Assembly: GCF_002210095.1 (NCBI RefSeq)
Contig: NZ_AQQR01000006.1
Span: 1-64,000 of the forward strand
Direction of reading: 5' to 3'
Source of the DNA: Marinibacterium profundimaris
Lineage (GTDB): Bacteria > Pseudomonadota > Alphaproteobacteria > Rhodobacterales > Rhodobacteraceae
DNA: 64,000 nt
Below, piece by piece: positions 1 to 64,000 of this stretch (position 1 is the first letter of the stretch; each line of letters begins with the position of its first letter). The notes under the pieces were generated by a model. That model saw only the letters and a list, made by a program, of their open reading frames with translations, did not search any database and was not told the DNA's origin. The position numbers and the translations under genes are program-made.

Positions 1-42
1 AAACTGACCAAGGCGGGTGTCTAGGAAACTAGGGGCACCTCA
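1..42. mobile_element. Probable terminal inverted repeat of an IS3-family insertion sequence (element lies to the left, outside the window)
   Basis: Read on the minus strand from position 42 towards 1, the sequence begins TGAGGTGCCCCTAGTTTCC and continues TAGACACC. The pattern TG...GCCCC...TTTCC.AGACA is the style of end found in IS3-family elements. The terminus would be at 42, where the plus strand ends in CA. No transposase is visible because the element body would lie left of base 1. The assignment rests only on resemblance of the end; a chance match is possible. Confidence 0.42.
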
Positions 43-90
43 GTCAGCCGGAAGCTGGAGCGAGCAAAGAAGCAGGAGAATATGGGTTGA

Positions 91-111
91 CTGTAAACGC
101 ATCTGTAAACG
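91..111. repeat. Two direct copies of CTGTAAACG beside the tRNA 3' end
   Basis: CTGTAAACG occurs at 91-99 and again at 103-111, 12 bp apart, in the 116 bp between the putative IS end and the 3' end of tRNA-Cys. Short direct repeats at about one helical turn are typical of protein-binding arms such as those of tyrosine integrases. No integrase gene is in view, so any role is speculation. Confidence 0.4.
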
Positions 112-158
112 GCAGAGCCGCTACATTGCAAGGAGTGACGCAAGTGCTTGAAGTTAAA

Positions 159-232
159 TGGAGGCGAGTACCGGAATCGAACCGGTGTACACGGATTTGC
201 AATCCGCTGCGTCACCACTCCGCCAACTCGCC
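159..232 (-). tRNA. tRNA-Cys (anticodon GCA)
   Basis: The minus strand folds as a 74-nt tRNA. The acceptor stem GGCGAGT pairs with ACTCGCC, followed by discriminator T and an encoded CCA (159-161). The anticodon loop is TTGCAAA with GCA in the middle, reading Cys codons. The T arm contains the usual TTCGATT. The gene stands alone, with transcription leading out of the window to the left. Confidence 0.95.
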
Positions 233-686
233 TAGCCGCTGTGGTTGTAGTCACTTAGAATAACCCGCAGGGCAGTGCAAGGGGCCTGCCACACGGACGG
301 CCGCAGTTTACCGTTTCGTGGGTGTCCCGTTCTCGCGCGTCTTGGCTGGCAACAGATCTGCGCGCCGCGGGCCCGGACGCGTCTGCGAACGTGCCGGGGG
401 GCAGGGCCGAACCATCGCTTCGGTCCGGCCGGTGACGCCAGCGATCAACTGGTCGCTGCAGCCCGCGAACAATAGTTCCATGGCCGCAATCAGGATCTTC
501 ATGTTTATCGGGCGCCTGGCCGTTTGCAGAACCGCCATGGAACGCCGCCATGCAGCTTGCTGTTGAACATGCGGAGCGGGCAGCAAGCAATCCGGTGGGC
601 CGCTTGCTCCGACTCAAGGTGAAGCGGTTGCCCGGCCGCGAGCCGTCCGACTTGACGTCGTTGTCATACGACAGGACGCCACCTGC
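233..686. other. Intergenic region, no gene supported
   Basis: About 450 bp between the tRNA and the end of the phosphoesterase gene. The open frames here have no family resemblance and overlap one another on both strands. The part next to 233 should hold the tRNA promoter. One leftward frame (308-502) starts with a lipobox-like LFAGC, but its remainder is arginine/proline-rich noise. Nothing else is seen. Confidence 0.6.
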
Positions 687-1511
687 CTAAGCGCGCCCGG
701 CCAAGTCGTTCGACAGTTGCTCCCAGCCGGCCGCGTTGCGGCGGAACCGGGCGCTGCGGACCATGTCGTATCCACTGTCATCGGCGCGATTGGCATATCG
801 GTCGACCTGGACCTGTCCGTCGCCGACCGTCAGAAGGTTGAAGTCGTTTTCCTCTCCGCGCAGCCGGCTCGACAAGACCGTACCGGCATGAACCTGAAGG
901 ACGGCCGGATCGTCGGGTCCCTTGCCGAAGACATCGACGCGCCAGCTGTGCAGGTGGCCCGACAACAGGATGTCCGTCCGGGCCTCGGCCAGGGCCGCGC
1001 GCGCCCTCTCCGCACCTAGGGTCAGCCGCTTCTCGTCCTCGGGGCGATGGTCCAGCGGGTGATGGGCGACAACGATCCGAAAATCCGTGTCCGGGCTGTC
1101 GGCGAACCCGTCCCGGACACACCTGAGCGAGGCGCTGCTGTACCGGCCCCTCTGCCAGCTGAAAGGGTTGGCCGAGTTCAGGCCGATGACCGACCAGCCC
1201 GGTTCATGGAATTCCGGAGCAAGATCCTCCGAGATCCATTTCCGATAGCGTCTCCACGGGAAGAACAGGCGTTCGATGGGCCGATGGAGCGGCGTGTCAT
1301 GATTGCCGGGCACGACGAGGCAGGGGGATTCGATCCGGTCTATCAATTCGCGGGCACGCATGAACTGCCAGTCGCGGGCGCGCTGGGTCAGATCGCCCGA
1401 GATCGCCACGAGGTCGGGCGCCAGGTCGTTGACCCGCGCGATCAGGGGATCGAGAAGTTCCGGCCGGACGCGGCCGAAGTGAAGGTCGGACAGATGCAAT
1501 AGTCGTTTCAA
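687..1511 (-). CDS. Calcineurin-like metallophosphoesterase
   Basis: A 274-residue metal-dependent phosphoesterase of the calcineurin-like (Icc/CpdA-type) superfamily. The metal ligands appear in the standard order: D-L-H at residues 9-11, G-D at 39-40, G-N-H-D at 69-72, H at 150 and the G-H-L-H motif at 185-188. No signal peptide is seen, so it should be cytoplasmic. The best start is a TTG at 1509-1511, only 4 bp after the stop of the upstream kinase gene, which places the first beta strand and DLH motif where the family has them. There is no ATG in the right place. Tight spacing indicates one transcript with the lipid-kinase gene. The substrate cannot be told; cyclic nucleotide, UDP-sugar lipid or phospholipid phosphodiesters are all handled by relatives. 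Confidence 0.85.
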   Translation of the reverse strand: MKRLLHLSDLHFGRVRPELLDPLIARVNDLAPDLVAISGDLTQRARDWQFMRARELIDRIESPCLVVPGNHDTPLHRPIERLFFPWRRYRKWISEDLAPEFHEPGWSVIGLNSANPFSWQRGRYSSASLRCVRDGFADSPDTDFRIVVAHHPLDHRPEDEKRLTLGAERARAALAEARTDILLSGHLHSWRVDVFGKGPDDPAVLQVHAGTVLSSRLRGEENDFNLLTVGDGQVQVDRYANRADDSGYDMVRSARFRRNAAGWEQLSNDLAGRA

Positions 1512-1515
1512 GAGA

Positions 1516-2469
1516 TCAGCGAACGGTTTCCGTGAATTTGTGGGGGACGAGGACTTCGAGGGGCGTATCGGCAAGCTGCAGGCGGAAGGGACCGTCCATG
1601 TGGGTCCGTTCCCCGTCACGGGCGACAAGAAGCCGCTTGCCGCGCCGCGCGCGCAGTTCGAAACTGTCGCTGCAGATGATGTCGAAGTCCCGTTTGCGGC
1701 TGGCCTGGCCGGTCAGGACGGCCAGGCTGGACCGGATCATGCCAAGTCTTCCGCAATCCGGCGCGATCATCAGGGCCAGTTTGCCGTCCTCGATGCAGTT
1801 GGCGCCCTCCATTCCCATTTCCCGCAGCTGGAAGGCATTGTTGAAGACGAAGATGAGCGGGGTGCGCAGGACGGTGCTTTGACCATCGTTGCTGATCTCG
1901 ATCTTCAGGGGACGCGGCCAGCGGAACAGCACCTTCAGGGCGGACCAGTAGGCTGCGGCCCGGCTGCGGCCCCAATAATCATAGATCTCTTCCCGAGAAC
2001 GCAGAATATGCGGGTAAAGACCGAAGTTCGCGTTGTTAAGGAAGACCCTGTCGTTGAGCGTGGCGATGCGCAGGGGGCGGGCATGGCCCTTTGCGATGAC
2101 CTCGACCGCACCGTCCAGCTCCTGCGGGATATCCAGCGACCGGGCGAAGTAGTTGAAGGTGCCGCGCGGCAGGATCCCAAGCCGGCATTTCGTGTCCTTG
2201 AGGGCCTCGGTCACGCCGCAGATCGTGCCGTCTCCGCCGGCCGCGACGATCGTGCCATAGCCTTTGTCCGCCACCTTCCTGACGGTCTCGGTCAGCGACA
2301 CGTCGGGGTTCAGCTCGACGATGTCGGGTGACAAACCGTGCCTGGCAAAGGCCGTCGACAGGTCCTCGGACGTGGCATCGGCCTCCTGCTTGCCCGAGCG
2401 CGGATTGTGCAGGACACAAATGCCGTCGCCCTGTGTCGTCTGCTCCGGCTCCTGAAACTGAGTGGACAT
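1516..2469 (-). CDS. Diacylglycerol kinase family lipid kinase
   Basis: A 317-residue protein with the DAGK catalytic domain near its N-terminus. The nucleotide-binding motif G-G-D-G-T is at about residues 78-82, preceded by N-P-R-S-G-K at 22-27 and followed by an I-L-P-R-G-T-F-N segment, as in YegS/DgkB-type enzymes. It should phosphorylate a lipid (diacylglycerol, ceramide or similar) with ATP at the inner membrane face. The ATG at 2467-2469 is preferred over two upstream starts because AGGA lies about 11 bp before it and the extra residues look non-native. It is followed within 4 bp by the phosphoesterase gene, so the pair probably act on related phospho-compounds. The lipid substrate is unknown. 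Confidence 0.85.
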   Translation of the reverse strand: MSTQFQEPEQTTQGDGICVLHNPRSGKQEADATSEDLSTAFARHGLSPDIVELNPDVSLTETVRKVADKGYGTIVAAGGDGTICGVTEALKDTKCRLGILPRGTFNYFARSLDIPQELDGAVEVIAKGHARPLRIATLNDRVFLNNANFGLYPHILRSREEIYDYWGRSRAAAYWSALKVLFRWPRPLKIEISNDGQSTVLRTPLIFVFNNAFQLREMGMEGANCIEDGKLALMIAPDCGRLGMIRSSLAVLTGQASRKRDFDIICSDSFELRARRGKRLLVARDGERTHMDGPFRLQLADTPLEVLVPHKFTETVR

Positions 2470-2764
2470 GTCGCCGCGCATCCTGTGCCTTTCGCTCTCG
2501 TGACCGCCAGGGCCGCTCCGGGTCGCGCACAATTGCCGAGCCGGGGGCGTGTCCCCGTGAGACCAAGCAGTTCACCGGTGCAAATGTTCCCGTCCGCGCG
2601 GCGGCCGCGCAAGTTTGGCGCCGGAATGCCGGTTTTCGCCGAGAGCTGACGCACCTGACCGCCCGTCGGCACAGGATCGTGCCGCGCATCATGCCGCAGC
2701 CGACGGCGGGTCCGCGGCATTCGGATCATCTGGTCGAGTCTGCGGGACTCCCTGGATCGCCTTC
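2470..2764. other. Intergenic region upstream of the lipid kinase
   Basis: About 295 bp between the kinase start and the hairpin after tonB. It should contain the promoter of the kinase-phosphoesterase pair; no convincing -35/-10 pair stands out. Frames here are antisense extensions of neighbouring genes and are not supported. Confidence 0.45.
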
Positions 2765-2793
2765 GCCCCCGCCGTCCCTGCGGAGGCGGGGGC
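2765..2793 (-). terminator. Hairpin after tonB, possible terminator
   Basis: GCCCCCGCC (2765-2773) is a perfect 9-bp inverted repeat of GGCGGGGGC (2785-2793) with an 11-nt loop, 18 bp beyond the tonB stop codon. There is no T run after it in the direction of tonB transcription, so it may slow polymerase or protect the 3' end rather than terminate alone. Confidence 0.5.
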
Positions 2794-2810
2794 CAAAAAG
2801 CCCGGGCCGG

Positions 2811-3977
2811 TCAGTTCTGGCCCGAGATCTTCACCGTGTAGCTTTGCGACTGGCCGTTGGGCGGCGCCGGGAACGGGGCGGCGCGTCGGATCTGCGTCAC
2901 CGCGATCTCGTCCAGCCGGGCCGAGCCGGAACTGCGCGCCACGCCGACACCGGTCAGTTGGCCGGTGGGGCCGATGGTCAGCGTCACGATCGTGGCGCCG
3001 CGGACGTTGACCTGGCCGCGTTTGGCCCGGGCGATCCGGCGGAAGACCTTGCCGCGATAGTTCGACATCGCCGCATTGCCGGCCTCGCTGCTGGACGAAT
3101 TCGACGTCGCCTGCCGCGCCGCCGTGGCAGAGGACGACCCGGTCGCCGCCCCGCGCGTGGCGTTCCGGTCGGAATTGCCCTGTGGCGCGGCCGTGGCGCG
3201 CTGCGGCGGTTCGCGCTCCGGCTTCGGGTCCGCCCGCCGCTGCGGCTGGGGCTCGGGTTCCGGCGGGCGAATGCTGTCGGGCCGGGTCGGCGGCTTGCGC
3301 GAGATCAGCGGCGCGGTGCTGTCGGGATCCTCGTTCTCCACCTGGGGCAGGGGGGGCTGCGCCGTGGGGGTAACGGGGGTGGTGACCGGCCTGGTCGGTT
3401 CCGTTTCGGTCGTCTCTTCGGTTTCGGGCGGCTCCTGCGGCGCCGGGGTCTGCGGGGTCATCGGGGTGACGGGCAGGGCGGTCTGGCGCGGGGTCTCCAC
3501 GGGCTCGGTCGGCGCGACCTCCTGCGGGGGCAGCACGGCCAGGCCGGTGGTCTGTGAGGGCGCCACGGGCTCGGACGGGGTGGTCTCTGCCGGGGCGGAG
3601 GGCTGCGCAGGCTCGGTCACCTGAGGCGCGGTTTCGACCGTCTCGGTGGGCGGCGTGGTCTCGGTGGGCGGCGTCTGCGTGGGCGTCGCGGGCTCGGGCG
3701 GGGTTTCGGCGGTTTCCGTCGGCGCGTCGGGCTCGGTGGGGTCCGCCGGGGCCTCGGGGGTCATCTCCTCGGCGGTCACCGGTTCGGCCCGGCCCGCGCT
3801 CATGTTCTCGAAGCTCGAGCCAAGCGCCGCGGCCGCCGCGCCAGCGCCGCCTTCGATCTGGACCTGATCCCGGGGCTCGTTGCGCACCAGCGCCGTGGCA
3901 TGTGCCGCCACCGCCAGCAGCAGCGCGATAGAACCGGCAAGGCGGGACCGGGGAATGCGTCGGGTCGACCGGGTCAT
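2811..3977 (-). CDS. tonB: TonB family energy transducer
   Basis: A 388-residue TonB-type protein. The N-terminus has a basic stretch and one membrane anchor (about residues 14-32, with a Ser and a His on the helix as in TonB). A very long Pro/Thr/Glu-rich periplasmic spacer follows (about 60-260). The C-terminal domain (about 300-388) carries the family-style Y-R-G-K-V and V-T-L-T-I motifs. It would transmit proton-motive energy from ExbB/ExbD to an outer-membrane receptor. Its start overlaps the exbD stop as ATGA, so it is the last gene of the exbB-exbD-exbD-tonB operon. That operon continues from the haem receptor gene, so haem uptake is the likely client. The spacer is low complexity and longer than in E. 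coli TonB. Confidence 0.88.
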   Translation of the reverse strand: MTRSTRRIPRSRLAGSIALLLAVAAHATALVRNEPRDQVQIEGGAGAAAAALGSSFENMSAGRAEPVTAEEMTPEAPADPTEPDAPTETAETPPEPATPTQTPPTETTPPTETVETAPQVTEPAQPSAPAETTPSEPVAPSQTTGLAVLPPQEVAPTEPVETPRQTALPVTPMTPQTPAPQEPPETEETTETEPTRPVTTPVTPTAQPPLPQVENEDPDSTAPLISRKPPTRPDSIRPPEPEPQPQRRADPKPEREPPQRATAAPQGNSDRNATRGAATGSSSATAARQATSNSSSSEAGNAAMSNYRGKVFRRIARAKRGQVNVRGATIVTLTIGPTGQLTGVGVARSSGSARLDEIAVTQIRRAAPFPAPPNGQSQSYTVKISGQN

Positions 3978-4363
3978 TGCAGCCCCCGTTCCGAGACGAG
4001 CAGGATCCGTTCGGCGCCATGGCTGCGCAACTCGTCCGATATCGCGATCAGGTCCTTCGCCGGCAGGTCGCGGTCCGGCACGATGCGCACGACGGACCGG
4101 TCGTCGTCCGGCAGCCGCTCCATGAAGGCCGAGGCCGAGGTCAGCTCCACACCGCGCAGCCACAGCTTGCCATCCTCGTGGATGACCAGCGTATCCGGCG
4201 GCGCGCGGCCGTCGAGATCCTGCGCCTTGATCAGCGACAGGTCGGGATCGAGCGGCGGCGCCAGCGTGCCGGCGATCATGAAGAAGACCAGCATCAGGAA
4301 GACCACGTTGATCAGCGCGATCGTAGGCTCCTTGGGGCGGGCAAGGTTCGGGGCAATCTTCAT
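3974..4363 (-). CDS. exbD: ExbD/TolR family biopolymer transport protein (second copy)
   Basis: A 129-residue ExbD-type protein: short cytoplasmic N-terminus, one transmembrane helix at about residues 15-35 and a periplasmic domain. The helix carries a polar Asn where ExbD proteins usually have the essential Asp (the I-A-L-I-N-V-V-F-L segment; its neighbour has L-I-D-V-I-F-L). This makes the second copy the odd one: without the proton-carrying Asp it may be a structural partner in an unequal ExbD pair. It overlaps both neighbours by 4 bp (ATGA), showing tight translational coupling. Confidence 0.85.
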   Translation of the reverse strand: MKIAPNLARPKEPTIALINVVFLMLVFFMIAGTLAPPLDPDLSLIKAQDLDGRAPPDTLVIHEDGKLWLRGVELTSASAFMERLPDDDRSVVRIVPDRDLPAKDLIAISDELRSHGAERILLVSERGLQ

Positions 4364-4743
4364 CTCAGTACCACGGGTGTCAGGCCCGGCAGGCCGCGTG
4401 CCAGGGTCAGCACGTCAACCAGCTCCTGCGAGCTGGTGGCCTGGGCAGGGCTGATAAGCAGCAGCCGGGGGTCGGCGCCCTCGGGCGCCTCCAGCCGGGC
4501 GCGGAGCTCGTCCAGCGCCACGGGCGTGCCGTTCAGCATCAGCCCCTCGGGCCGCAGGGTCAGGAACAGGCGCTCGGCCTCGGTGTCGGCGCTGGCGCCC
4601 TGTCCGGCCGCCATCAGCTCGATCTCGCCATACTTGGTGAAGGTCGAGGTCAGCATGAAGAACAGCAGCAACAGGAAGATGACGTCGATCAGCGACGTCA
4701 TCGACAGGCGCGAGCGCCGGCGCGTTGCGACCTCAAGAGCCAT
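4360..4743 (-). CDS. exbD: ExbD/TolR family biopolymer transport protein (first copy)
   Basis: A 127-residue ExbD with one membrane helix (about residues 17-37) that keeps the conserved Asp of the L-I-D-V-I-F-L-L motif, the residue linked to proton translocation in ExbD/TolR. The rest is the periplasmic ExbD domain. It starts inside the end of exbB (11-bp overlap) and its stop overlaps the next exbD start by 4 bp. Systems with two ExbD proteins are known in some bacteria; here the first copy looks like the catalytically competent one. Confidence 0.88.
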   Translation of the reverse strand: MALEVATRRRSRLSMTSLIDVIFLLLLFFMLTSTFTKYGEIELMAAGQGASADTEAERLFLTLRPEGLMLNGTPVALDELRARLEAPEGADPRLLLISPAQATSSQELVDVLTLARGLPGLTPVVLR

Positions 4744-5395
4744 GGGCGCGCAGGCGGGCGGTGCCTTCGGCCATGGCCGCCTCGGGGGCGAAGATGGTGC
4801 GCAGGGCGCGGTTGGCGAAGACGCGGTCGCGGCGCATCCGGGCCTCGAACCAGTTCAGCACCAGCGAGGTCGGCATCGCCACGGCAAGGCCCGCGGCGGT
4901 GGTCAGCAGCGCGACCCAGATGCCGCCCGCTAGAAGCGAGGGATCGACCGAGGTGCCGGCGTTCTGCAGCGCGCGGAAGGCGTCGATCATGCCCAGCACG
5001 GTGCCGAAAAGGCCCAGCAGCGGCGCCAGCTGCGACACGATATCCAGCGCCGACAGCCCGCGTTCGAGCCGGGCAAAGCGGTCCTCGGCCTCGGCATCGG
5101 CGCGTTCGGCGTGGAACGTGTCGGCCTCGCCGCAGGCGCGGGCGATCACCGGGGCCAGGTAGCTGCGGCTTTGTTCGATCAGCATCGCGGCACGCGCGCG
5201 GTCGCCCCGGTCCCAGGCGTCCACCGCCTGGTCGAGGATCTTGTGGCGCCCGACGCGCGCGGCGCCGAACTGCCAGATCTTGTAGAAAATCAGGCTGGCG
5301 GTGACGACCGAGGTCGCCAGCAGGATCACGACGACGGGCCCGCCAAGGTCATAGACCGATTGCAGGGCCTCTCCGATCTGGGTGACAGGGTTCAT
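4733..5395 (-). CDS. exbB: MotA/TolQ/ExbB proton channel family protein
   Basis: A 220-residue ExbB-type protein with three membrane segments: one near residues 17-37 and two in the C-terminal half (about 120-142 and 155-178). Between them is the long cytoplasmic loop. The family signature A-P-L-L-G-L-F-G-T-V-L-G-M is present in the second segment. It forms the pentameric proton channel that holds ExbD and powers TonB. Its start overlaps the preceding small gene by 4 bp (ATGA), placing it in the receptor-led operon. No missing residues were noticed. Confidence 0.92.
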   Translation of the reverse strand: MNPVTQIGEALQSVYDLGGPVVVILLATSVVTASLIFYKIWQFGAARVGRHKILDQAVDAWDRGDRARAAMLIEQSRSYLAPVIARACGEADTFHAERADAEAEDRFARLERGLSALDIVSQLAPLLGLFGTVLGMIDAFRALQNAGTSVDPSLLAGGIWVALLTTAAGLAVAMPTSLVLNWFEARMRRDRVFANRALRTIFAPEAAMAEGTARLRAHGS

Positions 5396-5853
5396 CCGAT
5401 CAGCTCCGTTCCGGTGCGCGTGGTCAGCTCCAGCCCGTCGATGCAGGCGCCGTCATCGGCGCCCGCGCAGGTTTCGGCCCCGTTGATCAGCACCCGGCTG
5501 ATATCGGCGCAGGCCAGCCCGTCGAACTGGAACTGGCGCACGCGGGGGCGGCCCGAGGGCAGCTCCTGGAAGTCGAGAAGGGTCATGAGCGCGACCTGTC
5601 CTTCGCGCCCGAACAGAACCATTTCATAGACCGCCTGGGAGATATCGCCCCCGGTGCCGTTCCGGACCAGGAAGCTCATCCGGCAGGCGCTGCCGACATC
5701 GTCGGCGGCGCTCAGCTCGATCGACAGGGCCGCGGGCTCCGCGTCGGAGACCGTTTCGGCCTCCGCAGACTGGCCCTGCGCGGCAAGCGGGAACAGGCCC
5801 GCCGCGCAAAGCGCGATCACCTGGCTGAAAGACGTGGCTGGCGTAAGTGTCAT
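5392..5853 (-). CDS. Conserved hypothetical exported protein in the haem/TonB operon
   Basis: A 153-residue protein of unknown function. The N-terminus has a hydrophobic stretch ending A-A-Q-G-Q, a probable signal peptide, so the mature protein should be periplasmic. The mature part has several Cys residues in positions that suggest two or more disulfides, and is rich in Asp/Glu and Ser. It lies 54 bp after the receptor gene and overlaps exbB by 4 bp, so it is co-translated with the energising complex. This suggests an accessory role in receptor assembly or TonB function; that is inference from position only. No known domain was recognised. Confidence 0.75.
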   Translation of the reverse strand: MTLTPATSFSQVIALCAAGLFPLAAQGQSAEAETVSDAEPAALSIELSAADDVGSACRMSFLVRNGTGGDISQAVYEMVLFGREGQVALMTLLDFQELPSGRPRVRQFQFDGLACADISRVLINGAETCAGADDGACIDGLELTTRTGTELIG

Positions 5854-5907
5854 GTCCGGGTCCTTGTTGAAGTGCTGTCCTGGTCGGAAAGGGGGGGATC
5901 GGCCCGC

Positions 5908-8043
5908 TCAGAATGTCTTGGCGAGCGAGACCTTGAAGTTGCGGCCCGGCGAGGGACGCGTGGAAAGGTAGGGGGTGAATTCCTTGTCGAAGATGTTCTC
6001 GACGCTCAGCCGGATTTCGGTGTCCTCCCAGATCCCGCCGGCCTGCGGCCGGTAGGTCGTCCGCAGGGCGTTGACGCCAAAGCCCGGGGTCCTGTCGCCG
6101 GTCGAGGTGGTCACGCCCTCGGACGCGGCCAGTTCCCAGCTGACATCCCAGGCCTGCCCGAAGCGCTTGCCCAGCGTGATCTCGGCGCTGTCGGCCGGGG
6201 CGTTGCGCCAGCGGCTGTCGACGCCGGTGACCGAGGTTTCGGTACCGTCCACCAGGTTGGCGTTGAAATCCACGTAAAGGCTGTTGTCATGCGCGTAGGA
6301 GGCTTCCATCTCGATGCCTTCCATCTCGATTTGGCCGACCGCGCTGTAAGAGGTCACATCCCAGATCTGCGTCTGGTAGATGTTCACCTTGGCCCGCACC
6401 GCGTCGCCTTCGGTGAACAGAGCGCTGCGTGCAAAGGATGCGCCGCCTTCCCAGGTGGTCGCCTTTTCGGGCTGGGTCATGAAGACCGGCGTGCCCAGGT
6501 CGTCGAGGATCGGCAGGCTTTCGGTATAGGCGAGCGAGCCGAAGACCGCGAAACCGCTGGCGAATTCATACCGCAGCGAGGCGCCGCCCATCAGCGCGTC
6601 GTTGTTGTAATCCTGCGGCAGGAAGGTGCCGGTGCCGTCCAGCTTCTGCGTCTCGTAGCGGACCGCCGGCGTGAAGGTCCACCCGCCCAGCTGCATGTCG
6701 TCCACGGCGAAGATCGCGAAACGGTCGTCGGTGCCTCCGGGTGCGGATTCGGCCTCCAGCCGGTCGCGGCGGATGAACTCGATCCCCGCGCGCAGGTCGT
6801 GGCTGACCGCGCCGGTGGCAAAGAACGCCTGGTTCTTCAGCGTCAGCTTGGTGGTCTCTTACCGCTGGTCGGCGTTGACCACGGCAAACCCGCTCTCTGG
6901 GAAGGGGAAGCCGCAGACGTAGGACGGGTAGGGCGGCACATCGCAGGACGAACTGCCCGGCACGTATTCCTGGTCGATCTCCTGGTCGGAATAGGTGAGG
7001 TTGGCGGTAAAGTTGATCAGGTCATTGCCGAGCGGGTTGAACTGATACTTCACCCCGACGACCCGCGTGTGGATGTCGCGGTCGACATTGCCGAACTGGT
7101 CGCCCGTGGTGCCGAAACTGTCATAGGGCACGTCGCGCTCGGCCGATGAGCTGTCGTTCAGCGACACGGTAACCGAGTGGGCGAGATCCTTGCCGAAGCT
7201 GTACTTGCCCTTGATCAGGTAGGACGGCAGCCGGAACGCCGAGTTGCCGATCGTGTTGCCGCCGCCGTCTTCCTGGTCACCCTGGTCGCGCAGGGTGTAG
7301 TTCAGCAGGAATTCGGCCTGTTCCGTCGGCTGCCAGGCCAGCGTCGACGAGGTCACGAATCCCTCGCCGTTGGACGAGCCTTCCAGCACCTGCCGGAACC
7401 GCAGCCCGATCTCGCCGCCGGTGTAATCCGAGGCGTCCTTCGTCTCCAGCTGCACCACGCCGCCGATCACGCCCGAGCCGTATTCGAACGATCCGATGGT
7501 GCCGCGGTTGACCGAGACTTCCTTGTAAAGCTGCGGATCGGTGAAGAGCTGGTTGCCGATGCGGTAGAGTTCCTCGGCGCCGGTGGTGGCGCCGTCGACC
7601 AGGATCAGGACCTTCTGGTCGGTGCCGTAGGTCGAATTCGACCCGAAGCCGCGGATGTTGATGCCGGACCCCTGCGGGGTCGAGCCGTTCACCAGCGTCA
7701 CGCCGGGCACCGAATCGATCAGCTCGGCCACCGTGCCGGCCTGCCGGTCGTTGATCTCGTCCTGGTCGATGATGGTCTGCGCCTCGGCGGTCTGGGTCTG
7801 TACCTCACGCTTCGAGGTCCCCAACGCGATCTCTCCGAGATAGCTGTCGCCCAGCGTGGCGTCGGGCAGGTCGGTCTGGGCCAGCCCATCTTCGGCGGGC
7901 AGGATGTCCTCTACATCGGTCTCTTCACCGGTGCTGACAAAGACGTCCTCCGCCTCCTGTGCCGTCATCGGCCCGGCCGCGAGAGACAGCGCCATGACAG
8001 AGGCTGTCCCCGCAAGGATAGATCGGATCTTGGGTCCGCGCAT
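5908..8043 (-). pseudogene. hmuR: TonB-dependent haem receptor interrupted by an in-frame stop codon
   Basis: The frame encodes 711 codons of a haem/haemoglobin-type outer-membrane receptor: signal peptide, then the plug domain (about residues 75-200, with motifs such as V-P-G-V and I-N-I-R-G-F-G), then the beta barrel ending in Phe (K-T-F), as outer-membrane proteins do. Codon 395 is TAA (6859-6861), in the same frame on both sides, so this is a substitution and not a frameshift. Sequence before and after reads normally (A-D-Q-R-stop-E-T-T-K-L), and a Tyr codon TAC or TAT would need one change. The gene heads the operon with exbB-exbD-tonB and is divergent from hmuS. A sequencing error is the main alternative. 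Confidence 0.85.
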
Positions 8044-8145
8044 GAGTGTTCCTTCGTGTCACAAAGTCTAGACCGGAAGGCTTGCGCGAGGTGGCTGGCA
8101 CGGGTCGGTTTATCAAAATAGGCCGGGTCCCGGCCGGCTTATGAC

Positions 8146-8191
8146 TTGAGGTCTCTAATTTAGGCGACTAAAACAGTCAACAAACAAGTTG
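8146..8191. promoter_or_regulatory. Divergent hmuR/hmuS promoter region with a TTTAG-N4-CTAAA palindrome
   Basis: For hmuS, TTGAGG (8146-8151) and TAAAAC (8169-8174) are 17 bp apart. For hmuR, minus-strand TTGACT (8175-8180) and TAGAGA (8152-8157) are also 17 bp apart. The perfect palindrome TTTAG-gcga-CTAAA (8159-8172) sits across both. A second inverted repeat, CAAC-N6-GTTG, spans 8178-8191. The arrangement suits one iron- or haem-responsive repressor acting on both operons. The half-sites resemble the Irr box (ICE) arms but the spacing is 3 bp shorter. Confidence 0.5.
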
Positions 8192-8301
8192 CGCGGCCGA
8201 ACGCCGTGCAGCAGCGCATACGCGCCGCCAGCGAGGGGCTCTCCGATTTTGGGGTAACCCAGCCAGTCATCAGCAGAAATCCTGAAGCTTCGAGGCCATT
8301 G

Positions 8302-9372
8302 ATGACCCAAGACACCCCCAAACCGCCGCTGCGCACCGCCGCCGAGATCCGCGACGAGGCCGCGTCGATCGACAACATGCGCGCCCGCGAAAAGGCCGCG
8401 CACATGGGCCTGACCGAAGGCCAGCTTGTCGCCGCCTACACCGGCCACGGCACCACCCGGATCGAGGCGCATCCCGACGCGCTGATCCCCGCGATCGCCG
8501 CTCTGGGCGAGGTCATGGCCCTGACCCGCAACGACAGCTGCGTGATCGAGAAGGTCGGCGTCTACGACAATTTCCGCTCCGGCCCGCATGCCTCGATGAT
8601 CCTGAACGACGCGATCGACATGCGGATGTTTCCCTCGCACTGGGTCTCCGCCTTTGCCGTCGAGACCGAGACGGACAGCGGCATCCGCCGGTCGGTCCAG
8701 GTCTTCGACGCCGCCGGCGACGCGGTCCACAAGGTCCACCTGCGCGACACCTCCTCGTTCGACGGCTGGGCGACGCTGGTCGAGAAGCTGAAGACCGAGG
8801 ACCAGTCCGGCGTACTTGAAGTGACCGAGCGCAAGCCGACCGAGGCGGCGAAGTCCAACCCCGAGAAGGCCGAGATCCTGCGCGCCGAATGGGCCAGGAT
8901 GACCGACACCCACCAGTTCCTGCGCCTGACGTCGAAGCTGAGGATGAACCGTCTGGGCGCCTATCGCATCGCCGGTGAACCGATGGTGCGCCGGGTGGGG
9001 ACCGATACCGTGGCGCAGGCGTTCGAGGCCGTGTCGGAGCAGGGGATCGAGGTCATGGTCTTCGTCGGCAACCGCGGCTGCATCGAGATCCACGGCGGCC
9101 GCTGCGACACGCTGAAGGTCATGGGGCCGTGGTTCAACGTGATGGACCCTGACTTCAACCTGCACCTGCGGGCCGATCACATCGCCGAGGTCTGGGCCGT
9201 GACCAAGCCGACCCAGCGCGGCGACGCCGTCTCGCTCGAAGCCTTCGATTCCGAGGGCGGGCTGATCCTGCAGATCTTCGGCCGCCGCACCGAAGCGGGC
9301 GGCGATCACCGTCCGGCCTGGCGCGCCATCGTCGACGGCCTGCCCGCGCTGGAATCCGAGGAGGCCGCCTGA
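8302..9372 (+). CDS. hmuS: Haemin-degrading / haem-trafficking factor HmuS
   Basis: A 356-residue cytoplasmic protein of the HmuS/HemS/ChuS family, which accept haem arriving through HmuTUV and store, pass on or degrade it. It has the internal two-fold repeat of the family: the N half (about residues 20-180) and C half (about 190-350) both contain an R-N-x-x-C/G-C-I-E-type strand pattern (R-N-D-S-C-V-I-E and N-R-G-C-I-E-I). The length is right for the family. The ATG at 8302 is chosen over an upstream one because GAGG lies 6 bp before it and the family-like sequence starts after it. The stop shares bases with the hmuT start (TGATG). It is the first gene of the rightward haem operon. Confidence 0.93.
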   Translation: MTQDTPKPPLRTAAEIRDEAASIDNMRAREKAAHMGLTEGQLVAAYTGHGTTRIEAHPDALIPAIAALGEVMALTRNDSCVIEKVGVYDNFRSGPHASMILNDAIDMRMFPSHWVSAFAVETETDSGIRRSVQVFDAAGDAVHKVHLRDTSSFDGWATLVEKLKTEDQSGVLEVTERKPTEAAKSNPEKAEILRAEWARMTDTHQFLRLTSKLRMNRLGAYRIAGEPMVRRVGTDTVAQAFEAVSEQGIEVMVFVGNRGCIEIHGGRCDTLKVMGPWFNVMDPDFNLHLRADHIAEVWAVTKPTQRGDAVSLEAFDSEGGLILQIFGRRTEAGGDHRPAWRAIVDGLPALESEEAA

Positions 9373-10208
9373 TGCGCAGCCTTACCCTTGCCATTGGCCT
9401 CGCCGCCGCGCTGGCCACACCGGCGCTGGCGGCCGATGCCCGGGCCGACCGCATCGTCTCGATCGGCGGGCCCATCACCGAAATCATCGTGGCGCTGGGT
9501 CAGCAGGACCGGATCATCGCCCGTGACACCACGTCGAATTATCCGCCCGCCGTGGCCGAGCTGCCCGATGTCGGCTATGCCCGCGCGCTCTCGCCCGAGG
9601 GCGTGCTGTCGGTCGATCCCGATCTGATCATCGCCGAGCAGAACTCCGGCCCGCCCGAGACGATCGAGGTGCTGGAAGACGCCGGCGTGTCTTTCGTGCG
9701 GGTGCCGGATGCCTATTCGGTCGAGGGGGTCGCCGAAAAGATCCGCATCGTGGGCGAGGCGATCGGCGAGCCCGAGGCGGCCAGGCAACTGGCCGACGAG
9801 GTCGCCGCCGACCTGCGCGCCGCGATCCGCCCTGTGACCGATGACGCGCCCGGCGTGCTCTTCATCATCTCCGCCAAGGGGGGGCGCATCACCGCCGGGG
9901 GGCAGGGCAGCTCGGCCGACGGCATCATCGCGATGGCCGGCGGCCGCAACGTGATGACCGACATCCAGGGCTACAAGCAGGTCTCGGACGAGGCGGTGGC
10001 CCAGGCCAACCCCGACGTCATCCTGATGATGGACCGCAAGGGCGATCACGGCCTGACCGACGAGGCGCTCTTCTCCATGCCCGCCATCGCCCCCACCAAT
10101 GCGGCGGAAAACAAGGCGGTGGTGCGCATGGACGGCATGCTGCTTCTGGGCTTCGGGCCGCGCGTGGCCGAAGCGGTGACCGACCTGTCGGCCGCGTTGC
10201 AGCAATGA
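9372..10208 (+). CDS. hmuT: Haem ABC transporter substrate-binding protein HmuT
   Basis: A 278-residue periplasmic haem-binding protein of the class III (BtuF/HmuT) fold. A signal peptide covers about residues 1-20 (cleavage near A-L-A-A-D). The two lobes are joined by a single long helix (about residues 125-160). Typical motifs include R-I-V-S-I-G-G-P-I-T-E-I near the N-terminus and the conserved A-R-D-T-T-S-N-Y-P stretch, which holds the haem-ligand Tyr in HmuT proteins. It hands haem to HmuU. It is translationally coupled to both neighbours (1-bp and 4-bp overlaps). Confidence 0.93.
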   Translation: MRSLTLAIGLAAALATPALAADARADRIVSIGGPITEIIVALGQQDRIIARDTTSNYPPAVAELPDVGYARALSPEGVLSVDPDLIIAEQNSGPPETIEVLEDAGVSFVRVPDAYSVEGVAEKIRIVGEAIGEPEAARQLADEVAADLRAAIRPVTDDAPGVLFIISAKGGRITAGGQGSSADGIIAMAGGRNVMTDIQGYKQVSDEAVAQANPDVILMMDRKGDHGLTDEALFSMPAIAPTNAAENKAVVRMDGMLLLGFGPRVAEAVTDLSAALQQ

Positions 10209-11281
10209 GCCTCGCCGACGCGCCCCTCTCCCGGGCCGCCCCTCCGCGCGACCGGGTGCAGGGCGCCCGGCGACTTACCTTCGTGCTGGTGGCGCTGCTG
10301 ATCGTGGTCTCGCTGACCTCGCTCTCCTCCGGCGCCACCGGAACCGCGCTGTGGCCCGCGCTCAAGGCGCTGGCCACGGGGCAGGAGCTGTCGGCCCTCG
10401 ACCGGGTCGTGCTGCTCGACATCCGCCTGCCGCGCCTCATCCTGGGCCTGCTCGTCGGCGCCGCGCTGGCCGTGTCGGGCGCGCTGATGCAGGGCCTTTT
10501 CCGCAACCCGCTGGCCGATCCCGGGATTGTCGGTGTCAGCGCCGGCGCCGGGCTGGGCGCGATCCTGGCGATCGTGCTGGGCAGCCTGCTGCCCGTGGCG
10601 CTGCAACAGGCGCTCGGCTCCTACCTGATCTCCATCGCCGCCTTCGTCGGCGGCTGGATCTCCACCATCCTGCTCTACCGCGTCGCCACCCATGGCGGCC
10701 GCACCTCGGTCGCCACCATGCTGCTCGCCGGCATCGCGCTGGCCGCACTTGTCGGAGCGCTGTCGGGCATCCTCGTCTACATGGCCGACGACACCCAGCT
10801 GCGCGATCTGACCTTCTGGGGCCTCGGCTCGCTCGCCGGCGCCACCTGGACCAAGGTCGCCGCCGCCGCACCGATCATCCTTCTGGCGCTCGTCGTCGCA
10901 CCGTCCCTCGCGCGCGGCCTCAACGGGCTGGCCCTGGGCGAGGCGACGGCCATGCACCTCGGCATCTCGGTGCAAAGCGTCAAGCGCATCGCCATCCTGA
11001 CCGTCGCCGGGGCCACCGGCGCCGCCGTGGCGGTCTCGGGCGGCATCGGCTTCGTCGGCATCGTCGTGCCGCACCTGCTGCGCCTGGCCACCGGCCCCGA
11101 TCACCGCACGCTGCTGCCCAATGCCGCGCTTCTGGGCGCCACGCTGCTGGTCGCCGCCGACATGATCTCGCGCTCCATCGTCGCCCCGGCCGAGCTGCCC
11201 ATCGGCATCGTCACCGCCGTTCTCGGCGCGCCGGTCTTCCTGGCGATCCTTCTCAAACGCCGCAACACGCTGGGATTGTAG
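10205..11281 (+). CDS. hmuU: Haem ABC transporter permease HmuU
   Basis: A 358-residue FecCD-family permease, almost entirely hydrophobic helices (about ten, the family number). It forms the inner-membrane homodimer that takes haem from HmuT. Family motifs include R-L-P-R-L near residue 80 and the G-L-F-R-N-P-L-A-D-P-G-I-V-G-V-S-A-G stretch at about 97-115. A cytoplasmic loop with G-E-A..H-L-G in the second half contacts the ATPase. The start overlaps the hmuT stop (ATGA), and hmuV follows after 4 bp. Confidence 0.94.
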   Translation: MSLADAPLSRAAPPRDRVQGARRLTFVLVALLIVVSLTSLSSGATGTALWPALKALATGQELSALDRVVLLDIRLPRLILGLLVGAALAVSGALMQGLFRNPLADPGIVGVSAGAGLGAILAIVLGSLLPVALQQALGSYLISIAAFVGGWISTILLYRVATHGGRTSVATMLLAGIALAALVGALSGILVYMADDTQLRDLTFWGLGSLAGATWTKVAAAAPIILLALVVAPSLARGLNGLALGEATAMHLGISVQSVKRIAILTVAGATGAAVAVSGGIGFVGIVVPHLLRLATGPDHRTLLPNAALLGATLLVAADMISRSIVAPAELPIGIVTAVLGAPVFLAILLKRRNTLGL

Positions 11282-11285
11282 CCCC

Positions 11286-12080
11286 ATGATCGGAAACGAC
11301 ATCCGCGTGACCCTGGGCAAGGCCGAGATCCTGCACGGCCTCGATTTCCAGGCCCGCCCCGGCCAGGTCACCGCCATCGTCGGCCCCAACGGGTCGGGCA
11401 AGTCCACCCTCATCAAGGCCCTGACCGGAGAGCTTGCCGCGACCGGCAGCATGCTGCTGAACAACCGACCCATCGACACGCTCCGCCCGTGGGAGCTCGC
11501 CTCCACCCGGGCGGTGCAGTCGCAAAGCACCACCGTCGCCTTTCCCTTCACGGTGATCGAGGTGGTGCGCCTGGGCCATTCCGCCGGCCCCTGGGCGGCG
11601 GAGCCGGGCATCCCCGAGGCGGCGCTCGCTCGGCTCGGCCTCGACGGCTACGCGGGCCGCTACTACCACGAATTGTCCGGGGGCGAACAGCAGCGCACGC
11701 AGTTGGCCCGCGTCCTGTCGCAGGTCTGGCACCCGGTCTTCGACGGCCAGCCCGCCTGGGTCTTCCTGGACGAGCCGGTCTCAAGCCTGGATATCGGGCA
11801 CCAGTTCGTGGTCATGGACCTGCTGGCCGGCTACGCCCGCGCCGGCGGCGGCGTGATCACGGTGATGCACGACCTGAACCTGACGGCAATCTATGCCGAC
11901 CACGTGGTGCTGATGAAGGACGGCGCCGTGCTGGCGCGCGGCACGCCGTCGGAGGTTCTGACCGATGCCACGCTCAGCCGCGCCTACGATCACCCGCTGC
12001 GCGTGAACCAGCCCGCGCCGCACGGCGTGCCCTATATCCTGCCCCAGGCGTGCCGCGCCGCCGCCGGCGGGGCCGGGTGA
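11286..12080 (+). CDS. hmuV: Haem ABC transporter ATP-binding protein HmuV
   Basis: A 264-residue ABC ATPase that powers haem import through HmuU. Walker A is G-P-N-G-S-G-K-S-T at residues 33-41. The ABC signature L-S-G-G-E-Q-Q-R, Walker B V-F-L-D-E-P and the switch His in V-M-H-D-L-N follow in order. The region between Walker A and the signature has the Q-loop S-Q-S. It is the last gene of hmuSTUV. About 226 bp without a gene follow, and no clear intrinsic terminator was seen. Confidence 0.94.
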   Translation: MIGNDIRVTLGKAEILHGLDFQARPGQVTAIVGPNGSGKSTLIKALTGELAATGSMLLNNRPIDTLRPWELASTRAVQSQSTTVAFPFTVIEVVRLGHSAGPWAAEPGIPEAALARLGLDGYAGRYYHELSGGEQQRTQLARVLSQVWHPVFDGQPAWVFLDEPVSSLDIGHQFVVMDLLAGYARAGGGVITVMHDLNLTAIYADHVVLMKDGAVLARGTPSEVLTDATLSRAYDHPLRVNQPAPHGVPYILPQACRAAAGGAG

Positions 12081-12306
12081 GCCTTCGCGCCGCGCGGGGC
12101 GGGGCAGGGCCTGCGTGCGGGAGCTTGGGCGCGACTGTCGCCATCCCCTTCGGATCCGCCCGCGCGGCCGGATGTCCTGCGCAAGTTTGCGTCGCCGTTC
12201 AGCTTTCGGAAAGCATGGGGCGATATGCCGGGGGCAAGGGCCGTTGCCGGGGCCGCCGCTATATGCGACAAGCCGGAAAGACGTCGCCAACGACAAGAGC
12301 CAGGCC

Positions 12307-12960
12307 ATGACAGATTTCGAAGCCCGCCGCCGCATGATGGTCGATACCCAGGTACGCCCCTCGGACGTGACCCGTTTCCCGATCATCGACGCCATGCTGA
12401 CCGTCCCGCGCGAGACGTTCGTGCCGGATGCCTTCCGCGAAACGGCCTATGTGGGAGAGCATATTCCTCTCGGCCGCGACCGCGTGGTTATGGATCCGAG
12501 GGTCCTGGCGATGATCCTCGACAAGCTGGACCTGACGGGCGACGACCTCGTTCTCGACCTCGGCAGCGCCTATGGCTACTCGGCCGCCGTGATCGCCCAT
12601 ATCGCCCAGGCCGTCATCGCCGTCGAGGGCGACGAGGATCTCGCCTCCGAATCGCAGGGGCTGCTAAGCGATTATGGCGCCGACAACGTGATCGTCGAAC
12701 AGGGCGACATGGCTGCCGGCGCGCCCGAGCACGGGCCTTATGACGTGATCATCGTCGAAGGCGGGGTGGAAGCCGTGCCCGCGGCGCTGACCGACCAACT
12801 GAAGGAAGGCGGCCGCATGGCGGCGATCTTCGTCGACGGCGCGCTTGGCGTGATGCGGGTGGGCCACAAGCACAATGGCAAGATGACCTGGCGTGACGAA
12901 TTCAATGCAGGCGTGCCCGTTATGCCGGGCTTCGCGAAGGAAACGGCGTTCTCGTTGTAA
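12307..12960 (+). CDS. pcm: Protein-L-isoaspartate O-methyltransferase family protein
   Basis: A 217-residue Pcm-family methyltransferase. The SAM-binding glycine-rich motif is V-L-D-L-G-S-A-Y-G-Y-S-A at about residues 81-93, and the acidic end of the next strand is V-E-G-D-E. The N-terminal V-D-T-Q-V-R-P segment is typical of the alphaproteobacterial members that lie upstream of tolC. Classical Pcm repairs isoaspartyl residues, but these shorter alphaproteobacterial relatives have diverged and their activity is less certain. The ATG at 12307 follows AGG closely. It is followed by tolC after about 107 bp. Confidence 0.82.
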   Translation: MTDFEARRRMMVDTQVRPSDVTRFPIIDAMLTVPRETFVPDAFRETAYVGEHIPLGRDRVVMDPRVLAMILDKLDLTGDDLVLDLGSAYGYSAAVIAHIAQAVIAVEGDEDLASESQGLLSDYGADNVIVEQGDMAAGAPEHGPYDVIIVEGGVEAVPAALTDQLKEGGRMAAIFVDGALGVMRVGHKHNGKMTWRDEFNAGVPVMPGFAKETAFSL

Positions 12961-13067
12961 ATAGGCACCATCCCGGCGCCGGATCCGTGACGTCACGCTT
13001 GCGTGATACAGTTGCGCAGCGCTGTCGTCTAAACTGCGCCAAAAGCACGAAAGAGGCGGTATTGGGC

Positions 13068-14483
13068 ATGTCGAGACTTCTGAAACACCTTCGCAACACC
13101 GGCGTTGCCGTCATCGTCGCCGTGGTTTCGGGGCATGTGCCGGGCCAGGCCTCGGCCGAGGTGCTCTCGGACGCGATGGCCAGCGCCTATGTCAACAGCG
13201 GCCTGCTGGAACAGAACCGCGCCCTGCTGCGCGCCGCCGACGAAGACGTGGCGATCGCGCTGTCGGCGCTGCGCCCCGTGATCGAATGGTCGGCCAGCTA
13301 TCAGCGCAACTGGATCGAACGTAATCAGGGCTTTGGCCGGGCCAGCGCAACCACGGATACCGGCTCTCTCGGCCTTCAGGGCAGCCAGCTGCTCTATGAT
13401 GGCGGCGCCTCCCGGCTGAACATCGAGGCGGCGCAGGAAACCGTTCTCGCCTCGCGCGAGACGCTGCGCTCCATCGAACAGAACGTGCTGCTGAGCGCCG
13501 TGCAGGCCTACATGAACCTGGTGCGCGCCAACGAATTCCTGCGGCTGGCGCAGAACAACCGCCGCGTGCTCGAGGAAGAACTTCGCGCCTCCCGCGACCG
13601 CTTCGAAGTGGGCGAGGTGACGCGCACCGACGTCGCGCTGTCCGAATCGCGGCTGGCCAATGCGGATTCGAACGTGGCGATTGCCCGGGGTGACGTGGTC
13701 ACCGCGCGCGCGATCTTCGTGCAGGTCGTGGGGCGCGAGCCCGGCAACCTGTCGCCCACGCCGAACATTCCCGAAGGCCCCGGCACCATCGACGCCGCCC
13801 AGGCCACCGCCGTGGTGAACCACCCCGATATCGCGACGCTGCAGCGCCAGATTTCCGCCGCCGACCTCTCCGTCGCCGTCGTGCGCCGCTCGATGATGCC
13901 GCAGGTGCGCGCCGGGGTGACGACCGGGATCAACAACACCTTCGACAACGAAGTCTATTCCGACAACGTCACCGCCGGGATCACCATGAGCCAGCGGATC
14001 TACCAGGGCGGCGCGATGACCGCCCAGGTCCGCCGCGCCATCGCCACGCGCGATTCGCTGCGCGGCAGCCTGCTGAACACCCAGCGCGCCGTGGAACAGG
14101 AAGTCGCCTCCGCCTATGTCGAACTGGAAGTGTCGCGCGCCAACATCGTGTCTTCGGCCGAACGGGTGCGCGCCGCGCAGGTCGCCTTCGACGGCATCCG
14201 CGAAGAGGCGCGGCTTGGCTCGCGCACCACGCTGGACGTGCTGACCGCCGAGCAGGAACTGCTCGACGCGCAGGCCGCGCAGATCTCGTTCCAGGCCGAC
14301 CGCTACATCGCCGCCTATCGGCTGGTGGCCGCGCAGGGCCTGCTCAACGCCGAACGGCTGGGCCTGCAGGTGCCGATCTACGATGTGTCCGCCTATTACA
14401 ACGCGGTCAAAAGCGGGCCGAGCCTTTACAGCAAGCAGGGTCAGGAACTTGACCGTGTCCTCCGGGCCCTCGGGAAAGAGTGA
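13068..14483 (+). CDS. tolC: TolC family outer-membrane efflux/secretion channel
   Basis: A 471-residue TolC-type protein. A signal peptide spans about residues 1-30 (cleavage after G-Q-A-S-A). Two OEP repeats of long amphipathic helices follow, with the family-style Q-L-L-Y-D-G-G near residue 110 and Q-R-I-Y-Q-G-G in the second half. The motif E-A-R-L-G-S-R-T-T-L-D-V-L-x-A-E-Q-E is the classic C-terminal signature. It would form the trimeric exit duct of tripartite efflux pumps or type I secretion systems. No membrane-fusion or inner-membrane partner is adjacent, so it is probably shared. The ATG at 13068 has AAGAGG about 11 bp upstream; a TTG at 13062 is an alternative. Confidence 0.93.
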   Translation: MSRLLKHLRNTGVAVIVAVVSGHVPGQASAEVLSDAMASAYVNSGLLEQNRALLRAADEDVAIALSALRPVIEWSASYQRNWIERNQGFGRASATTDTGSLGLQGSQLLYDGGASRLNIEAAQETVLASRETLRSIEQNVLLSAVQAYMNLVRANEFLRLAQNNRRVLEEELRASRDRFEVGEVTRTDVALSESRLANADSNVAIARGDVVTARAIFVQVVGREPGNLSPTPNIPEGPGTIDAAQATAVVNHPDIATLQRQISAADLSVAVVRRSMMPQVRAGVTTGINNTFDNEVYSDNVTAGITMSQRIYQGGAMTAQVRRAIATRDSLRGSLLNTQRAVEQEVASAYVELEVSRANIVSSAERVRAAQVAFDGIREEARLGSRTTLDVLTAEQELLDAQAAQISFQADRYIAAYRLVAAQGLLNAERLGLQVPIYDVSAYYNAVKSGPSLYSKQGQELDRVLRALGKE

Positions 14484-14557
14484 CAATTTTCCCTTTCTGT
14501 TGTGCGGTGGGCACCCCCGGGTTATCCTCCCGGGTCAGGGCAGAACGGTAGCAGTAC

Positions 14558-16393
14558 ATGACAGATCCAGTCTCGAAGGGTGAAATCGAGGACGTGCTGT
14601 CCTCGATCCGGCGGCTGGTCTCGGAAGAATCACGCAAGACCCAGGGGCCGACCCCGGCTGATCCCCGGCCGGCGTCGCGGGACAAGCTGGTCCTGACGCC
14701 CGCCTTGCGCGTGACCGAGACCGAGACCGACAGTGAAACCGCCTCTGCCGGCCCGCAGGGCGCGGCCGTTTCGCCGCCCGCTGCCACCGGGCCAGACGAC
14801 AGCGCGGCCGATGCGCCCGATCCGGCGTCCGACGCCGATATGAACGGCGGCCCGGACCATGTCGCCCCGCGCCAGCCCCGGCTCGAACCCGAACGCTGGA
14901 CCCCGCGGCCGGTTCGCTCCGATCCTGTCGCGGCAGATCCTCTGTCGACCGCAGGCGCGACCCGGGTCGAGGGACCCAGTGCCGCCGCCACCGACACTCC
15001 ACCCGAGGCCGTACGCCCGGAAACGCCCGGCTTGACGGGCGATGACGTGGCGCCCCGCGAAACGGGGCAGCTCGCGCCCGAGGACACCGACACCCCCGAC
15101 CGCGCCTTCGAAGACCTCCTGACCGAAGCTGAAGAGGTCGCCGCCAACGCAGCGGAGGCCGGGTTCGACCCGATCTCCGACGCCGATTTCGATCCGGAGC
15201 TGGAGGCCGACCTGGACGCGCATCCCGACGCCGGGACGGATGCCGACGCCACCGATCCCGAAACGGATACCGCCGGGCAGGAGGAGGACGCCTTCGCCCC
15301 CGCCCACGACCAGTTCACCTGGTCCGGTGCACGGGCCTCCGCGCCCCGCCGCCTGGGCCTCCGCACCGAGGACACGCGCTCCTGGGACCATCCCATGGCG
15401 CCCTTCATCAATCCCGGCGCCGCCACTGAGGGCCTGACCGCCCCGGATGCCGGCGCGGCAACGGACAGCGCCTGGGGCGAAGGCCATCCCGTGGTCCATC
15501 CGCCCCGCGTGGACGCGCCCGTAGGCTGCCTGCCTGACCCGGACGATCCCGCTGCCGACACCGCCGAAGACAGTGCCGGCGCCGCGCCCGTGCTCCTCGC
15601 CGCCTCGTCCCGGGTCGCTCCGCCCTCCGCCGGGGCAGCGGCTTGGCCCGCCATTGAAGGCGACGACAGCGACGAGACGGCCCAGCACATGGCGCCGCCC
15701 GAAGAGCGGACCGCCCCCGCCGCGCAAGATGGCGATCGGGTCTCCGACAGCCTCTCGCTTGCCGCATTCGCGACCTCCCAGGCCGGGGAGCGCATTCCGG
15801 ACGGCCCCTCGGACGACATGGATTACATGCCCGCGGGCCCCGACCTGCCGCGCGAGGCGCCGCTTCGGATGCAGGGCGCGCCACTGGCGCCCGATGCCGA
15901 CGTGCCGATGCCGCCCACCGCCGCCGCCGCGATCGAGGCGCTGACCGCCAAGATCGCCATGCTCGAGGCCCAGCTGGCCGAGAGCCGGGCCGCCAATGCC
16001 GTGCACGACGCCACGGCCCGGGCCACGCCCACGGACCCCGCCGCCCTCCAAGAGGACCTCGACGAGGACGAACCGGCCGATTACACGGGCGCTCCGGCCG
16101 AGCAGGCCGTCCACTGGCACCCCGAGCCGTCGGACGAGATCCCTGCCGACAGGGATGAAGAGGCCGAGGCGGAAGCCGAGGCCGCCGCCGCCCTGCGCGA
16201 AGCGCAGGCCGCCAACGCGGATATCTTCGGCACCCAGGAGGCGATCCTCGACGAGGACACCCTGCGCGAACTGGTCACCGATATTGTCCGCGAAGAGCTG
16301 CAGGGCGCCCTGGGCGAGCGGATCACCCGCAATGTCCGCAAGCTTGTCCGCCGCGAGATCCACCGCGCACTGACCGCTCAGGACCTCGACTGA
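14558..16393 (+). CDS. Long acidic PopZ-like (DUF2497-type) protein
   Basis: A 611-residue protein. Its N-terminal 25 residues include E-D-V-L-S-S-I-R-R-L-V-S-E-E, which matches the short N-terminal helix motif of PopZ-family proteins (I-L-A-S-I-R-R-I-I-S-E-D in Caulobacter). The C-terminal 50 residues form charged helices (L-R-E-L-V...V-R-R-E-I-H-R-A-L), the position of the PopZ oligomerisation domain. Between them is a very long Asp/Glu/Ala/Pro-rich, apparently disordered linker with a short predicted coiled coil near residues 455-480. PopZ scaffolds the cell pole. A similar tolC-DUF2497-valS order is known in other alphaproteobacteria; here valS lies 14 kb away on the other strand. The linker is much longer than in PopZ, so function is inferred. 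Confidence 0.65.
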   Translation: MTDPVSKGEIEDVLSSIRRLVSEESRKTQGPTPADPRPASRDKLVLTPALRVTETETDSETASAGPQGAAVSPPAATGPDDSAADAPDPASDADMNGGPDHVAPRQPRLEPERWTPRPVRSDPVAADPLSTAGATRVEGPSAAATDTPPEAVRPETPGLTGDDVAPRETGQLAPEDTDTPDRAFEDLLTEAEEVAANAAEAGFDPISDADFDPELEADLDAHPDAGTDADATDPETDTAGQEEDAFAPAHDQFTWSGARASAPRRLGLRTEDTRSWDHPMAPFINPGAATEGLTAPDAGAATDSAWGEGHPVVHPPRVDAPVGCLPDPDDPAADTAEDSAGAAPVLLAASSRVAPPSAGAAAWPAIEGDDSDETAQHMAPPEERTAPAAQDGDRVSDSLSLAAFATSQAGERIPDGPSDDMDYMPAGPDLPREAPLRMQGAPLAPDADVPMPPTAAAAIEALTAKIAMLEAQLAESRAANAVHDATARATPTDPAALQEDLDEDEPADYTGAPAEQAVHWHPEPSDEIPADRDEEAEAEAEAAAALREAQAANADIFGTQEAILDEDTLRELVTDIVREELQGALGERITRNVRKLVRREIHRALTAQDLD

Positions 16394-16699
16394 CGCAGCC
16401 CTGGCGGGCCGTGCGCTGCAGCCTGCGGCCCGGTATGGCGCAGAGGTGTGGAATAGACGTGTAGACTGGAAGACCGTCATCGCAGCCGATGCGCGCCATG
16501 GGCGCCGCACGGCGGGATCGATCCCCGGAGGCACCAAGCATGACGGCCCTGCGCGCACTGCGGCAAGGGCCTTGCGGTCACACCATCAGCCGCGCAGGCC
16601 GCGTCGCAAACACAGCCCCTGGGACTGCGCCGAAGACCGGTGTGCGGTCACCCGGAGTGGCCGGCGCAAGACGCGACGTCACTTTCCCGGGTCGCAAAA
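16394..16699. other. Intergenic region, no gene supported
   Basis: About 300 bp between the PopZ-like gene and a convergent terminator. A rightward frame from ATG 16540 has GGAGG about 9 bp upstream, but it runs through the terminator and antisense through the next gene and resembles nothing, so it is not called. No promoter or RNA gene is recognised. Confidence 0.5.
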
Positions 16700-16733
16700 C
16701 GAACGACGCGCCCGGTGAGGGGCGCGTCGTTCG
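16700..16733 (-). terminator. Rho-independent terminator of the DUF6280 gene
   Basis: A perfect 14-bp stem (16700-16713 with 16720-16733, arms CGAACGACGCGCCC and its complement) closes a 6-nt loop. On the minus strand it is followed by TTTT. It lies 19 bp past the stop of the leftward DUF6280 gene and could also stop rightward transcription from the PopZ-like gene. Confidence 0.85.
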
Positions 16734-16752
16734 GTGTTGGCTGGCGTCCTGT

Positions 16753-17076
16753 TCAGGCGGCTTCGGCCTGGGCCTCCGCGGCATGACGGCGTTCGCTCTC
16801 TTCGCGCGACAGCGCGACCGAGGTCCGAACCCCTTTGCCGACGAACTCCATCAGTCCCGACACGACCCGTTCATTGGGGTCGATGCCAGCGCAGGTCAGC
16901 ACTTCGCGGCCATCCCGCGAACGGGCCCAGCGGGCGATCTGCTCGGGACCGTTGCCATATTTCTTGTCGTCGGCAATGGCGTCGTCCAAAGCAGCAAGCA
17001 CCACAGCCGCGAACAGTTTGCGGGCACGGTTGCCTTGCTCATTGTTAAAGGCCGTGCCGTCAACGAAATCTCTCAT
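16753..17076 (-). CDS. DUF6280 family protein
   Basis: A 107-residue soluble protein that I recognise as a small family restricted to Rhodobacterales (DUF6280). It has no signal peptide or membrane segment. The N-terminal half is predicted helical (R-A-R-K-L-F-A-A-V-V-L-A-A-L-D-D), and the C-terminus is an Ala/Glu-rich tail. The start is supported by AAGGA about 6 bp before the ATG at 17074-17076, and a strong terminator follows. It is divergent from efp. Function is unknown. Confidence 0.75.
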   Translation of the reverse strand: MRDFVDGTAFNNEQGNRARKLFAAVVLAALDDAIADDKKYGNGPEQIARWARSRDGREVLTCAGIDPNERVVSGLMEFVGKGVRTSVALSREESERRHAAEAQAEAA

Positions 17077-17254
17077 CTCGTGTCCTTGTTTTTCTTGCTC
17101 TTGGTTTTCGGCGTGGCGCCCCTTATGACGATTGCGGACTGATTCGGATACCGCTATATCGCATACCTTCGTTGCACACAGTGCATGGCTGGCGGAGGTG
17201 GTCTTAAGTGTTTTCCGTCTTCCGATCCCTTGGACGCCTGGTGGGGTCGTCGCC

Positions 17255-17283
17255 TTGTCACACTGTTGCGGTGGAGATATAGG
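17255..17283 (+). promoter_or_regulatory. Candidate sigma-70 promoter of efp
   Basis: TTGTCA (17255-17260) and TATAGG (17278-17283) are separated by exactly 17 bp. They lie about 45 bp before the efp start codon, giving a short leader. The divergent gene's promoter must lie in the same 249-bp gap. Confidence 0.6.
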
Positions 17284-17325
17284 GGACCGCAACAGGCCAT
17301 CAACCATTTCTGAAGGTTTTATGTC

Positions 17326-17889
17326 ATGCCAAAGATCAATGGCAACGAGATCCGTCCGGGCAACGTGCTGGAGCACAACGGCGGCCTCTGGGCCGCTGTG
17401 AAGGTGGATCACGTCAAGCCCGGCAAGGGCGGTGCCTTCGCCCAGGTCGAGCTGCGCAACCTGCGCAACGGCTCCAAGCTGAACGAACGTTTCCGCAGCG
17501 CCGACAAGGTCGAGCGCGTCCGGCTGGAACAGAAGGACATGCAGTTTCTCTACGAAACCGACGGCATGCTGACCTTCATGGATACCGAGACCTACGACCA
17601 GGTCGAGCTGCCCGCCGAGCTTCTGGGCGATCGCCGCCCGTTCCTGCAGGACGGCATGACCATCGTGGTCGAGTTCCACGAGGAAGAGGCGCTGAACGCC
17701 ACCGTGCCGCAGAAGGTGACCTGCAAGATCGTCGAGACCGAGCCCGTCGTGAAGGGCCAGACCGCGGCCAACAGCTTCAAGCCGGCGGTTCTGGACAACG
17801 GCGTGAAGGTCATGGTGCCGCCTTTCGTGGGGCAGGACGAGGACATCATCGTCAACACCGAGACCATGGAATATTCCGAACGCGCCTGA
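17326..17889 (+). CDS. efp: Translation elongation factor P
   Basis: A 187-residue EF-P with the three beta-barrel domains of the family. EF-P binds between the P and E sites of the ribosome and relieves stalling at polyproline. The tip loop of domain I reads [10 protein letters not shown], where the second Lys is the residue modified (lysylated or otherwise) in many bacteria. No epmA/epmB or earP gene is nearby. The start at 17326 gives the usual [11 protein letters not shown]-terminus. Length is exactly as expected. Confidence 0.97.
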
Positions 17890-17942
17890 GGCGGGGCCGG
17901 CGCGCCGCGGCTGGACGTGGCGCGGGGCGGATGCCGGATGTT

Positions 17943-18005
17943 GGGGGCGCTGCCCCCGTCCTCCGTCGGAGGACTCCCCCGGAGGTATTTGGGCCAAGAA
18001 GAAGC
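17943..18005 (+). repeat. Structured intergenic repeat, full copy A
   Basis: The copy contains hairpin 1 GGGGGC-gct-GCCCCC (17943-17957) and hairpin 2 GTCCTCC-gtc-GGAGGAC (17958-17974). Then come the short palindrome CTCC-CCC-GGAG and the tail GGTATTTGGGCCAAGAAGAAG. It lies just after efp in the convergent gap with the ABC transmembrane gene. Other full copies are at 18111, 23195 (reverse), 29454 and 40219. Confidence 0.85.
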
Positions 18006-18110
18006 AGGGGCGGGGTGCCCCGAGGCCGGCGGTCCGACTGGGGGCGCCGGTTTCTTTTTGCGCGGTTCGTGGTTAACGGGCGACGTGGTTGTGGGGGTCG
18101 ACCGGGGATC

Positions 18111-18175
18111 GGGGGCGCTGCCCCCCTCCGCCCGGGGGGCGGAGTCCCCCGGAGGTATTTGGGCCAAGAAGAAGC
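18111..18175 (+). repeat. Structured intergenic repeat, full copy B
   Basis: Same layout as the copy 170 bp upstream. Hairpin 1 is identical. Hairpin 2 is CTCCGCCC-ggg-GGGCGGAG (18126-18144), a different sequence that keeps pairing. The tail GGAGGTATTTGGGCCAAGAAGAAGC is identical. The two copies are direct repeats. No gene lies in the 311-bp gap (17890-18200) holding them. Confidence 0.85.
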
Positions 18176-18200
18176 ATGGACCTGGGTGGGGCGGGGCGCG

Positions 18201-19148
18201 TCAGGTGCCGGTGGGCGCGTCGCGGTGCATGGGCGTGCCGGGGCGGGGCATGGCGACGTCCTTGAGAAGTTCGTATTTAACGCGGGTCGCGCTGATCTGG
18301 CGGTAGAAGGCGATCAGGAAGCTCGTCGGGCCCTGCAGCCGCGACAGGCCCATCACCGCGGCCACCACCGTACCCACGTCCGTCTCGCCCTTCAGCACGT
18401 ACCAGCCGCCCAGCAACAGCACGCCGACGGTGCCCGCGCCGGTGATCGCGCTGATCGCGAACTTGGTCGAGAGCTTCCATATGAACATCGACCGGCGCGT
18501 CGCGTAGATCCCGTCGAAGGCGCCCAGAACATCCGCGTTCTCGTGGTCCAGGTCGTCCTTCACGATGTCCGAGGTCGACCGCCGCAGGATCCGCACGCGT
18601 TCGGCCACGTGGCGGTTCACCACCCGCTGGGTCGACAGCACCAGCACCACCTGCGGCGCCATGATGGCCAGCGCGATCACGCCCAGGATCGGTTCGGCCG
18701 TGGCGATGTAGCCCACCACCGAGATCATCGTCCCGATCTGCATCACCGGCTCGGAATAGGCGCTGCCGGCGAACTTGCCCAGCTCCTCCGCCTCGGCCGA
18801 GATCATCGTCGACACCGTCCCGGTGCTCAGCTCGCTGTCGCGCCCGGTCTCCAGCGCCGTGCCGTAGATCCGCTGGCGCAGCAACCGCGTCGTGTCCTCG
18901 CCCAGGAGGTTGGCGCCGAAGCCCGCCGCCCATTTCAGGGCGAGGCTCAGCAGGATCACCCCCATCATCTCGGCGCAGAGCCGCAGCAGCCCGGGAAAGT
19001 GGATTTCGGAGGCGGTGAGCTCGTTGATGATGTCCTTCTGGTAGCTCAGCGGCACCGCCGCCAGCGCCGCGATCGCCGCGGACAGGAGGATGAGAATCAC
19101 CTGGCGCCCCGCGCTGACCCGCCAGATCGCGGCATACATTTCCAGCAT
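18201..19148 (-). CDS. Stand-alone ABC-exporter transmembrane domain protein (no ATPase domain)
   Basis: A 315-residue protein that resembles the type I exporter transmembrane domain (six helices). Predicted helices lie at about residues 18-38, 55-75, 135-175 and 250-285. It has coupling-helix-like features such as G-R-D-S-E-L-S-T-G-T-V-S-T-M-I-S-A-E-A-E-E-L. It stops where the nucleotide-binding domain would begin, and no Walker motif or ATPase gene is adjacent. ATG 19146-19148 is used. It may pair with an ATPase encoded elsewhere, or be a domain that lost its partner; there is no frame remnant of an ATPase downstream, where the structured repeats begin. It is divergent from the caspase gene. 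Confidence 0.75.
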   Translation of the reverse strand: MLEMYAAIWRVSAGRQVILILLSAAIAALAAVPLSYQKDIINELTASEIHFPGLLRLCAEMMGVILLSLALKWAAGFGANLLGEDTTRLLRQRIYGTALETGRDSELSTGTVSTMISAEAEELGKFAGSAYSEPVMQIGTMISVVGYIATAEPILGVIALAIMAPQVVLVLSTQRVVNRHVAERVRILRRSTSDIVKDDLDHENADVLGAFDGIYATRRSMFIWKLSTKFAISAITGAGTVGVLLLGGWYVLKGETDVGTVVAAVMGLSRLQGPTSFLIAFYRQISATRVKYELLKDVAMPRPGTPMHRDAPTGT

Positions 19149-19314
19149 TCTGCGGTCCCCGGTCTCTTGAATCCGGCCTCTTTTTGCCCCCGGTCCCCCG
19201 CGGGCGCAAGATGACGGGGGCGAAGGGGGCAGATCGCGTCGCCAAACGGTGACAGGCACGGATCCGCTCGTGTAGCCTTACTCCGGGTCCAGTGTTCTTT
19301 GTACCGGGTTGGAC

Positions 19315-20613
19315 ATGACTGGGATACGAGTGGTTCTTTTTTGCCTGTTCTGCGCCCTGGCCGTGCTGACCGCGGGACCGGGGCAGGCCAAGCGCCTGGC
19401 ACTGGTGATCGGTGTCGATGCCTACCAGAACGTCACCCCCCTGCAGAAGGCGGCCAACGACGCCCGCGCCGTGGGCCACGCGCTGCAGCGGTCGGGGTTC
19501 GAGGTTCTCAGCCGCATCGACCCCTCGCGGACCGAGTTCCTGCTGGCGCTCAACGACCTTTACAACCGCATCGATCCGGGGGACGAGGTCGTCTTCTTCT
19601 TTGCCGGCCACGGCGTGCAGCTGGACGGGCGCAACCGCCTGCTGCCCGCCAACGTGCCCCAGGTCGCCCCGGGGAACGAGCTGCTGCTGGAAGAAGACAG
19701 CTTTGCCGCCGACCAGATCATGGAGCGCATCCAGCAGCGCGGCGCGCGGCTGACCTTCATGATCCTGGACGCCTGCCGCAACAATCCCTTCCCGACCCAG
19801 GGCCAGCGCAGCGTCGGCGGCGCGCGGGGTCTTGCGCGGATGGAACCGGCCGAGGGCGCCTTCATCCTCTATTCCGCCGGCGCGGGGCAGACCGCGCTGG
19901 ACCGGCTCTCGAATGCCGACAGCGATCCCAACTCGGTCTTCACCCGGTCGCTGCTGCCGCTGATGGAACAGCCCGGCCTGGCGCTGCCGACGCTCGCCCG
20001 CAAGGTCCGCGACGATGTGCGCGAACTGGCGCGCTCGGTGAACCACAACCAGTTCCCGGCCTATTACGATCAGCTCTCGGGCGATTTCTACATCCGTCCC
20101 GGAACGGCGGATCCCGACCGGGGGGCCTTCAGCGTGACGGCCAGCCCGGCGCCGCCGCCCGCCGATCCGCCCGCGCCGGGCGATCCCTGCGCCGGGGCCG
20201 AGGGCATGTGGACCATCATCCAGACCAGCGAGAGCCAGACCGTTTTCGAGGAATTCCGAAAGCGCTACGGCGAATGCGGCATCTACTCGGCCCTGGCCCT
20301 GGAGCAGCTGAACCGGCTCAAGGGCGGCATCGCCAGCAGCCCCGCCGACAGCACGGCGCAGACCCGGCCCGTCGCCGCCGCCCCGCCACAGCCTGTCCGC
20401 CCGGCGGCCCCGGTGCCATCGGGGGACGCCTGTTTCGACCTGTGGTACCAGCGGAACGCGGTTTTCCAGGCCTACGGCTATTGTTTCCAGACCGAAAAGG
20501 CGAAACGCTATTTCGACACCAGCGCCTGCAGCACCCGCTCGCCCCGCCTGTCGGCGGCGGACCTGAGCCGGGTCGAAGCCATCCGCGCCAGGGAACGGGC
20601 CGCGGGATGCTGA
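19315..20613 (+). CDS. Secreted caspase-family peptidase with a C-terminal YARHG domain
   Basis: A 432-residue protein. A signal peptide spans about residues 1-25 (ending G-Q-A-K), so it should be exported. Next is a caspase/C14 p20-like domain (about 27-255) with the catalytic dyad His in F-F-A-G-H-G (about residue 99) and Cys in D-A-C-R-N-N-P-F (about 154). A Pro/Ala-rich linker leads to a C-terminal YARHG-like module (about 370-432), with C-F-D-L-W-Y-Q-R-N and Y-G-Y-C-F. Bacterial caspase-like proteins with the R-N-N-P-F motif are common in alphaproteobacteria; their substrates are unknown. ATG 19315 is preferred over a TTG two codons earlier. Its 3' end overlaps the next peptidase gene by 7 bp. 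Confidence 0.85.
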   Translation: MTGIRVVLFCLFCALAVLTAGPGQAKRLALVIGVDAYQNVTPLQKAANDARAVGHALQRSGFEVLSRIDPSRTEFLLALNDLYNRIDPGDEVVFFFAGHGVQLDGRNRLLPANVPQVAPGNELLLEEDSFAADQIMERIQQRGARLTFMILDACRNNPFPTQGQRSVGGARGLARMEPAEGAFILYSAGAGQTALDRLSNADSDPNSVFTRSLLPLMEQPGLALPTLARKVRDDVRELARSVNHNQFPAYYDQLSGDFYIRPGTADPDRGAFSVTASPAPPPADPPAPGDPCAGAEGMWTIIQTSESQTVFEEFRKRYGECGIYSALALEQLNRLKGGIASSPADSTAQTRPVAAAPPQPVRPAAPVPSGDACFDLWYQRNAVFQAYGYCFQTEKAKRYFDTSACSTRSPRLSAADLSRVEAIRARERAAGC

Positions 20614-21443
20614 ATGCCATCGTCCGCTGCGCCCTGCTGCTGGGCCTCGCGGCGCCGGTCGCGGCCTCGGATTGCACGGCGCGCGATTTCCTCGGCCTGA
20701 CGCTGCCCGACAGCCCGGGGCGCCCCGCCATCGCCATCGCGCTCGAGACCGCCTATCCCGGCCTTTATGTCGACGAGGGGCAGGGCAATGTCCACATGCC
20801 CGACGGCTCCACCGTGCTGCCTCTGGGCGGCGTGACCGGGCGCGACCCGGCCCAGCGGCTCGACAGTCCCACGATCGCGGAACAGTTCTTCTATACCTAC
20901 CCGCTGGCCTTCGACCTTGGACCGCGGCAGGTGCCCTGGACCGATCCGGGCCGCCTGCGCAACCCGGCCTTCTTCGAGGCGCTGTACTACAGCACGCAGG
21001 CCGAGGCCGCGGCCGACATGCGCCGCGTCACCTACGCCCCCACCGGCACGCGCTTCGTGCTGGGCGACCGCACCTGCGCGGCGACGCAGCTGGACGCCGC
21101 GCTGCGCGACATCGCGGGGCAGGGGATCGATTACAGCCGCTTCTTCCGCAACGTCGGCGGCAGCTTCAACTGGCGCCGCATCGCGGGTACCGACCGGCTC
21201 AGCGCGCACAGCTTCGGCATCGCGCTGGACCTGAACGCGGACCTGGGCGGCTACTGGCGCTGGTCCGGCGCCGCGCCGGGGGCGGCGCAGCGCTACGACA
21301 ACCAGATCCCCGAAGGCATCGTCGCGGCGCTGGAACGCTATGGGTTCGTCTGGGGCGGCAAGTGGCACCATTTCGACGGCATGCATTTCGAATACCGCCC
21401 CGAGCTGATCCTGCACGCCCGGCTGTCCGGGGACCGCGCCTGA
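20607..21443 (+). CDS. Periplasmic M15-like (VanY/LAS-type) peptidase
   Basis: A 278-residue protein with a signal peptide (about 1-20, V-A-A-S-D). The C-terminal part has the LAS metallopeptidase zinc motifs. S-A-H-S-F-G-I-A-L-D-L-N supplies the first His and Asp, and K-W-H-H-F-D-G-M-H-F-E-Y supplies the Trp-His and last His. Such enzymes cut D-Ala-D-Ala or L-Ala-D-Glu bonds in peptidoglycan. The N-terminal 130 residues are not recognised and look like an added domain (F-F-Y-T-Y-P-L motif). The gene overlaps the caspase-family gene by 7 bp, so the two exported peptidases are co-translated. Confidence 0.82.
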   Translation: MLNAIVRCALLLGLAAPVAASDCTARDFLGLTLPDSPGRPAIAIALETAYPGLYVDEGQGNVHMPDGSTVLPLGGVTGRDPAQRLDSPTIAEQFFYTYPLAFDLGPRQVPWTDPGRLRNPAFFEALYYSTQAEAAADMRRVTYAPTGTRFVLGDRTCAATQLDAALRDIAGQGIDYSRFFRNVGGSFNWRRIAGTDRLSAHSFGIALDLNADLGGYWRWSGAAPGAAQRYDNQIPEGIVAALERYGFVWGGKWHHFDGMHFEYRPELILHARLSGDRA

Positions 21444-21458
21444 GCGGCCCCCGCAAGG

Positions 21459-22223
21459 TCACGCAACCGGATCCAGGCTGACCCGTGCGTCGCCGGCCTG
21501 CATCTCCGGCGCCACGCGGTCAAAGCGCAGGTAGGCGATGCCCTTGTCCCCGGCGGTGCTCAGCAGCGTGCCGGCGGCCTTCTCTCCGGCCAGGATCTCG
21601 GTGCCCGGCGCGGCCTGGCCGGCGACGGCGACCCGGGCCAGGCCCTTGCGCAGCTCGGTCTTGTGCTTCATCCGCGCGGTAACCTCCTGGCCCACGTAAC
21701 ACCCCTTGCGGAAATCCACGCCGTTGAGCCGTTCGAACCCGGCCTCCAGGATGAAGGTGTCGGGCGTCAGCTCGATACCCGTTTCGGGGATGCAATGGGC
21801 GACGCGCAGCGCGGTCCAGTCGGTGCCATCGTCGCTCTCGGGCGCCTCGGAGTAGGCCCGCCACCCCAGCGCCGCGTGGCGCGGGTCGCGGAACGCGCCC
21901 TCGGGCGCCGGCCCGGTGCCGCGCTGCACCTGCAACCCGCTGTCGGAAATCGCGACATCGGCGCGCAGCTTGTACATGCTCAGCCGTTTGGCCAGCGCGT
22001 CGGCCAGGGCCTCGTCCACGTCCAGCAGGATCGCGCCGCCCTGCCGGGCCAGGAAGAAATCGGCGATGTACTTGCCCTGCGGCGTCAGCAGCGCGGCATA
22101 GACAAGCCCGCCGCCGTCCCCGGTCTGATCCGGGTCGAGGCGGCTGATGTCATTGGTGACGAGGCCCTGCAGAAACTCCTCGGCCTCGGAGCCGGTGATT
22201 TGGAATACGCGTCGTGAGGGCAT
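21459..22223 (-). CDS. ygfZ: YgfZ/GcvT-like folate-binding protein
   Basis: A 254-residue member of the YgfZ (Iba57-like) family, which uses tetrahydrofolate and helps build or repair Fe-S clusters in certain enzymes. The hallmark K-G-C-Y-V-G-Q-E motif is present (about residues 185-192) with its essential Cys. The N-terminus F-L-Q-G-L-V-T-N-D is also typical. ATG 22221-22223 is supported by AAGGA about 6-7 bp before it. It converges on the M15-like peptidase gene and is divergent from the glycosyltransferase gene. Confidence 0.92.
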   Translation of the reverse strand: MPSRRVFQITGSEAEEFLQGLVTNDISRLDPDQTGDGGGLVYAALLTPQGKYIADFFLARQGGAILLDVDEALADALAKRLSMYKLRADVAISDSGLQVQRGTGPAPEGAFRDPRHAALGWRAYSEAPESDDGTDWTALRVAHCIPETGIELTPDTFILEAGFERLNGVDFRKGCYVGQEVTARMKHKTELRKGLARVAVAGQAAPGTEILAGEKAAGTLLSTAGDKGIAYLRFDRVAPEMQAGDARVSLDPVA

Positions 22224-22319
22224 CTTGGGATCCTTGTTCCACGGCCGCCCGGGTCGGCGGCGATCTTGTGTCTGGCTGCCGTTGATATAGGTATGCGCAG
22301 GCCGCACCCTAACCGAGAG

Positions 22320-23015
22320 ATGCCATTGACCGCCACGCTCAGCATCGTCATTCCGACGCTTGACGCGGAAAAACACCTGCCGAGGTGTCTCGACAGCCTG
22401 ATCGAAGGGCTGACGGCTGGGCTGATCCGCGACCTGGTGATCACCGACGGGGGCTCGTCGGATACCACCCGCGACATGGCCGATGCCGCCGGGGCGACCC
22501 TGGTGACCGGCCCGGCCTCGCGCGGGGGGCAGCTGCGCCGGGGCGTGGCGGCGGCGCGCGGCGACTGGGTGTTGGTGCTGCATGCGGACACGGTGCTGTC
22601 CCACGGCTGGTCCGACATCGTGATCGACCATATCCGGGAACAGGGCGGGCCCGCCCATTTCCGCCTGGCCTTCCGCGAGAGCGGCCTGATGCCGGCGCTG
22701 GTGTCGGGCTGGGCCAACCTGCGCGCGGGGCTCTTCGCCTTGCCCTACGGCGACCAGGGCCTGCTGCTGCGCCGCGCCGACTACGACCGCGCCGGCGGCT
22801 ACCCCGACCAGCCGCTGATGGAGGACGTGGCCCTGGCCCGCGCCCTGCGCCGCTCCGGCTGTGCCATCACCCGCCTTAACGCCCGCGCAACCACCTGCGC
22901 CGAACGCTACCTGCGCGACGGCTGGATCCGCCGCGGCGCGCGCAACCTCTGGACGATGTTCCGCTACATGATCGGCACCGATCCCGAACGCCTGGCCGCC
23001 TCTTACCGGCGCTGA
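22320..23015 (+). CDS. Family 2 glycosyltransferase (TIGR04283-type)
   Basis: A 231-residue GT-A glycosyltransferase. It starts with the family core T-L-S-I-V-I-P-T-L-D-A-E. It has D-G-G-S-S-D-T-T (nucleotide-sugar binding) at about residues 44-51 and L-H-A-D-T-V as the metal-binding DXD-like motif. The later Y-G-D-Q-G-L and E-D-V motifs are catalytic-side features of the TIGR04283 group. No membrane helices are seen. The sugar and acceptor are unknown. ATG 22320 is chosen because the core begins six residues later; an ATG at 22293 is possible. Confidence 0.85.
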   Translation: MPLTATLSIVIPTLDAEKHLPRCLDSLIEGLTAGLIRDLVITDGGSSDTTRDMADAAGATLVTGPASRGGQLRRGVAAARGDWVLVLHADTVLSHGWSDIVIDHIREQGGPAHFRLAFRESGLMPALVSGWANLRAGLFALPYGDQGLLLRRADYDRAGGYPDQPLMEDVALARALRRSGCAITRLNARATTCAERYLRDGWIRRGARNLWTMFRYMIGTDPERLAASYRR

Positions 23016-23055
23016 GCACTCAGGCCACCGGCGCGTTCGTGGCGGTCGCTGTGTT

Positions 23056-23257
23056 GGAGTATTTTTACAAAGATGAAGCAGGGGACCTGTGCGCGATCCA
23101 TCCGTCCGTGCCTCTGGTCGGGTGGCGGCCCCTATTTGTCGGCTTGTACAAAACGGACAAAGCGCGGCCCGATCCTTGTACAAAACGGCCAGTTCTTCAC
23201 CTTTGGCCAAATACCTCCGGGGGAGTCGCGGCCTGCCGCGACGGGGGCAGCGCCCCC
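23056..23257. repeat. Composite repeat: half copy (+), paired TGTACA sites, full copy D (-)
   Basis: A half copy GGAGTATTTTTACAAAGATG... lies at 23056-23084. The full copy in reverse orientation occupies 23195-23257, with hairpin 2 arms GTCGCGG/CCGCGAC. Between them CTTGTACAAAACGG occurs twice (23143-23156 and 23175-23188), start to start 32 bp. This fills the convergent gap between the glycosyltransferase and ABC exporter genes. The interior matches the element at 40281-40400 in opposite orientation. Confidence 0.8.
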
Positions 23258-23305
23258 ATCCAACGGTCACATCCTGCGCCGTCACCGGCCCCGGGCGCGC
23301 GCGCC

Positions 23306-25078
23306 TCAGGTCCCCTCGTCGCGGAACTGCAGCCGGTAGAGATCGGCATAAATCCCGCCGCGTGCCAGCAGCTCCTCGTGGGTGCCCTGATCGACCACGC
23401 GGCCGTGGTCCATCACCACGATCCGGTCCGCCTCGCGCACGGTCGAGAGCCGGTGCGCGATCACCAGCGTCGTGCGCCCGCCCGAAAGCTGGTCCAGCGC
23501 CTGCTGCACCACCTTCTCCGATTGCGCGTCCAGCGCGCTGGTGGCCTCGTCCAGCAGCAGAACCGGCGCCTCGCGCAGCAGCGCCCGGGCGATCGCCACC
23601 CGCTGCCGCTGCCCGCCCGACAGGGCCGAACCGCGCGGGCCCACCATCGTGTCGAGCCCGTCGGCCAGCTGGGGCAGGAAATCGCTCACATGGGCGGCCT
23701 TCAGCACATCCTGCAGGTCGGCGTCCGAAATGTCGGTGCGGCCCAGAAGGATGTTCTCGCGCAGGGTCTCGTCGAACAGCACCGCCTCCTGGCTGACCAC
23801 CGAGAAGAGGCCGCGCAGCCCGTCGAGCGACATGTCCCGCGCCTCGATCCCGCCGATCTTCACGGTGCCCTCGGCCGGGTCCACCAGCCGGGTCAGGACA
23901 TTGAAAATGGTGGATTTCCCCGCGCCCGAGGCACCGACAAGCGCAGTGGTTTTCCCGGCCTCGGCATGCAGCGTGAGATCGCGCAGCACCGTCGTGTCGC
24001 CGTAGGAGAGCGTGACATGATCCAGCGCGATGCCGGGCAGACCCTCGGGCGGGTCCACCGGGTGCTCGGGCGAGGTCAGCGTGACCGGCGCATCCAGCAA
24101 CGCCTTGATCCGCTCCATCGCCGCCGCGGCCACCTGCCAGAGCCCGCTGATCGAGCCCAGCCGCCGGATCGGGTCGAAGGCCAGCCCCATGGCGGTGAAG
24201 AAGCTCATGAATTCGCCCACGGATTTCTCGCCCGAGATGATCTCGGACCCGCCGAAGACCAGCACGGCAAGAAAGCCCAGACCTGCGATCACGTCGACCA
24301 TGCCCGGGATCAGGGCGGACCCGAAGGAGGCGCGGACCTCGGCGCCGACATAGGCCTGCATCTTCTCGTCGAACCGGTTGGCCTGATAGCGTTCGAGCCG
24401 GTTCAGCTTTACGGGCACGATGCCGTGGAACACCTCGTCCAGCCGGGTCGCCAGCGCCGCGCCCAGGTCGCGGGCGGTCCGCGCCTGGCCGCGCACGAAG
24501 CGCTGGATCGTCGCCACCGGCAATGCCATCAGCGGCACGCCGATCAGGGTCACCGCCGTCCAGCGCCAGTCGATGCTGATCGCCACGCCCATCAGCGCAA
24601 AAAGCGAGACCGCATCGCGCCCGGTGCCGGTGACCACCGCGCGCCAGACGTCGTTGATGGAATTCACGTCGGTCTGGATCCGCTGGATCAGGAAACCGGG
24701 CGGATGGGCCAGGTGAAAGGCGCCGTCCTGCCGCATCATGTGCCTGAGGATGTCCAGCCGCAGGGCCGCGCCGGTCAGCTGCGAGATCCGGGTGAGGATG
24801 ACGCTCTTGCTGACCCCGCAGAAGGCGCGCAGCGCGAAGATCCCGGCAATGGTGACGCCCACGCTCCAGATCGCGCTGCGTTCGCCGCCGACGAAGATCT
24901 TGTCGAACATCGGCTGCATCATGTAGCTGAGCGCCCCCAGCATCGACCCCTCGATCGTCATCAGGACCATCGCCACCGCCAGCCAGCCCATGTGCGGGCG
25001 CAGGTAGCCCCGCCAGAGCCAGCGAAAGAGCTCGGGCGAGGGGGTGGTGTTGGGTTCGGGCATATCGGTCTTGCTCAT
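23306..25078 (-). CDS. MsbA-like ABC transporter, fused permease and ATPase
   Basis: A 590-residue ABC half-exporter. The transmembrane domain occupies about residues 25-330 and the ATPase about 345-585. Walker A is G-A-S-G-A-G-K-S-T, the signature L-S-G-G-Q-R-Q-R, Walker B V-L-L-L-D-E-A-T-S-A-L-D and the switch His I-A-H-R-L. It should act as a homodimer exporting lipid or drug-like compounds; MsbA-type lipid A flipping is possible but not shown by sequence alone. ATG 25078 overlaps the preceding phosphatase stop (ATGA), so the two are one operon. Confidence 0.92.
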   Translation of the reverse strand: MSKTDMPEPNTTPSPELFRWLWRGYLRPHMGWLAVAMVLMTIEGSMLGALSYMMQPMFDKIFVGGERSAIWSVGVTIAGIFALRAFCGVSKSVILTRISQLTGAALRLDILRHMMRQDGAFHLAHPPGFLIQRIQTDVNSINDVWRAVVTGTGRDAVSLFALMGVAISIDWRWTAVTLIGVPLMALPVATIQRFVRGQARTARDLGAALATRLDEVFHGIVPVKLNRLERYQANRFDEKMQAYVGAEVRASFGSALIPGMVDVIAGLGFLAVLVFGGSEIISGEKSVGEFMSFFTAMGLAFDPIRRLGSISGLWQVAAAAMERIKALLDAPVTLTSPEHPVDPPEGLPGIALDHVTLSYGDTTVLRDLTLHAEAGKTTALVGASGAGKSTIFNVLTRLVDPAEGTVKIGGIEARDMSLDGLRGLFSVVSQEAVLFDETLRENILLGRTDISDADLQDVLKAAHVSDFLPQLADGLDTMVGPRGSALSGGQRQRVAIARALLREAPVLLLDEATSALDAQSEKVVQQALDQLSGGRTTLVIAHRLSTVREADRIVVMDHGRVVDQGTHEELLARGGIYADLYRLQFRDEGT

Positions 25079-25755
25079 TCCGGGGGCTCTTTGGCGCGGA
25101 AGGCGCGGATCATCGCCTCGTTGTCGTATTCGGTGGCGATCCAGTCCTCGAAGCCGATCGGGTCGCGCGCATTGCGCGCTTCGTAGACATCGAGCGTGTA
25201 ATCGAGGATGCCCACCTTGCCATTGCGGAAATGCATGAAGCGCGGCGCCAGCATCTTGCGCGCCTCCGAGACCGGTTTGCCCTCGACCTCGATCAGGTAG
25301 ATGGCCGAGGCGAAGCCCGAGCGGTCGGCGCCGGATTTGCAATGCATCACGAAAGGCTTCTCCAGCGTTTTCATCAGGTGGATCACGTGAAGGATATCCT
25401 CGCGCACCGCGGCGCCGCGCGCCAGCAATTGCGCATCGACAAGCTCAAGGCCCAGATCCTCGCAGGCTTCCTTTTCCAGCAGGTAATGCGCCGTCTTCGT
25501 CACCCCGCGCAGGTTCAGCACGGTGCGGATGCCCATGGCCTTCATCTTCTCAAGCCGCCCGCGCGAGGGCTGGTTCGACCGGTATACCCCCGGGGCGACC
25601 TTGTAGAAGTTCGTCCAGACACGGCGGATGATCTCGTGGTCGAACCACAGGGTGTAGATCATCGCCCGGCGCCGGTGCGCGGGCGTCGACAGGTCGGTGT
25701 TGAAATACGCCCGCAGCCGCTTTTCCCAGTCTTTCAGCTGCCGTCCGAGGCGCAT
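25075..25755 (-). CDS. Tyrosine/dual-specificity protein phosphatase family protein
   Basis: A 226-residue cytoplasmic phosphatase with the CX5R loop H-C-K-S-G-A-D-R-S at residues 138-146 (catalytic Cys139, Arg145). The upstream V-Y-R-S-N-Q-P stretch and V-L-N-L-R-G are typical of the DSP-like bacterial family. The start at 25755 has AAGGGAAG just before the ATG. It is the first gene of a two-gene unit with the ABC exporter. Substrates could be protein phosphotyrosine, phosphoinositides or phospholipids; coupling to a lipid-type exporter hints at envelope lipid metabolism, which is inference. Confidence 0.85.
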   Translation of the reverse strand: MRLGRQLKDWEKRLRAYFNTDLSTPAHRRRAMIYTLWFDHEIIRRVWTNFYKVAPGVYRSNQPSRGRLEKMKAMGIRTVLNLRGVTKTAHYLLEKEACEDLGLELVDAQLLARGAAVREDILHVIHLMKTLEKPFVMHCKSGADRSGFASAIYLIEVEGKPVSEARKMLAPRFMHFRNGKVGILDYTLDVYEARNARDPIGFEDWIATEYDNEAMIRAFRAKEPPE

Positions 25756-25895
25756 GTATCTTCCCTTGCAGATCCGGTCGCATTGCTTTTGCGCAGACGG
25801 TCCCTCTTGACAAGCCATGCGTCGCCATGGCGAGCCGTGGATTGACGCCGCCGGGAAGCCCGCTAACGTGCCCGGCGCTATTACAGGAACGTTCC

Positions 25896-27104
25896 ATGAC
25901 ATCCAAGCCAAGCCTTCGCCACGGTCGCCCCTACCTTGCCATCCCCGGCCCCTCCGTCATGCCGGACCGTGTTCTTCAGGCGATGCACCGCCCGGCGCCG
26001 AACATCTACGCGGGCGAGGTGGTGGACCTGACGGCAAGCCTGGTGCCCGATCTGAAATACGTGGCCGGGACAGAGCACGACGTAGCGATCTACATCGCCA
26101 ACGGCCATGGCGTGTGGGAAGCCGCGCTGTCCAACGTGGTCGCCCCCGGCGAGCGGGTGCTGGTCCCCGCCACCGGCCGCTTCGGCCACGGCTGGAGCGA
26201 GATGGCCGCCGGCATCGGGGCCGAGGCGCAGATCCTGGATTTCGGCAAGCGCAGCCCCTGGGACCTGGAGCGCATCGCCGATGCGCTGCAGGCCGACTCC
26301 GAGCGGAAGATCAAGGCGGTGCTGGCGGTGCACGTGGATACCTCGACCTCGATCCGCAACGACGTGGCCGGCCTGCGCGAGGTGCTGGACGAGACCGGGC
26401 ATCCCGCGCTGCTGATGGTGGATTGCATCGCCTCGCTGGCCTGCGACCGGGTGACGATGGACGCCTGGGGCGCCGACGTGCTGGTCACCGGCAGCCAGAA
26501 GGGGCTGATGACGCCACCCGGGCTGGGCTTTGTCTTCTTCGGACCCAAGGCGGCCGCCGCGCGCCAGGCAATGCCGCGGGTCAGCCGCTACTGGGATTGG
26601 GTGCCGCGCGCAAACCCTGAATTCTACTATGAATATTTCGGTGGCACCGCGCCCACGCACCATCTGTTCGCCCTGCGCGCCGCGCTGGACATGATCCGCG
26701 AGGAAGGGATCGAGAACACATGGGCCCGCCACGCCACGCTGGCCCGCGCGATCTGGGCCGCGGCCGAGGCCTGGGGCGCGGATGGCCCGATGGAGCTGAA
26801 CATGCCCGACCCCGCCTTCCGGTCGCACGCGGTCACCGCGCTGCGGATCGGCGCGCCCCATGGCACGGCGCTGCGCGACTGGGTGGATCAGAACCTCGGG
26901 CTGACGCTGGGCATCGGGCTGGGCATGGCGCCGCCGGGCGATCCGGCCTGGCACGGGTTCTTCCGGATCGGTCATATGGGGCACGTGAACGGCCACATGA
27001 TCCTGGGCCTGCTGGGCGGGATCGACGCGGCGCTGAAGGCGCTCGAGATCCCCCACGGCGACGGCGCGCTCGAGGCGGCCTCGACCGTGATCGCCGGTCT
27101 CTGA
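25896..27104 (+). CDS. PLP-dependent aminotransferase of the alanine/serine-glyoxylate type
   Basis: A 402-residue class V aminotransferase. The Schiff-base Lys sits in V-T-G-S-Q-K-G-L-M. The preceding V-D-C-I-A-S-L holds the PLP-pyridine Asp, and the N-terminal I-P-G-P-S-V-M-P is the substrate/cofactor loop of the alanine-glyoxylate / serine-glyoxylate family. It likely moves an amino group from Ala, Ser or a similar donor to glyoxylate. AGGA lies 7 bp before ATG 25896. It is divergent from the phosphatase gene. No serine-cycle genes are nearby, so assignment to that pathway is not supported. Confidence 0.88.
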   Translation: MTSKPSLRHGRPYLAIPGPSVMPDRVLQAMHRPAPNIYAGEVVDLTASLVPDLKYVAGTEHDVAIYIANGHGVWEAALSNVVAPGERVLVPATGRFGHGWSEMAAGIGAEAQILDFGKRSPWDLERIADALQADSERKIKAVLAVHVDTSTSIRNDVAGLREVLDETGHPALLMVDCIASLACDRVTMDAWGADVLVTGSQKGLMTPPGLGFVFFGPKAAAARQAMPRVSRYWDWVPRANPEFYYEYFGGTAPTHHLFALRAALDMIREEGIENTWARHATLARAIWAAAEAWGADGPMELNMPDPAFRSHAVTALRIGAPHGTALRDWVDQNLGLTLGIGLGMAPPGDPAWHGFFRIGHMGHVNGHMILGLLGGIDAALKALEIPHGDGALEAASTVIAGL

Positions 27105-27135
27105 GGTCCCGGCCGGGCCCGCGCGCCGCATGGGG

Positions 27136-27339
27136 TCAGTCGTCGCTCTCGCGCATTGGCGCGCCCCGGGCTGTGGCGATCCGGTCGATGCCGTGGTTCA
27201 GCGCCAGTGCCAGCAACAGCACGGCGGCGAAGCCCCAGGCCGACCAGATCACCCAGAACATGCAGACCAGGTTCACACCCAGCATGATGATCGTGGCATT
27301 GGCGTAATCGGGGGCTGGTGGCCTGCTGTCGGACGGCAT
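27136..27339 (-). CDS. Small membrane protein of unknown function
   Basis: A 67-residue protein with a long hydrophobic region at about residues 14-48, enough for one or two membrane helices (V-N-L-V-C-M-F-W-V-I-W-S-A-W-G-F). It has a short Pro-rich N-terminus and a charged C-terminus. The frame uses a normal ATG and stops before the convergent aminotransferase gene. It sits 85 bp before hisC on the same strand order and may be independent. No family was recognised. Confidence 0.6.
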   Translation of the reverse strand: MPSDSRPPAPDYANATIIMLGVNLVCMFWVIWSAWGFAAVLLLALALNHGIDRIATARGAPMRESDD

Positions 27340-27407
27340 TGGACGTGCTCCTGAACGGTCGCGCCGACCCTAGCCGCCCTTTGGTGCATGTCAGGTTAAT
27401 TCCTGCA

Positions 27408-27425
27408 AAGCCCCGGCCCGGGCTT
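27408..27425 (-). terminator. Short hairpin at the hisC stop codon
   Basis: AAGCCC (27408-27413) pairs with GGGCTT (27420-27425), the latter touching the hisC stop. On the minus strand it is followed by only three Ts. The stem is short and the T run weak, so it is a tentative terminator. Confidence 0.35.
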
Positions 27426-28531
27426 CAGCCCCGGGCCTCTGCCAGCGCCCCGGGCAGGGCCTCGGCAAATGCATCCAGATCCGCCTGCGTCCCGCAGCTG
27501 ACGCGGATGCAGCGGTTCTGCGGCGCGACAAAGGGCATCCGCACGAAGATCCCGCGCCGGATCAGCCCGTCCAGCACCGTCTTGGCAAAGGTCCCGTCGG
27601 CCCCGCAATCGATGGCCACGAAATTGGTGGCCGAGGGCAGCGGCTCCAGCCCGTTGTCGCGCGCGATCTGCGCGATCCGGCCGCGCGAGGCGTCGATCTC
27701 GGCGATCACATGGGCCAGCCACTCGGCATCCTGCAGCGCCGCCAGCGCGCCGGCCTGGCCGATGCGGTTCACGCCGAAATGGTTGCGGACCTTGTTGAAG
27801 GCGGTGATCAGGTCTTCGTGCCCCAGCGCGTAGCCGATCCGCTGGCCGGCCATGGCATAGGCCTTGGAGAAGGTGCGCATGCGGATCACGCGCGGATCGT
27901 CATGGGGCAGGGGCAGCGCGGCGGCCTCGGGGGCGCATTCGATATAGGCCTCGTCCAGCACCAGCAGGGTGTCCTCGGGCAGATCCTCCATCGCGCGCAG
28001 GATGTCGGCGCCCTCGATCCAGCTGCCCATCGGGTTGTCGGGGTTGGCGATGTAGACGAGTTTCGCGTCGGTCTCGCGCGCCTTCGTGAAAAGCGCCCGG
28101 GGATCCTCGGCATCGTCGGTATAGGGCACCTTGTGCAGCTCGCCGCCGAAACCCGCCACGTGGTAGTTGAAGGTCGGGTAGGCCCCGTCCGAGGTCACCA
28201 CCGCGTCGCCCGGCCCGATCAGGAGCCGCACCAGCGAGCCCAGCAGCCCGTCGATGCCTTCGCCGACGGTGATCTGTTCCGGCGTCACACCGTGATGCGC
28301 GGCCAGGGCGGCGCGCAGGTCGTGGCTTTCGGGATCGGCGTAGCACCAGACCTCGGGCAGGGCGAGGCGCATGGCCTCGAGCGCCCTTGGCGAGGGGCCG
28401 AAGACATTCTCGTTCGCGCCGATCCGCGCGACAAAGGCGCTGCCCCGCGCGCGTTCCTGCGCTTCGGGTCCGACGAAGGGCACGGTGGCGGGCAGGCTCT
28501 GGGCGAGCGGGGTATAAAGCGGCGCTGTCAT
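27425..28531 (-). CDS. hisC: Histidinol-phosphate aminotransferase-like PLP enzyme
   Basis: A 368-residue class I/II aminotransferase most like HisC. G-A-N-E-N-V-F-G-P-S-P near residue 38 is the N-terminal substrate motif. N-P-D-N-P-M-G and L-D-E-A-Y-I-E are the PLP-contacting Asn and Asp. T-F-S-K-A-Y-A-M-A-G holds the Schiff-base Lys, and R-V-S-C-G-T carries the carboxylate-binding Arg. HisC converts imidazole-acetol phosphate and glutamate to histidinol phosphate. No other his genes are nearby, and Rhodobacterales often have several paralogues, so another aromatic or phospho-amino substrate is possible. Confidence 0.8.
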   Translation of the reverse strand: MTAPLYTPLAQSLPATVPFVGPEAQERARGSAFVARIGANENVFGPSPRALEAMRLALPEVWCYADPESHDLRAALAAHHGVTPEQITVGEGIDGLLGSLVRLLIGPGDAVVTSDGAYPTFNYHVAGFGGELHKVPYTDDAEDPRALFTKARETDAKLVYIANPDNPMGSWIEGADILRAMEDLPEDTLLVLDEAYIECAPEAAALPLPHDDPRVIRMRTFSKAYAMAGQRIGYALGHEDLITAFNKVRNHFGVNRIGQAGALAALQDAEWLAHVIAEIDASRGRIAQIARDNGLEPLPSATNFVAIDCGADGTFAKTVLDGLIRRGIFVRMPFVAPQNRCIRVSCGTQADLDAFAEALPGALAEARG

Positions 28532-28659
28532 GGCGCGTCATATTGCCCGAGCCGCGCGCCCGCGCAAGAGCCGACGGTCATCGTCGTGACCCGGCGTCGT
28601 TCTGGACGGAACGGCGGGACGCCTGCAGTCTGGCGCCAACACGAGGAGGAGGACAGCCC

Positions 28660-29442
28660 ATGGCCCGCGTTTCGGTGACATATCAGGATCACGTCGCGAT
28701 GGTGACGCTGACCCGGGGCAACAAGATGAACGCCCTGGACGACGAGATGGTCCAGGCGATCCTTGCCGCCGGCGCCGAGGTTGCGGCCTCGGACGCCCGC
28801 GCCGTGGTGCTGACCGGGGAGGGCCGCAGCTTCTGTGCGGGGCTGGACCTGCAGAGCTTCGCGAAACTGGCCGGGATGGATGTCGAAAGCTGGCTGATGG
28901 AGCGTACTCATCACGACGCCAATGCCATGCAGGAGGTCGCGCTGTGCTGGCGCCGGCTGCCGGTTCCGGTGATCGCGGCGCTAAAGGGCGCGGTATTCGG
29001 CGGCGGTCTGCAACTGGCGCTGGGGGCCGATATCCGCATCGCCGGCAGGGACGTGCAGATGGCGGTGATGGAGATGAAATGGGGCCTGGTGCCGGACATG
29101 GGCGGCATGGTGCTGCTGCCGGGGCTGCTGCGCTCCGACGTGCTGCGGCTGCTGACCTACACGGCCGCGCCGGTGGAGGCCGAGCAGGCGGAGCGCTGGG
29201 GGCTGGTGACCCGGCTGGCCGACGATCCGCTGGCCGAGGCGCAGGCGCTGGCGCGGGAAATCGCGGGGCAGAGCCCGTCCGCGATTCGCGCCGCCAAGCA
29301 GCTGATCGAGACGGCCGAGGCGGAGAGCCGCGAGGAGGTGCTGCTGGCCGAGAGCCGTGCGCAGATCGGGCTGATCGGCAAGCCGGACCAGGTCGAGGTG
29401 GTCACCGCGCAGATGCAGAAGCGGGCGCCGGTGTTCAGGTGA
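28660..29442 (+). CDS. Enoyl-CoA hydratase/isomerase family (crotonase) protein
   Basis: A 260-residue crotonase-fold enzyme. The oxyanion-hole segments are S-F-C-A-G-L-D-L and A-V-F-G-G-G-L-Q-L. The glutamate-side position reads W-G-L-V-P-D-M-G-G. The D-M replaces one of the Glu residues of true hydratases, which suggests an isomerase or another crotonase activity. A strong RBS (AGGAGG) precedes ATG 28660. The gene stands alone, divergent from hisC, and its 3' end is followed directly by a structured repeat. Confidence 0.85.
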   Translation: MARVSVTYQDHVAMVTLTRGNKMNALDDEMVQAILAAGAEVAASDARAVVLTGEGRSFCAGLDLQSFAKLAGMDVESWLMERTHHDANAMQEVALCWRRLPVPVIAALKGAVFGGGLQLALGADIRIAGRDVQMAVMEMKWGLVPDMGGMVLLPGLLRSDVLRLLTYTAAPVEAEQAERWGLVTRLADDPLAEAQALAREIAGQSPSAIRAAKQLIETAEAESREEVLLAESRAQIGLIGKPDQVEVVTAQMQKRAPVFR

Positions 29443-29453
29443 GCCCCTATGAA

Positions 29454-29650
29454 GGGGGCGCTGCCCCCGTCGCCTTCGGCGACTCCCCCGGAGGTATTCT
29501 CTCCAAGAAGAAGACCTGGGGTTTAAAAATGTCCCACGCGTGGGACAGAGAGCCCGGCGTTTTGAATCAAGAGGTTGGACGGGTGGATTAACGAAGCGTT
29601 CAGGATTTTTGGCGCCACGCCCCTGCTTCTTCTTGGGCGAAATACTCCAG
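29454..29650. repeat. Composite repeat: full copy E (+), 18-bp palindrome, half copy (-)
   Basis: Full copy E (29454-29513) has hairpin 2 GTCGCC-ttc-GGCGAC. The perfect palindrome TGTCCCACGCGTGGGACA follows at 29530-29547. TTTGAATCAAGAGGTTG is at 29561-29577, and an inverted half copy CTTCTTCTTGGGCGAAATACTCC ends the element (29625-29650). The same order occurs at 59123-59286. It fills the convergent gap between the crotonase and DUF1992 genes. Confidence 0.8.
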
Positions 29651-29673
29651 AATGCTGTTTCAGCCTGGTGACG

Positions 29674-30006
29674 TCAGCGGAAAAAGGCGCGACGCGCGTC
29701 ACGGGCCATGTTGTAGCGCATCTCCAGATCCGCGATCCGGGCCATGGCGGCGCGTTTCTCGTCTGCATCGGTGAGCGTGGTGTAGTGCTGGCGGGCGGCG
29801 GCGAGCTGCTCTTTCAGCCCGAATTCCTCTGGCTTTACCCCGGCCTCGGCCATGATGCGCATGCCGGTGGCGAGGGCCGGATCGACCATGGCTTCGCCGC
29901 TGCGGTCGGGGAGACGTTTGCCTTCGCCCGCGAGGCCGGAGAGCTTCCTCTCGGCGCGGGCCTTGAGGATCTGGCGTTCGATCAGGGATCGGAAGGCGCG
30001 GGACAT
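29674..30006 (-). CDS. DUF1992 (DnaJ-homologue subfamily C28-like) protein
   Basis: A 110-residue small cytoplasmic protein with the DUF1992 features: L-I-E-R-Q-I-L-K-A at the start, the G-E-G-K-R-L-P conserved turn near residue 28-34, and a later charged helix pair. The family is also called DnaJ-like C28, but it has no J domain here. Function is unknown. It lies 38 bp before valS on the same strand, so it may be read through from upstream or have its own transcript. Confidence 0.82.
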   Translation of the reverse strand: MSRAFRSLIERQILKARAERKLSGLAGEGKRLPDRSGEAMVDPALATGMRIMAEAGVKPEEFGLKEQLAAARQHYTTLTDADEKRAAMARIADLEMRYNMARDARRAFFR

Positions 30007-30044
30007 GTCATACGATTACCGCATGTCCCGCGCGATTTCCAGTT

Positions 30045-33000
30045 TCAGCCGACCTCGGAGAGGCGGGCGAGGGCCTCTTTCAGCTGGGCTTCTTCGGCTT
30101 CGCGCGCCGCGAGATTGGCGCGGGTTTCCTCGACGACCTCTTCCGGGGCGCTTTCGGCGAACTTGGGGTTGTTCAGCCGGCCGCGCAGCCCGCCGAGTTC
30201 CTTGGCGAGTTTGCCAAGGGTCTTTTCAAGCCGGGCCTTTTCCTCGTCGATGTCGATGATGTCGGCCAGCGGCAGGCCGAAGGTCGCGCCCTCGGCCGGG
30301 ATGGTGATCGTGCCCTTGGGCATCGCGGTGGCCTCGGTGAGGCTGTCGATGCGCGCGAGGCGTTGGATCAGGGGGGCGTTGGCCTCCCATGCCGCTTTTG
30401 CCGCCGGGTCCATCTGGGTGACGATCATCGGCACCTGCAGGCCGGCCGGCACATGCATCTGGGCGCGGGCGGATCGGGTGTTCTCGATCACCGAGATCAC
30501 CCAGTTCATCTCGCGGTCGGCGGCCTCGTCGATCAGCTCGTCCCCGTAGGTCGGCCAGTCGGCGTGGATCAGCATCTTGGACCGGGGGCCGGTGGCGTCC
30601 CAGAGCTCTTCGGTGATGAAGGGCATGATCGGGTGCAGCAGGATGAAGCACTGGTCGAGCACCCAGCGCATGGTCTTGCGCGTTTCCGCCCTGGCCGCCG
30701 CGTCGTCGCCCGAGAGCAGCGGCTTGGCGAATTCCACGTACCAGTCGCAGACCTTGCCCCAGGTGAAGGCATAAAGCGCGTTGGCCGCGTCGTTGAAGCG
30801 GAAGGCCTCGAGTGCTGAATCGACCTCGGCGCGGACGCGCGCGGTTTCGCCGATGATCCAGCGGTTCACCGTGGCGGTAGCCGCCGGCGGCGCGGTGGGC
30901 GCGGGATCGGTGAAGACCTCGTTCATCTCGGCGAAGCGGGCGGCGTTCCAGAGCTTGGTGCCGAAGTTGCGGTAGCCGGCGATGCGCGACGTCGAAAGCT
31001 TCAGATCGCGGCCCATGGCGGCCATCGAGGTCAGCGTGAAGCGGACCGCGTCGGCGCCGTATTCGTCGATCATATCGAGCGGGTCGAGCACGTTGCCGAG
31101 CGATTTCGACATCTTCTTGCCCTTCTCGTCGCGGACGAGGGCATGGACATAGACGGTGTCGAAGGGGCGTTGGCCCACCACGGCATATTGCATCATCATC
31201 ATCCGGGCGACCCAGAAGAAGATGATGTCGAAGCCGGTGACGAGCACGGAGGTGGGGAAGTATTTCTGCAGCGCCTCGGTCTGGTCCGGCCAGCCCAGCG
31301 TGCCGATCGGCCAGAGGCCGGAGGAGAACCATGTGTCGAGCACGTCCGGGTCGCGCCAGACCGGGTAGAGCAGCTGGGTCGGATCCTGCGACATCTCGTA
31401 TTCGGCGAGGCTGCGGGCCAGCGTTTCGATGGCGGTGTGCTTGTCGGCGACCTCGACGATGCGGGCGTGATTCAGGGGCGTCGGGATGTCGGCGATCTCG
31501 TCGAGGAACCCGTTTTGCACCTCTTCGAAGCTGGGCGCGCAATGGGCCTTCTGGCCGGCATGGACCATGCCGCCTTCCTGCAGGAGGCGGCCCAGTTCGA
31601 CCATGTCGAGTTCGCCGTCGCCTTCATCGTCCTTGAAGCCCGGCGCCGAGAGGTCGAGCCCGTACCAGACCGGGATCTGGTGGCCCCACCAGAGCTGGCG
31701 CGAGATGCACCATGGCTCGATGTTTTCCAGCCAGTGGAAATACACCTTCTGGTCCTGTTCCGGCAGGATCTGCGTTTCGCCCGAGCGCACGGCGTCGAGC
31801 GCGGGGCCGACGATCTGCGCGGTGTCGACGAACCACTGATCGGTCAGCATCGGTTCGATCACAACCTTGGAGCGGTCGCCGAAGGGCTGCATGATCTGCT
31901 TGGCCTCGACCAGCGGGACAAGCGCCTGCTCGTCGGTCTCTGCTTCGTCCGCCTCGCTTTTCTTCTTCGGCTTGCCAAGTCGGGGGTCATCGGCGGTGGT
32001 CATCACCGCCAGGCCCTCGGCGGTGATCTCGGCGACCACCACCTCGCGCGCCTCGAACCGGTCGAGGCCGCGCAGGTGATCGGGGACAAGGTTCATGCCG
32101 TCGACTTCGTTCTCGCCGAAGCTGTCGCCATTGGCGATCTCCTGCGCGCGGGCCGCGCAGGTGGCGTAATCGTAGCCGTCCGAGCGCAGGTGGCCGGAGG
32201 TGTCCATCAGCCGGTACATCGGGATGTTGTTGCGCGAGGCGACCGCATAGTCGTTGAAATCATGCGCGCCGGTGATCTTCACCGCGCCCGAGCCGAAGCT
32301 GGGATCGGGGTATTCATCCGTGATGATCGGGATCAGGCGGCGGTGTTCCCTGGGTCCCACCGGGATTTCACAGAGCTTGCCGACGATGGGGGCGTAGCGC
32401 TCGTCCGACGGGTGCACCGCGACGGCGCCGTCGCCCAGCATGGTTTCGGGCCGCGTCGTGGCGATGGAGATGTAATCCCGCGTTTCGCGCAGGGTGACGT
32501 TGCCGTCCTCGTCCTTCTCGACATATTCGTAGGTCTCGCCATCAGCGAGCGGGTACTTGAAGTGCCACATGTGGCCAGCGACGTCGATATTCTCGACCTC
32601 GAGGTCGGAGATCGCGGTCTCGAAATGCGGGTCCCAGTTGACCAGCCGCTTGCCGCGGTAGATCAGGCCCTTGTTGTACATGTCCACGAAGACCTTGATG
32701 ACGGCGTCGTGGAAATTGCCGTCCTCGCCCTCGGGTGCACCGGGGGCGCCGGACATGGTGAAGGCGTTGCGCGACCAGTCGCAGGAGGCGCCGAGGCGTT
32801 TCAGCTGGGTGATGATCGTGCCACCCGATTGGCCCTTCCACTCCCAGACCTTCTCGAGGAAGGCCTCGCGGCCCATCTCGCGTCTTGTGGCGTTGCTGCT
32901 GTCCTTGGCCAGTTCGCGTTCGACGACCATCTGGGTGGCGATGCCGGCGTGGTCCTGGCCGGGCTGCCAGAGCGTGTCGAAGCCGCGCATGCGGTGCCAG

Positions 33001-33194
33001 CGGATCAAGATGTCCTGCAGGGTGTTGTTGAACGCATGCCCCATGTGCAGCGAGCCCGTTACATTGGGCGGCGGGATCATGATCGAGAACGTCTCGGGGC
33101 GCGAGGCATTGGCCCCGGCCTTGAAGGCGCCCGAGTCTTCCCAGGCCTGGTAGAGACGGCTTTCGGCTGCGGCGGCGTCGAATGTCTTGTCCAT
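30045..33194 (-). CDS. valS: Valine-tRNA ligase
   Basis: A 1049-residue class I aminoacyl-tRNA synthetase charging tRNA-Val. The HIGH-type motif is in [12 protein letters not shown] (about residues 44-55). The editing (CP1) domain is present, and the KMSKS motif reads [11 protein letters not shown]. The C-terminal coiled coil of ValRS (about 975-1049) is rich in Glu/Lys/Ala. ATG 33192-33194 gives the family N-terminus; the frame is open further upstream but without family sequence. It is longer than E. coli ValRS (951), with an insertion in the CP1 region. It is not next to tolC/PopZ-like genes, unlike in many relatives. Confidence 0.97.
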
Positions 33195-33372
33195 GGGGTC
33201 CACGCTTTCGTCCTGTCGGTCGGCTTTGTCCTCTACCGCGTGGGGCAGGGAAGGGGAAGCCGGAGGCGGGGATTTCTTGAGGAACGGGCGGGGCCGGGCC
33301 GGGGTTCCGGGAGGGAGCAGGGTGATGTCGGGCCGCGCTGACCTGCGGTGGTGCGGGTGGCGGCGTCGGACT

Positions 33373-33396
33373 GGAGTATTTGTCTCCAAGAAGAAG
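33373..33396 (+). repeat. Half copy of the structured repeat
   Basis: GGAGTATTTGTCTCCAAGAAGAAG is the tail half of the repeat family without hairpins 1 and 2. It lies in the 247-bp divergent gap between valS and the DUF3253 gene, an unusual place for this family. Note that its end falls close to an alternative start of the DUF3253 gene. Confidence 0.7.
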
Positions 33397-33441
33397 GGTG
33401 GAGGCTGCGCCATGGGATCGGGCCAAGGGGAGGGAGAGCGG

Positions 33442-33696
33442 ATGTCGGACGAGGGCGAGGTGGGGCGAGTGATGCTGGAGCTGGTGGCGGAGCGCGGGCC
33501 GGGGCGGACGATCTGTCCGTCCGAGGTGGCGCGGCGGCTGGGCGGCGACTGGCGCGCGCGGATGGACGAGGTGCGGCAGGTGGCGGCGCGGCTGGCCGCG
33601 GACGGTCGCATCGTGGTGACGCAGAAGGGCCGGGTGGTGGAGACCGGGCAGGCCAGGGGGCCGATCCGGCTGGGCCTGCCGGGGGAGGCGGGGTGA
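33442..33696 (+). CDS. DUF3253 domain protein
   Basis: An 84-residue protein with the small winged-helix-like DUF3253 fold: [18 protein letters not shown] near the N-terminus, then [19 protein letters not shown] and a final R-G-P-I-R-L. Its function is not established; the fold suggests nucleic-acid or protein binding. ATG 33442 has GGGAGGGAGAG just upstream; ATG 33412 with GGAGG 8 bp before is an alternative adding ten residues. ogt follows 44 bp later, so the two may be co-transcribed. Confidence 0.82.
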
Positions 33697-33740
33697 GACT
33701 TTCGCGTGACCGGGCGGTGCGGCGGCGCTAGGCTTGGGCC

Positions 33741-34196
33741 ATGGCCACCGTTGTTGTTCCCACCCGCTTCGGAGAGATCGCCCTGACCCAGGACGGCGAC
33801 GCGCTGGTGCGCGCCACCTGGGATGGCGAGACGGAGGGCGAGGAGACGCCGCTGCTGGCCGAGGCGGCGCGGCAGTTGGGGGAATACGACGCCGGGACAC
33901 GCGAGGATTTCGACCTGCCGATGGAGGTGCGCGGATCGGAGGCCCTGCAAGCGGTCTGCGCGGCGATGCGGGCGATTCCCTTCGGCTATACGCGGACCTA
34001 TGGCGAGATCGCGAAGGACACCGGCCTGTCGGCGCAGGCGGTCGGGCAGCTTTGCGGGTCGAACCCGCTGGCGATCCTGATCCCCTGTCACCGGGTCATG
34101 GGGGCCTCGGGTCTGACGGGCTATTCCGGCAAGGGTGGGGTGGAGACCAAGGTCGCCCTGCTGCGGCACGAAGGCGCGGGGTCGTTCCTGATCTGA
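33741..34196 (+). CDS. ogt: Methylated-DNA-[protein]-cysteine S-methyltransferase
   Basis: A 151-residue O6-alkylguanine-DNA alkyltransferase. The acceptor Cys is in I-P-C-H-R-V (Cys116), preceded by the recognition helix segment (Y-T-R-T-Y-G-E-I-A) and the Asn hinge (G-S-N-P-L). It repairs O6-methylguanine and O4-methylthymine by irreversible transfer. The N-terminal domain is short, typical of Ogt. The Ada activator domains are absent, so it is the constitutive or non-adaptive type. Confidence 0.95.
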
Positions 34197-34439
34197 GCGG
34201 CTCCGGGCGTTGCGCGGTGGTGCGATGCGTGCTCGGCGTGGTCTGCCCGGCCGCTTTCGGCGCGAATCTGCATGGTCGTTGCATAGCGACAGGGGACCGT
34301 CGGGCGCCCGGATCGGCGGGCGACGCAAGGCTGCGGTCAGACAGGGCGGTGGCGCGGTGGTCTCCCGACATCGAGGGCGATTGCAATCGGGCCCTTCAGC
34401 GTCCAACTTGAATACCGAGGATCACAGGAGGACGAGGCG

Positions 34440-34901
34440 ATGACCCAGGACCGGGCGGCGCTCAAGGCGAAACTGCACGAACGGATGAAGGCCCTTGAAG
34501 AGGCCGAGCTGGCCGCGGCCATCGAGCATTACGAGGCGCATATGGCCGACAGCAGGCTGAGCGGGCGCGAACAGCATGACAACGACGATATCGCCGACAG
34601 CGTGACCGAGCTGAACCTGGCGCAGGGGTTCGAGCACCCGGTCGAGGAACACCAGGCGAAGATCGCGGCGATCCGGTCGCTGGACCTGTCGCCGACCGAC
34701 GTGGTGCGGCCCGGCGCGGCGATCGTGGTCGGCGGCAAGAACTTCATCGTCAGCGTGGCCACGGCCCGGTTCGACTGCGAGGGCGAGACCTGGATGGGGA
34801 TTTCGACCCAGGCGCCGATCTACCGCGCGATGGACGGGCTTTCGGCCGGCGACAGCTTTGAACTCGGCGGCCGCAACATGGTCATCGACGAGGTGTTCTG
34901 A
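34440..34901 (+). CDS. GreA/GreB C-terminal-domain-like protein
   Basis: A 153-residue protein. The N-terminal half (about 1-80) is a charged helical segment that could form a coiled coil (E-R-M-K-A-L-E-E-A-E-L-A-A-A-I-E). The C-terminal half (about 85-153) resembles the FKBP-like domain of GreA/GreB and Rnk: V-V-R-P-G-A-A-I-V-V, I-S-T-Q-A-P-I-Y-R-A-M and A-G-D-S-F-E-L. The acidic coiled-coil tip residues of true Gre factors are not obvious, so it may bind RNA polymerase without transcript cleavage. A good RBS (AGGAGG) precedes ATG 34440. It stands alone between intergenic regions of about 200-240 bp. Confidence 0.6.
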   Translation: MTQDRAALKAKLHERMKALEEAELAAAIEHYEAHMADSRLSGREQHDNDDIADSVTELNLAQGFEHPVEEHQAKIAAIRSLDLSPTDVVRPGAAIVVGGKNFIVSVATARFDCEGETWMGISTQAPIYRAMDGLSAGDSFELGGRNMVIDEVF

Positions 34902-35110
34902 GACGGGGTTTGGCCCCTTTCGAACAGTGGCGTGCCCGGATGCCCCGACGCGGGCGGCAATCCGGGTGATGCCATTCGGACGACCGGACCAAGCGCGCGG
35001 TCCGGTCCCGTGATCGGTGGTCCGGGACAGTCGACCGGAACCGTGGGGCGTGTCCCGGCGCCTAAAGGGCGCTGGATTGTCCTGCGGGCGGTGGGCGGCG
35101 CCTCTGGCCC

Positions 35111-36091
35111 TCAGGTGGCCGCGCTTTTCCCCGGGGCGGATCGGGCGCCGCGGCGGGCGCGGGGATGGGCCTGGTCATAGACCTCCATCAGGCGCGCGGT
35201 GTCGACGGCGGTATAGGCCTGCGTGGTCGACAGCGACGCATGGCCCAGAAGGTCCTGGATCGCGCGCAGGTCGCCCCCGGCGGCCAGCAGGTGCGTCGCG
35301 AAGCTGTGCCGCATCGCATGGGGCGTCGCGGTGGAAGGCAGGCCCAGCTGCTGGCGGGCGCGGGCCATCACGCCGCTGACGGCGCGCGGGTTCAGCGGGC
35401 CGCCGCGCACGCCGCGAAACAGCGGCGCATCGGGCGTCATCGGGTGCGGGCAAATCGCCAGATAAGCCTCCACCGCCTGCCGCGCGGCGGGCAGCACCGG
35501 CACGATGCGTTCCTTGCCGCCCTTGCCCCGGATGCGCAGCACCTCGGGCAGGGGGGCGTCCTTGAACGTCAGCCCCAGCGCCTCGGAGATCCGCAAGCCG
35601 CAGCCGTAGAGCAGCGTCAGCACGGCGCTGTCGCGGGCCGAAACCCATTTCTCGGGCGATTGCAGTTCCACCGTGTCGATCATGGCGCGGGCGGCATCCT
35701 CGGCCAGGGGGCGGGGAAGCTTGCGCGTGAACTTGGGCGAGCGGGTGGACAGGACGGCGGTGGCGTCGAAGCCGTCACGTTCGGCCAGCCAGCCGATGAA
35801 CCCCTTCACCGCCGAGAGGCGCCTTGCCAGGGACCGGGCCGAAAGGCCGTGGGCGCGTTCGGAGGCCATCCAGGCGCGCATGTCGGAGACGGTGATCTCG
35901 CGCAGCGGGCCAAGCCCGGCGCGGCCGCCCTGGTGGATGGCGAGGAAGGCCAGGAAGCCCGAGACATCGGTCGAATAGGCGCGGATCGTGGCATCCGCGG
36001 CGCCGTTCAGGGCGCGTTCATGGGTCAGCCAGCCCTGCAGCGCGTCGCGGCTGGCGGCCGCGATCAGCATGCTGCGGTCCGGCGCCGTCAC
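35111..36091 (-). CDS. xerC: Tyrosine recombinase XerC
   Basis: A 326-residue tyrosine recombinase. It has the N-terminal SAM-like DNA-binding domain (about 10-110) and a catalytic domain with Arg167 (G-L-R-I-S-E), a Lys at 190 or 193, H-x-x-R (258-261), His284 and nucleophile Tyr293 (T-T-Q-A-Y). With XerD it resolves chromosome dimers at dif. The pairing with a DUF484 gene directly upstream is the standard arrangement for XerC. The start is GTG 36091, overlapping the DUF484 stop; ATG 36070 is an alternative. Confidence 0.9.
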   Translation of the reverse strand: MTAPDRSMLIAAASRDALQGWLTHERALNGAADATIRAYSTDVSGFLAFLAIHQGGRAGLGPLREITVSDMRAWMASERAHGLSARSLARRLSAVKGFIGWLAERDGFDATAVLSTRSPKFTRKLPRPLAEDAARAMIDTVELQSPEKWVSARDSAVLTLLYGCGLRISEALGLTFKDAPLPEVLRIRGKGGKERIVPVLPAARQAVEAYLAICPHPMTPDAPLFRGVRGGPLNPRAVSGVMARARQQLGLPSTATPHAMRHSFATHLLAAGGDLRAIQDLLGHASLSTTQAYTAVDTARLMEVYDQAHPRARRGARSAPGKSAAT

Positions 36092-36795
36092 GACAGCCAG
36101 TGCCGCATGGAGCGTTCGAAGACGCCGGCGAAGAAGCTGAGCAGGTCGGTGCCTTGCTGCGGCGTGAACTGGTGCGGATCCTCCGAGCCGAGGGCGAGCA
36201 TGCCGGGCAGGCGGCCGGAGCCGAAATCGAGCCTCAGGCAGGCCTCGGACCGGATCCAGCCGGCGCGGGGGCCGTGAACCGTGGTGACGCCCTCCTGCAG
36301 CTGGCGCAGGGTGACCTGGCGCGGGCGCGGTTCGTTGCCGCGGCCGAGGTAGCCGTCGATGAAGCCGGGGTCGCAGATATGCAGAACCTGGCCCAGGCGG
36401 TGGACGGCCGGGTCTTCTTCGGCCTGGGTGGATTCGAGGATCAGCGTGACGGCATCGACGCGCAGGATCTCGGCCACTTCGCCGCCCAGGTCGCGCAGGA
36501 AGCCTTCGAACTCGACCGGGTCGAGCATGCGCAGGATGGCGCGGTGGACCTGGTTGGTGCCGGCGAGGTTTTCGTAGGCGGCGGCGATGACGGAACGATG
36601 GGTGTCCTCGAGCCGGTCGAGCCGGGCCTCGAGCCGCTCCATGGCGATGCCGCGGAGATCGACGATATTGCCGCCCATGGACCGTTCGTTGGCGGCGATG
36701 AGGGCGCGCATCAGGTCCTGGTCGTCCAGGATGGAATCGGGTGCCGCAATGATCGCGGCGCGCGTGGCGTCGTCGAGTTTCGGGCTACTGCTCAT
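36088..36795 (-). CDS. DUF484 family protein
   Basis: A 235-residue protein of the DUF484 family, GAF-like in fold and typically encoded next to xerC. The N-terminal part has a helical segment (A-N-E-R-S...R-L-E-A-R-L-D-R-L-E), and the C-terminal GAF-like half has conserved residues in G-M-L-A-L-G-S-E-D-P-H-Q-F. Its exact role is unknown, though the conserved linkage suggests a part in chromosome segregation. It is translationally coupled to xerC (GTGA overlap). Confidence 0.9.
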   Translation of the reverse strand: MSSSPKLDDATRAAIIAAPDSILDDQDLMRALIAANERSMGGNIVDLRGIAMERLEARLDRLEDTHRSVIAAAYENLAGTNQVHRAILRMLDPVEFEGFLRDLGGEVAEILRVDAVTLILESTQAEEDPAVHRLGQVLHICDPGFIDGYLGRGNEPRPRQVTLRQLQEGVTTVHGPRAGWIRSEACLRLDFGSGRLPGMLALGSEDPHQFTPQQGTDLLSFFAGVFERSMRHWLS

Positions 36796-36910
36796 GAAGG
36801 CCTCTGGTGATTTGGAGTGTGTATAACATGACACAAGACCGCGTTTCGACGGAAAAAGCCCCGTCCCGCGGTCGAAACTGACCCTGTGGCGCTCCCGCCG
36901 CTTGTCATGC

Positions 36911-37077
36911 CGCGGCTGCGCCGCGCCCTTCCGCGCGTTGGGCATGGCCCTGCGCCTGCGGCGCAGGGCGGTCGCGCCAAGCAACACCGGTGGGATCAGC
37001 GTGCAACCGCCGCGCGGCCTCGTCAGAGGCCGCGCGGCCGGGCCCAAGGCCCGCAGGGCCCCGGCCAGGCCGGGGCC
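36911..37077. repeat. Array of GC-rich hairpins, mostly with short loops
   Basis: Between tal and DUF484, hairpins follow one another: CGCGGC-tgc-GCCGCG (36911-36925), CCCTGCGCC-tgc-GGCGCAGGG (36948-36968) and a 13-bp stem with loop gtca (37009-37038). Then come GGCCC-gca-GGGCC (37048-37060) and the overlapping palindrome GGCCCCGGCC/GGCCGGGGCC (37057-37077). It resembles the array after ruvB. The 348-bp gap (36796-37143) has no gene. Confidence 0.75.
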
Positions 37078-37143
37078 GAGGGGCGCGGGAGCCCCCCGGT
37101 CAGATCGCGGATGCGTCAGATCGTGAAGACGGGCAGCCCTGGA

Positions 37144-37797
37144 TCACAGGATCTTCTGGCCGGTCTTTTCCCAGTCCGCCAGGAAGGCGGCGAGGCCCTT
37201 GTCGGTCAACGGGTGGCTGGCCAACGACTTGATCACGGCCGGCGGCGCGGTGATCACGTCGGCGCCGATGCGCGCACAATCCTGCACGTGGTTGGCGCTG
37301 CGGATCGAGGCGGCGAGGATCTCGGTCTCGAACCCGTAATTGTCGTAGATGGTGCGGATATCGTCGATCAGCTCCAGCCCGTCGAGCGCGATGTCATCGA
37401 GCCGCCCGATGAAGGGCGAGATGAAGGTCGCGCCCGCCTTGGCCGCCAGCAGCGCCTGGTTGGCCGAGAAGCACAGCGTCACGTTGACCATCTTGCCTTC
37501 GCCCGACAGCACCTTGCAGGCCTTCAGCCCGTCCCAGGTCAGCGGCACCTTCACGGTGATGTTGGGCGCGATCTCGGCCAGCTTGCGGCCCTCGGCGATC
37601 ATCGCGTCGGCCTCGGTGGCGACCACCTCGGCGCTGACCGGGCCGTCGACCAGGTCGCAGATCTCCTTGGTCACTTCCAGGATGTCGCGGCCGGATTTCA
37701 TGATCAGCGACGGGTTGGTGGTGACCCCGTCGACCATGCCAAGGTCGTTCAGCTCGGCGATTGCATCGATTTCGGCTGTGTCCACGAAAAACTTCAT
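37144..37797 (-). CDS. tal: Transaldolase / fructose-6-phosphate aldolase family
   Basis: A 217-residue small class I aldolase of the TalC/FSA type. The fold starts [16 protein letters not shown] carries the conserved substrate contacts. The Schiff-base Lys is in the T-V-K-V-P-L-T strand (residue about 83), and S-P-F-I-G-R-L-D-D is the phosphate loop. It is the pentose-phosphate transaldolase in many alphaproteobacteria, though some members act as fructose-6-phosphate aldolases. It is divergent from priA and has a 217-bp upstream gap. Confidence 0.92.
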
Positions 37798-38013
37798 TTC
37801 TGTCCCCTTCTGCCCCTCGGGCGTGGCGGTCGTCTCTTGCCGGTCTGGTATCGCAAACGACGTCCACCGGAAAGCCCCGGCGGCACCAATCCTGCGATCG
37901 CGCGCGCCCCGGTGGCACGGTCCCGCCGGCGGGTGCGGATGCCATCACCCTTGCCCTTCCCGCATGGCCTGCGCTACCTCCCGACAACCACCCGAAAAGC
38001 CCGGAGGCATCCC

Positions 38014-40209
38014 ATGGACGCGAGCCAGGAATTCGCAGCCGGAACCCCGGTGGCCGTCCTGACCACGCAGCCGCTCGACCGGCTGCTGGATTACAAGGCG
38101 CCCGAGACCGGCTGCCAGACCGGCGATTTCGTCGAGGTCCCGCTGGGCCCGCGCCGGGTGCTGGGCGTGGTCTGGGGCCCGGGGCAGGGCGACTTCGATC
38201 CGGCGAAGCTGCGCCCCGTGAACCGCGTGCTCGACGCCGCGCCGATGCGCGAGGAGCTGCGGATTTTCCTTGAGAAATGCTCGGCCTACACGTTGACGCC
38301 GATGCCCGCCATGCTGCGTCTGGCGACCCGCGCGCCGGGGCTGGGCGACCCGCCGTCGATGCGCAAGATCTACCGCCTGGGCGATGCCGAGCCGAGCCGC
38401 ATGACCGACGCGCGGACCCGCGTGCTGGAGGTTCTGCGCGACCACGGCGGGCTGGCCTTCACGCTGGGCGAACTGGCCGAGATGGCCGCTGTGGGCACCT
38501 CTGTCGTCAAGGGGCTGGTCAAGCAGGGCGCCGTGCGCGAGGAGGACAGCCCCCGCGACCTGCCCTTCCCGCGTCTCGATCCCGGCCGCCCGGGCAAGGC
38601 GCTGACCGAGGACCAGTCCGCCGCCGCGACCCAGTTGCAGGAGGCCGTCGCCTCGGGCCAATACGGCACCACGCTGCTGCGCGGGATCACCGGCTCCGGC
38701 AAGACCGAAGTCTACCTGGAGGCCGTCGCCGCCTGCCTGGAGCGCGGGCGCCAAGCGCTTGTCCTGCTTCCGGAAATCGCGCTGACGGCGGAATTCCTGT
38801 CGCGGGTCGAGGCGCGGTTCGGCGCGCGCCCGGCCGAATGGCATTCGGGCGCCACCATGACCGAGCGCCGCCGGATCTGGCGCATGGTGGGCGAGGGCGG
38901 CGCGCAACTGGTGGTCGGCGCGCGCTCGGCCCTGTTCCTGCCGTTCCGCGACCTGGGCCTGATCGTCGTCGACGAGGAACATGACACGGCCTACAAGCAG
39001 GAAGAGGGCGTTCTGTACAACGCCCGCGACATGGCGGTGCTGCGCGCCTCGATCTGTGCGGCGCAGGTGGTGCTGGCCTCGGCCACGCCGTCGCTGGAAA
39101 GCTGGACCAATGCACAGGCCGGCAAGTACCGGAAAATAGAGCTGAATTCGCGGTTCGGGCCGTCGATCCTGCCGCAGATGCAATCGCTCGACATGCGCGA
39201 GGCGAAGCTGCCCGCCGGGCGCTGGATCTCGCCCGCTCTGGCCGAGGCGGTGGAGGCGCGGGTCGCAAAAGGCGAGCAGGCGCTGCTTTTCCTGAACCGG
39301 CGCGGCTATGCGCCGGTGACGCTGTGCCGGGCCTGCGGATCGCAGATCGCCTGCCCGCATTGCGACGCGCGGATGGTCGAACACCGGTTTCTCAAGCGGC
39401 TGATGTGCCACCAATGCGGCGAGACGATGCCGATCCCCAAGGCCTGCCCCGAATGTGGTGTCGAGGACCGGCTGGCGCCCGTCGGACCGGGCGTCGAACG
39501 GGTGGCCGAGGAGGCCGCGGCGCTGTTTCCCGAAGCGCGGCAGGCGGTGCTCAGCTCGGATCTCTTCGGCTCGGCCCGGGCGCTTAAGGCCGAGATCGAG
39601 CGGATTGCCGAGGGCGGGGCGGAGATCATCATCGGCACGCAGCTGGTGGCAAAAGGCCATAACTTTCCGTTGCTTACGCTGGTTGGCGTGATCGACGCGG
39701 ACCTTGGCCTGCAGGGGTCGGACCTGCGCGCGGCAGAGCGGACCTTTCAGCTGATGCGGCAGGTGGCGGGCCGCGCGGGGCGCTCGGAGCGGGCGGGGCT
39801 TGCGTTGCTCCAGACCTATCAGCCGGAGCATCCGGTGATCCGGGCGATCCTGGCGGGTGACGAGGACGGGTTCTGGCGCGCCGAGGCCGGAGAGCGGCAG
39901 GCGGCCGGGGTGCCGCCCTTCGGACGGATGGCGGGGATCATCCTGTCGGGCACGGATACGGCGCAGGTCTTCGACCTGGGCAACGCGCTGGCGCGCAACA
40001 CGGGGCCGCTAAGTGCAATTGGCGCAACGGTTTTCGGCCCCGCGCCGGCGCCGATCGCGCGGATCCGGGGGCGGCATCGCGTGCGGCTTCTGGTCAAGGC
40101 GCCGAAGGGCGTCGCGCTGCAGGAGGCGATCTCGCGCTGGATCGCGCCGGTGCGGCTGAAGGGGGATCTGAGGCTGGCGGTGGATATCGACCCGCAGAGC
40201 TTCTTCTGA
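38014..40209 (+). CDS. priA: Primosomal protein N' (PriA helicase)
   Basis: A 731-residue replication-restart helicase. The N-terminal 3'-DNA-binding domain is followed by the SF2 helicase core with Walker A G-I-T-G-S-G-K-T-E (about 230) and D-E-E-H-D (motif II). The zinc-binding Cys cluster contains C-R-A-C-G, C-P-H-C, C-H-Q-C-G and C-P-E-C-G, four CxxC pairs as expected. It loads the replisome at stalled forks. The RBS GGAGG lies 6 bp before ATG 38014. A structured repeat begins 10 bp after the stop. Confidence 0.96.
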   Translation: MDASQEFAAGTPVAVLTTQPLDRLLDYKAPETGCQTGDFVEVPLGPRRVLGVVWGPGQGDFDPAKLRPVNRVLDAAPMREELRIFLEKCSAYTLTPMPAMLRLATRAPGLGDPPSMRKIYRLGDAEPSRMTDARTRVLEVLRDHGGLAFTLGELAEMAAVGTSVVKGLVKQGAVREEDSPRDLPFPRLDPGRPGKALTEDQSAAATQLQEAVASGQYGTTLLRGITGSGKTEVYLEAVAACLERGRQALVLLPEIALTAEFLSRVEARFGARPAEWHSGATMTERRRIWRMVGEGGAQLVVGARSALFLPFRDLGLIVVDEEHDTAYKQEEGVLYNARDMAVLRASICAAQVVLASATPSLESWTNAQAGKYRKIELNSRFGPSILPQMQSLDMREAKLPAGRWISPALAEAVEARVAKGEQALLFLNRRGYAPVTLCRACGSQIACPHCDARMVEHRFLKRLMCHQCGETMPIPKACPECGVEDRLAPVGPGVERVAEEAAALFPEARQAVLSSDLFGSARALKAEIERIAEGGAEIIIGTQLVAKGHNFPLLTLVGVIDADLGLQGSDLRAAERTFQLMRQVAGRAGRSERAGLALLQTYQPEHPVIRAILAGDEDGFWRAEAGERQAAGVPPFGRMAGIILSGTDTAQVFDLGNALARNTGPLSAIGATVFGPAPAPIARIRGRHRVRLLVKAPKGVALQEAISRWIAPVRLKGDLRLAVDIDPQSFF

Positions 40210-40218
40210 CGGTGGATT

Positions 40219-40424
40219 GGGGGCGCTGCCCCCGTCCTCCTGCGGAGGCCTCCCCCGGAGGTACTTGGGCAAAAGTGAAGATATGGACGTTTTGTACATT
40301 GTCCGAAGCGGGGTATGTCCGTTTTGTACATCTGCGAAACGCCGCTCCACCGCCGGATCCGGGCGCGCCGCCCGGGCGTCTGGCACAGGTCCCCTGCTTC
40401 ATCTTTGCCCAAATACCTCAATCC
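40219..40424. repeat. Composite repeat: full copy F (+), paired TGTACA sites, half copy (-)
   Basis: Full copy F spans 40219-40280 with hairpin 2 GTCCTCC-tgc-GGAGGCC. CGTTTTGTACA occurs at 40288-40298 and 40320-40330, 32 bp start to start. A GC-rich stretch then leads to an inverted half copy at 40396-40424. The interior, from the paired sites to GCACAGGTCCCCTGCTTCAT, matches the element at 23070-23190 in reverse. The 397-bp gap (40210-40606) has no gene. Confidence 0.8.
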
Positions 40425-40606
40425 GACGGTGGCCACGACACGGACCGATTGCATGATGGCGACTGGACCGCAACACGCCCGATCCGGCCAGCCGCATCCG
40501 CGCCCGAGGATCATCCACGCGCGACCGCGGTGCAAAATCCGCCCGGCGGTGGGAGCGGTGCGTATTTGTCTCGCCAATCGCGGGAGCGGGGCGTAAAGGG
40601 GCAGAT

Positions 40607-41842
40607 ATGCCCCGTATCGTGCCTCTGTCCGAGATCGGGTCGCAGCCGGCCTGGCGCCGGCCGATCCCGCTACTCGTCCTCACCGCGCTTGCCATGCCGA
40701 TCGCCTTCGCGACCTGGTCGGCGCTTCTGAACAATTTCGTCATCGAGGTCGCGGATTTCGACGGCTCGGATATCGGCTGGCTGCACACGGTGCGCGAGAT
40801 CCCGGGCTTTCTGTCGATCGGCGTGATCGCCATCATCATCTTCATGCGCGAGCAGGTGCTGGGGCTGGTCGCGCTTTTCATGCTGGGGGTGGCGACCGCC
40901 GTCACCGCCTGGTTCCCGAGCATGGGCGGGATCCTGACGATCACGATGCTGAGTTCGATCGGGTTCCATTACTACGAGACGGTCAACCAGTCGCTGCAGC
41001 TGCAATGGATCGAGAAGTCCAAGGCGCCGCAGGTTCTGGGCTGGCTGCTGGCGGCGGGATCGGCGGCGACGCTGGTGTCCTACGGGCTGATCGTGCTGCT
41101 GTGGGACCGGCTGGGGCTGACCTACAACACCGTCTACCTTGCCTCCGGCGGGATCACGGCGCTGCTGGCGGTGCTGGGCTTCCTGCTGTGGCCGCAGTTC
41201 GAGGCGCCGCATCCGCAGGTCAAGAAGATGGTGCTGCGCAGGCGCTACTGGCTTTATTACGCGCTGCAGTTCATGTCCGGAGCCCGCAGGCAGATCTTCA
41301 TCGTCTTCGCGGGCTTCATGATGGTCGAGCATTTCGGCTTCGACGTGCACGAGGTCACGTCGCTTTACATGATCAACCTGGTGCTGAACATGATCTGCGC
41401 CCCGCTCATCGGCAAGGCGGTCAACGCCTGGGGCGAGCGGCGGGCGCTGCTGTTCGAGTACACCGGGCTGGTGATCGTCTTTCTCGCCTATGGCGGGATC
41501 TATTTCTTCGGCTGGGGCGTGGTGCTGGCGGCGACGCTTTACGTGATCGACCACCTGTTCTTTGCCATGGCGCTGGCGTTGAAGACCTATTTCCAGAAGA
41601 TCGCCGATCCGGGCGATATCGCGCCCACCGCCGCCGTGGCCTTCACCATCAACCATATCGCGGCCGTCTTCCTGCCGGCGGGGCTGGGCTATCTGTGGCT
41701 GGTGTCGCCGGCGGCGGTCTTCGTGCTGGCCTCGGGCATGGCGATGACCTCGCTGCTTTTGGCGCTGATGATCCCGCGCCACCCCGAGCCGGGGCGCGAA
41801 ACCACCCTGGCCGGCGCGCTGCCGGCAGCGGCGGCGGAATAG
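40607..41842 (+). CDS. MFS transporter
   Basis: A 411-residue major facilitator superfamily protein with about twelve hydrophobic helices. The cytoplasmic loop between the two halves is short and basic (V-L-R-R-R-Y-W). A charged M-R-E motif follows the second helix, and the N-terminal region is acidic after the first helix (I-E-V-A-D-F-D-G-S-D-I-G). The substrate cannot be told; no linked enzyme or regulator suggests one. It is followed by a MATE gene after 64 bp, possibly in one transcript with prmA. Confidence 0.82.
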   Translation: MPRIVPLSEIGSQPAWRRPIPLLVLTALAMPIAFATWSALLNNFVIEVADFDGSDIGWLHTVREIPGFLSIGVIAIIIFMREQVLGLVALFMLGVATAVTAWFPSMGGILTITMLSSIGFHYYETVNQSLQLQWIEKSKAPQVLGWLLAAGSAATLVSYGLIVLLWDRLGLTYNTVYLASGGITALLAVLGFLLWPQFEAPHPQVKKMVLRRRYWLYYALQFMSGARRQIFIVFAGFMMVEHFGFDVHEVTSLYMINLVLNMICAPLIGKAVNAWGERRALLFEYTGLVIVFLAYGGIYFFGWGVVLAATLYVIDHLFFAMALALKTYFQKIADPGDIAPTAAVAFTINHIAAVFLPAGLGYLWLVSPAAVFVLASGMAMTSLLLALMIPRHPEPGRETTLAGALPAAAAE

Positions 41843-41906
41843 CCGGCCCCGTCCTTCCCTAACAGAGCGCCGGTGAGACCGGCCTTCGCAGCCAGAAGAG
41901 CGTGAT

Positions 41907-43283
41907 GTGAGTATCCTCAACGAACCCGGACGTTTCCTGACAGGCTCGATCATGGGCCACGTGGCGCGGATGACGCTGACCGGCATGATCGGCTTTGTCT
42001 TCATCTTCGCGGTGGACGCGATCAACCTCTACTGGCTGTCGCAGACCGGCGACACGACGCTGGTGGCGGCCGCCGGGTTCGCCATGGCGATCCAGGTGAT
42101 CTCGCTGGCCGGGGGGATTTCGATGATGGTCGCCTCCTCGGCGCTGATCTCGCGCGCGCTGGGGGCGGGAGAGGCAGAGCTGGCGCGGCGGCAGACCGCC
42201 TCGGGCGCCGTGATCGCGGCGGTGGTGCAGGGGATCGTGGCGGCGCTGCTGATCAGCTTCCGGCACCCGGTGCTGGCCTTCCTGGGCGCCGAGGGCGAGG
42301 TGGCGGCGCAGGCGGCGCATTACCTCGTGGTCTCGCTGCCGGCGCTGACGGTGCTGGGCGCGGGGATGGTGATCAACGGGGCGATCCGGGCGCAGGGCGA
42401 TGCGCGGCGCTCGGTCGGCGTGACCATGCTGGGCGGGCTTGTCTCGGCGATCCTGGGCTATGTGCTGATCCACCGGGCCGGGCTGGGTCTGACCGGGGCG
42501 GCGCTGAGCGTGAGTGCGGCGCAATGCGTGTCCTTCCTGCTGGCCTTCCGGGTGGCGCGGCGGGTGCACGACCTGCTGGCGCGGCCGCGCGCGGCGGATA
42601 TTCGCGCGACTTTCGGTCCGTTCATGGTGATCGCCGTGCCCGCGATGCTGTCGCAGCTGGCCCGGCCCGTCGGGCTGGCGGTGCTGGTCATGGTCATGGC
42701 GCCTTTCGGCGAAGAGGCGGTGGCCGGCTGGACCGTGCTGTCGCGGCTGATCATGGTGGCTTTCGGCGGGCTTTTGTCGCTGGCGGCGATGATCGGCGGG
42801 ATCTTTGGCCAGAACTACGGCGCCGGGCGGATCGACCGGGTGCGCCGCACCTTCCGCGACGCGACGATCTTCGGCGTGGCCTATGTGCTGGTGGTCTGGG
42901 CGCTGCTGATCTGGGTGACCGAGCCCGCGATCCGCGCCTTCGGCGTCACCGGGCTGGGCGCCGACGTGCTGCGCGCCTTTACCCATTACGGGGCGGGGGG
43001 CTATGTTTTTGCCGCGATGCTGTTCGTCAACGGCGCGGCGCTGAACGTGCTGGGGCGGCCGCACTGGGCCACCGGCTTTGCCTGGGTGCGCGAGGTGGCG
43101 CTGACCTGGCCCGCCGCCGTGCTGATGGCGGGCTGGTTCGGGGCCGTGGGCGTCGTCTATTCCCAGATCGTCGTCAGCATGATAATCGGCACCGCCGCCT
43201 GGCTGGTGGGCCTGTGGTACATCCGGTCGCTGAAACCGGGCTCCGTCGCGCCCTCCGCCACCACCCCGACCCTTGCAGAATAG
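41907..43283 (+). CDS. MATE family efflux transporter
   Basis: A 458-residue multidrug and toxin extrusion protein with about twelve helices in two six-helix halves. It has the usual Pro/Gly-rich helix starts and a cation-site-like region in the N-half. It would export organic cations, flavonoid-like or other compounds using Na+ or H+. The start is GTG 41907; the nearer ATG at 41905 is immediately followed by a stop. prmA begins 10 bp after its stop. A second, different MATE gene is at 57765. Confidence 0.88.
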   Translation: MSILNEPGRFLTGSIMGHVARMTLTGMIGFVFIFAVDAINLYWLSQTGDTTLVAAAGFAMAIQVISLAGGISMMVASSALISRALGAGEAELARRQTASGAVIAAVVQGIVAALLISFRHPVLAFLGAEGEVAAQAAHYLVVSLPALTVLGAGMVINGAIRAQGDARRSVGVTMLGGLVSAILGYVLIHRAGLGLTGAALSVSAAQCVSFLLAFRVARRVHDLLARPRAADIRATFGPFMVIAVPAMLSQLARPVGLAVLVMVMAPFGEEAVAGWTVLSRLIMVAFGGLLSLAAMIGGIFGQNYGAGRIDRVRRTFRDATIFGVAYVLVVWALLIWVTEPAIRAFGVTGLGADVLRAFTHYGAGGYVFAAMLFVNGAALNVLGRPHWATGFAWVREVALTWPAAVLMAGWFGAVGVVYSQIVVSMIIGTAAWLVGLWYIRSLKPGSVAPSATTPTLAE

Positions 43284-43293
43284 AGCCGATCCC

Positions 43294-44166
43294 ATGCCCA
43301 CGTTTACCGCCCTGACCACCCTGACCGGACGCAAGGAGGCCGAAGCCCTTGGCGAGGCGATGGAGCGGCTGGACCCCGAACCCACCGGCGTCGGTGTCTT
43401 CGAACTGGAAGACGGATCGGGCCTGTGGGAGGTCGGCGGCTATTTCACCGAAAGCCCCGACGCGGCGGGGCTGGCGTTGCTGGCCCAGGTCTTTGGCGCA
43501 AAGCCCTTCGCGGTGTCGGAACTGCCCGAGACCGACTGGGTCGCCAAGGTCCGGCGCGAGCTGTCGCCGGTGGCGGCGGGGCGGTTCTTTGTCCACGGCA
43601 GCCACGATTCCGACAAGGTGCCCGACGGGGTCGAGGCGCTGCTGATCGACGCGGCGATGGCCTTCGGCACCGGGCACCACGGCACCACTCTGGGGTGTCT
43701 CAAGGCGCTGGACTGGCTGATCGAGCAGGGCGAGGTGAAGCACAACGTGGCCGATATCGGCTGTGGCACAGCGGTGCTGGCGATGGCCGCCGCGAGGACC
43801 TGGCCCGAGGATGTGCTGGCCTCGGACATCGACCCGGTCGCGGTCGAGGTGGCGGAAGCCAATGCGCGGGCCAACGGGCTGGAGGGGCGGCTGCATTGTG
43901 TCGAGGCGGCGGGGTTCGATCATCCCGCCCTGGCCGGGGCGGCGCCCTTCGACCTGATCTTCGCCAACATCCTCAAGGGCCCGCTGATGGCGCTGGCGCC
44001 GGACCTGTGCGGCGCGCTGGCCCCGGGCGGGCATGCGATTCTCTCGGGCATCCTGGTGGAGCAGGCCGATGACGTGGTGGCCGAGTATTCCCGTTTCGGA
44101 ACCAATTTGCAGCGGCGGGACGATATTGGCGACTGGACCACGCTAATCCTTATCCGAACGGAGTGA
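43294..44166 (+). CDS. prmA: Ribosomal protein L11 methyltransferase
   Basis: A 290-residue SAM-dependent methyltransferase that trimethylates ribosomal protein L11. The SAM motif I reads V-A-D-I-G-C-G-T-A-V-L-A. The preceding A-F-G-T-G-H-H-G-T-T and the later F-A-N-I-L (PrmA's N-P/A-N-x-x-type catalytic motif) are typical. The N-terminal L11-recognition domain is present (about 1-95). ATG 43294 lies 10 bp after the MATE stop, suggesting co-transcription. Confidence 0.93.
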   Translation: MPTFTALTTLTGRKEAEALGEAMERLDPEPTGVGVFELEDGSGLWEVGGYFTESPDAAGLALLAQVFGAKPFAVSELPETDWVAKVRRELSPVAAGRFFVHGSHDSDKVPDGVEALLIDAAMAFGTGHHGTTLGCLKALDWLIEQGEVKHNVADIGCGTAVLAMAAARTWPEDVLASDIDPVAVEVAEANARANGLEGRLHCVEAAGFDHPALAGAAPFDLIFANILKGPLMALAPDLCGALAPGGHAILSGILVEQADDVVAEYSRFGTNLQRRDDIGDWTTLILIRTE

Positions 44167-44273
44167 TTGGGGCGCATTTGAGCCGAGTTCTATCCGTTCG
44201 CCCCGGTTTTGCCACAATCTGGCCGTAGCCAGAGCCATCCGTTGGTGGGGGCCACGGACCGGGGTTCTTAAAG

Positions 44274-44621
44274 ATGTCTGACAGTTTCGCGGGGTTTGAC
44301 GCGCGCCGTCGCCGGATCGAGACCAAGCACGGCAAGCTGGCGAATGGCTACGACCTTCACATGCAGAAAGACGGGCTGATCGTCGCCCGTCCGCGCCGGA
44401 CGCGCGGGCTGGGCGTGACGCCCCGGGTGCTGATCCTCGTCGTCGCGGCCCTGCTTGGCTTCAAGGGCTTCCTGATCGCGGCGCTGGGCCCGATGGCCTA
44501 TAGTGATCGCGTGGAGCGGCTGGGTGCCGGATCGGCCTTCGAGAAGGCCGGCGCCTGGGTCATGCAGGCCGACCCCGTCTCGCGCGAGATCGGCGCGGCA
44601 CTTGCACCCTACCTGAAGTAA
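44274..44621 (+). CDS. Conserved small membrane protein of unknown function
   Basis: A 115-residue protein with a charged N-terminus (R-R-R-R-I-E-T-K-H-G-K-L), one central membrane helix (about residues 50-68, R-V-L-I-L-V-V-A-A-L-L-G-F) and a C-terminal soluble part. The basic start suggests the N-terminus is inside and the C-terminus in the periplasm. It lies about 107 bp after prmA. No family was recognised with confidence; it resembles small Rhodobacterales proteins that are usually unannotated. Confidence 0.7.
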   Translation: MSDSFAGFDARRRRIETKHGKLANGYDLHMQKDGLIVARPRRTRGLGVTPRVLILVVAALLGFKGFLIAALGPMAYSDRVERLGAGSAFEKAGAWVMQADPVSREIGAALAPYLK

Positions 44622-44932
44622 CGACCCGACCGGGCGGTGCCTTGTGCTGCCGGGGGATGCGACGGGGGGCTGGCGCGCGGGGCGACGGTGCGCCGTGCAG
44701 CGTTAGACAGGATGAACGGGCGCAACCCCAGACCTTTTTCGGTCGTGCAGCCGTCGGTCCCGGTCCGGGGCGGTGTGTTGCGGGCGATGGGGCGACTGGC
44801 CAGGTCGGTTTGCTGATGTCTCGACGCGCGCGGGGCGCGGAGTGTCAGCGGCCTGCGGGACAAGGGTCCCTTCGGAAATCCTGTGGGCGGCGCGATGGGC
44901 CGGCCCGGTCCGCCCGGAGGCGGCGGTGACAA
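44622..44932. other. Intergenic region, no gene supported
   Basis: About 310 bp between the small membrane protein and the DUF1127 terminator. I looked for the CCUCCUCCC-loop sRNAs that accompany DUF1127 genes in Rhodobacter, reading the minus strand, and found none. Frames here are not credible. No promoter stands out. Confidence 0.5.
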
Positions 44933-44955
44933 CGCCGCGCGGATTTCGCGCGGCG
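44933..44955 (-). terminator. Hairpin after the DUF1127 gene, likely terminator
   Basis: CGCCGCGCG (44933-44941) pairs perfectly with CGCGCGGCG (44947-44955) around a 5-nt loop, 16 bp past the DUF1127 stop. On the minus strand only TTG follows, so the T run is weak. Confidence 0.6.
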
Positions 44956-44971
44956 CGTCAACGGCAACCCA

Positions 44972-45190
44972 TCAGCGGGTCCAGCGGCCGACGGCGACGG
45001 CGTCGATGTCGCTGCGGTTCAGGCCGATGTCTTCCAGTTCGCGATCGGTCAGGCGCGACAGCGTGTTGCGCGTGCGGCGCGCGTCGTTCCAGCCGGCGAA
45101 GGCCGAGAAGAGAAGGGTGAACGGCGTGAGCACATGGCCAGCAGGGCCAGTGGAGCCGTAGGTCGGACGAGTGGTGTCGTAAGCAGCCAT
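44972..45190 (-). CDS. DUF1127 domain protein
   Basis: A 72-residue small basic protein whose C-terminal half is the DUF1127 module: R-R-T-R-N-T-L-S-R-L-T-D-R-E-L-E-D-I-G-L-N-R-S-D-I. Proteins of this family are small, arginine-rich and stress-linked. In Rhodobacter sphaeroides the DUF1127 protein CcaF1 is stress-induced and binds RNA. The N-terminal half is a poorly conserved hydrophobic-tinged stretch (L-T-P-F-T-L-L-F-S-A-F-A). AGGA precedes ATG 45190 by about 7 bp. It has an unusual structured leader. Confidence 0.88.
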   Translation of the reverse strand: MAAYDTTRPTYGSTGPAGHVLTPFTLLFSAFAGWNDARRTRNTLSRLTDRELEDIGLNRSDIDAVAVGRWTR

Positions 45191-45197
45191 GATCGTT

Positions 45198-45266
45198 TCC
45201 TATGTGCAGAAGGTCAAAACAAAGACCGCATCAGCGGTCTGTCTCGCACATAGATTGCCCATTATG
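45198..45266 (-). promoter_or_regulatory. Structured 5' leader of the DUF1127 gene with a terminator-like hairpin
   Basis: Read on the minus strand: a CATAAT -10-like box (45261-45266), then CTATGTGC (45246-45253) pairing with GCACATAG (45200-45207). Inside lies AGACCGC-tgat-GCGGTCT (45223-45240) followed by TTGTTTT. The outer stem's last two bases are the first two of the AGGA Shine-Dalgarno (45198-45201). The RNA could fold so that the SD is partly paired, and the inner hairpin resembles an intrinsic terminator. TATGTG at 45247-45252 could instead be a -10 box, which would exclude the outer stem. Confidence 0.45.
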
Positions 45267-45539
45267 TTACCGCAACTGGTCCAGATTGCATTCTAGCTAT
45301 GCGTTTTTAGAATGCCTTCGATTTAAGCAATATGCCCATAATTCAAAACCCTCTGCGCCGCGGAATTCATGTCGTTTGCAGGCAAAAGAGCGTCGATTTT
45401 GACGTCTTCCCGGGGCAGGATCCCGCCGGGGACCGGATCCGCGCCAAAACCGCGTTCGCCGCGAAGCGCTTGGCAGATGTTCGCGTTTCGTGCTAATGAC
45501 TTGAAAAAAATGACACCAAGACAGCGGGCGGGCAGCCAG
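45267..45539. other. AT-richer intergenic region before ruvC
   Basis: About 270 bp of distinctly lower GC than the surroundings, between the DUF1127 leader and ruvC. It should carry the ruvCAB promoter (rightward) and upstream promoter elements of the DUF1127 gene (leftward). No clear -35/-10 pair or operator is recognised; no LexA-type GTTC-N7-GTTC site was seen. Confidence 0.4.
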
Positions 45540-46037
45540 ATGCGGGTACTGGGCATCGATCCGGGTTTGCAATGCATGGGATGGGGCGTGATCGAGCAGA
45601 CGGGAAGCCGGCTGGTTCATGTCGCCAACGGCACCTGCAAGACCCAGGGAACCGACCTGTCGGCGCGGCTGTTGTCGCTGTTCGACCAGCTGTCGGATGT
45701 GCTGGACCGGCACCGCCCGGACGAGGCCGCGGTCGAAAAGACCTTCGTGAACAAGGATGGCTCGGGCACGCTGAAACTGGGCCAGGCGCGCGGCATCGCG
45801 ATGCTTGTGCCGGCGCGGGCCGGGCTGCCGGTGGGCGAATATTCCCCGAACTCGGTGAAGAAGACGGTGGTGGGCGTGGGACATGCGGACAAGCGGCAGG
45901 TGATGCACATGGTGAAGCTGCAATTGCCCGGCTGCAATCCCGAGAGCCCGGATGCCGCCGACGCGCTGGCCATCGCCATCTGCCACGCCCGCTATGGCGG
46001 ATCGCGCGGCATCGCCCTGCGCGAGGTGCGGGCATGA
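45540..46037 (+). CDS. ruvC: Crossover junction endodeoxyribonuclease RuvC
   Basis: A 165-residue Holliday-junction resolvase. The acidic catalytic residues are all visible: Asp7 (G-I-D-P-G), Glu66 (A-V-E-K), Asp138 and Asp141 (S-P-D-A-A-D-A). It cuts junctions processed by RuvAB. ATG 45540 gives the standard [10 protein letters not shown] start; an ATG at 45510 would add ten residues before it. It overlaps ruvA by 4 bp, the start of the ruvCAB operon. Confidence 0.95.
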
Positions 46038-46708
46038 TCGGGCGGCTGTCGGGGCGGCTGGATTACCGGGCCGCGGATCACGTGCTGATCGATGTGCGGG
46101 GCGTGGGATACGTGGTCTATTGCTCGGACCGGACCATGGCGTCGCTGCCGGGGCCGGGGGAGGCGGTGTCGCTTTATACCGACCTGCTGGTGCGCGAGGA
46201 CCTGATGCAGCTGTTCGGTTTCCCGACGCTGGTCGAAAAGGAATGGCACCGGCTGCTGATGTCGGTGCAGGGCGTGGGCGCGAAGGCGTCGCTGGCGATC
46301 CTGGGGACCCTTGGCGCCGACGGGGTCAGCCGGGCGATCGCGCTGGGCGACTGGTCGGCGGTGAAGGCGGCCAAGGGGATCGGGCCGAAGACGGCGCAGC
46401 GCATCGTGCTGGACCTGAAGGACAAGGCGCCCAGCGTCATGGCGATGATGGCCCCGGCGCAGGCGCCCGCCCCGGCGGATGCCGGTGAAGCGCCGGTGGA
46501 GGTCGTGGAGACCGCCGCTCCGGCGCCGAAAGCCGCGCCGCCGTCGAACACGAACGCCCAGGCGGATGCGATGTCGGCGCTGTCAAACCTTGGCTACGGG
46601 CCGAGTGAGGCGGCCGCGGCGGTGGCCGAGGCCAGGGCCGAGGCGCCGGAGGCCGACAGCCCGGCGCTGATCCGGGCCGCGCTGCGCCTGCTGGCACCGA
46701 AGGGATAA
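46034..46708 (+). CDS. ruvA: Holliday junction branch migration protein RuvA
   Basis: A 224-residue RuvA with domain I (OB fold, M-I-G-R-L-S-G-R-L start), domain II with helix-hairpin-helix motifs (V-Q-G-V-G-A-K and [11 protein letters not shown]) and a small domain III at the C-terminus (A-L-S-N-L-G-Y). The linker before domain III is Ala/Pro-rich and longer than in E. coli. It grips the junction and directs RuvB. Start overlaps ruvC (ATGA); ruvB follows after 3 bp. Confidence 0.95.
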
Positions 46709-46711
46709 GCC

Positions 46712-47731
46712 ATGACCGAAGCCGATCCCACCCTGCGCCCGGAGCCGCTGCCCGAGGACAACGACCGCGCGCTGCGGCCGCGCCAGCTGGGCGATTTCAT
46801 CGGGCAGGCAGAGGCGCGGGCGAACCTTGCCGTCTTTATCCAGTCCGCCCGCCAGCGCGGCGAGGCGATGGACCACACGCTGTTTCACGGGCCGCCCGGC
46901 CTGGGCAAGACGACGCTGGCACAGATCATGGCGCGTGAGCTGGGCGTGAATTTCCGCATGACCTCCGGTCCCGTGCTGGCCAAGGCGGGGGACCTGGCGG
47001 CGATCCTGACCAACCTGGAATCGCGGGACGTGCTCTTCATCGACGAGATCCACCGGCTGAACCCGGTGGTCGAAGAGGTGCTGTATCCGGCGATGGAGGA
47101 TTTCGAGCTGGACCTTGTCATCGGCGAGGGGCCGGCGGCGCGGACCGTGCGGATCGAGCTGCAGCCGTTTACGCTGGTGGGCGCCACGACGCGGATGGGG
47201 CTGCTGACGACGCCGCTGCGCGACCGGTTCGGCATTCCGACGCGGCTGCAATTCTACACGGTGGACGAGCTGCACGAGATCGTCACGCGCAATGCCCGCA
47301 CGCTGGGCGCCCCGGCCGATGAAGCGGGCGCGCGCGAGATCGCGCGGCGGGCGCGGGGCACGCCCCGGATTGCCGGGCGGTTGCTGCGGCGGGTCGTGGA
47401 TTTCGCCGTGGTCGAGGGCGACGGGCGGATCGACCAGGCGCTGGCAGATCGCGCGCTGACGCGGCTGGGCGTCGACGGGCTGGGGCTGGATGGCGCGGAC
47501 CGGCGGTACCTGACGCTGATCGCCGAGCATTACCAGGGCGGTCCGGTGGGGATCGAGACCCTGTCGGCCGCGCTGTCGGAAAGCCGCGATGCGCTGGAGG
47601 AAGTGATCGAGCCCTACCTGCTGCAGCAGGGGCTGATCCAGCGGACGCCACGAGGCCGGATGCTGGGCCAGAGGGCCTGGACCCACCTGGGGCTGCAGCC
47701 GCCGAAGTCCGAGCGCGACCTGTTCTCCTGA
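46712..47731 (+). CDS. ruvB: Holliday junction branch migration ATPase RuvB
   Basis: A 339-residue AAA+ motor. Walker A is G-P-P-G-L-G-K-T-T (about residues 61-69), Walker B V-L-F-I-D-E-I-H, sensor 1 G-A-T-T-R, and the arginine finger is in T-T-P-L-R-D-R-F. The C-terminal winged helix (I-Q-R-T-P-R-G-R) is complete. It pumps DNA through the RuvA-bound junction. It is the last gene of ruvCAB; a hairpin array follows within 17 bp. Confidence 0.97.
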
Positions 47732-47747
47732 GGACCTGCAAAAAGAC

Positions 47748-47831
47748 GGCCCCGAAGGGGCCGCCCCCGCAGGGGGACGCGCGCGAAGCGCGCGCCACGG
47801 ACAGATTCGGGCCGGGGCCGAAGGCCCCGGC
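47748..47831. repeat. Array of four GC-rich triloop hairpins
   Basis: Four hairpins stand in line after ruvB: GGCCCC-gaa-GGGGCC (47748-47762), CCCCC-gca-GGGGG (47764-47776), CGCGCGC-gaa-GCGCGCG (47778-47794) and GCCGGGGCC-gaa-GGCCCCGGC (47811-47831). The last ends 9 bp before the convergent FadB-type gene's stop. It likely ends transcription from both sides. Compare the array at 36911-37077. Confidence 0.8.
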
Positions 47832-47839
47832 AACCGCCG

Positions 47840-50044
47840 TCAGGCGGCCTGTGCCGCGTCGGGGTTGAACCGGCCGTAGAAGGTCTGGTTCTTCTCGGCC
47901 ATCTCGCGCAGCAGCGGCGGGCAGGCGAAGCGGTCGCCGTAATCCGCGGCCAGCTGGTCGCAGCGCTCGGCCGCATAGGGCGCGCCGATGATGTCCAGCC
48001 AGGACAGCGGGCCGCCGGACCAGGGCGCGAAGCCCCAGCCCAGGATCGCGCCCACGTCGCCCTCGCGGATGTCCATCAGAACGCCCTCCTCCAGAGCGCG
48101 GACCGCTTCCAGCGCCTGGATGAACATCAGCCGTTCCTGCACTTCGGTCAGGCTGGGCTGGTCTTGCATCAGCGGGAACTTGTCCTCGACCCCCTTCCAG
48201 TAACCCTGCCGCTTGCCGGCCTCGTCATAGTCGAAGAACCCGGCCTTGGCCTTGCGGCCCAGCCGGCCCTGTTCCTCCATCCAGAACAGCAGCCCGTCGC
48301 CGGGGTTTTCCGGATAGGCATTGCCCATGGCGGCCTTGGTCGCCCGCGCGATCTTGGCGCCCAGGTCGATCGAGGTTTCGTCGTTCAGCTGCACCGGCCC
48401 CACGGGGAAGCCCAGCTGCTGCGCCGCATGGTCGATCAGCGGCATCGAGACGCCTTCGGTGATCATGCGCAGCATCTCGTTCATGTAGGGGATGATGCAG
48501 CGGTTGGCATAGAAGAAGCGCGCATCGTTGACGACGATGGGCGTCTTGCGAATCTGGCGCACGAAGTCGAGCGCCTTGGCCACGGCCCGGTCGCCGGTCT
48601 CGGCGCCCTTGATGATCTCCACCAGCAGCATCTTCTCGACCGGAGAGAAGAAGTGGATGCCGATGAACTGTTCCTGCCGTTTGCTGGCCTTGGCCAGTTC
48701 GGTGATCGGCAGGGTGGAGGTGTTGGAGGCGAAGATGCAATCGGCGGGGATGATCGCCTCGACCTTCTCGGTCATCTCGGCCTTGACCTTCGGGTCCTCG
48801 AAGACCGCCTCGATGATCAGGTCGCAGTCCTTCAGCTGATCGAGATCCGGCGTGGCGGTGATCAGGTCCAGCATCGCCTGCTTCTTCTCGGGCGTGGTCT
48901 TGCCGCGCTTGATGCCCTTGTCGGCATAGCTCTCGGTATAGGCCTTGCCCTTGTCGGCGGCGGCCTGGTCCCGGTCGATCAGCACGACCTCGATCCCGGC
49001 CTGGGCCGAGACCAGAGCGATGCCCGCGCCCATCATGCCCGCGCCCAGAACGCCCAGCTTCTTCACGCGTTGGTCGGGGATGCCCTCGGGGCGCACCGCG
49101 CCCTTCTCCAGCGCTTCCTTGTTGAGGAAGAGCGAGCGGATCATGGCGCCCGAGGAGGGGTTCATCAGCACATGGGTGAACCAGCGCGCCTCGATCTTCA
49201 GCGCGGTGTCGAAATCGACCAGCGCGCCCTCGTAGACGGCCGACAGCAGCGCCTTGGGCGCGGGGAAGGCGCCCTGGGTCTTGCCGTGCACCATCGCGTT
49301 GGCGCCGACGAAGGTCATGAAGCCCGCCGGGTGATAGGGCGCGCCGCCGGGCATCTTGTAGCCCTTGGCGTCCCAGGGCTTGACCAGGTCGGCGGCTTTC
49401 GCCTCCAGCACCCACGCCTTGGCGGCGGCCAGCGGATCGTCCGAGACCTCGTCGATCAGGCCGGCGGATTTCGCCTTCTTCGGCTCGACCATCTTGCCTT
49501 CGAGCAGGTAGGGCGAGGCCCCCATCGCGCCTAGCTTGCGCACCAGCCGCGTGGTGCCGCCCGCGCCGGGAAAGATGCCGACCATGATCTCGGGCAGGCC
49601 GATGCGCGCCTTGGGATTGTCGGCGGCAAAGATCCGGTGCGTGGCCAGCGGCAGTTCATAGCCGATGCCCGCGGCGGTGCCGGGCAGGACGGAGGCGATG
49701 GGCTTGCCGCCCTTCTTGGTCTTGACGTCCATGCCGGCCAGCTCGATCTTGCGCAGCAGCGCATGCATCCGCATCACGCCTTCGAAGAGCCCGCGCGCCG
49801 GGTCGTCGCCGGCGTCTTCCTTCATCTTGGCGAGGATGTTCAGATCCATCCCCCCGGCGAAGGAGCCTTCCTTGCCCGAGGTGATCACGATGCCCTTCAC
49901 CGCCTCGTCGGCCAGCGCGTCGTCGATCAGTGCGTCCAGATCGTCCAGCCCGTCGAGAGACATCACGTTCATCGACTTGCCGGGCACGTCCCAGGTGATC
50001 ACGGCGACGCCGTCGTCGCCCTTGGCCATGGTAAAATCTGTCAT
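47840..50044 (-). CDS. FadB/FadJ-type 3-hydroxyacyl-CoA dehydrogenase/enoyl-CoA hydratase
   Basis: A 734-residue bifunctional beta-oxidation enzyme. The N-terminal crotonase domain (about 5-190) has G-S-F-A-G-G-M-D and G-T-A-A-G-I-G-Y-E oxyanion motifs. The NAD-binding domain has L-G-V-L-G-A-G-M-M-G-A-G-I-A (about 330). The dehydrogenase active-site His is in I-G-I-H-F-F-S-P-V, and a C-terminal dehydrogenase domain follows. It hydrates enoyl-CoA and oxidises 3-hydroxyacyl-CoA. The partner thiolase is encoded 1.2 kb upstream on the same strand. ATG 50044 overlaps the next small gene by 4 bp. Confidence 0.93.
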   Translation of the reverse strand: MTDFTMAKGDDGVAVITWDVPGKSMNVMSLDGLDDLDALIDDALADEAVKGIVITSGKEGSFAGGMDLNILAKMKEDAGDDPARGLFEGVMRMHALLRKIELAGMDVKTKKGGKPIASVLPGTAAGIGYELPLATHRIFAADNPKARIGLPEIMVGIFPGAGGTTRLVRKLGAMGASPYLLEGKMVEPKKAKSAGLIDEVSDDPLAAAKAWVLEAKAADLVKPWDAKGYKMPGGAPYHPAGFMTFVGANAMVHGKTQGAFPAPKALLSAVYEGALVDFDTALKIEARWFTHVLMNPSSGAMIRSLFLNKEALEKGAVRPEGIPDQRVKKLGVLGAGMMGAGIALVSAQAGIEVVLIDRDQAAADKGKAYTESYADKGIKRGKTTPEKKQAMLDLITATPDLDQLKDCDLIIEAVFEDPKVKAEMTEKVEAIIPADCIFASNTSTLPITELAKASKRQEQFIGIHFFSPVEKMLLVEIIKGAETGDRAVAKALDFVRQIRKTPIVVNDARFFYANRCIIPYMNEMLRMITEGVSMPLIDHAAQQLGFPVGPVQLNDETSIDLGAKIARATKAAMGNAYPENPGDGLLFWMEEQGRLGRKAKAGFFDYDEAGKRQGYWKGVEDKFPLMQDQPSLTEVQERLMFIQALEAVRALEEGVLMDIREGDVGAILGWGFAPWSGGPLSWLDIIGAPYAAERCDQLAADYGDRFACPPLLREMAEKNQTFYGRFNPDAAQAA

Positions 50045-50550
50045 GTCAGTCTCCGTCTGTCGTGAGTGGCAGGACGGGCTGACGTCAGTCGTCGGGGTGC
50101 CCCCCCCTGCAATGGCTCGAATGTGCCCTGGGCCGTGATCCGCGCCAGGCCGCGGGACCAGCGGATGTGCCCGAACGAGCTGCGGATCAGCGCGATCCGC
50201 CAGTCGCCGTTCTGCGGGCGCAGGACGAATTGGGTGTGAAAAGGTTCGACGATCCGTCCGGTGGTGCCAAGGATGTTGGTCTCCACCGTGACCTCGATCC
50301 AGTCCTCCTCCATCTGCGAAAAGGACAGCACGCGGCGATAGATGTCGGTGGCGCGCTGGATGCTCAGCGCCTGGTGGTAAAGCTCGAAATCCTCGCGCAG
50401 CTCCTCCTCCGTGCGCATCACGGAGGCCTCTTCGCCCCGGGGGACCGTGTGCATCGGCAGGTGGATGATCGAACGGTAGAGGTCGAAGTCGCCGGAGATC
50501 AGCGCCCGCGTCAGGGTGCGTTCGATGATGGTGAACTCTTCGGGCGTCAT
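50041..50550 (-). CDS. NTF2-like hypothetical protein upstream of the FadB-type gene
   Basis: A 169-residue protein. The first about 130 residues have the size and strand/helix pattern of NTF2/SnoaL-like proteins (E-R-T-L-T-R-A-L-I-S-G-D-F-D-L-Y-R, then strands ending R-I-A-L-I-R-S-S-F). The last 40 residues are Arg-rich and look disordered. Its stop overlaps the FadB-type start by 4 bp (ATGA), so the two are co-translated. A role in fatty-acid oxidation is inferred from position alone. Confidence 0.6.
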   Translation of the reverse strand: MTPEEFTIIERTLTRALISGDFDLYRSIIHLPMHTVPRGEEASVMRTEEELREDFELYHQALSIQRATDIYRRVLSFSQMEEDWIEVTVETNILGTTGRIVEPFHTQFVLRPQNGDWRIALIRSSFGHIRWSRGLARITAQGTFEPLQGGAPRRLTSARPATHDRRRLT

Positions 50551-50676
50551 GCCTGCGGTCCTTCTCCGGCAACGCGAAACGCCCCGTCACGCAGGCGCCC
50601 ACGGCATCATCGCCGGCAGGACCGCCTTCGGTCAGGAGCATTCTCGGGCCGCAGATCGGTCCGTGGAAGGGGGTCT

Positions 50677-51147
50677 TCACCGCGGCCCCTCCCAGTCTGT
50701 GCCGTCGCGGTACAGGAATTTCGGCTGTCCGTCCATGATCTCGATCAAGAAGTCCTCGTCGGAATAGGTGGCGCGTTCCTCGGCCGCCTTCGTGCCTACG
50801 ACGAGAAAGGCGGCGCGCGCGCCGGAGCGGTTGATGAAGCAATGCCCGTTCGGATTGCCGGCCGGGAAGGCGGCGCAATCGCCCGGCGTCATCTCGGTCT
50901 CGCCCTCGTCCTCGTGCAGCATCAGCGTGCCTTCGGTCACCATGACGAATTCGTCCTCGTTCAGGTGCCAGTGCCGCAGCGAGGATTTCGCCCCCGGTTC
51001 GAGAAAGACCAGGTTCGCGCCGAACTGCGTCAGCCCGCCCGCCGCGCCCAGGCGGAGCGAGCTGCGTCCGGCCATCTGCGAGGCATAGGGTTCGGGATAG
51101 ATCGAGCCGGTGCGCAGCTCGAGCGTGGAGAGATCGATCTTGGGCAT
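50677..51147 (-). CDS. Cupin domain protein
   Basis: A 156-residue cupin. Motif 1 reads R-H-W-H-L-N-E-D-E-F (H-x-H...E) and motif 2 P-A-G-N-P-N-G-H-C (P-x-G...H), giving the usual metal-binding His/Glu set. No signal peptide is seen. Cupins include dioxygenases, isomerases and binding proteins, so the reaction is not known. It sits inside the beta-oxidation cluster between the NTF2-like and thiolase genes, with about 126 bp of non-coding sequence after it. Confidence 0.88.
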   Translation of the reverse strand: MPKIDLSTLELRTGSIYPEPYASQMAGRSSLRLGAAGGLTQFGANLVFLEPGAKSSLRHWHLNEDEFVMVTEGTLMLHEDEGETEMTPGDCAAFPAGNPNGHCFINRSGARAAFLVVGTKAAEERATYSDEDFLIEIMDGQPKFLYRDGTDWEGPR

Positions 51148-51204
51148 GGCAGTGCTCCTTGACGCGGTGGCGATGCGCCGCCCCGGGCGGGGCGGCCGCA
51201 GGGG

Positions 51205-52416
51205 TCAGACCCGTTCCAGGATCGTGGCCGCGCCCATTCCCGAGGCGATGCAAAGCGTGGCAAGGCCGGTTTCCTTGTCGGCCCGCTCCATCTCGTCAAG
51301 CAGGGTGCCGATGATGATCGCCCCGGTCGCGCCCAGCGGGTGGCCCATGGCGATCGAGCCGCCATTGACGTTGACCACGCCCGGATCGACATCGAAGGCC
51401 TGGCAGAAGCGCAGCACGACCGCGGCGAAGGCCTCGTTCACCTCGAAAAGGTCGATGTCGCCGATCTCCATCCCGTGGTCCTTCAGGATCTTCTCGGTCA
51501 CCGGGACGGGGCCGGTCAGCATGATCGTGGGATCGGTGCCGATCTTGGCGGTGGCGCGGATGCGGGCGCGGGGCTTCAGCCCGTGCTTCTCGCCGAACTC
51601 CTTGTTGCCGATCAGCACGGCGGCGGCGCCGTCGACGATGCCGCTGGAATTGCCGGCATGGTGGATGTGGTTGATCCGCTCCAGCTCGGGGTATTTCATC
51701 ATCGCGATCTTGTCGAAGCCGGGCATGACCTCGCCCATCTGCTGGAACGAGGCGTTGAGCGCGCCAAGCGCCTGCATGTCGGTGCCGGGGCGCATGTATT
51801 CGTCGTGATCGAGGATCGGCAGGCCGTTCTGGTCGGTCACGGTGATGACCGATTTCGCGAACCGGCCGTCATCCCAGGCGGCCTTGGCCCGGCGCTGGGA
51901 TTCGACGGCCAGCGCATCGGCCTGGTCGCGGGTGAAGCCGTATTTCGTGGCGATGATGTCGGCACTGATGCCCTGCGGCACGAAGTAGCTTTCCATCGCG
52001 ACGGTGGGATCCACGGCGATCGCGGCCCCGTCCGAGCCCATCGCGACCCGGCCCATCATCTCGACGCCCCCGGCGATATAGGCCTCTCCGGCGCCGCCGC
52101 GCACCTGGTTGGCGGCAAGGTTCACGGCTTCCATGCCCGAGGCGCAGAAGCGGTTGATCGCCAGCCCGGGGATGGATTGGTCGAGATCGGAGGCCAGCAC
52201 CGCCGAGCGCGCCAGGCAGCCGCCCTGTTCCATGACCTGGGTGACATTGCCCCAGATCACGTCCTCGACCGCGTGGCCGTCCAGGTTGTTGCGCTCCTTG
52301 ATGGCGTTCAGCGTCAGCGCCGAAAGCCTGAGCGACGTCACCTCGTGCAGGGCGCCGTCCTTGCGGCCCTTGCCGCGGGGGGTGCGCAGGGCGTCGTAGA
52401 TATAGGCGTCGGTCAT
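51205..52416 (-). CDS. Acetyl-CoA C-acyltransferase (thiolase)
   Basis: A 403-residue thiolase. The acyl-carrying Cys is in I-N-R-F-C-A-S-G-M (about residue 92). The His of G-H-P-L-G-A-T-G and the second Cys in C-I-A-S-G-M-G complete the active site. It releases acetyl-CoA from 3-ketoacyl-CoA, the last beta-oxidation step. AAGGAG lies 6 bp before ATG 52416. Together with the FadB-type gene it forms a classic fadBA set, though broken here by the cupin and NTF2-like genes. Confidence 0.93.
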   Translation of the reverse strand: MTDAYIYDALRTPRGKGRKDGALHEVTSLRLSALTLNAIKERNNLDGHAVEDVIWGNVTQVMEQGGCLARSAVLASDLDQSIPGLAINRFCASGMEAVNLAANQVRGGAGEAYIAGGVEMMGRVAMGSDGAAIAVDPTVAMESYFVPQGISADIIATKYGFTRDQADALAVESQRRAKAAWDDGRFAKSVITVTDQNGLPILDHDEYMRPGTDMQALGALNASFQQMGEVMPGFDKIAMMKYPELERINHIHHAGNSSGIVDGAAAVLIGNKEFGEKHGLKPRARIRATAKIGTDPTIMLTGPVPVTEKILKDHGMEIGDIDLFEVNEAFAAVVLRFCQAFDVDPGVVNVNGGSIAMGHPLGATGAIIIGTLLDEMERADKETGLATLCIASGMGAATILERV

Positions 52417-52427
52417 CTTGGTCTCCT

Positions 52428-53063
52428 TCAGGCCCGGTCCGAGGGGTTTCCGGGCATCAGATCGTAGGGATGTTTCCAGCCGGGCTGTTCGCTGAGGCGG
52501 GTGAGCCAGGCGTCGATATTGGGCCAGTCGGCGCGGTCGAAGCCGAAGGGTTCGGGGTAATAGAGATACCCGCAGCAGGTCAGATCGGCATTGGTGAGGC
52601 TGTCGCCCACGATCCACTCGCGCCCCATCATGTGCTTGTCGAGCACGTCATAGGCGGCCTTGAGCCGGCCCTGGAACATGGCGATCGCCTCTTTGGGCTG
52701 CTTGTCCTCGGGCAGGAAGTTCATCAGGAACCGCGTCATCCCGGCGACGGAGGACAGCTTGTGATTGTCCCAGAGCACCCAGCGCAGGACCTCGTATTTC
52801 TCCATGTCCGTGCCGCCCAGCTTGCCGGTCTTGTCGGCGATGTATTGCTGGATCACGCCCGATTGCGTGAGCTTCACGTCGCCGTCGATCAGCACCGGCG
52901 CCTCGCCCATCTCGTTGACATTGGCGCGGTATTCCGGGGACCGAGTCTCGCCGTTGAAGAAATCCACCTTCACCGGTTCCCAGTCGAGCCCGGAGAACTG
53001 CAGCGCCAGGGCCGCCTTGTAGGAATGCCCGGATTCTCCGAAGCAGTAGAGCTTGATGGTCAT
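52428..53063 (-). CDS. Glutathione S-transferase family protein
   Basis: A 211-residue GST. The N-terminal thioredoxin-like domain starts K-L-Y-C-F-G-E-S-G-H-S-Y-K, with a Ser or Cys available as the GSH-activating residue. The G-sheet V-L-I-D-G-D and L-T-Q-S-G-V-I segment binds glutathione. The helical C-terminal domain follows (about 85-205). It lies 11 bp before the thiolase gene, so it is probably in the same transcript. The substrate is unknown. Confidence 0.88.
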   Translation of the reverse strand: MTIKLYCFGESGHSYKAALALQFSGLDWEPVKVDFFNGETRSPEYRANVNEMGEAPVLIDGDVKLTQSGVIQQYIADKTGKLGGTDMEKYEVLRWVLWDNHKLSSVAGMTRFLMNFLPEDKQPKEAIAMFQGRLKAAYDVLDKHMMGREWIVGDSLTNADLTCCGYLYYPEPFGFDRADWPNIDAWLTRLSEQPGWKHPYDLMPGNPSDRA

Positions 53064-53108
53064 GTGCCTTATCTCCCTGGGTGGCGCCTGTGGCGGGTGT
53101 CGTGTTGC

Positions 53109-53322
53109 GGTATTTTTACAAAGATGAAGCCAGGACCGGGTTACCCAATATTAACCTTGTTCGCCAACGATAGGCTTGCGGTACAGGCTGCGGAGCCGAT
53201 GACCGTCAAAGGTGAAGCCCCGCCGCCCTGCCTGCGTTCCGTCTGACGGTCGGGCCGCGCGGCGGGGTGGACCTCAGAGCGCAACCGGATCTCTTCATCT
53301 TTGCATAAATACCCGCCGCCGG
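53109..53322. repeat. Intergenic region bracketed by inverted half copies of the structured repeat
   Basis: A half copy GGTATTTTTACAAAGATGAAGC lies at 53109-53130 and an inverted, more degenerate one at 53293-53322 (CTTCATCTTTGCATAAATACCC). The 160-bp interior shares neither the TGTACA pair nor the 18-bp palindrome, so it is a third cargo type or a decayed one. No gene is called in the 379-bp gap (53064-53442). Confidence 0.6.
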
Positions 53323-53442
53323 AGGCTCCCGAAGCCGCCGCAAGCACTGCCGCCGGGCCGATGCGCCCGACGTCGCCACGCTCTTCCCGACGCGCAGTCT
53401 TCAAGTAGGACGTAACCATCGCTCCTCCCCGATCCAGCTATC

Positions 53443-53655
53443 TCACCTCTTCCTTGCGTCCAGTTCCGAGTTGAACAGCCGCAGCCGGTGCGACAGCGCC
53501 TCCGTGTCGGTCACGCTGTCGAAATGCTCGAAGAGAAAGCTCAGCGCCTCGCCCTCGTCCAGCCCTGCCTCTGCGGCGAAGCGTTTCAGGCGGCGGTACC
53601 CGTCCTCCGTCATGGCGACGGGAAAGCGGCGGGTCAGGCGAAAGCGTTTGGGCAT
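53443..53655 (-). CDS. Small ribbon-helix-helix-like protein
   Basis: A 70-residue basic protein: M-P-K-R-F-R-L-T-R-R-F-P-V-A-M-T-E-D-G-Y-R-R-L-K-R-F-A-A reads as one strand and a helix, then A-G-L-D-E-G-E-A-L-S-F-L-F-E-H-F as a second helix. This strand-helix-helix layout suits a ribbon-helix-helix DNA-binding protein. GAGGAG precedes ATG 53655. It lies 57 bp after the acyl-CoA dehydrogenase stop on the same strand. No known family member is recognised, so regulatory function is inferred. Confidence 0.6.
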   Translation of the reverse strand: MPKRFRLTRRFPVAMTEDGYRRLKRFAAEAGLDEGEALSFLFEHFDSVTDTEALSHRLRLFNSELDARKR

Positions 53656-53712
53656 CTTGGCTCCTCGTCGGGCTGGGGTAGGGTGGGGTTGCACCCCACC
53701 GCCACGCAGACC

Positions 53713-55494
53713 CTAGAAGTTCGCCGCTTCAAGCGCCATCACCGGCTCGGCACCGCTCTGGATCCGGGCCAGGTGCATCGCCGTCGCCGGCAGCTGTCGC
53801 GCCATGTAGTAGCGGCCGGTGGCCAGCTTGGTCTCGTGGAACGCTGCGTCAGCGGCGCCCTCGGCCAGCGCCTCCTGCGCGGCCTTGCCCATCATCGCCC
53901 ACATCAGGCCCAGGCAGACATGGCCGAACATGTGCATGAAGTCATAGGACCCGGCCAGCGCGTTGTTGGGATTTTTCACGCCGTTCTGCATGAAGTACAT
54001 CCCCGCCGCCTGCAGGTCCTTCGAGGCGGCCTTCAGCGGTTCGACGAAGTCCTTGTCGAACCCCGCGTCGGCCCCGGCATTGTCCTTGCAGAAGCTCTTC
54101 ACCAGCTCGAAGAAGGCCATCACGTGCTTGCCGCCCTGTTGCGCCAGCTTGCGGCCCACCAGATCCAGCGCCTGCACGCCGTTGGCGCCTTCGTAGATCA
54201 TGGCGATCCTGGCATCGCGGGTGAATTGCGACATGCCCCATTCCTCGATGTAGCCATGCCCGCCATAGACCTGCTGCGCCGCGACGGTGCAGTCATAGCC
54301 CTTGTCGGTCATGAACCCCTTGATGACCGGCGTCAGCAGCGAGATCATCCCGTCCGCGTCCGCATCGCTCATCCGGTGCGCCTGGTCGATCATCACCGCG
54401 CCCCAGAGCGCGAAGGCGCGGGCGCCTTCGGTAAAGCTTTTCTGGTCCATCAGCGCGCGGCGGATGTCGGGATGCACGATCAGCGGGTCGGCCGGGCCGT
54501 CGGGGTTCTTGGCCCCGGTCACGTCGCGGCCCTGCAGCCGGTCCTTCGCGTAGGCCACGGCGTTCTGGTAGGCGGCATCGGCCTGGGCGAGCCCCTGCAT
54601 GCCGACACCCAGACGCGCCTCGTTCATCATGGTGAACATGGCGCGCATGCCCTTGTGCTCCTCGCCCAGCAGGTAGCCGGTGGCGCCATCGTAGTTCATG
54701 ACGCAGGTCGAGTTGCCGTGGATGCCCATCTTCTCCTCGATCTTGCCGCAGCTCACGCCGTTGCGCGCGCCAAGGCTGCCGTCCTCGTTCACGAGGAATT
54801 TCGGCACGATGAAGAGAGAGACGCCTTTGATGCCCTCGGGCCCGCCGGGGATCTTGGCCAGCACGAGGTGAATGATGTTCTCCGCCATGTCGTGTTCACC
54901 GGCGGAGATGAAGATCTTCTGCCCCGAGATCCTATAGGTCCCGTCACCCTGCGGCTCGGCCTTCGTGCGCATCAGGCCAAGGTCCGTGCCGCAATGGGGT
55001 TCGGTCAGGTTCATGGTGCCCGTCCAGTCGCAGGACACCATGTTGGGCAGGTAGGTGGCCTTCTGATCCTCGGTCCCGTGGGTGAGGATCGCCGAGGCCG
55101 CTCCGTGGGTCAGCCCCTGGTACATGGCGAAGGCCTGGTTGGCGGCCGAGAAATACTCGCCCACCGCGGTCGACATGACGTAGGGCATGTTCTGCCCTCC
55201 GAACTCCTCGGGGAAATCGATACCGGTCCAGCCGCCGGCCTTCATCTCTTCGAAGGCCTCCTTGAAGCCGGCCGGGGTGCGGACCACGCCATTTTCCAGC
55301 ACGCAGCCCTCGGTATCGCCGATCACGTTCAGCGGGGCCAGGACCTCGCCGCTCAGCTTGCCCGCCTCTTCGAGGATGGCGCCGGTGAAACTGGCCTCCA
55401 TTTCCTCGTACCCGGGGATCCCGGTTTCGGTCACCTTCAGCACATCGTGCAGGATGAACTGCGTGTCCTTGGTGGGTGCGGTGTAGCTGGGCAT
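53713..55494 (-). CDS. Acyl-CoA dehydrogenase with C-terminal extension (DmdC/FadE-like, about 590 residues)
   Basis: A 593-residue FAD-dependent acyl-CoA dehydrogenase of the large type with an extra C-terminal domain. It starts with [20 protein letters not shown] binds FAD, and the active-site Glu is in the M-I-Y-E-G-A-N-G segment. [10 protein letters not shown] is the conserved C-terminal core motif. In roseobacters this type acts on medium/long acyl-CoA or, as DmdC, on methylmercaptopropionyl-CoA; sequence alone does not decide. The RBS GGAGGACC precedes ATG 55494. It is preceded by a MerR gene 36 bp upstream, probably its regulator. Confidence 0.88.
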
Positions 55495-55529
55495 GGAAGG
55501 TCCTCCCGTTCCGTCAGTCTGGGCTTGTC

Positions 55530-55934
55530 TTACTGTGCGGCCGCCTTGCTGGACGACTGGATCGAGGCAAGCATCTTCTCGCCCCATTTCAGCTGTTCGC
55601 GCAGGTCGGCGATGTTGCGGTCCATCTCGTCCCGCTCCGCCTCGAGCGCGCGCAGACGTTCGCTGGCCAGCTCGTAGGTGCGTTCCAGCTGGGTCTGCTG
55701 CTGGTCGCCCACGTGGTAGAGGTCGAGCAGCTGGCGAATTTCCTCGAGGCTGAAGCCGAAGCGCTTGCCGCGCAGGATCAGCTTGAGCCGGGCCCGGTCG
55801 CGCTTGGTGAACAGGCGCTTCTGGCCAAGGCGGAGGGGAAAGAGCAGTTCCTTGGATTCGTAGAAGCGCAGCGTCCGAGGGGTCACCTCGAATGCATCGC
55901 ACATTTCCCGAATCGTCATCGTGTCAGTGGTCAT
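55530..55934 (-). CDS. MerR family regulator upstream of the acyl-CoA dehydrogenase
   Basis: A 134-residue MerR-type protein. The winged helix-turn-helix covers residues 7-75: [20 protein letters not shown], then the wing [12 protein letters not shown]. The long coiled coil lies at about 82-125. It lacks metal-binding Cys, so it belongs to the effector-independent or acyl-CoA-type MerRs that sit next to beta-oxidation genes. The next gene downstream is the acyl-CoA dehydrogenase (36 bp), in the same direction. An inverted repeat 103-133 bp upstream is a candidate operator. Confidence 0.9.
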
Positions 55935-56036
55935 CTATCTTCCCTGGCGGATGAGGCAAGGCCCCGGTCCGCTCCCGTTGAGGGTGCTTAGAGCAGGCGT
56001 CCGAGCTTTACGCAGCCTGGACGTCGCGTCAGCACC

Positions 56037-56067
56037 AAGTTGACGTTGGATCATGTCGCGTCAACTT
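56037..56067. promoter_or_regulatory. Inverted repeat AAGTTGACG-N13-CGTCAACTT, candidate MerR operator
   Basis: Perfect 9-bp arms (56037-56045 and 56059-56067) separated by 13 bp, upstream of the first MerR gene and downstream of the second. MerR proteins bind such dyads between -35 and -10 boxes. The full 356-bp gap (55935-56290) has no gene. No matching -35/-10 pair was found inside the dyad. Confidence 0.55.
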
Positions 56068-56290
56068 ACCCGTCGACGCGACTGGGCTCACATAGGGATC
56101 CCCTGCCGCGGCGTGAGGTCAGGATTCCCATACGTTGTGCGCTCGTGACCCAACGTCAGAACGCATGCGCGTCATATTTTGTTCAATTTCGGACAGGCCC
56201 AAATGGTGCGATCGGCAATATAACGCCGCGTCACGGGATCCCGGGGCCGGATCCGCCCCCGCTGTGCGCGTCCGCGCCGGCGGGAACCTG

Positions 56291-56659
56291 TCAGCTCAGC
56301 GAATCTCTTGTCTCGTCGCGGAGGCGCTCAAGCTCTTCCATCGCCTCGTCCAGCTGGGCGCGCTGTTCGGCCAGGGCCCGCAGCTGGCGGTCGGCGGATT
56401 CGACGAAGGCACGCATCTGCACCTCGGTGCCTTCGCGTTCGTAGATCGTCAGCCACTGGCGGATGTCTTCCAGCTGAAAGCCCCAGCGGCGCCCGCGCAT
56501 GATGAGTTTCATGCGCGCAAGCTCCCTGGGGCCGTAGTACCGCGAACGCCCTTCGCGTTCGGGCTGCAACAGCTCGATATACTCGTAGTAGCGCAGCGTC
56601 CGGGGCGTCACGTCGAAAGCCGCGCACATTTCCTTGAAAGTCAGGCGTTTGTCCGTCAT
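56291..56659 (-). CDS. Second MerR family regulator
   Basis: A 122-residue MerR-type protein, paralogous to the one at 55530 (both T-x-x-E-M-C-x-A-F-x-V-T-P-R-T-L-R). HTH at about residues 8-75 and a coiled coil at about 83-120 (R-Q-L-R-A-L-A-E-Q-R-A-Q-L-D-E-A). No Cys-rich sensor is present. Its start at 56659 is divergent from the thioesterase pair at 56781, with a 121-bp gap. It may control those genes or itself; this is inference. Confidence 0.88.
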   Translation of the reverse strand: MTDKRLTFKEMCAAFDVTPRTLRYYEYIELLQPEREGRSRYYGPRELARMKLIMRGRRWGFQLEDIRQWLTIYEREGTEVQMRAFVESADRQLRALAEQRAQLDEAMEELERLRDETRDSLS

Positions 56660-56780
56660 GCCGACCCTACTCCCGTTTGCGCGAAATCTATGCGCAACGG
56701 GTGCGGGACGCAACACTCGGGCTTGCCCCGGGTCCTTGCGGCGGTCCACATAGCATCCGTCAACATCCGAAGAGGGGCCC

Positions 56781-57200
56781 ATGGTCGACAGAGCGACGCT
56801 TGCACGCCAGTTCATCGAGGCGATTCCCCATGCCCGGGCCCTGGGCCTGGAGCTGGTGGAGATCGCCGAGGGGCGGGCCGTGATCTCGATGCCGTATGAC
56901 GAGAAGCTGATCGGCGATCCGGAGACGCGGGTGATCCATGGCGGCGCGGTGTCGGCCCTTCTGGACACCTGCTGCGGGGCGGCGGTGATGAGCCATCCCA
57001 CGCAGCCGGACGCGACGGCGACGATCGACCTGCGCATCGACTACATGCGCGCGGCGACGCCGGGGCAGACGCTTGTGGCCACGGCCGAATGCTACCACGT
57101 GACCCGCTCGGTCGCCTTCGTGCGCGCCACGGCGGTGGACGGTCGGACGGACGTGCCGGTGGCCAGCGCCGCGGCCTCCTTCACCGCGGAGAGACGCTGA
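56781..57200 (+). CDS. PaaI family thioesterase (first of a pair)
   Basis: A 139-residue hotdog-fold thioesterase with the PaaI motif H-G-G-A-V-S-A-L-L-D-T at about residues 53-63, where Asp is the catalytic acid. It would hydrolyse acyl-CoA (often aromatic or medium-chain) to free acid and CoA. The stop shares bases with the next start (TGATG), so it is co-translated with a second thioesterase. The neighbouring MerR genes suggest control by acyl-CoA supply. Confidence 0.9.
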   Translation: MVDRATLARQFIEAIPHARALGLELVEIAEGRAVISMPYDEKLIGDPETRVIHGGAVSALLDTCCGAAVMSHPTQPDATATIDLRIDYMRAATPGQTLVATAECYHVTRSVAFVRATAVDGRTDVPVASAAASFTAERR

Positions 57201-57772
57201 TGCCTCGGTCGCGTCCCGAACCGATGCAGGTGGTCAAGCAACGCCGCGACGGCGCGCTGAAGGCGCTGGTCGAGGCTGTTCCCTACGTCCGCTTCCTGGG
57301 GATCGTCTTCGACCGCCGTGGTGACGAGCTGACCGGCGTGATGACCTATTCCGAGGACCTGATCGGCAATCCCTTCCTGCCGGCGCTCCATGGCGGCGCG
57401 ACCTCGGCCTTCCTCGAGGTGACGGCGATCGTCTCGCTCAGCTGGGCGGTGCTGTGGGACGACCTGGAAAGCGGCGCGCTTGATATCGCCCGGCTCGAGG
57501 CCGGGGACCTGCCGCGCCTGCCCAAGACCATCGGGCTGACCACCGATTACCTGCGTTCGGGCCTGCCGCGCGACGCCTATGCCCGGGCGCGGATCGTGCG
57601 GCGCGGGCGGCGCTATGCCTCGGTGCATGTGGTGGGCTGGCAGGACAATCACGACCGGCCCTTCGCCCAGGCGACGGGGCATTTCCTGATGCCTCCGCGC
57701 GACGGCGACGGGGCGCCGGACACCCCGCGCGAGCCGATGGCGCCCGGTGGACCGGGCCCGGCCGATGGCTGA
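57200..57772 (+). CDS. PaaI family thioesterase (second of a pair, longer and divergent)
   Basis: A 190-residue hotdog-fold protein. The motif H-G-G-A-T-S-A-F-L-E-V has Glu instead of the usual Asp, and it carries an insert rich in Leu/Trp/Asp (S-W-A-V-L-W-D-D-L-E-S-G) before the second half. The C-terminus is Pro/Gly-rich. It is therefore a diverged partner, perhaps forming a heteromer with the first thioesterase. The start overlaps it by 1 bp, and its end overlaps the MATE gene by 8 bp. Confidence 0.82.
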   Translation: MPRSRPEPMQVVKQRRDGALKALVEAVPYVRFLGIVFDRRGDELTGVMTYSEDLIGNPFLPALHGGATSAFLEVTAIVSLSWAVLWDDLESGALDIARLEAGDLPRLPKTIGLTTDYLRSGLPRDAYARARIVRRGRRYASVHVVGWQDNHDRPFAQATGHFLMPPRDGDGAPDTPREPMAPGGPGPADG

Positions 57773-59090
57773 CACGGCCGCGCCCGGCTCGCCGATCACC
57801 CACCGGCGGGTGCTGCACATCGCCATTCCCATCGTGCTGTCGAACGCCACCGTGCCGATCCTGGGCGCGGTGGATACCGGCGTGGTGGGCCAGATGGGCG
57901 CGGCGGCCCCGATCGGGGCGGTCGGCATTGGCGCGGTGATCCTCTCGGCGGTCTACTGGATCTTCGGCTTTCTGCGGATGGGCACGACCGGCATGGTCGC
58001 CCAGGCCAAGGGCGCGGGCGACGTGGCCGAGACCGGCGCGCTGCTGACCCGCGGCATGTTGGTCGGGCTGATCGGCGGGGTCGTGCTGGTGGCGCTGCAG
58101 GCGCTGATCTTCTGGGGCGCGTTCCAGCTGTCACCGGCGTCGGACGAGGTCGAGGGGCTGGCCCGGCAGTACCTGTCGATCCGGATCTGGGGCGCGCCGG
58201 CGGCGATCGGGATCTATGCCGTCACCGGCTGGCTGATCGGGATGGAACGCACCCGGGGCGTGCTGATGCTGCAGCTCTGGATGAACGGGCTGAACATCGG
58301 GCTGGACCTGTGGTTCGTTCTGGGCCTCGGCTGGGGTGTCGGCGGGGTGGCCACGGCGACGCTTTTCGCCGAATGGACCGGGCTGGCGCTGGGCCTCTGG
58401 CTCTGCCGCGCGGCGTTCACGGGGCATCAGTGGCGCGACTGGCCGCGCGTTTTCGACCCGGCGCGGCTGAAGCGGATGCTGCAGGTGAATGGCGACATCA
58501 TGATCCGCTCGGTGCTGCTGACCGGCTCCTTCATGACCTTCCTGTTCCTCGCCGCAGACCTGGGCGACGAGACGCTGGCCGCCAACCAGGTGCTGATCCA
58601 GTTCCTGGAGATCACCGCCTTTGCGCTCGACGGCTTCGCCTTCTCGGCCGAGGCGCTGGTCGGCGTGGCCGTGGGCGCGCGCAACCGGGCGGACCTGCGC
58701 CGCGCGGCGATCATCGCCTCGCAATGGGGCCTGGGTGGGGCGGTGCTGCTGGGGGCGGTTTACTGGCTTTTCGGCGGCATGATCATCGACCTGATGACCA
58801 CGGCGGAGGGCGTGCGGGCCGAGGCGCGCAGCTACCTGCCCTGGCTGGCCATAGCCCCCCTGCTGAGCGTGGCGTCGTGGATGTACGACGGGGTCTTCAT
58901 CGGTGCGACATGGACCCGGCAGATGCGCGGCGCGATGTTCGAGGCGGTGGCGATCTACCTGGTGGCGCTGGCGATCTTCCTGCCGTGGCTGGGCAATCAC
59001 GGGCTGTGGCTGTCGCTGATGGTGCTGAATGTCGCCCGCGCGGCGACGCTGGCCCGGCGCTATCCGAGGCTGGAGGCGACGGTCACCTGA
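57765..59090 (+). CDS. MATE family efflux transporter (DinF-like)
   Basis: A 441-residue MATE transporter with about twelve helices. It resembles the DinF branch: I-P-I-V-L-S-N-A-T-V-P-I-L-G-A-V-D-T-G near the start and a later W-M-Y-D-G-V-F-I-G. It would exchange an organic substrate for H+ or Na+. The start lies inside the end of the thioesterase gene, so all three genes form one operon; this links efflux to acyl-CoA clearance, but that is only positional. Confidence 0.88.
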   Translation: MADTAAPGSPITHRRVLHIAIPIVLSNATVPILGAVDTGVVGQMGAAAPIGAVGIGAVILSAVYWIFGFLRMGTTGMVAQAKGAGDVAETGALLTRGMLVGLIGGVVLVALQALIFWGAFQLSPASDEVEGLARQYLSIRIWGAPAAIGIYAVTGWLIGMERTRGVLMLQLWMNGLNIGLDLWFVLGLGWGVGGVATATLFAEWTGLALGLWLCRAAFTGHQWRDWPRVFDPARLKRMLQVNGDIMIRSVLLTGSFMTFLFLAADLGDETLAANQVLIQFLEITAFALDGFAFSAEALVGVAVGARNRADLRRAAIIASQWGLGGAVLLGAVYWLFGGMIIDLMTTAEGVRAEARSYLPWLAIAPLLSVASWMYDGVFIGATWTRQMRGAMFEAVAIYLVALAIFLPWLGNHGLWLSLMVLNVARAATLARRYPRLEATVT

Positions 59091-59122
59091 CCCGTGGGCG
59101 CGCCTGTTGCGGGTGTTGTGTT

Positions 59123-59286
59123 GGTGTATTTGGCCAAAGGTGAACGAGGCGCGGGGCGCGATGTCCCACGCGTGGGACACCTGGCCGGTCGTTTGAAATC
59201 AAGGGGTTGCAAGGCTGGGTTTACGATCTGTTCACGATCTGCAGAGCCACGCCCATGTCTTCTTCTTGGCAAAAATACCTCAATCC
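59123..59286. repeat. Composite repeat: half copy (+), 18-bp palindrome, half copy (-)
   Basis: The half copy at 59123-59145 (GGTGTATTTGGCCAAAGGTG) is followed by the perfect palindrome TGTCCCACGCGTGGGACA (59162-59179), TTTGAAATCAAGGGGTTG (59192-59209) and an inverted half copy (59258-59286). The order and spacing match the element at 29454-29650. It fills the convergent gap between the MATE and ArsC-like genes. Confidence 0.8.
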
Positions 59287-59337
59287 AACGGCTGCAACTT
59301 GCGCCGACCGTTCAGAAAAGGGCGCTTGTCGGCCTCG

Positions 59338-59685
59338 TCATAGGATCTCCAGCACCGCTTCCGGAGGACGGCCAAGCGCGGCCTTGCCACCGGCCAGCAC
59401 GACCGGCCGTTCGATCAGCTTCGGCGTGGCGGCCATGGCGGCGATCAACGTGGCCTCGTCGCTGTCGCGGGTCAGGTCCTGGGCCTTGAATTCCGCCTCC
59501 TTGACCCGCATCAGCCCGATCACCGGCAGGTCCAGCAGAGCCAGCACCGCGCGGATCTCGTCCTCTGACGGCGCGTCCTCGAGGTAGCGGCGTTCGGTGA
59601 TGGCGCAGCCGCGCTCCTGCAGCAGCGCCAGCGTCTGGCGCGACTTGGTGCAGCGCGGATTGTGCCAGATGGTCACCTGCGTCAC
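59338..59685 (-). CDS. ArsC/Spx-fold arsenate reductase family protein
   Basis: A 115-residue thioredoxin-fold protein of the ArsC family. [12 protein letters not shown] holds the N-terminal Cys of the arsenate-reductase motif, and R-P-V-V is the conserved cis-Pro region. Glutaredoxin-dependent arsenate reduction is the usual activity, but no ars operon genes are present, so it may be a housekeeping ArsC-like (YffB-type) protein. The start is GTG 59685, overlapping the pyrD stop by 4 bp. Confidence 0.85.
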
Positions 59686-60740
59686 AGCCAGTCCTCCCGT
59701 CCGGTGCCCACCGCCTGGGCGATGCTGTCATAGCCGTCGCGGGCCAGCAGGGCGTCCAGGCCGCGGTTGATCTCGGTCACCAGGCCCAGCCCCCTGTAGA
59801 CCAGTGCCGAGTAGAGCTGCAGCGCCGTGGCGCCGGCGCGGATCTTGGCATAGGCGTCCTCGGCCGTGGAGATGCCGCCGACGCCGATCAGGGGGATGGT
59901 GCCGTCGGTGATCTGCGAGAGATAGGCAAGCACCCGGGTCGAGGGTTCGAACAGCGGCGCGCCGGAGAGGCCGCCGGTTTCCACGCGGTGGGGGCTGGTG
60001 AGCCCGTCGCGGGAGATCGTGGTGTTGGTGGCGATGATCGCGTCGACGCCGGTCTCTCGTGCGGCGGCGGCGATGTCGTCCAGCTCGGGCCGCGTGAGGT
60101 CCGGGGCGATCTTGAGGAAGATTGCGAGCGGCGTGGGCAGCCCGGCGCGGGCCTCCATCACGCCGGACAGCAGCGCCGTCAGCGCCTCCTTGCCCTGCAG
60201 GTCGCGCAGCTTTTCGGTGTTGGGAGAAGAGACATTGACCGTCGCGAAATCGAGGTGGGGGCCGCAGATTTCGATCAGGCGGCGGTAATCGCCGGCGCGG
60301 TCGGCGCTGTCCTTGTTGGCGCCCAGGTTCAGGCCGACAATGCCGCCGGGCGCGCGCGCCTTGAGCCTTTCGGCCACCGCCTCGGCGCCGTCGGAGTTCA
60401 GGCCGAAGCGGTTGATCACCGCGCGGTCCTCGGTCAGGCGGAAGAGGCGCGGGCGCGGGTTGCCGGGCTGGGGCAGGGGGGTGACGCCGCCCAGTTCGAT
60501 AAAGCCGAAGCCGGAGCGGGTCAGCGGGTCGATCGCTTTCGCGTTCTTGTCGAACCCGGCGGCCAGGCCCAGCGGGTTGGGCAGCGAGAGGCCGGCGAGC
60601 GTGACGGCGAGGCGCGGCGATTTCACCGGCGCGTCGGGCCGCACGAGGCCGGTTTCCAGCGCCTTGAGAGCCAGCCCATGGGCGCGTTCCGGGTCCATCC
60701 GGCGCAGCAGCGCCAGGCCCACGTCCTGCAATCCGCTCAT
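59682..60740 (-). CDS. pyrD: Dihydroorotate dehydrogenase (quinone, class 2)
   Basis: A 352-residue FMN-dependent enzyme of pyrimidine synthesis that passes electrons to quinone at the inner membrane. The N-terminal helical extension of class 2 (about 1-40) is present. The barrel starts with [12 protein letters not shown], the catalytic Ser is in N-V-S-S-P-N-T, and the FMN-phosphate site is I-G-V-G-G-I-S. It is coupled to the ArsC-like gene (GTGA overlap) and follows the DUF952 gene by 13 bp, a common order in Rhodobacterales. Confidence 0.95.
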
Positions 60741-60753
60741 GCGCGGGCCGCCG

Positions 60754-61092
60754 TCATGTCATGGCCTCGGGGAAATCGTGGGTATCGCCCGCCAGCGGCA
60801 GGGGCGCGGTCCAGGCGACTTCGGCCCGGGTCAGGGGGCGGTAGAGATGCGGGAAGAGCGCTCCGCCGCGCGAGGGCTCCCATTTCAGGGCCTCGCCCAG
60901 GGCATCGGCCTCGACCGCGGCGAGGACCAGGTCGTCCTGCCCGGCGAAGTGCTTTGCCGCCGTCTCGCGCGCCTGTCCGGCGGTGGAGAAATGGATGAAG
61001 CCGTCGGCGAGGTCGACCGGCGCGCCGGCGGTTTCACCGGCGGCATCGAGCGCCTCCCATTCGGCGCGGCGGAAAATCTTGTAGATCAGCAT
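60754..61092 (-). CDS. DUF952 family protein
   Basis: A 112-residue small protein of the DUF952 family (often glutathione-S-transferase-fused or stand-alone in alphaproteobacteria). Motifs include [10 protein letters not shown] at the start, D-G-F-I-H-F-S-T in the middle and F-P-H-L-Y at about residue 83. No signal or membrane segment is seen. It is the first gene of DUF952-pyrD-arsC, separated by 13 bp from pyrD. Function unknown. Confidence 0.88.
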
Positions 61093-61295
61093 GGGAATGC
61101 GAATGCAGCGAAATCGCGGGCCGGTCAATCCCCGGGGACCTTGTCGTGGATCGCGCGGACCGCGCCGGAGGGCGCTTTTGAGCGGGCGCGCGGGACCGGC
61201 GGCGGTCACATTCACATCCCTGATACAAAAGCCATTTGAAATCGTGATGAAAAGCGGCTGTTGTAGGTTTCGTGTCTGCACACGGAGGTTTTACG

Positions 61296-62858
61296 ATGCG
61301 CACGTCTTACGCGGCCCTGGCCAGTGCCTTTCTGACCATCGGCGCATTGCCGGCGGCAGCCGATTACGCCCTGACCATTCTTCACACCAACGATTTCCAT
61401 GCCCGGTTCGAACCGATCAGCAAGTACGACAGCGGCTGTTCGGCCGAGGACAACACCGCGGGCGAATGTTTCGGCGGCTCCGCCCGCCTTGTGACCGCCG
61501 TGGAAGAGGCGCGTGCGCGGTCGGACAATTCCATCCTCGTCGATGGCGGCGACCAGTTCCAGGGCACGCTGTTCTACACCTATTACAAGGGTGCGGCCGC
61601 GGCCGAGATGATGAACAAGATGGGCTACGACGCGATGACCGTCGGCAACCACGAGTTCGACGACGGCCCCGAAGTGCTGCGCGGCTTCATGGATGCGGTC
61701 GATTTCCCGGTGCTGATGTCGAATGCGGACGTGTCCAAAGAGGAGCTTCTGGCCGACACGCTGATGAAATCCACCGTGATCGAGAAGAACGGCGAGAAGA
61801 TCGGCCTGATCGGCCTGACGCCGCAGAACACGGATGAACTGGCCAGCCCCGGCCCCAACATCACCTTCACCGACCCGTCCGAGGCGGTGCAGGGCGAGGT
61901 CGACAAGCTGACCGGGCAGGGCGTGAACAAGATCATCGTGCTGAGCCATTCGGGCTATGGCGTGGACCAGCGGGTGGCCGAGAATACCACCGGGGTCGAC
62001 GTGATCGTGGGTGGTCATTCCAACACCTACCTGTCGAACACGGCCGACAACGCGGAAGGCCCGTACCCGACCATGGTGGGCGACACGGCGATCGTCTCGG
62101 CCTATGCCTACGGCAAGTTCCTGGGCGAGCTGAACGTGGTCTTCGACGATGACGGCAAGGTCATCTCGGCCGAGGGCGAGCCGATCATCATGGACGCCGC
62201 CGTGACCGAGGACGAGGCCACCGTGGCGCGCATCACCGAGCTGGCCGCGCCGCTGGAAGAGGTGCGGTCCAAGGTGGTGGCCGAGGCCGCGACCGAGATC
62301 GTCGGCGCGCGCGAGGAATGCCGGGCGATGGAATGCCCCATGGGCAACCTGATCACCGACGCGATGCTGGCCCGCGTTGCCGACCAGGGCATCGACGTGG
62401 CCATCGAGAACGGCGGCGGGATCCGTGCGTCGATCGACGCGGGCCCGGTGACCATGGGCGAGGTCCTGACCGTGCTGCCGTTCCAGAACACGCTGTCGAC
62501 CTTCCAGGTTTCAGGCGCGGTGCTGAAAGAGGCGCTTGAGAACGGTCTGAGCCAGATCGAGGAAGGCGCCGGGCGCTTCCCGCAGGTCGCCGGCATGACC
62601 TATGTCTTTGACGCCTCCGCCGAGCCGGGCAGCCGGATCGTCGAGGTCACCGTGGGCGGCGAGCCGCTGGACATGGAGAAAACCTATGGCGTGGTGTCCA
62701 ACAACTACGTGCGCAACGGCGGCGACGGCTACGCGATGTTCAAGGATGCCGCGAATGCCTATGACTTCGGCCCCGACCTGGCCGATGTGACGGCCGAATA
62801 CCTGGCCGAGAATTCGCCCTATACGCCCTACAAGGATGGCCGGATCTCGGCCAAGTGA
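61296..62858 (+). CDS. Bifunctional metallophosphatase/5'-nucleotidase
   Basis: A 520-residue periplasmic nucleotidase (UshA/CpdB-type). A signal peptide covers about residues 1-22. The metal-binding motifs are T-N-D-F-H, G-D-Q-F and G-N-H-E-F-D in the N-terminal domain (about 25-330), and the substrate-binding C-terminal domain contains Y-V-R-N-G-G-D-G-Y. It would release nucleosides and phosphate from external nucleotides. The RBS GGAGG is 7 bp before ATG 61296. It is divergent from DUF952-pyrD, and a terminator follows. Confidence 0.92.
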   Translation: MRTSYAALASAFLTIGALPAAADYALTILHTNDFHARFEPISKYDSGCSAEDNTAGECFGGSARLVTAVEEARARSDNSILVDGGDQFQGTLFYTYYKGAAAAEMMNKMGYDAMTVGNHEFDDGPEVLRGFMDAVDFPVLMSNADVSKEELLADTLMKSTVIEKNGEKIGLIGLTPQNTDELASPGPNITFTDPSEAVQGEVDKLTGQGVNKIIVLSHSGYGVDQRVAENTTGVDVIVGGHSNTYLSNTADNAEGPYPTMVGDTAIVSAYAYGKFLGELNVVFDDDGKVISAEGEPIIMDAAVTEDEATVARITELAAPLEEVRSKVVAEAATEIVGAREECRAMECPMGNLITDAMLARVADQGIDVAIENGGGIRASIDAGPVTMGEVLTVLPFQNTLSTFQVSGAVLKEALENGLSQIEEGAGRFPQVAGMTYVFDASAEPGSRIVEVTVGGEPLDMEKTYGVVSNNYVRNGGDGYAMFKDAANAYDFGPDLADVTAEYLAENSPYTPYKDGRISAK

Positions 62859-62900
62859 TCCCGTTTCGCTGACCGGCCCCGGGCCGGCCGGCAGGATCTG

Positions 62901-62935
62901 CGGCGCGTCCCGGCGGGGCGCGCCGTTTGCGTTTG
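62901..62935 (+). terminator. Terminator of the 5'-nucleotidase gene
   Basis: CGGCGCG-T-CCC (62901-62911) pairs with GGG-CGCGCCG (62916-62925) with one bulged T and a 4-nt loop, followed by TTTGCGTTTG. It lies 43 bp after the stop codon. Confidence 0.65.
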
Positions 62936-62977
62936 CGGGTCTCGACCGGGCGGTACGGCGGGGATAGTCTGCGGCCC

Positions 62978-63646
62978 ATGTGTGGACGTTTTGCCGTGAC
63001 CCTGCCGCCGGACGCGATGGCGCAGCTCTTTGCCGCGCAGCCGGCCAATGACCTGCCGGATGTGCCGAATTACAACGTCTGCCCGACGGTGCAGGTGCAT
63101 GTCGTGCGCGGGGGCGAGACCGGGCGCGCCCTGGTGCCGATGCGCTGGGGCTTCCTGCCGCACTGGTACAAGTCCGAGACCGGCGGGCCGCTGCTGATCA
63201 ACGCCCGGGCCGAGACGATTGCCGAGAAGCCGGCGTTCAAGTCCGCCTGCCGCGACCGGCGCTGCATCGTGATCGCGACGGGGTTCTACGAATGGACCAA
63301 GGATGCCGATGGCAACCGGCTGCCGTGGTACATCTTTCGACAGGACGGTGAGCCCATCGCCTTTGCCGGGGTCTGGCAGGACTGGGGCAAGGACGAGGCA
63401 CGCCAGAGCACCTGCGCCATCGTGACCACCGGCGCCTCCGAGGTGATGTCGCGGATCCATCACCGGATGCCGCTGATCCTTGATCCCGACAGCTGGGCGC
63501 TGTGGCTGGGCGAGGAGGGCAAGGGCGCCGCGCGGCTTATGGCGCCGGGACGAGAGGATCTGCTGGACTTTTACCGGGTCGATCCGAAGGTGAATTCGAA
63601 CCGCGCCTCGGGGCCGGAGCTGATCGAGCCGTTCGAGGAGGAGTGA
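62978..63646 (+). CDS. SOS response-associated peptidase (SRAP, YedK/HMCES family)
   Basis: A 222-residue SRAP protein, which crosslinks to abasic sites in single-stranded DNA. Cys2 follows the start Met (M-C-G-R-F), as required after Met removal. The conserved Asn is in the P-N-Y-N-V-C segment, Glu in G-F-Y-E-W, and His in M-S-R-I-H-H-R-M-P. The ATG at 62978 is fixed by this Cys2. No LexA-like box was seen upstream. It converges on the transglutaminase gene across a strong hairpin. Confidence 0.93.
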   Translation: MCGRFAVTLPPDAMAQLFAAQPANDLPDVPNYNVCPTVQVHVVRGGETGRALVPMRWGFLPHWYKSETGGPLLINARAETIAEKPAFKSACRDRRCIVIATGFYEWTKDADGNRLPWYIFRQDGEPIAFAGVWQDWGKDEARQSTCAIVTTGASEVMSRIHHRMPLILDPDSWALWLGEEGKGAARLMAPGREDLLDFYRVDPKVNSNRASGPELIEPFEEE

Positions 63647-63690
63647 GGGCAGGGCGCCGGTTGGCTCGAGGTTTTCGACCGGGGTCTGAG

Positions 63691-63715
63691 CAAGAAAATT
63701 CGTCGAATTTTCTTG
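63691..63715. terminator. AT-rich perfect hairpin CAAGAAAATTC-gtc-GAATTTTCTTG
   Basis: The 11-bp arms are perfectly complementary around a 3-nt loop, in the convergent gap between the SRAP gene and the transglutaminase gene. T-rich sequence within the 3' arm on either strand makes it suitable as a bidirectional terminator. It is AT-rich compared with its surroundings. Confidence 0.75.
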
Positions 63716-63747
63716 GACCCGCGCGATGCGGACAGGGACACCCCCCC

Positions 63748-64000
63748 TCAGACCACCGGCACCACGTCCACGCTGTGGCTTGTCGCGTGCAGGCCCGCGG
63801 TCCGCAGCGACCCCTTCACCGGCGCCACGTCGGCGTAGTCCCGGCCCATCGCGACGGTGATGTGATCCTCGCCCACGCGCATGTCATTGGTCGGGTCCAT
63901 CTCGACCCATCCCATCTCGGACCCGCACCAGGCGCGGATCCAGGCATGCATCGCATCCGCCCCGTCCAGCCGCGCCTCGCCCTCGGGCGGCTCGGTCCGC
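63748..64000 (-). CDS. Transglutaminase-like family protein (partial, C-terminal end)
   Basis: The visible C-terminal 83 codons of a leftward gene whose start is beyond the right edge. The frame is open from 64000 to the stop at 63748. A-M-H-A-W-I-R-A-W has the catalytic His, and V-E-M-D-P-T-N-D has the catalytic Asp of the transglutaminase core. The Cys would be upstream, outside the window. These bacterial proteins may act as proteases or in crosslinking. Only the end is seen, so its N-terminal domains cannot be described. Confidence 0.85.
   Translation of the reverse strand, partial: RTEPPEGEARLDGADAMHAWIRAWCGSEMGWVEMDPTNDMRVGEDHITVAMGRDYADVAPVKGSLRTAGLHATSHSVDVVPVV

Follow-up and report, generated by a model that had tools for sequence, protein, structure and literature searches.

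A short core motif at gene ends of Marinibacterium profundimaris: a candidate modular 3'-end signal with facing pairs

The constant part of a repeat family in M. profundimaris is a short core, GTATTT-N3/4-C(C/A)AAG-NN-GAAG, in which GTATTT is joined via three or four free bases to a purine-rich AAGNNGAAG tract and to which hairpins are an optional addition. A genome-wide motif search places about 200 copies in this genome, and 20 of 196 genomes of Rhodobacterales contain ten or more. We propose, with a probability of about 0.5, that the core family is a candidate modular 3'-end signal in which pairs of cores facing each other would act as bidirectional intrinsic terminators. Class 1 cores (CMAAGNNGAAG) are the sole class in the genome of M. 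profundimaris itself, and class 2 cores (AAGAGAAAGAAGC) occur in congeners. In the window, i.e. the 64,000 nucleotides analyzed here, the 23-nt tail pattern with up to three mismatches is matched six times versus not once in each of 100 dinucleotide shuffles. At the curated threshold of Rfam 15, a tRNA is the sole match in the whole window and none is obtained for the repeat; permissive searches with one window locus and five relatives yield matches only below gathering scores, and a known RNA family was rejected as the identity of the repeat. No description of the core or related motifs was found in titles and abstract openings of the papers listed from the open-licence PMC literature, a scope that does not establish absence from print. 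A protein-coding reading of the core was rejected on two grounds: in the one frame that looks suggestive at all, TTN NNC, the variable bases do not fall on third positions, and the spacer has three or four bases.

The five full copies and the eight half copies without double hairpin that had been described for the window are all found. The first full copy (17943..18004, +), made up of stem 1, stem 2 and core, starts 53 nt past the end of efp (17326-17889) and is followed on the same strand by the second (18111..18174, +), where the following gene on the minus strand ends at 18201. A core located 43 nt past the end of a glycosyltransferase gene (23059..23077, +) opposes a full copy (23195..23257, -) downstream of an ABC transporter gene (23306-25078, -). 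The full copy that follows an enoyl-CoA hydratase gene (29454..29513, +) is the left arm of a facing pair, the right arm being a core downstream of a DJC28-domain gene (29627..29645, -). Between them resides an 18-bp palindrome, TGTCCCACGCGTGGGACA, termed PAL (29530..29547, no strand), with a conserved tail to about 29610. The same element with its fixed tail, here to about 59240, is enclosed (59162..59179, no strand) by the facing cores that follow a MATE transporter gene (59126..59144, +) and an ArsC-family gene (59260..59278, -). Facing pairs in tandem gaps are formed by the full copy following priA (40219..40280, +) with a core at 40398..40416 (-) and by two cores 184 bp apart (53110..53128, +, and 53294..53312, -) around an sRNA-like cassette (53178..53267, +) without Rfam match. 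The isolated core at 33376..33395 (+) is antisense to the region upstream of valS, the start of which was set too far upstream by our own gene finder. The calls of this gene finder, checked by Pfam, agree with the earlier note in that four of the six larger loci (17.9k, 23.1k, 29.5k and 59.2k) are convergent, those at 40.2k and 53.2k being tandem. The inverted arrangement had been missed: all but one of the six larger loci are inverted pairs, and seven of the eight half copies are members of facing pairs with the partner core 133-137 bp away (184 at 53.2k).

Placement at gene ends holds beyond the window. Using our own gene calls for the genome-wide context, we find the core a median of 53 nt past the stop codons of same-strand genes. 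Convergent gaps harbor 57 of 119 classified intergenic cores versus 18.6% of intergenic bases (p 3e-13; 37 of 81 when counted by region, p 1e-8), and divergent gaps are depleted (9 of 119, p 1e-6), so that the distribution is not random with respect to gene ends. As the geometry of a convergent gap puts the core on the strand of the upstream gene, strand is testable only in tandem gaps, where 37 cores are sense and 16 antisense. Among cores without another core within 250 bp the ratio is 20 to 3 (p 5e-4), a bias in favor of a role at the RNA level or in the course of transcription. For other genera, public plasmid annotation was used: a match occurs in twelve plasmid records, of which eleven were examined and ten carry annotation. 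In eight of the ten the copy has a same-strand gene on one side and a convergent gene on the other (two of these eight being orthologues of another match). The upstream gene is 4-277 nt away in seven; in the eighth the distance is 1,340 nt, and there its orthologue shows an annotated gene. In the remaining two the copy is antisense between tandem genes.

Of the 20 isolated cores with sense orientation in tandem gaps, seven end within 41 nt of the next predicted start, an odd place for a terminator. Such cores between closely spaced same-strand genes are consistent with a role in RNA processing or stability, in which GUAUUU would serve as an AU-rich single-stranded RNase E site, facing stems as substrates of RNase III and hairpins as protection of the 3' end, and the element would also work between the cistrons of an operon. 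GUAUUU is indeed the AU-rich run of the core in a G+C-rich transcriptome, and a study on Rhodobacter sphaeroides reports a preference of RNase E for AU-rich sites (PMC6238624). The same source, however, places only about 2% of these sites in 3' UTRs, and the conserved CMAAGNNGAAG part finds no explanation. We consider this possibility unlikely.

G+C-rich hairpins often precede the core and end at GTATTT. The claim that stem 2 varies yet stays paired is borne out by double changes in an alignment of 18 full copies, hand-picked for variants (17 distinct) from 41 found: both sides are changed in 22 cells versus 8.0 in shuffles, a value reached by none of 500, and the signal is lost when the partner is shifted by one to three columns. 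Two of the five measures given by the covariation tool are less striking, namely the number of stem 2 pairs with double changes (five of seven versus 3.4 in shuffles, reached by 22 of 500) and that of further pair types (7 versus 7.0, reached by 370 of 500). This supports a secondary structure of stem 2 that looks selected, and covariation persists in this larger alignment. Stem 1 (GGGGGC-gct-GCCCCC) is invariant across the 18-copy set and is therefore uninformative on structure, for or against. The double hairpin does not stand as the defining part of the repeat. When 121 cores from 2.06 Mb of the genome are classified by hand-written patterns, only 33 carry a CCCCGGAG-type upstream part, a further 15 a CTCCGGCGGGAG hairpin and 73 neither, at least three of the latter being misfiled variants. 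The 45 nt upstream of these 73 cores barely exceed shuffles in structure (mean z -0.48 and -0.23), and the link between absence of an upstream hairpin and having a facing partner is not significant (p 0.06). Because the pattern behind the 121 cores demanded GTAYTT, it passes over the window copy at 29494 (GTATTC), the pair of which is accordingly missing from the 20 folded pairs considered below.

Cores often face each other on opposite strands, so that each strand of such a pair presents a purine tract followed by a hairpin and a pyrimidine tract. All of the 20 facing pairs folded beat the shuffle mean (mean z -4.6), and in 19 the fold is one long hairpin with at least eight arm-arm pairs; the pair 59126/59260 has none in its minimum-energy fold. 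Outside the cores, pairing between the arms of 37 facing pairs is not clearly beyond expectation. Tandem gaps hold nine of the 20 pairs, as expected if a pair is one structural unit. We infer that facing pairs are intrinsic, largely bidirectional terminators: the purine tract would provide the A-tract and the reverse complement of the partner core the U-rich tract, hairpins that lie upstream and terminate in UAUUU may either form an additional terminator-like structure or shield the 3' end of the mRNA, and in isolated cores the purine tract would precede whatever local hairpin comes next. Ju et al. reportedly dealt with bidirectional intrinsic terminators in 2019. A stable G+C-rich hairpin is present in 19 of the 20 facing pairs and in those cores that have upstream hairpins (48 of 121); isolated cores without upstream hairpin lack it, so that this hallmark of intrinsic terminators extends to a part of the family. 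By the strict rule 77 of the 121 cores are without facing partner, by a looser one 73. The U-rich side of class 1 is UAUUU(UU) or the interrupted CUUCUUCUU. In congeners the class 2 tract is better (CUUCUUUCUCUU), and eight hand-picked class 2 pairs 39-42 bp apart (AAGAGAAAGAAGC ... GCTTCTTTCTCTT) look, as far as sequence goes, like textbook bidirectional terminators. Facing pairs can also be read from sequences of other genera, and 17 of 20 regions hand-picked for pairs show one. The earlier suggestion of two-way termination is supported in so far as the arrangement, with its folds and its pairs in relatives, is compatible with it; termination itself is a candidate role. A test for substitution of canonical terminators by cores lends no support to the terminator reading. 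Canonical hairpins followed by TTTT are scarce by this simple criterion at ends without a core (58 of 365 where genes converge, 68 of 647 in tandem) and are not rarer beside cores (8 of 47 and 12 of 32, some of these matches being the element's own hairpin), i.e. no trade-off is seen at convergent or tandem ends.

PAL could point at a DNA-level site, with a protein on the core or PAL acting as a roadblock or marking a supercoil- or chromosome-organizing site. In a first sample all 20 copies are exact and none has one to three mismatches, 22 of 38 lie at convergent ends, and facing cores form an inverted repeat. Against this stand the strand bias of isolated cores and the distribution of PAL, which one search did not find in 195 other genomes of the order and a separate scan found in at least a few other Rhodobacterales, whereas the core occurs in many genomes; moreover, PAL of the 29.5k locus has one changed base in one congener and is missing in the other. 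We regard such a site as improbable indeed. PAL was not found in viral_contigs. Its tail invites a candidate CtrA reading, with the motif TTAA-N7-TTAA; in many copies TTTAC replaces TTAAC.

Comparison with two congeners shows a same-strand core kept at six of seven orthologous window gene ends with synteny, the core sequence class being swapped between species at three compared sites. At 33376, both congeners carry a core of the other class in the corresponding place and strand; here and at 59126 the core is kept and the rest of the gap is, by eye, little alike. The sRNA-like cassette at 53178..53267 resides between facing cores in both congeners as well and is partly present in three other genera. 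Other features rather resemble BIME- or MITE-like mosaic repeats that spread by copying and came to lie at gene ends by selection against insertions elsewhere, without a job of their own. The units form a mosaic with direct and inverted pairs at gene ends, direct pairs being spaced by about 76 and 133 bp and facing pairs mostly by 126-137. Distances to the facing partner fall into few classes (21-24, 33, 49, 87, 105-118, 126 and 164-165 nt) that go with particular interior cassettes, and scattered copies in a congener match a 63-nt stretch of the first window copy with up to 98% identity. The restriction of M. profundimaris to class 1 fits as well, as does the 59.2k gap, which in both congeners is shorter than 100 nt and holds a single core, the core at 59260 and PAL being absent. 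The sense bias of isolated cores and the retention of same-strand cores at orthologous ends, even in gaps otherwise little alike, speak against mere copying. Y1_Tnp (RAYT) proteins are missing from all three genomes of the genus (a control search was positive in five of 14 named genomes), for which reason RAYT-driven REP was rejected. Mosaic repeats without function are thus conceivable, yet we rather doubt them.

It is a distinctly speculative idea that Rhodobacteraceae possess a dedicated, sequence-specific gene-end signal with a trans-acting reader, either RNA polymerase-associated or RNA-binding, and that class 1 gave way to class 2 (AAGAGAAAGAAGC) as the reader changed; within the genus, one clade would then have switched at many of its sites, and the signal would be what 3'-end processing signals are elsewhere, in a prokaryotic version. 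If the reading as a modular 3'-end signal holds, many gene ends would be predictable from sequence in a major group of marine bacteria, and closely related species with different motif classes at the same sites would offer a natural experiment in how a 3'-end signal changes genome-wide. About 200 unlabelled intergenic repeats of the M. profundimaris genome would also gain an annotation class.

Among known systems, Correia elements are MITE-like: as in the present family, inverted terminal repeats enclose interiors that are variable yet fixed in length. Pneumococcal BOX/RUP are similar (PMC3049150); unlike these MITE-like repeats, the copies here are largely retained across species at the ends of orthologous genes. 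REP/BIME (PMC1525189) are likewise short repeats that occur at gene ends and in convergent gaps, both as direct and as inverted pairs; the family differs in that no RAYT transposase was found in the genus and that single copies are strand-biased. From the bidirectional intrinsic terminators of E. coli and Zymomonas mobilis (PMC7566282) it departs in that the flanks consist of a repeated, sequence-specific module preceded by GTATTT and found at about 200 sites, the class 1 U-tracts (CUUCUUCUUGG, CUUCAUCUUUG) are interrupted and interiors are often long, exceeding 100 nt in most facing pairs, which is long for a terminator loop. Likeness lies in the succession of A-rich tract, G+C hairpin and U-rich tract and in the concentration between convergent genes, where, according to the same source, intrinsic terminators of the alphaproteobacterium Zymomonas are over-represented and carry A-rich upstream tracts.

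All five full copies and all eight half copies listed in the earlier note are indeed present in the window, where six matches to the tail pattern, as compared to none in each of 100 shuffles, lie far above chance. The constant part of the family is a core, GTATTT-N3/4-C(C/A)AAG-NN-GAAG (class 1), preceded by two stems in full copies and lacking the double hairpin in half copies. The contig is 281,572 bases long and the window covers its first 64 kb; the 6.15-Mb genome contains 195 exact matches to the core (control 0) and 204 with at most one mismatch (control 3). At least one exact match occurs in 57 of 196 genomes of the order (36 of 88 genera), and by our own tally 20 genomes in 16 genera feature at least ten. 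The exact core is absent from most of the 196 genomes searched, so its spread is patchy or other core variants exist. No Rfam family matched the repeat family, and no description of the motifs was found in the literature as judged by titles and the beginnings of abstracts, with motif-string matches covered only in part.

Placement at gene ends, as proposed earlier, is borne out in a 2.06-Mb sample of the same genome in which genes were called with a simple fifth-order Markov finder. The 121 cores in this sample are distributed over convergent gaps (57), tandem gaps in sense (37) or antisense (16) orientation and divergent gaps (9), with one core in a gene and one at an edge; where a core follows a same-strand gene, it lies a median of 53 nt past the stop. 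The convergent excess is strong (p 3e-13) because only 18.6% of intergenic bases reside in convergent gaps, and it persists when counted per region (37 of 81, p 1e-8), while divergent gaps are depleted (p 1e-6). In convergent gaps the strand of a core is set by geometry; in tandem gaps, isolated cores, i.e. those with no other core within 250 bp, are oriented in sense in 20 cases and in antisense in three (p 5e-4). Eleven of 12 plasmid matches were inspected, ten of them with annotation: eight lie in a convergent gap behind a gene on their own strand, two of the eight being orthologous to another match, and the remaining two are antisense between parA- and parB-type genes. In Marinibacterium anthonyi and Antarctobacter heliothermus, a plasmid-borne full copy is found between such genes (records L255 and L262).

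Seven window loci were compared with their orthologous gaps in two congeners. At six of them every genome with synteny has a same-strand core; the seventh, the efp locus, differs in strand between the genomes compared. Both congeners contain a second core class, GTATTT-N3-AAGAGAAAGAAGC, which replaces class 1 at orthologous sites (stretches L154, L155 and L175-L185); cores 23059, 33376 and 59126 are class 1 in the window and class 2 in both congeners. The congeners mix the two classes (99+109 and 106+113 matches among those listed, with a pattern covering both), and class 2 was found neither in the genome under study nor in the other 195 genomes of the same search. Sequence class thus changes at sites whose position and strand are for the most part retained.

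In the sample, 20 pairs of cores face each other on opposite strands no more than 200 bp apart; convergent gaps hold 11 of these pairs and tandem gaps nine. The pairs fold as a single hairpin (mean z -4.6) with at least eight arm-arm pairs in 19 cases, the lone exception being window locus 59126/59260. Both arms being inverted copies of a single motif, part of this folding is automatic, and in 37 facing pairs tested the pairing beyond the core was not clearly in excess. The tightest congener pairs have a spacing of 39-42 bp, and their sequence, GTATTT-N3-AAGAGAAAGAAGC-loop-GCTTCTTTCTCTT-N3-AAATAC, looks like a bidirectional intrinsic terminator.

Facing pairs enclose a small number of recurring interiors. 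One, with a partner distance of 113-115 between the cores, is an 18-bp palindrome, TGTCCCACGCGTGGGACA (29530-29547 and 59162-59179), followed at a fixed distance by an asymmetric, conserved tail some 60 bp long; among 49 distinct copies, 48 from this genome and one from an M. anthonyi plasmid, the offset is 16 in 47 and 15 in two. The palindrome occurs 76 times in this genome and 72 and 44 times in the congeners, and one search of 195 other genomes of the order returned none; among the matches listed, a Roseicyclus MAG also shows a similar tail, and Pararhodobacter a less similar one. Around 59.2k both congeners lack the right core and the palindrome, and at 29.5k the palindrome is lacking in one and carries one changed base in the other. 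A GTTTGCAGATGTCGGATCC interior has a partner distance of about 107, with all five sample copies within 200 nt of a core, and a TTGTACAAAACG-like repeat one of 118 at two window loci, three of eight copies of the exact pattern lying near a core. An sRNA-like cassette without an Rfam match (53178-53267), GCGGTACAGGCTGCGGAGCCGATGACCG followed by a strong hairpin, is located between facing cores here and in both congeners, and its part GCGGTACAGG...GATGRCCG between facing cores in three other genera (G052, G106, G147). Part of the cassette also resides upstream of valS in both congeners. Paired GTTTTGTACA repeats are found inside two facing pairs (23145-23186 and about 40285-40335), with one copy at each corresponding locus in congener G196. 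A further intergenic motif, from another sampling of this genome, is GTAGGGTGGGGTT, two of its 12-mers being intergenic in 12 of 12 copies.

Upstream of the 121 cores, hand-written patterns assigned a CCCCGGAG part to 33, a CTCCGGCGGGAG hairpin to 15, a GGATTGA type to 19 and 'other' to 54, at least three of the last being variants of hairpin types. The first two classes fold beyond shuffles (mean z -1.54 and -1.76), the GGATTGA type and 'other' scarcely so (-0.48 and -0.23). The compensatory changes claimed previously for stem 2 stand, with three of five covariation measures beyond all 500 shuffles and the other two not; stem 1 (GGGGGC-gct-GCCCCC) shows no variation. Perfect stems can likewise arise, without selection on RNA, from quasi-palindrome correction at the DNA level. 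Around 94 same-strand cores, 106 hairpin-plus-T matches were found, 33 of which end exactly at GTATTT.

We give about even odds (roughly 0.5) to a 3'-end signal of modular build in which the facing pairs are putative bidirectional intrinsic terminators. Gene-end placement with its sense bias in tandem gaps, structure and conservation of position are the observed steps; facing pairs would then terminate transcription intrinsically in both directions, and GTATTT as well as the upstream hairpins may each have a role in the signal. Arguing against terminators are interrupted U-tracts, the fact that 77 of 121 cores have no strict facing partner (73 have none under a looser rule) and the lack of any trade-off seen between cores and canonical terminators. 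Intrinsic terminators of Zymomonas mobilis are reported to be enriched between convergent genes and to carry A-rich tracts on their upstream side (PMC7566282), an arrangement comparable to the cores and facing pairs described here. Compared with known terminators, which would be alike in working, and known mosaic repeats, which are alike in look, the present element is set apart by its family-wide sequence module.
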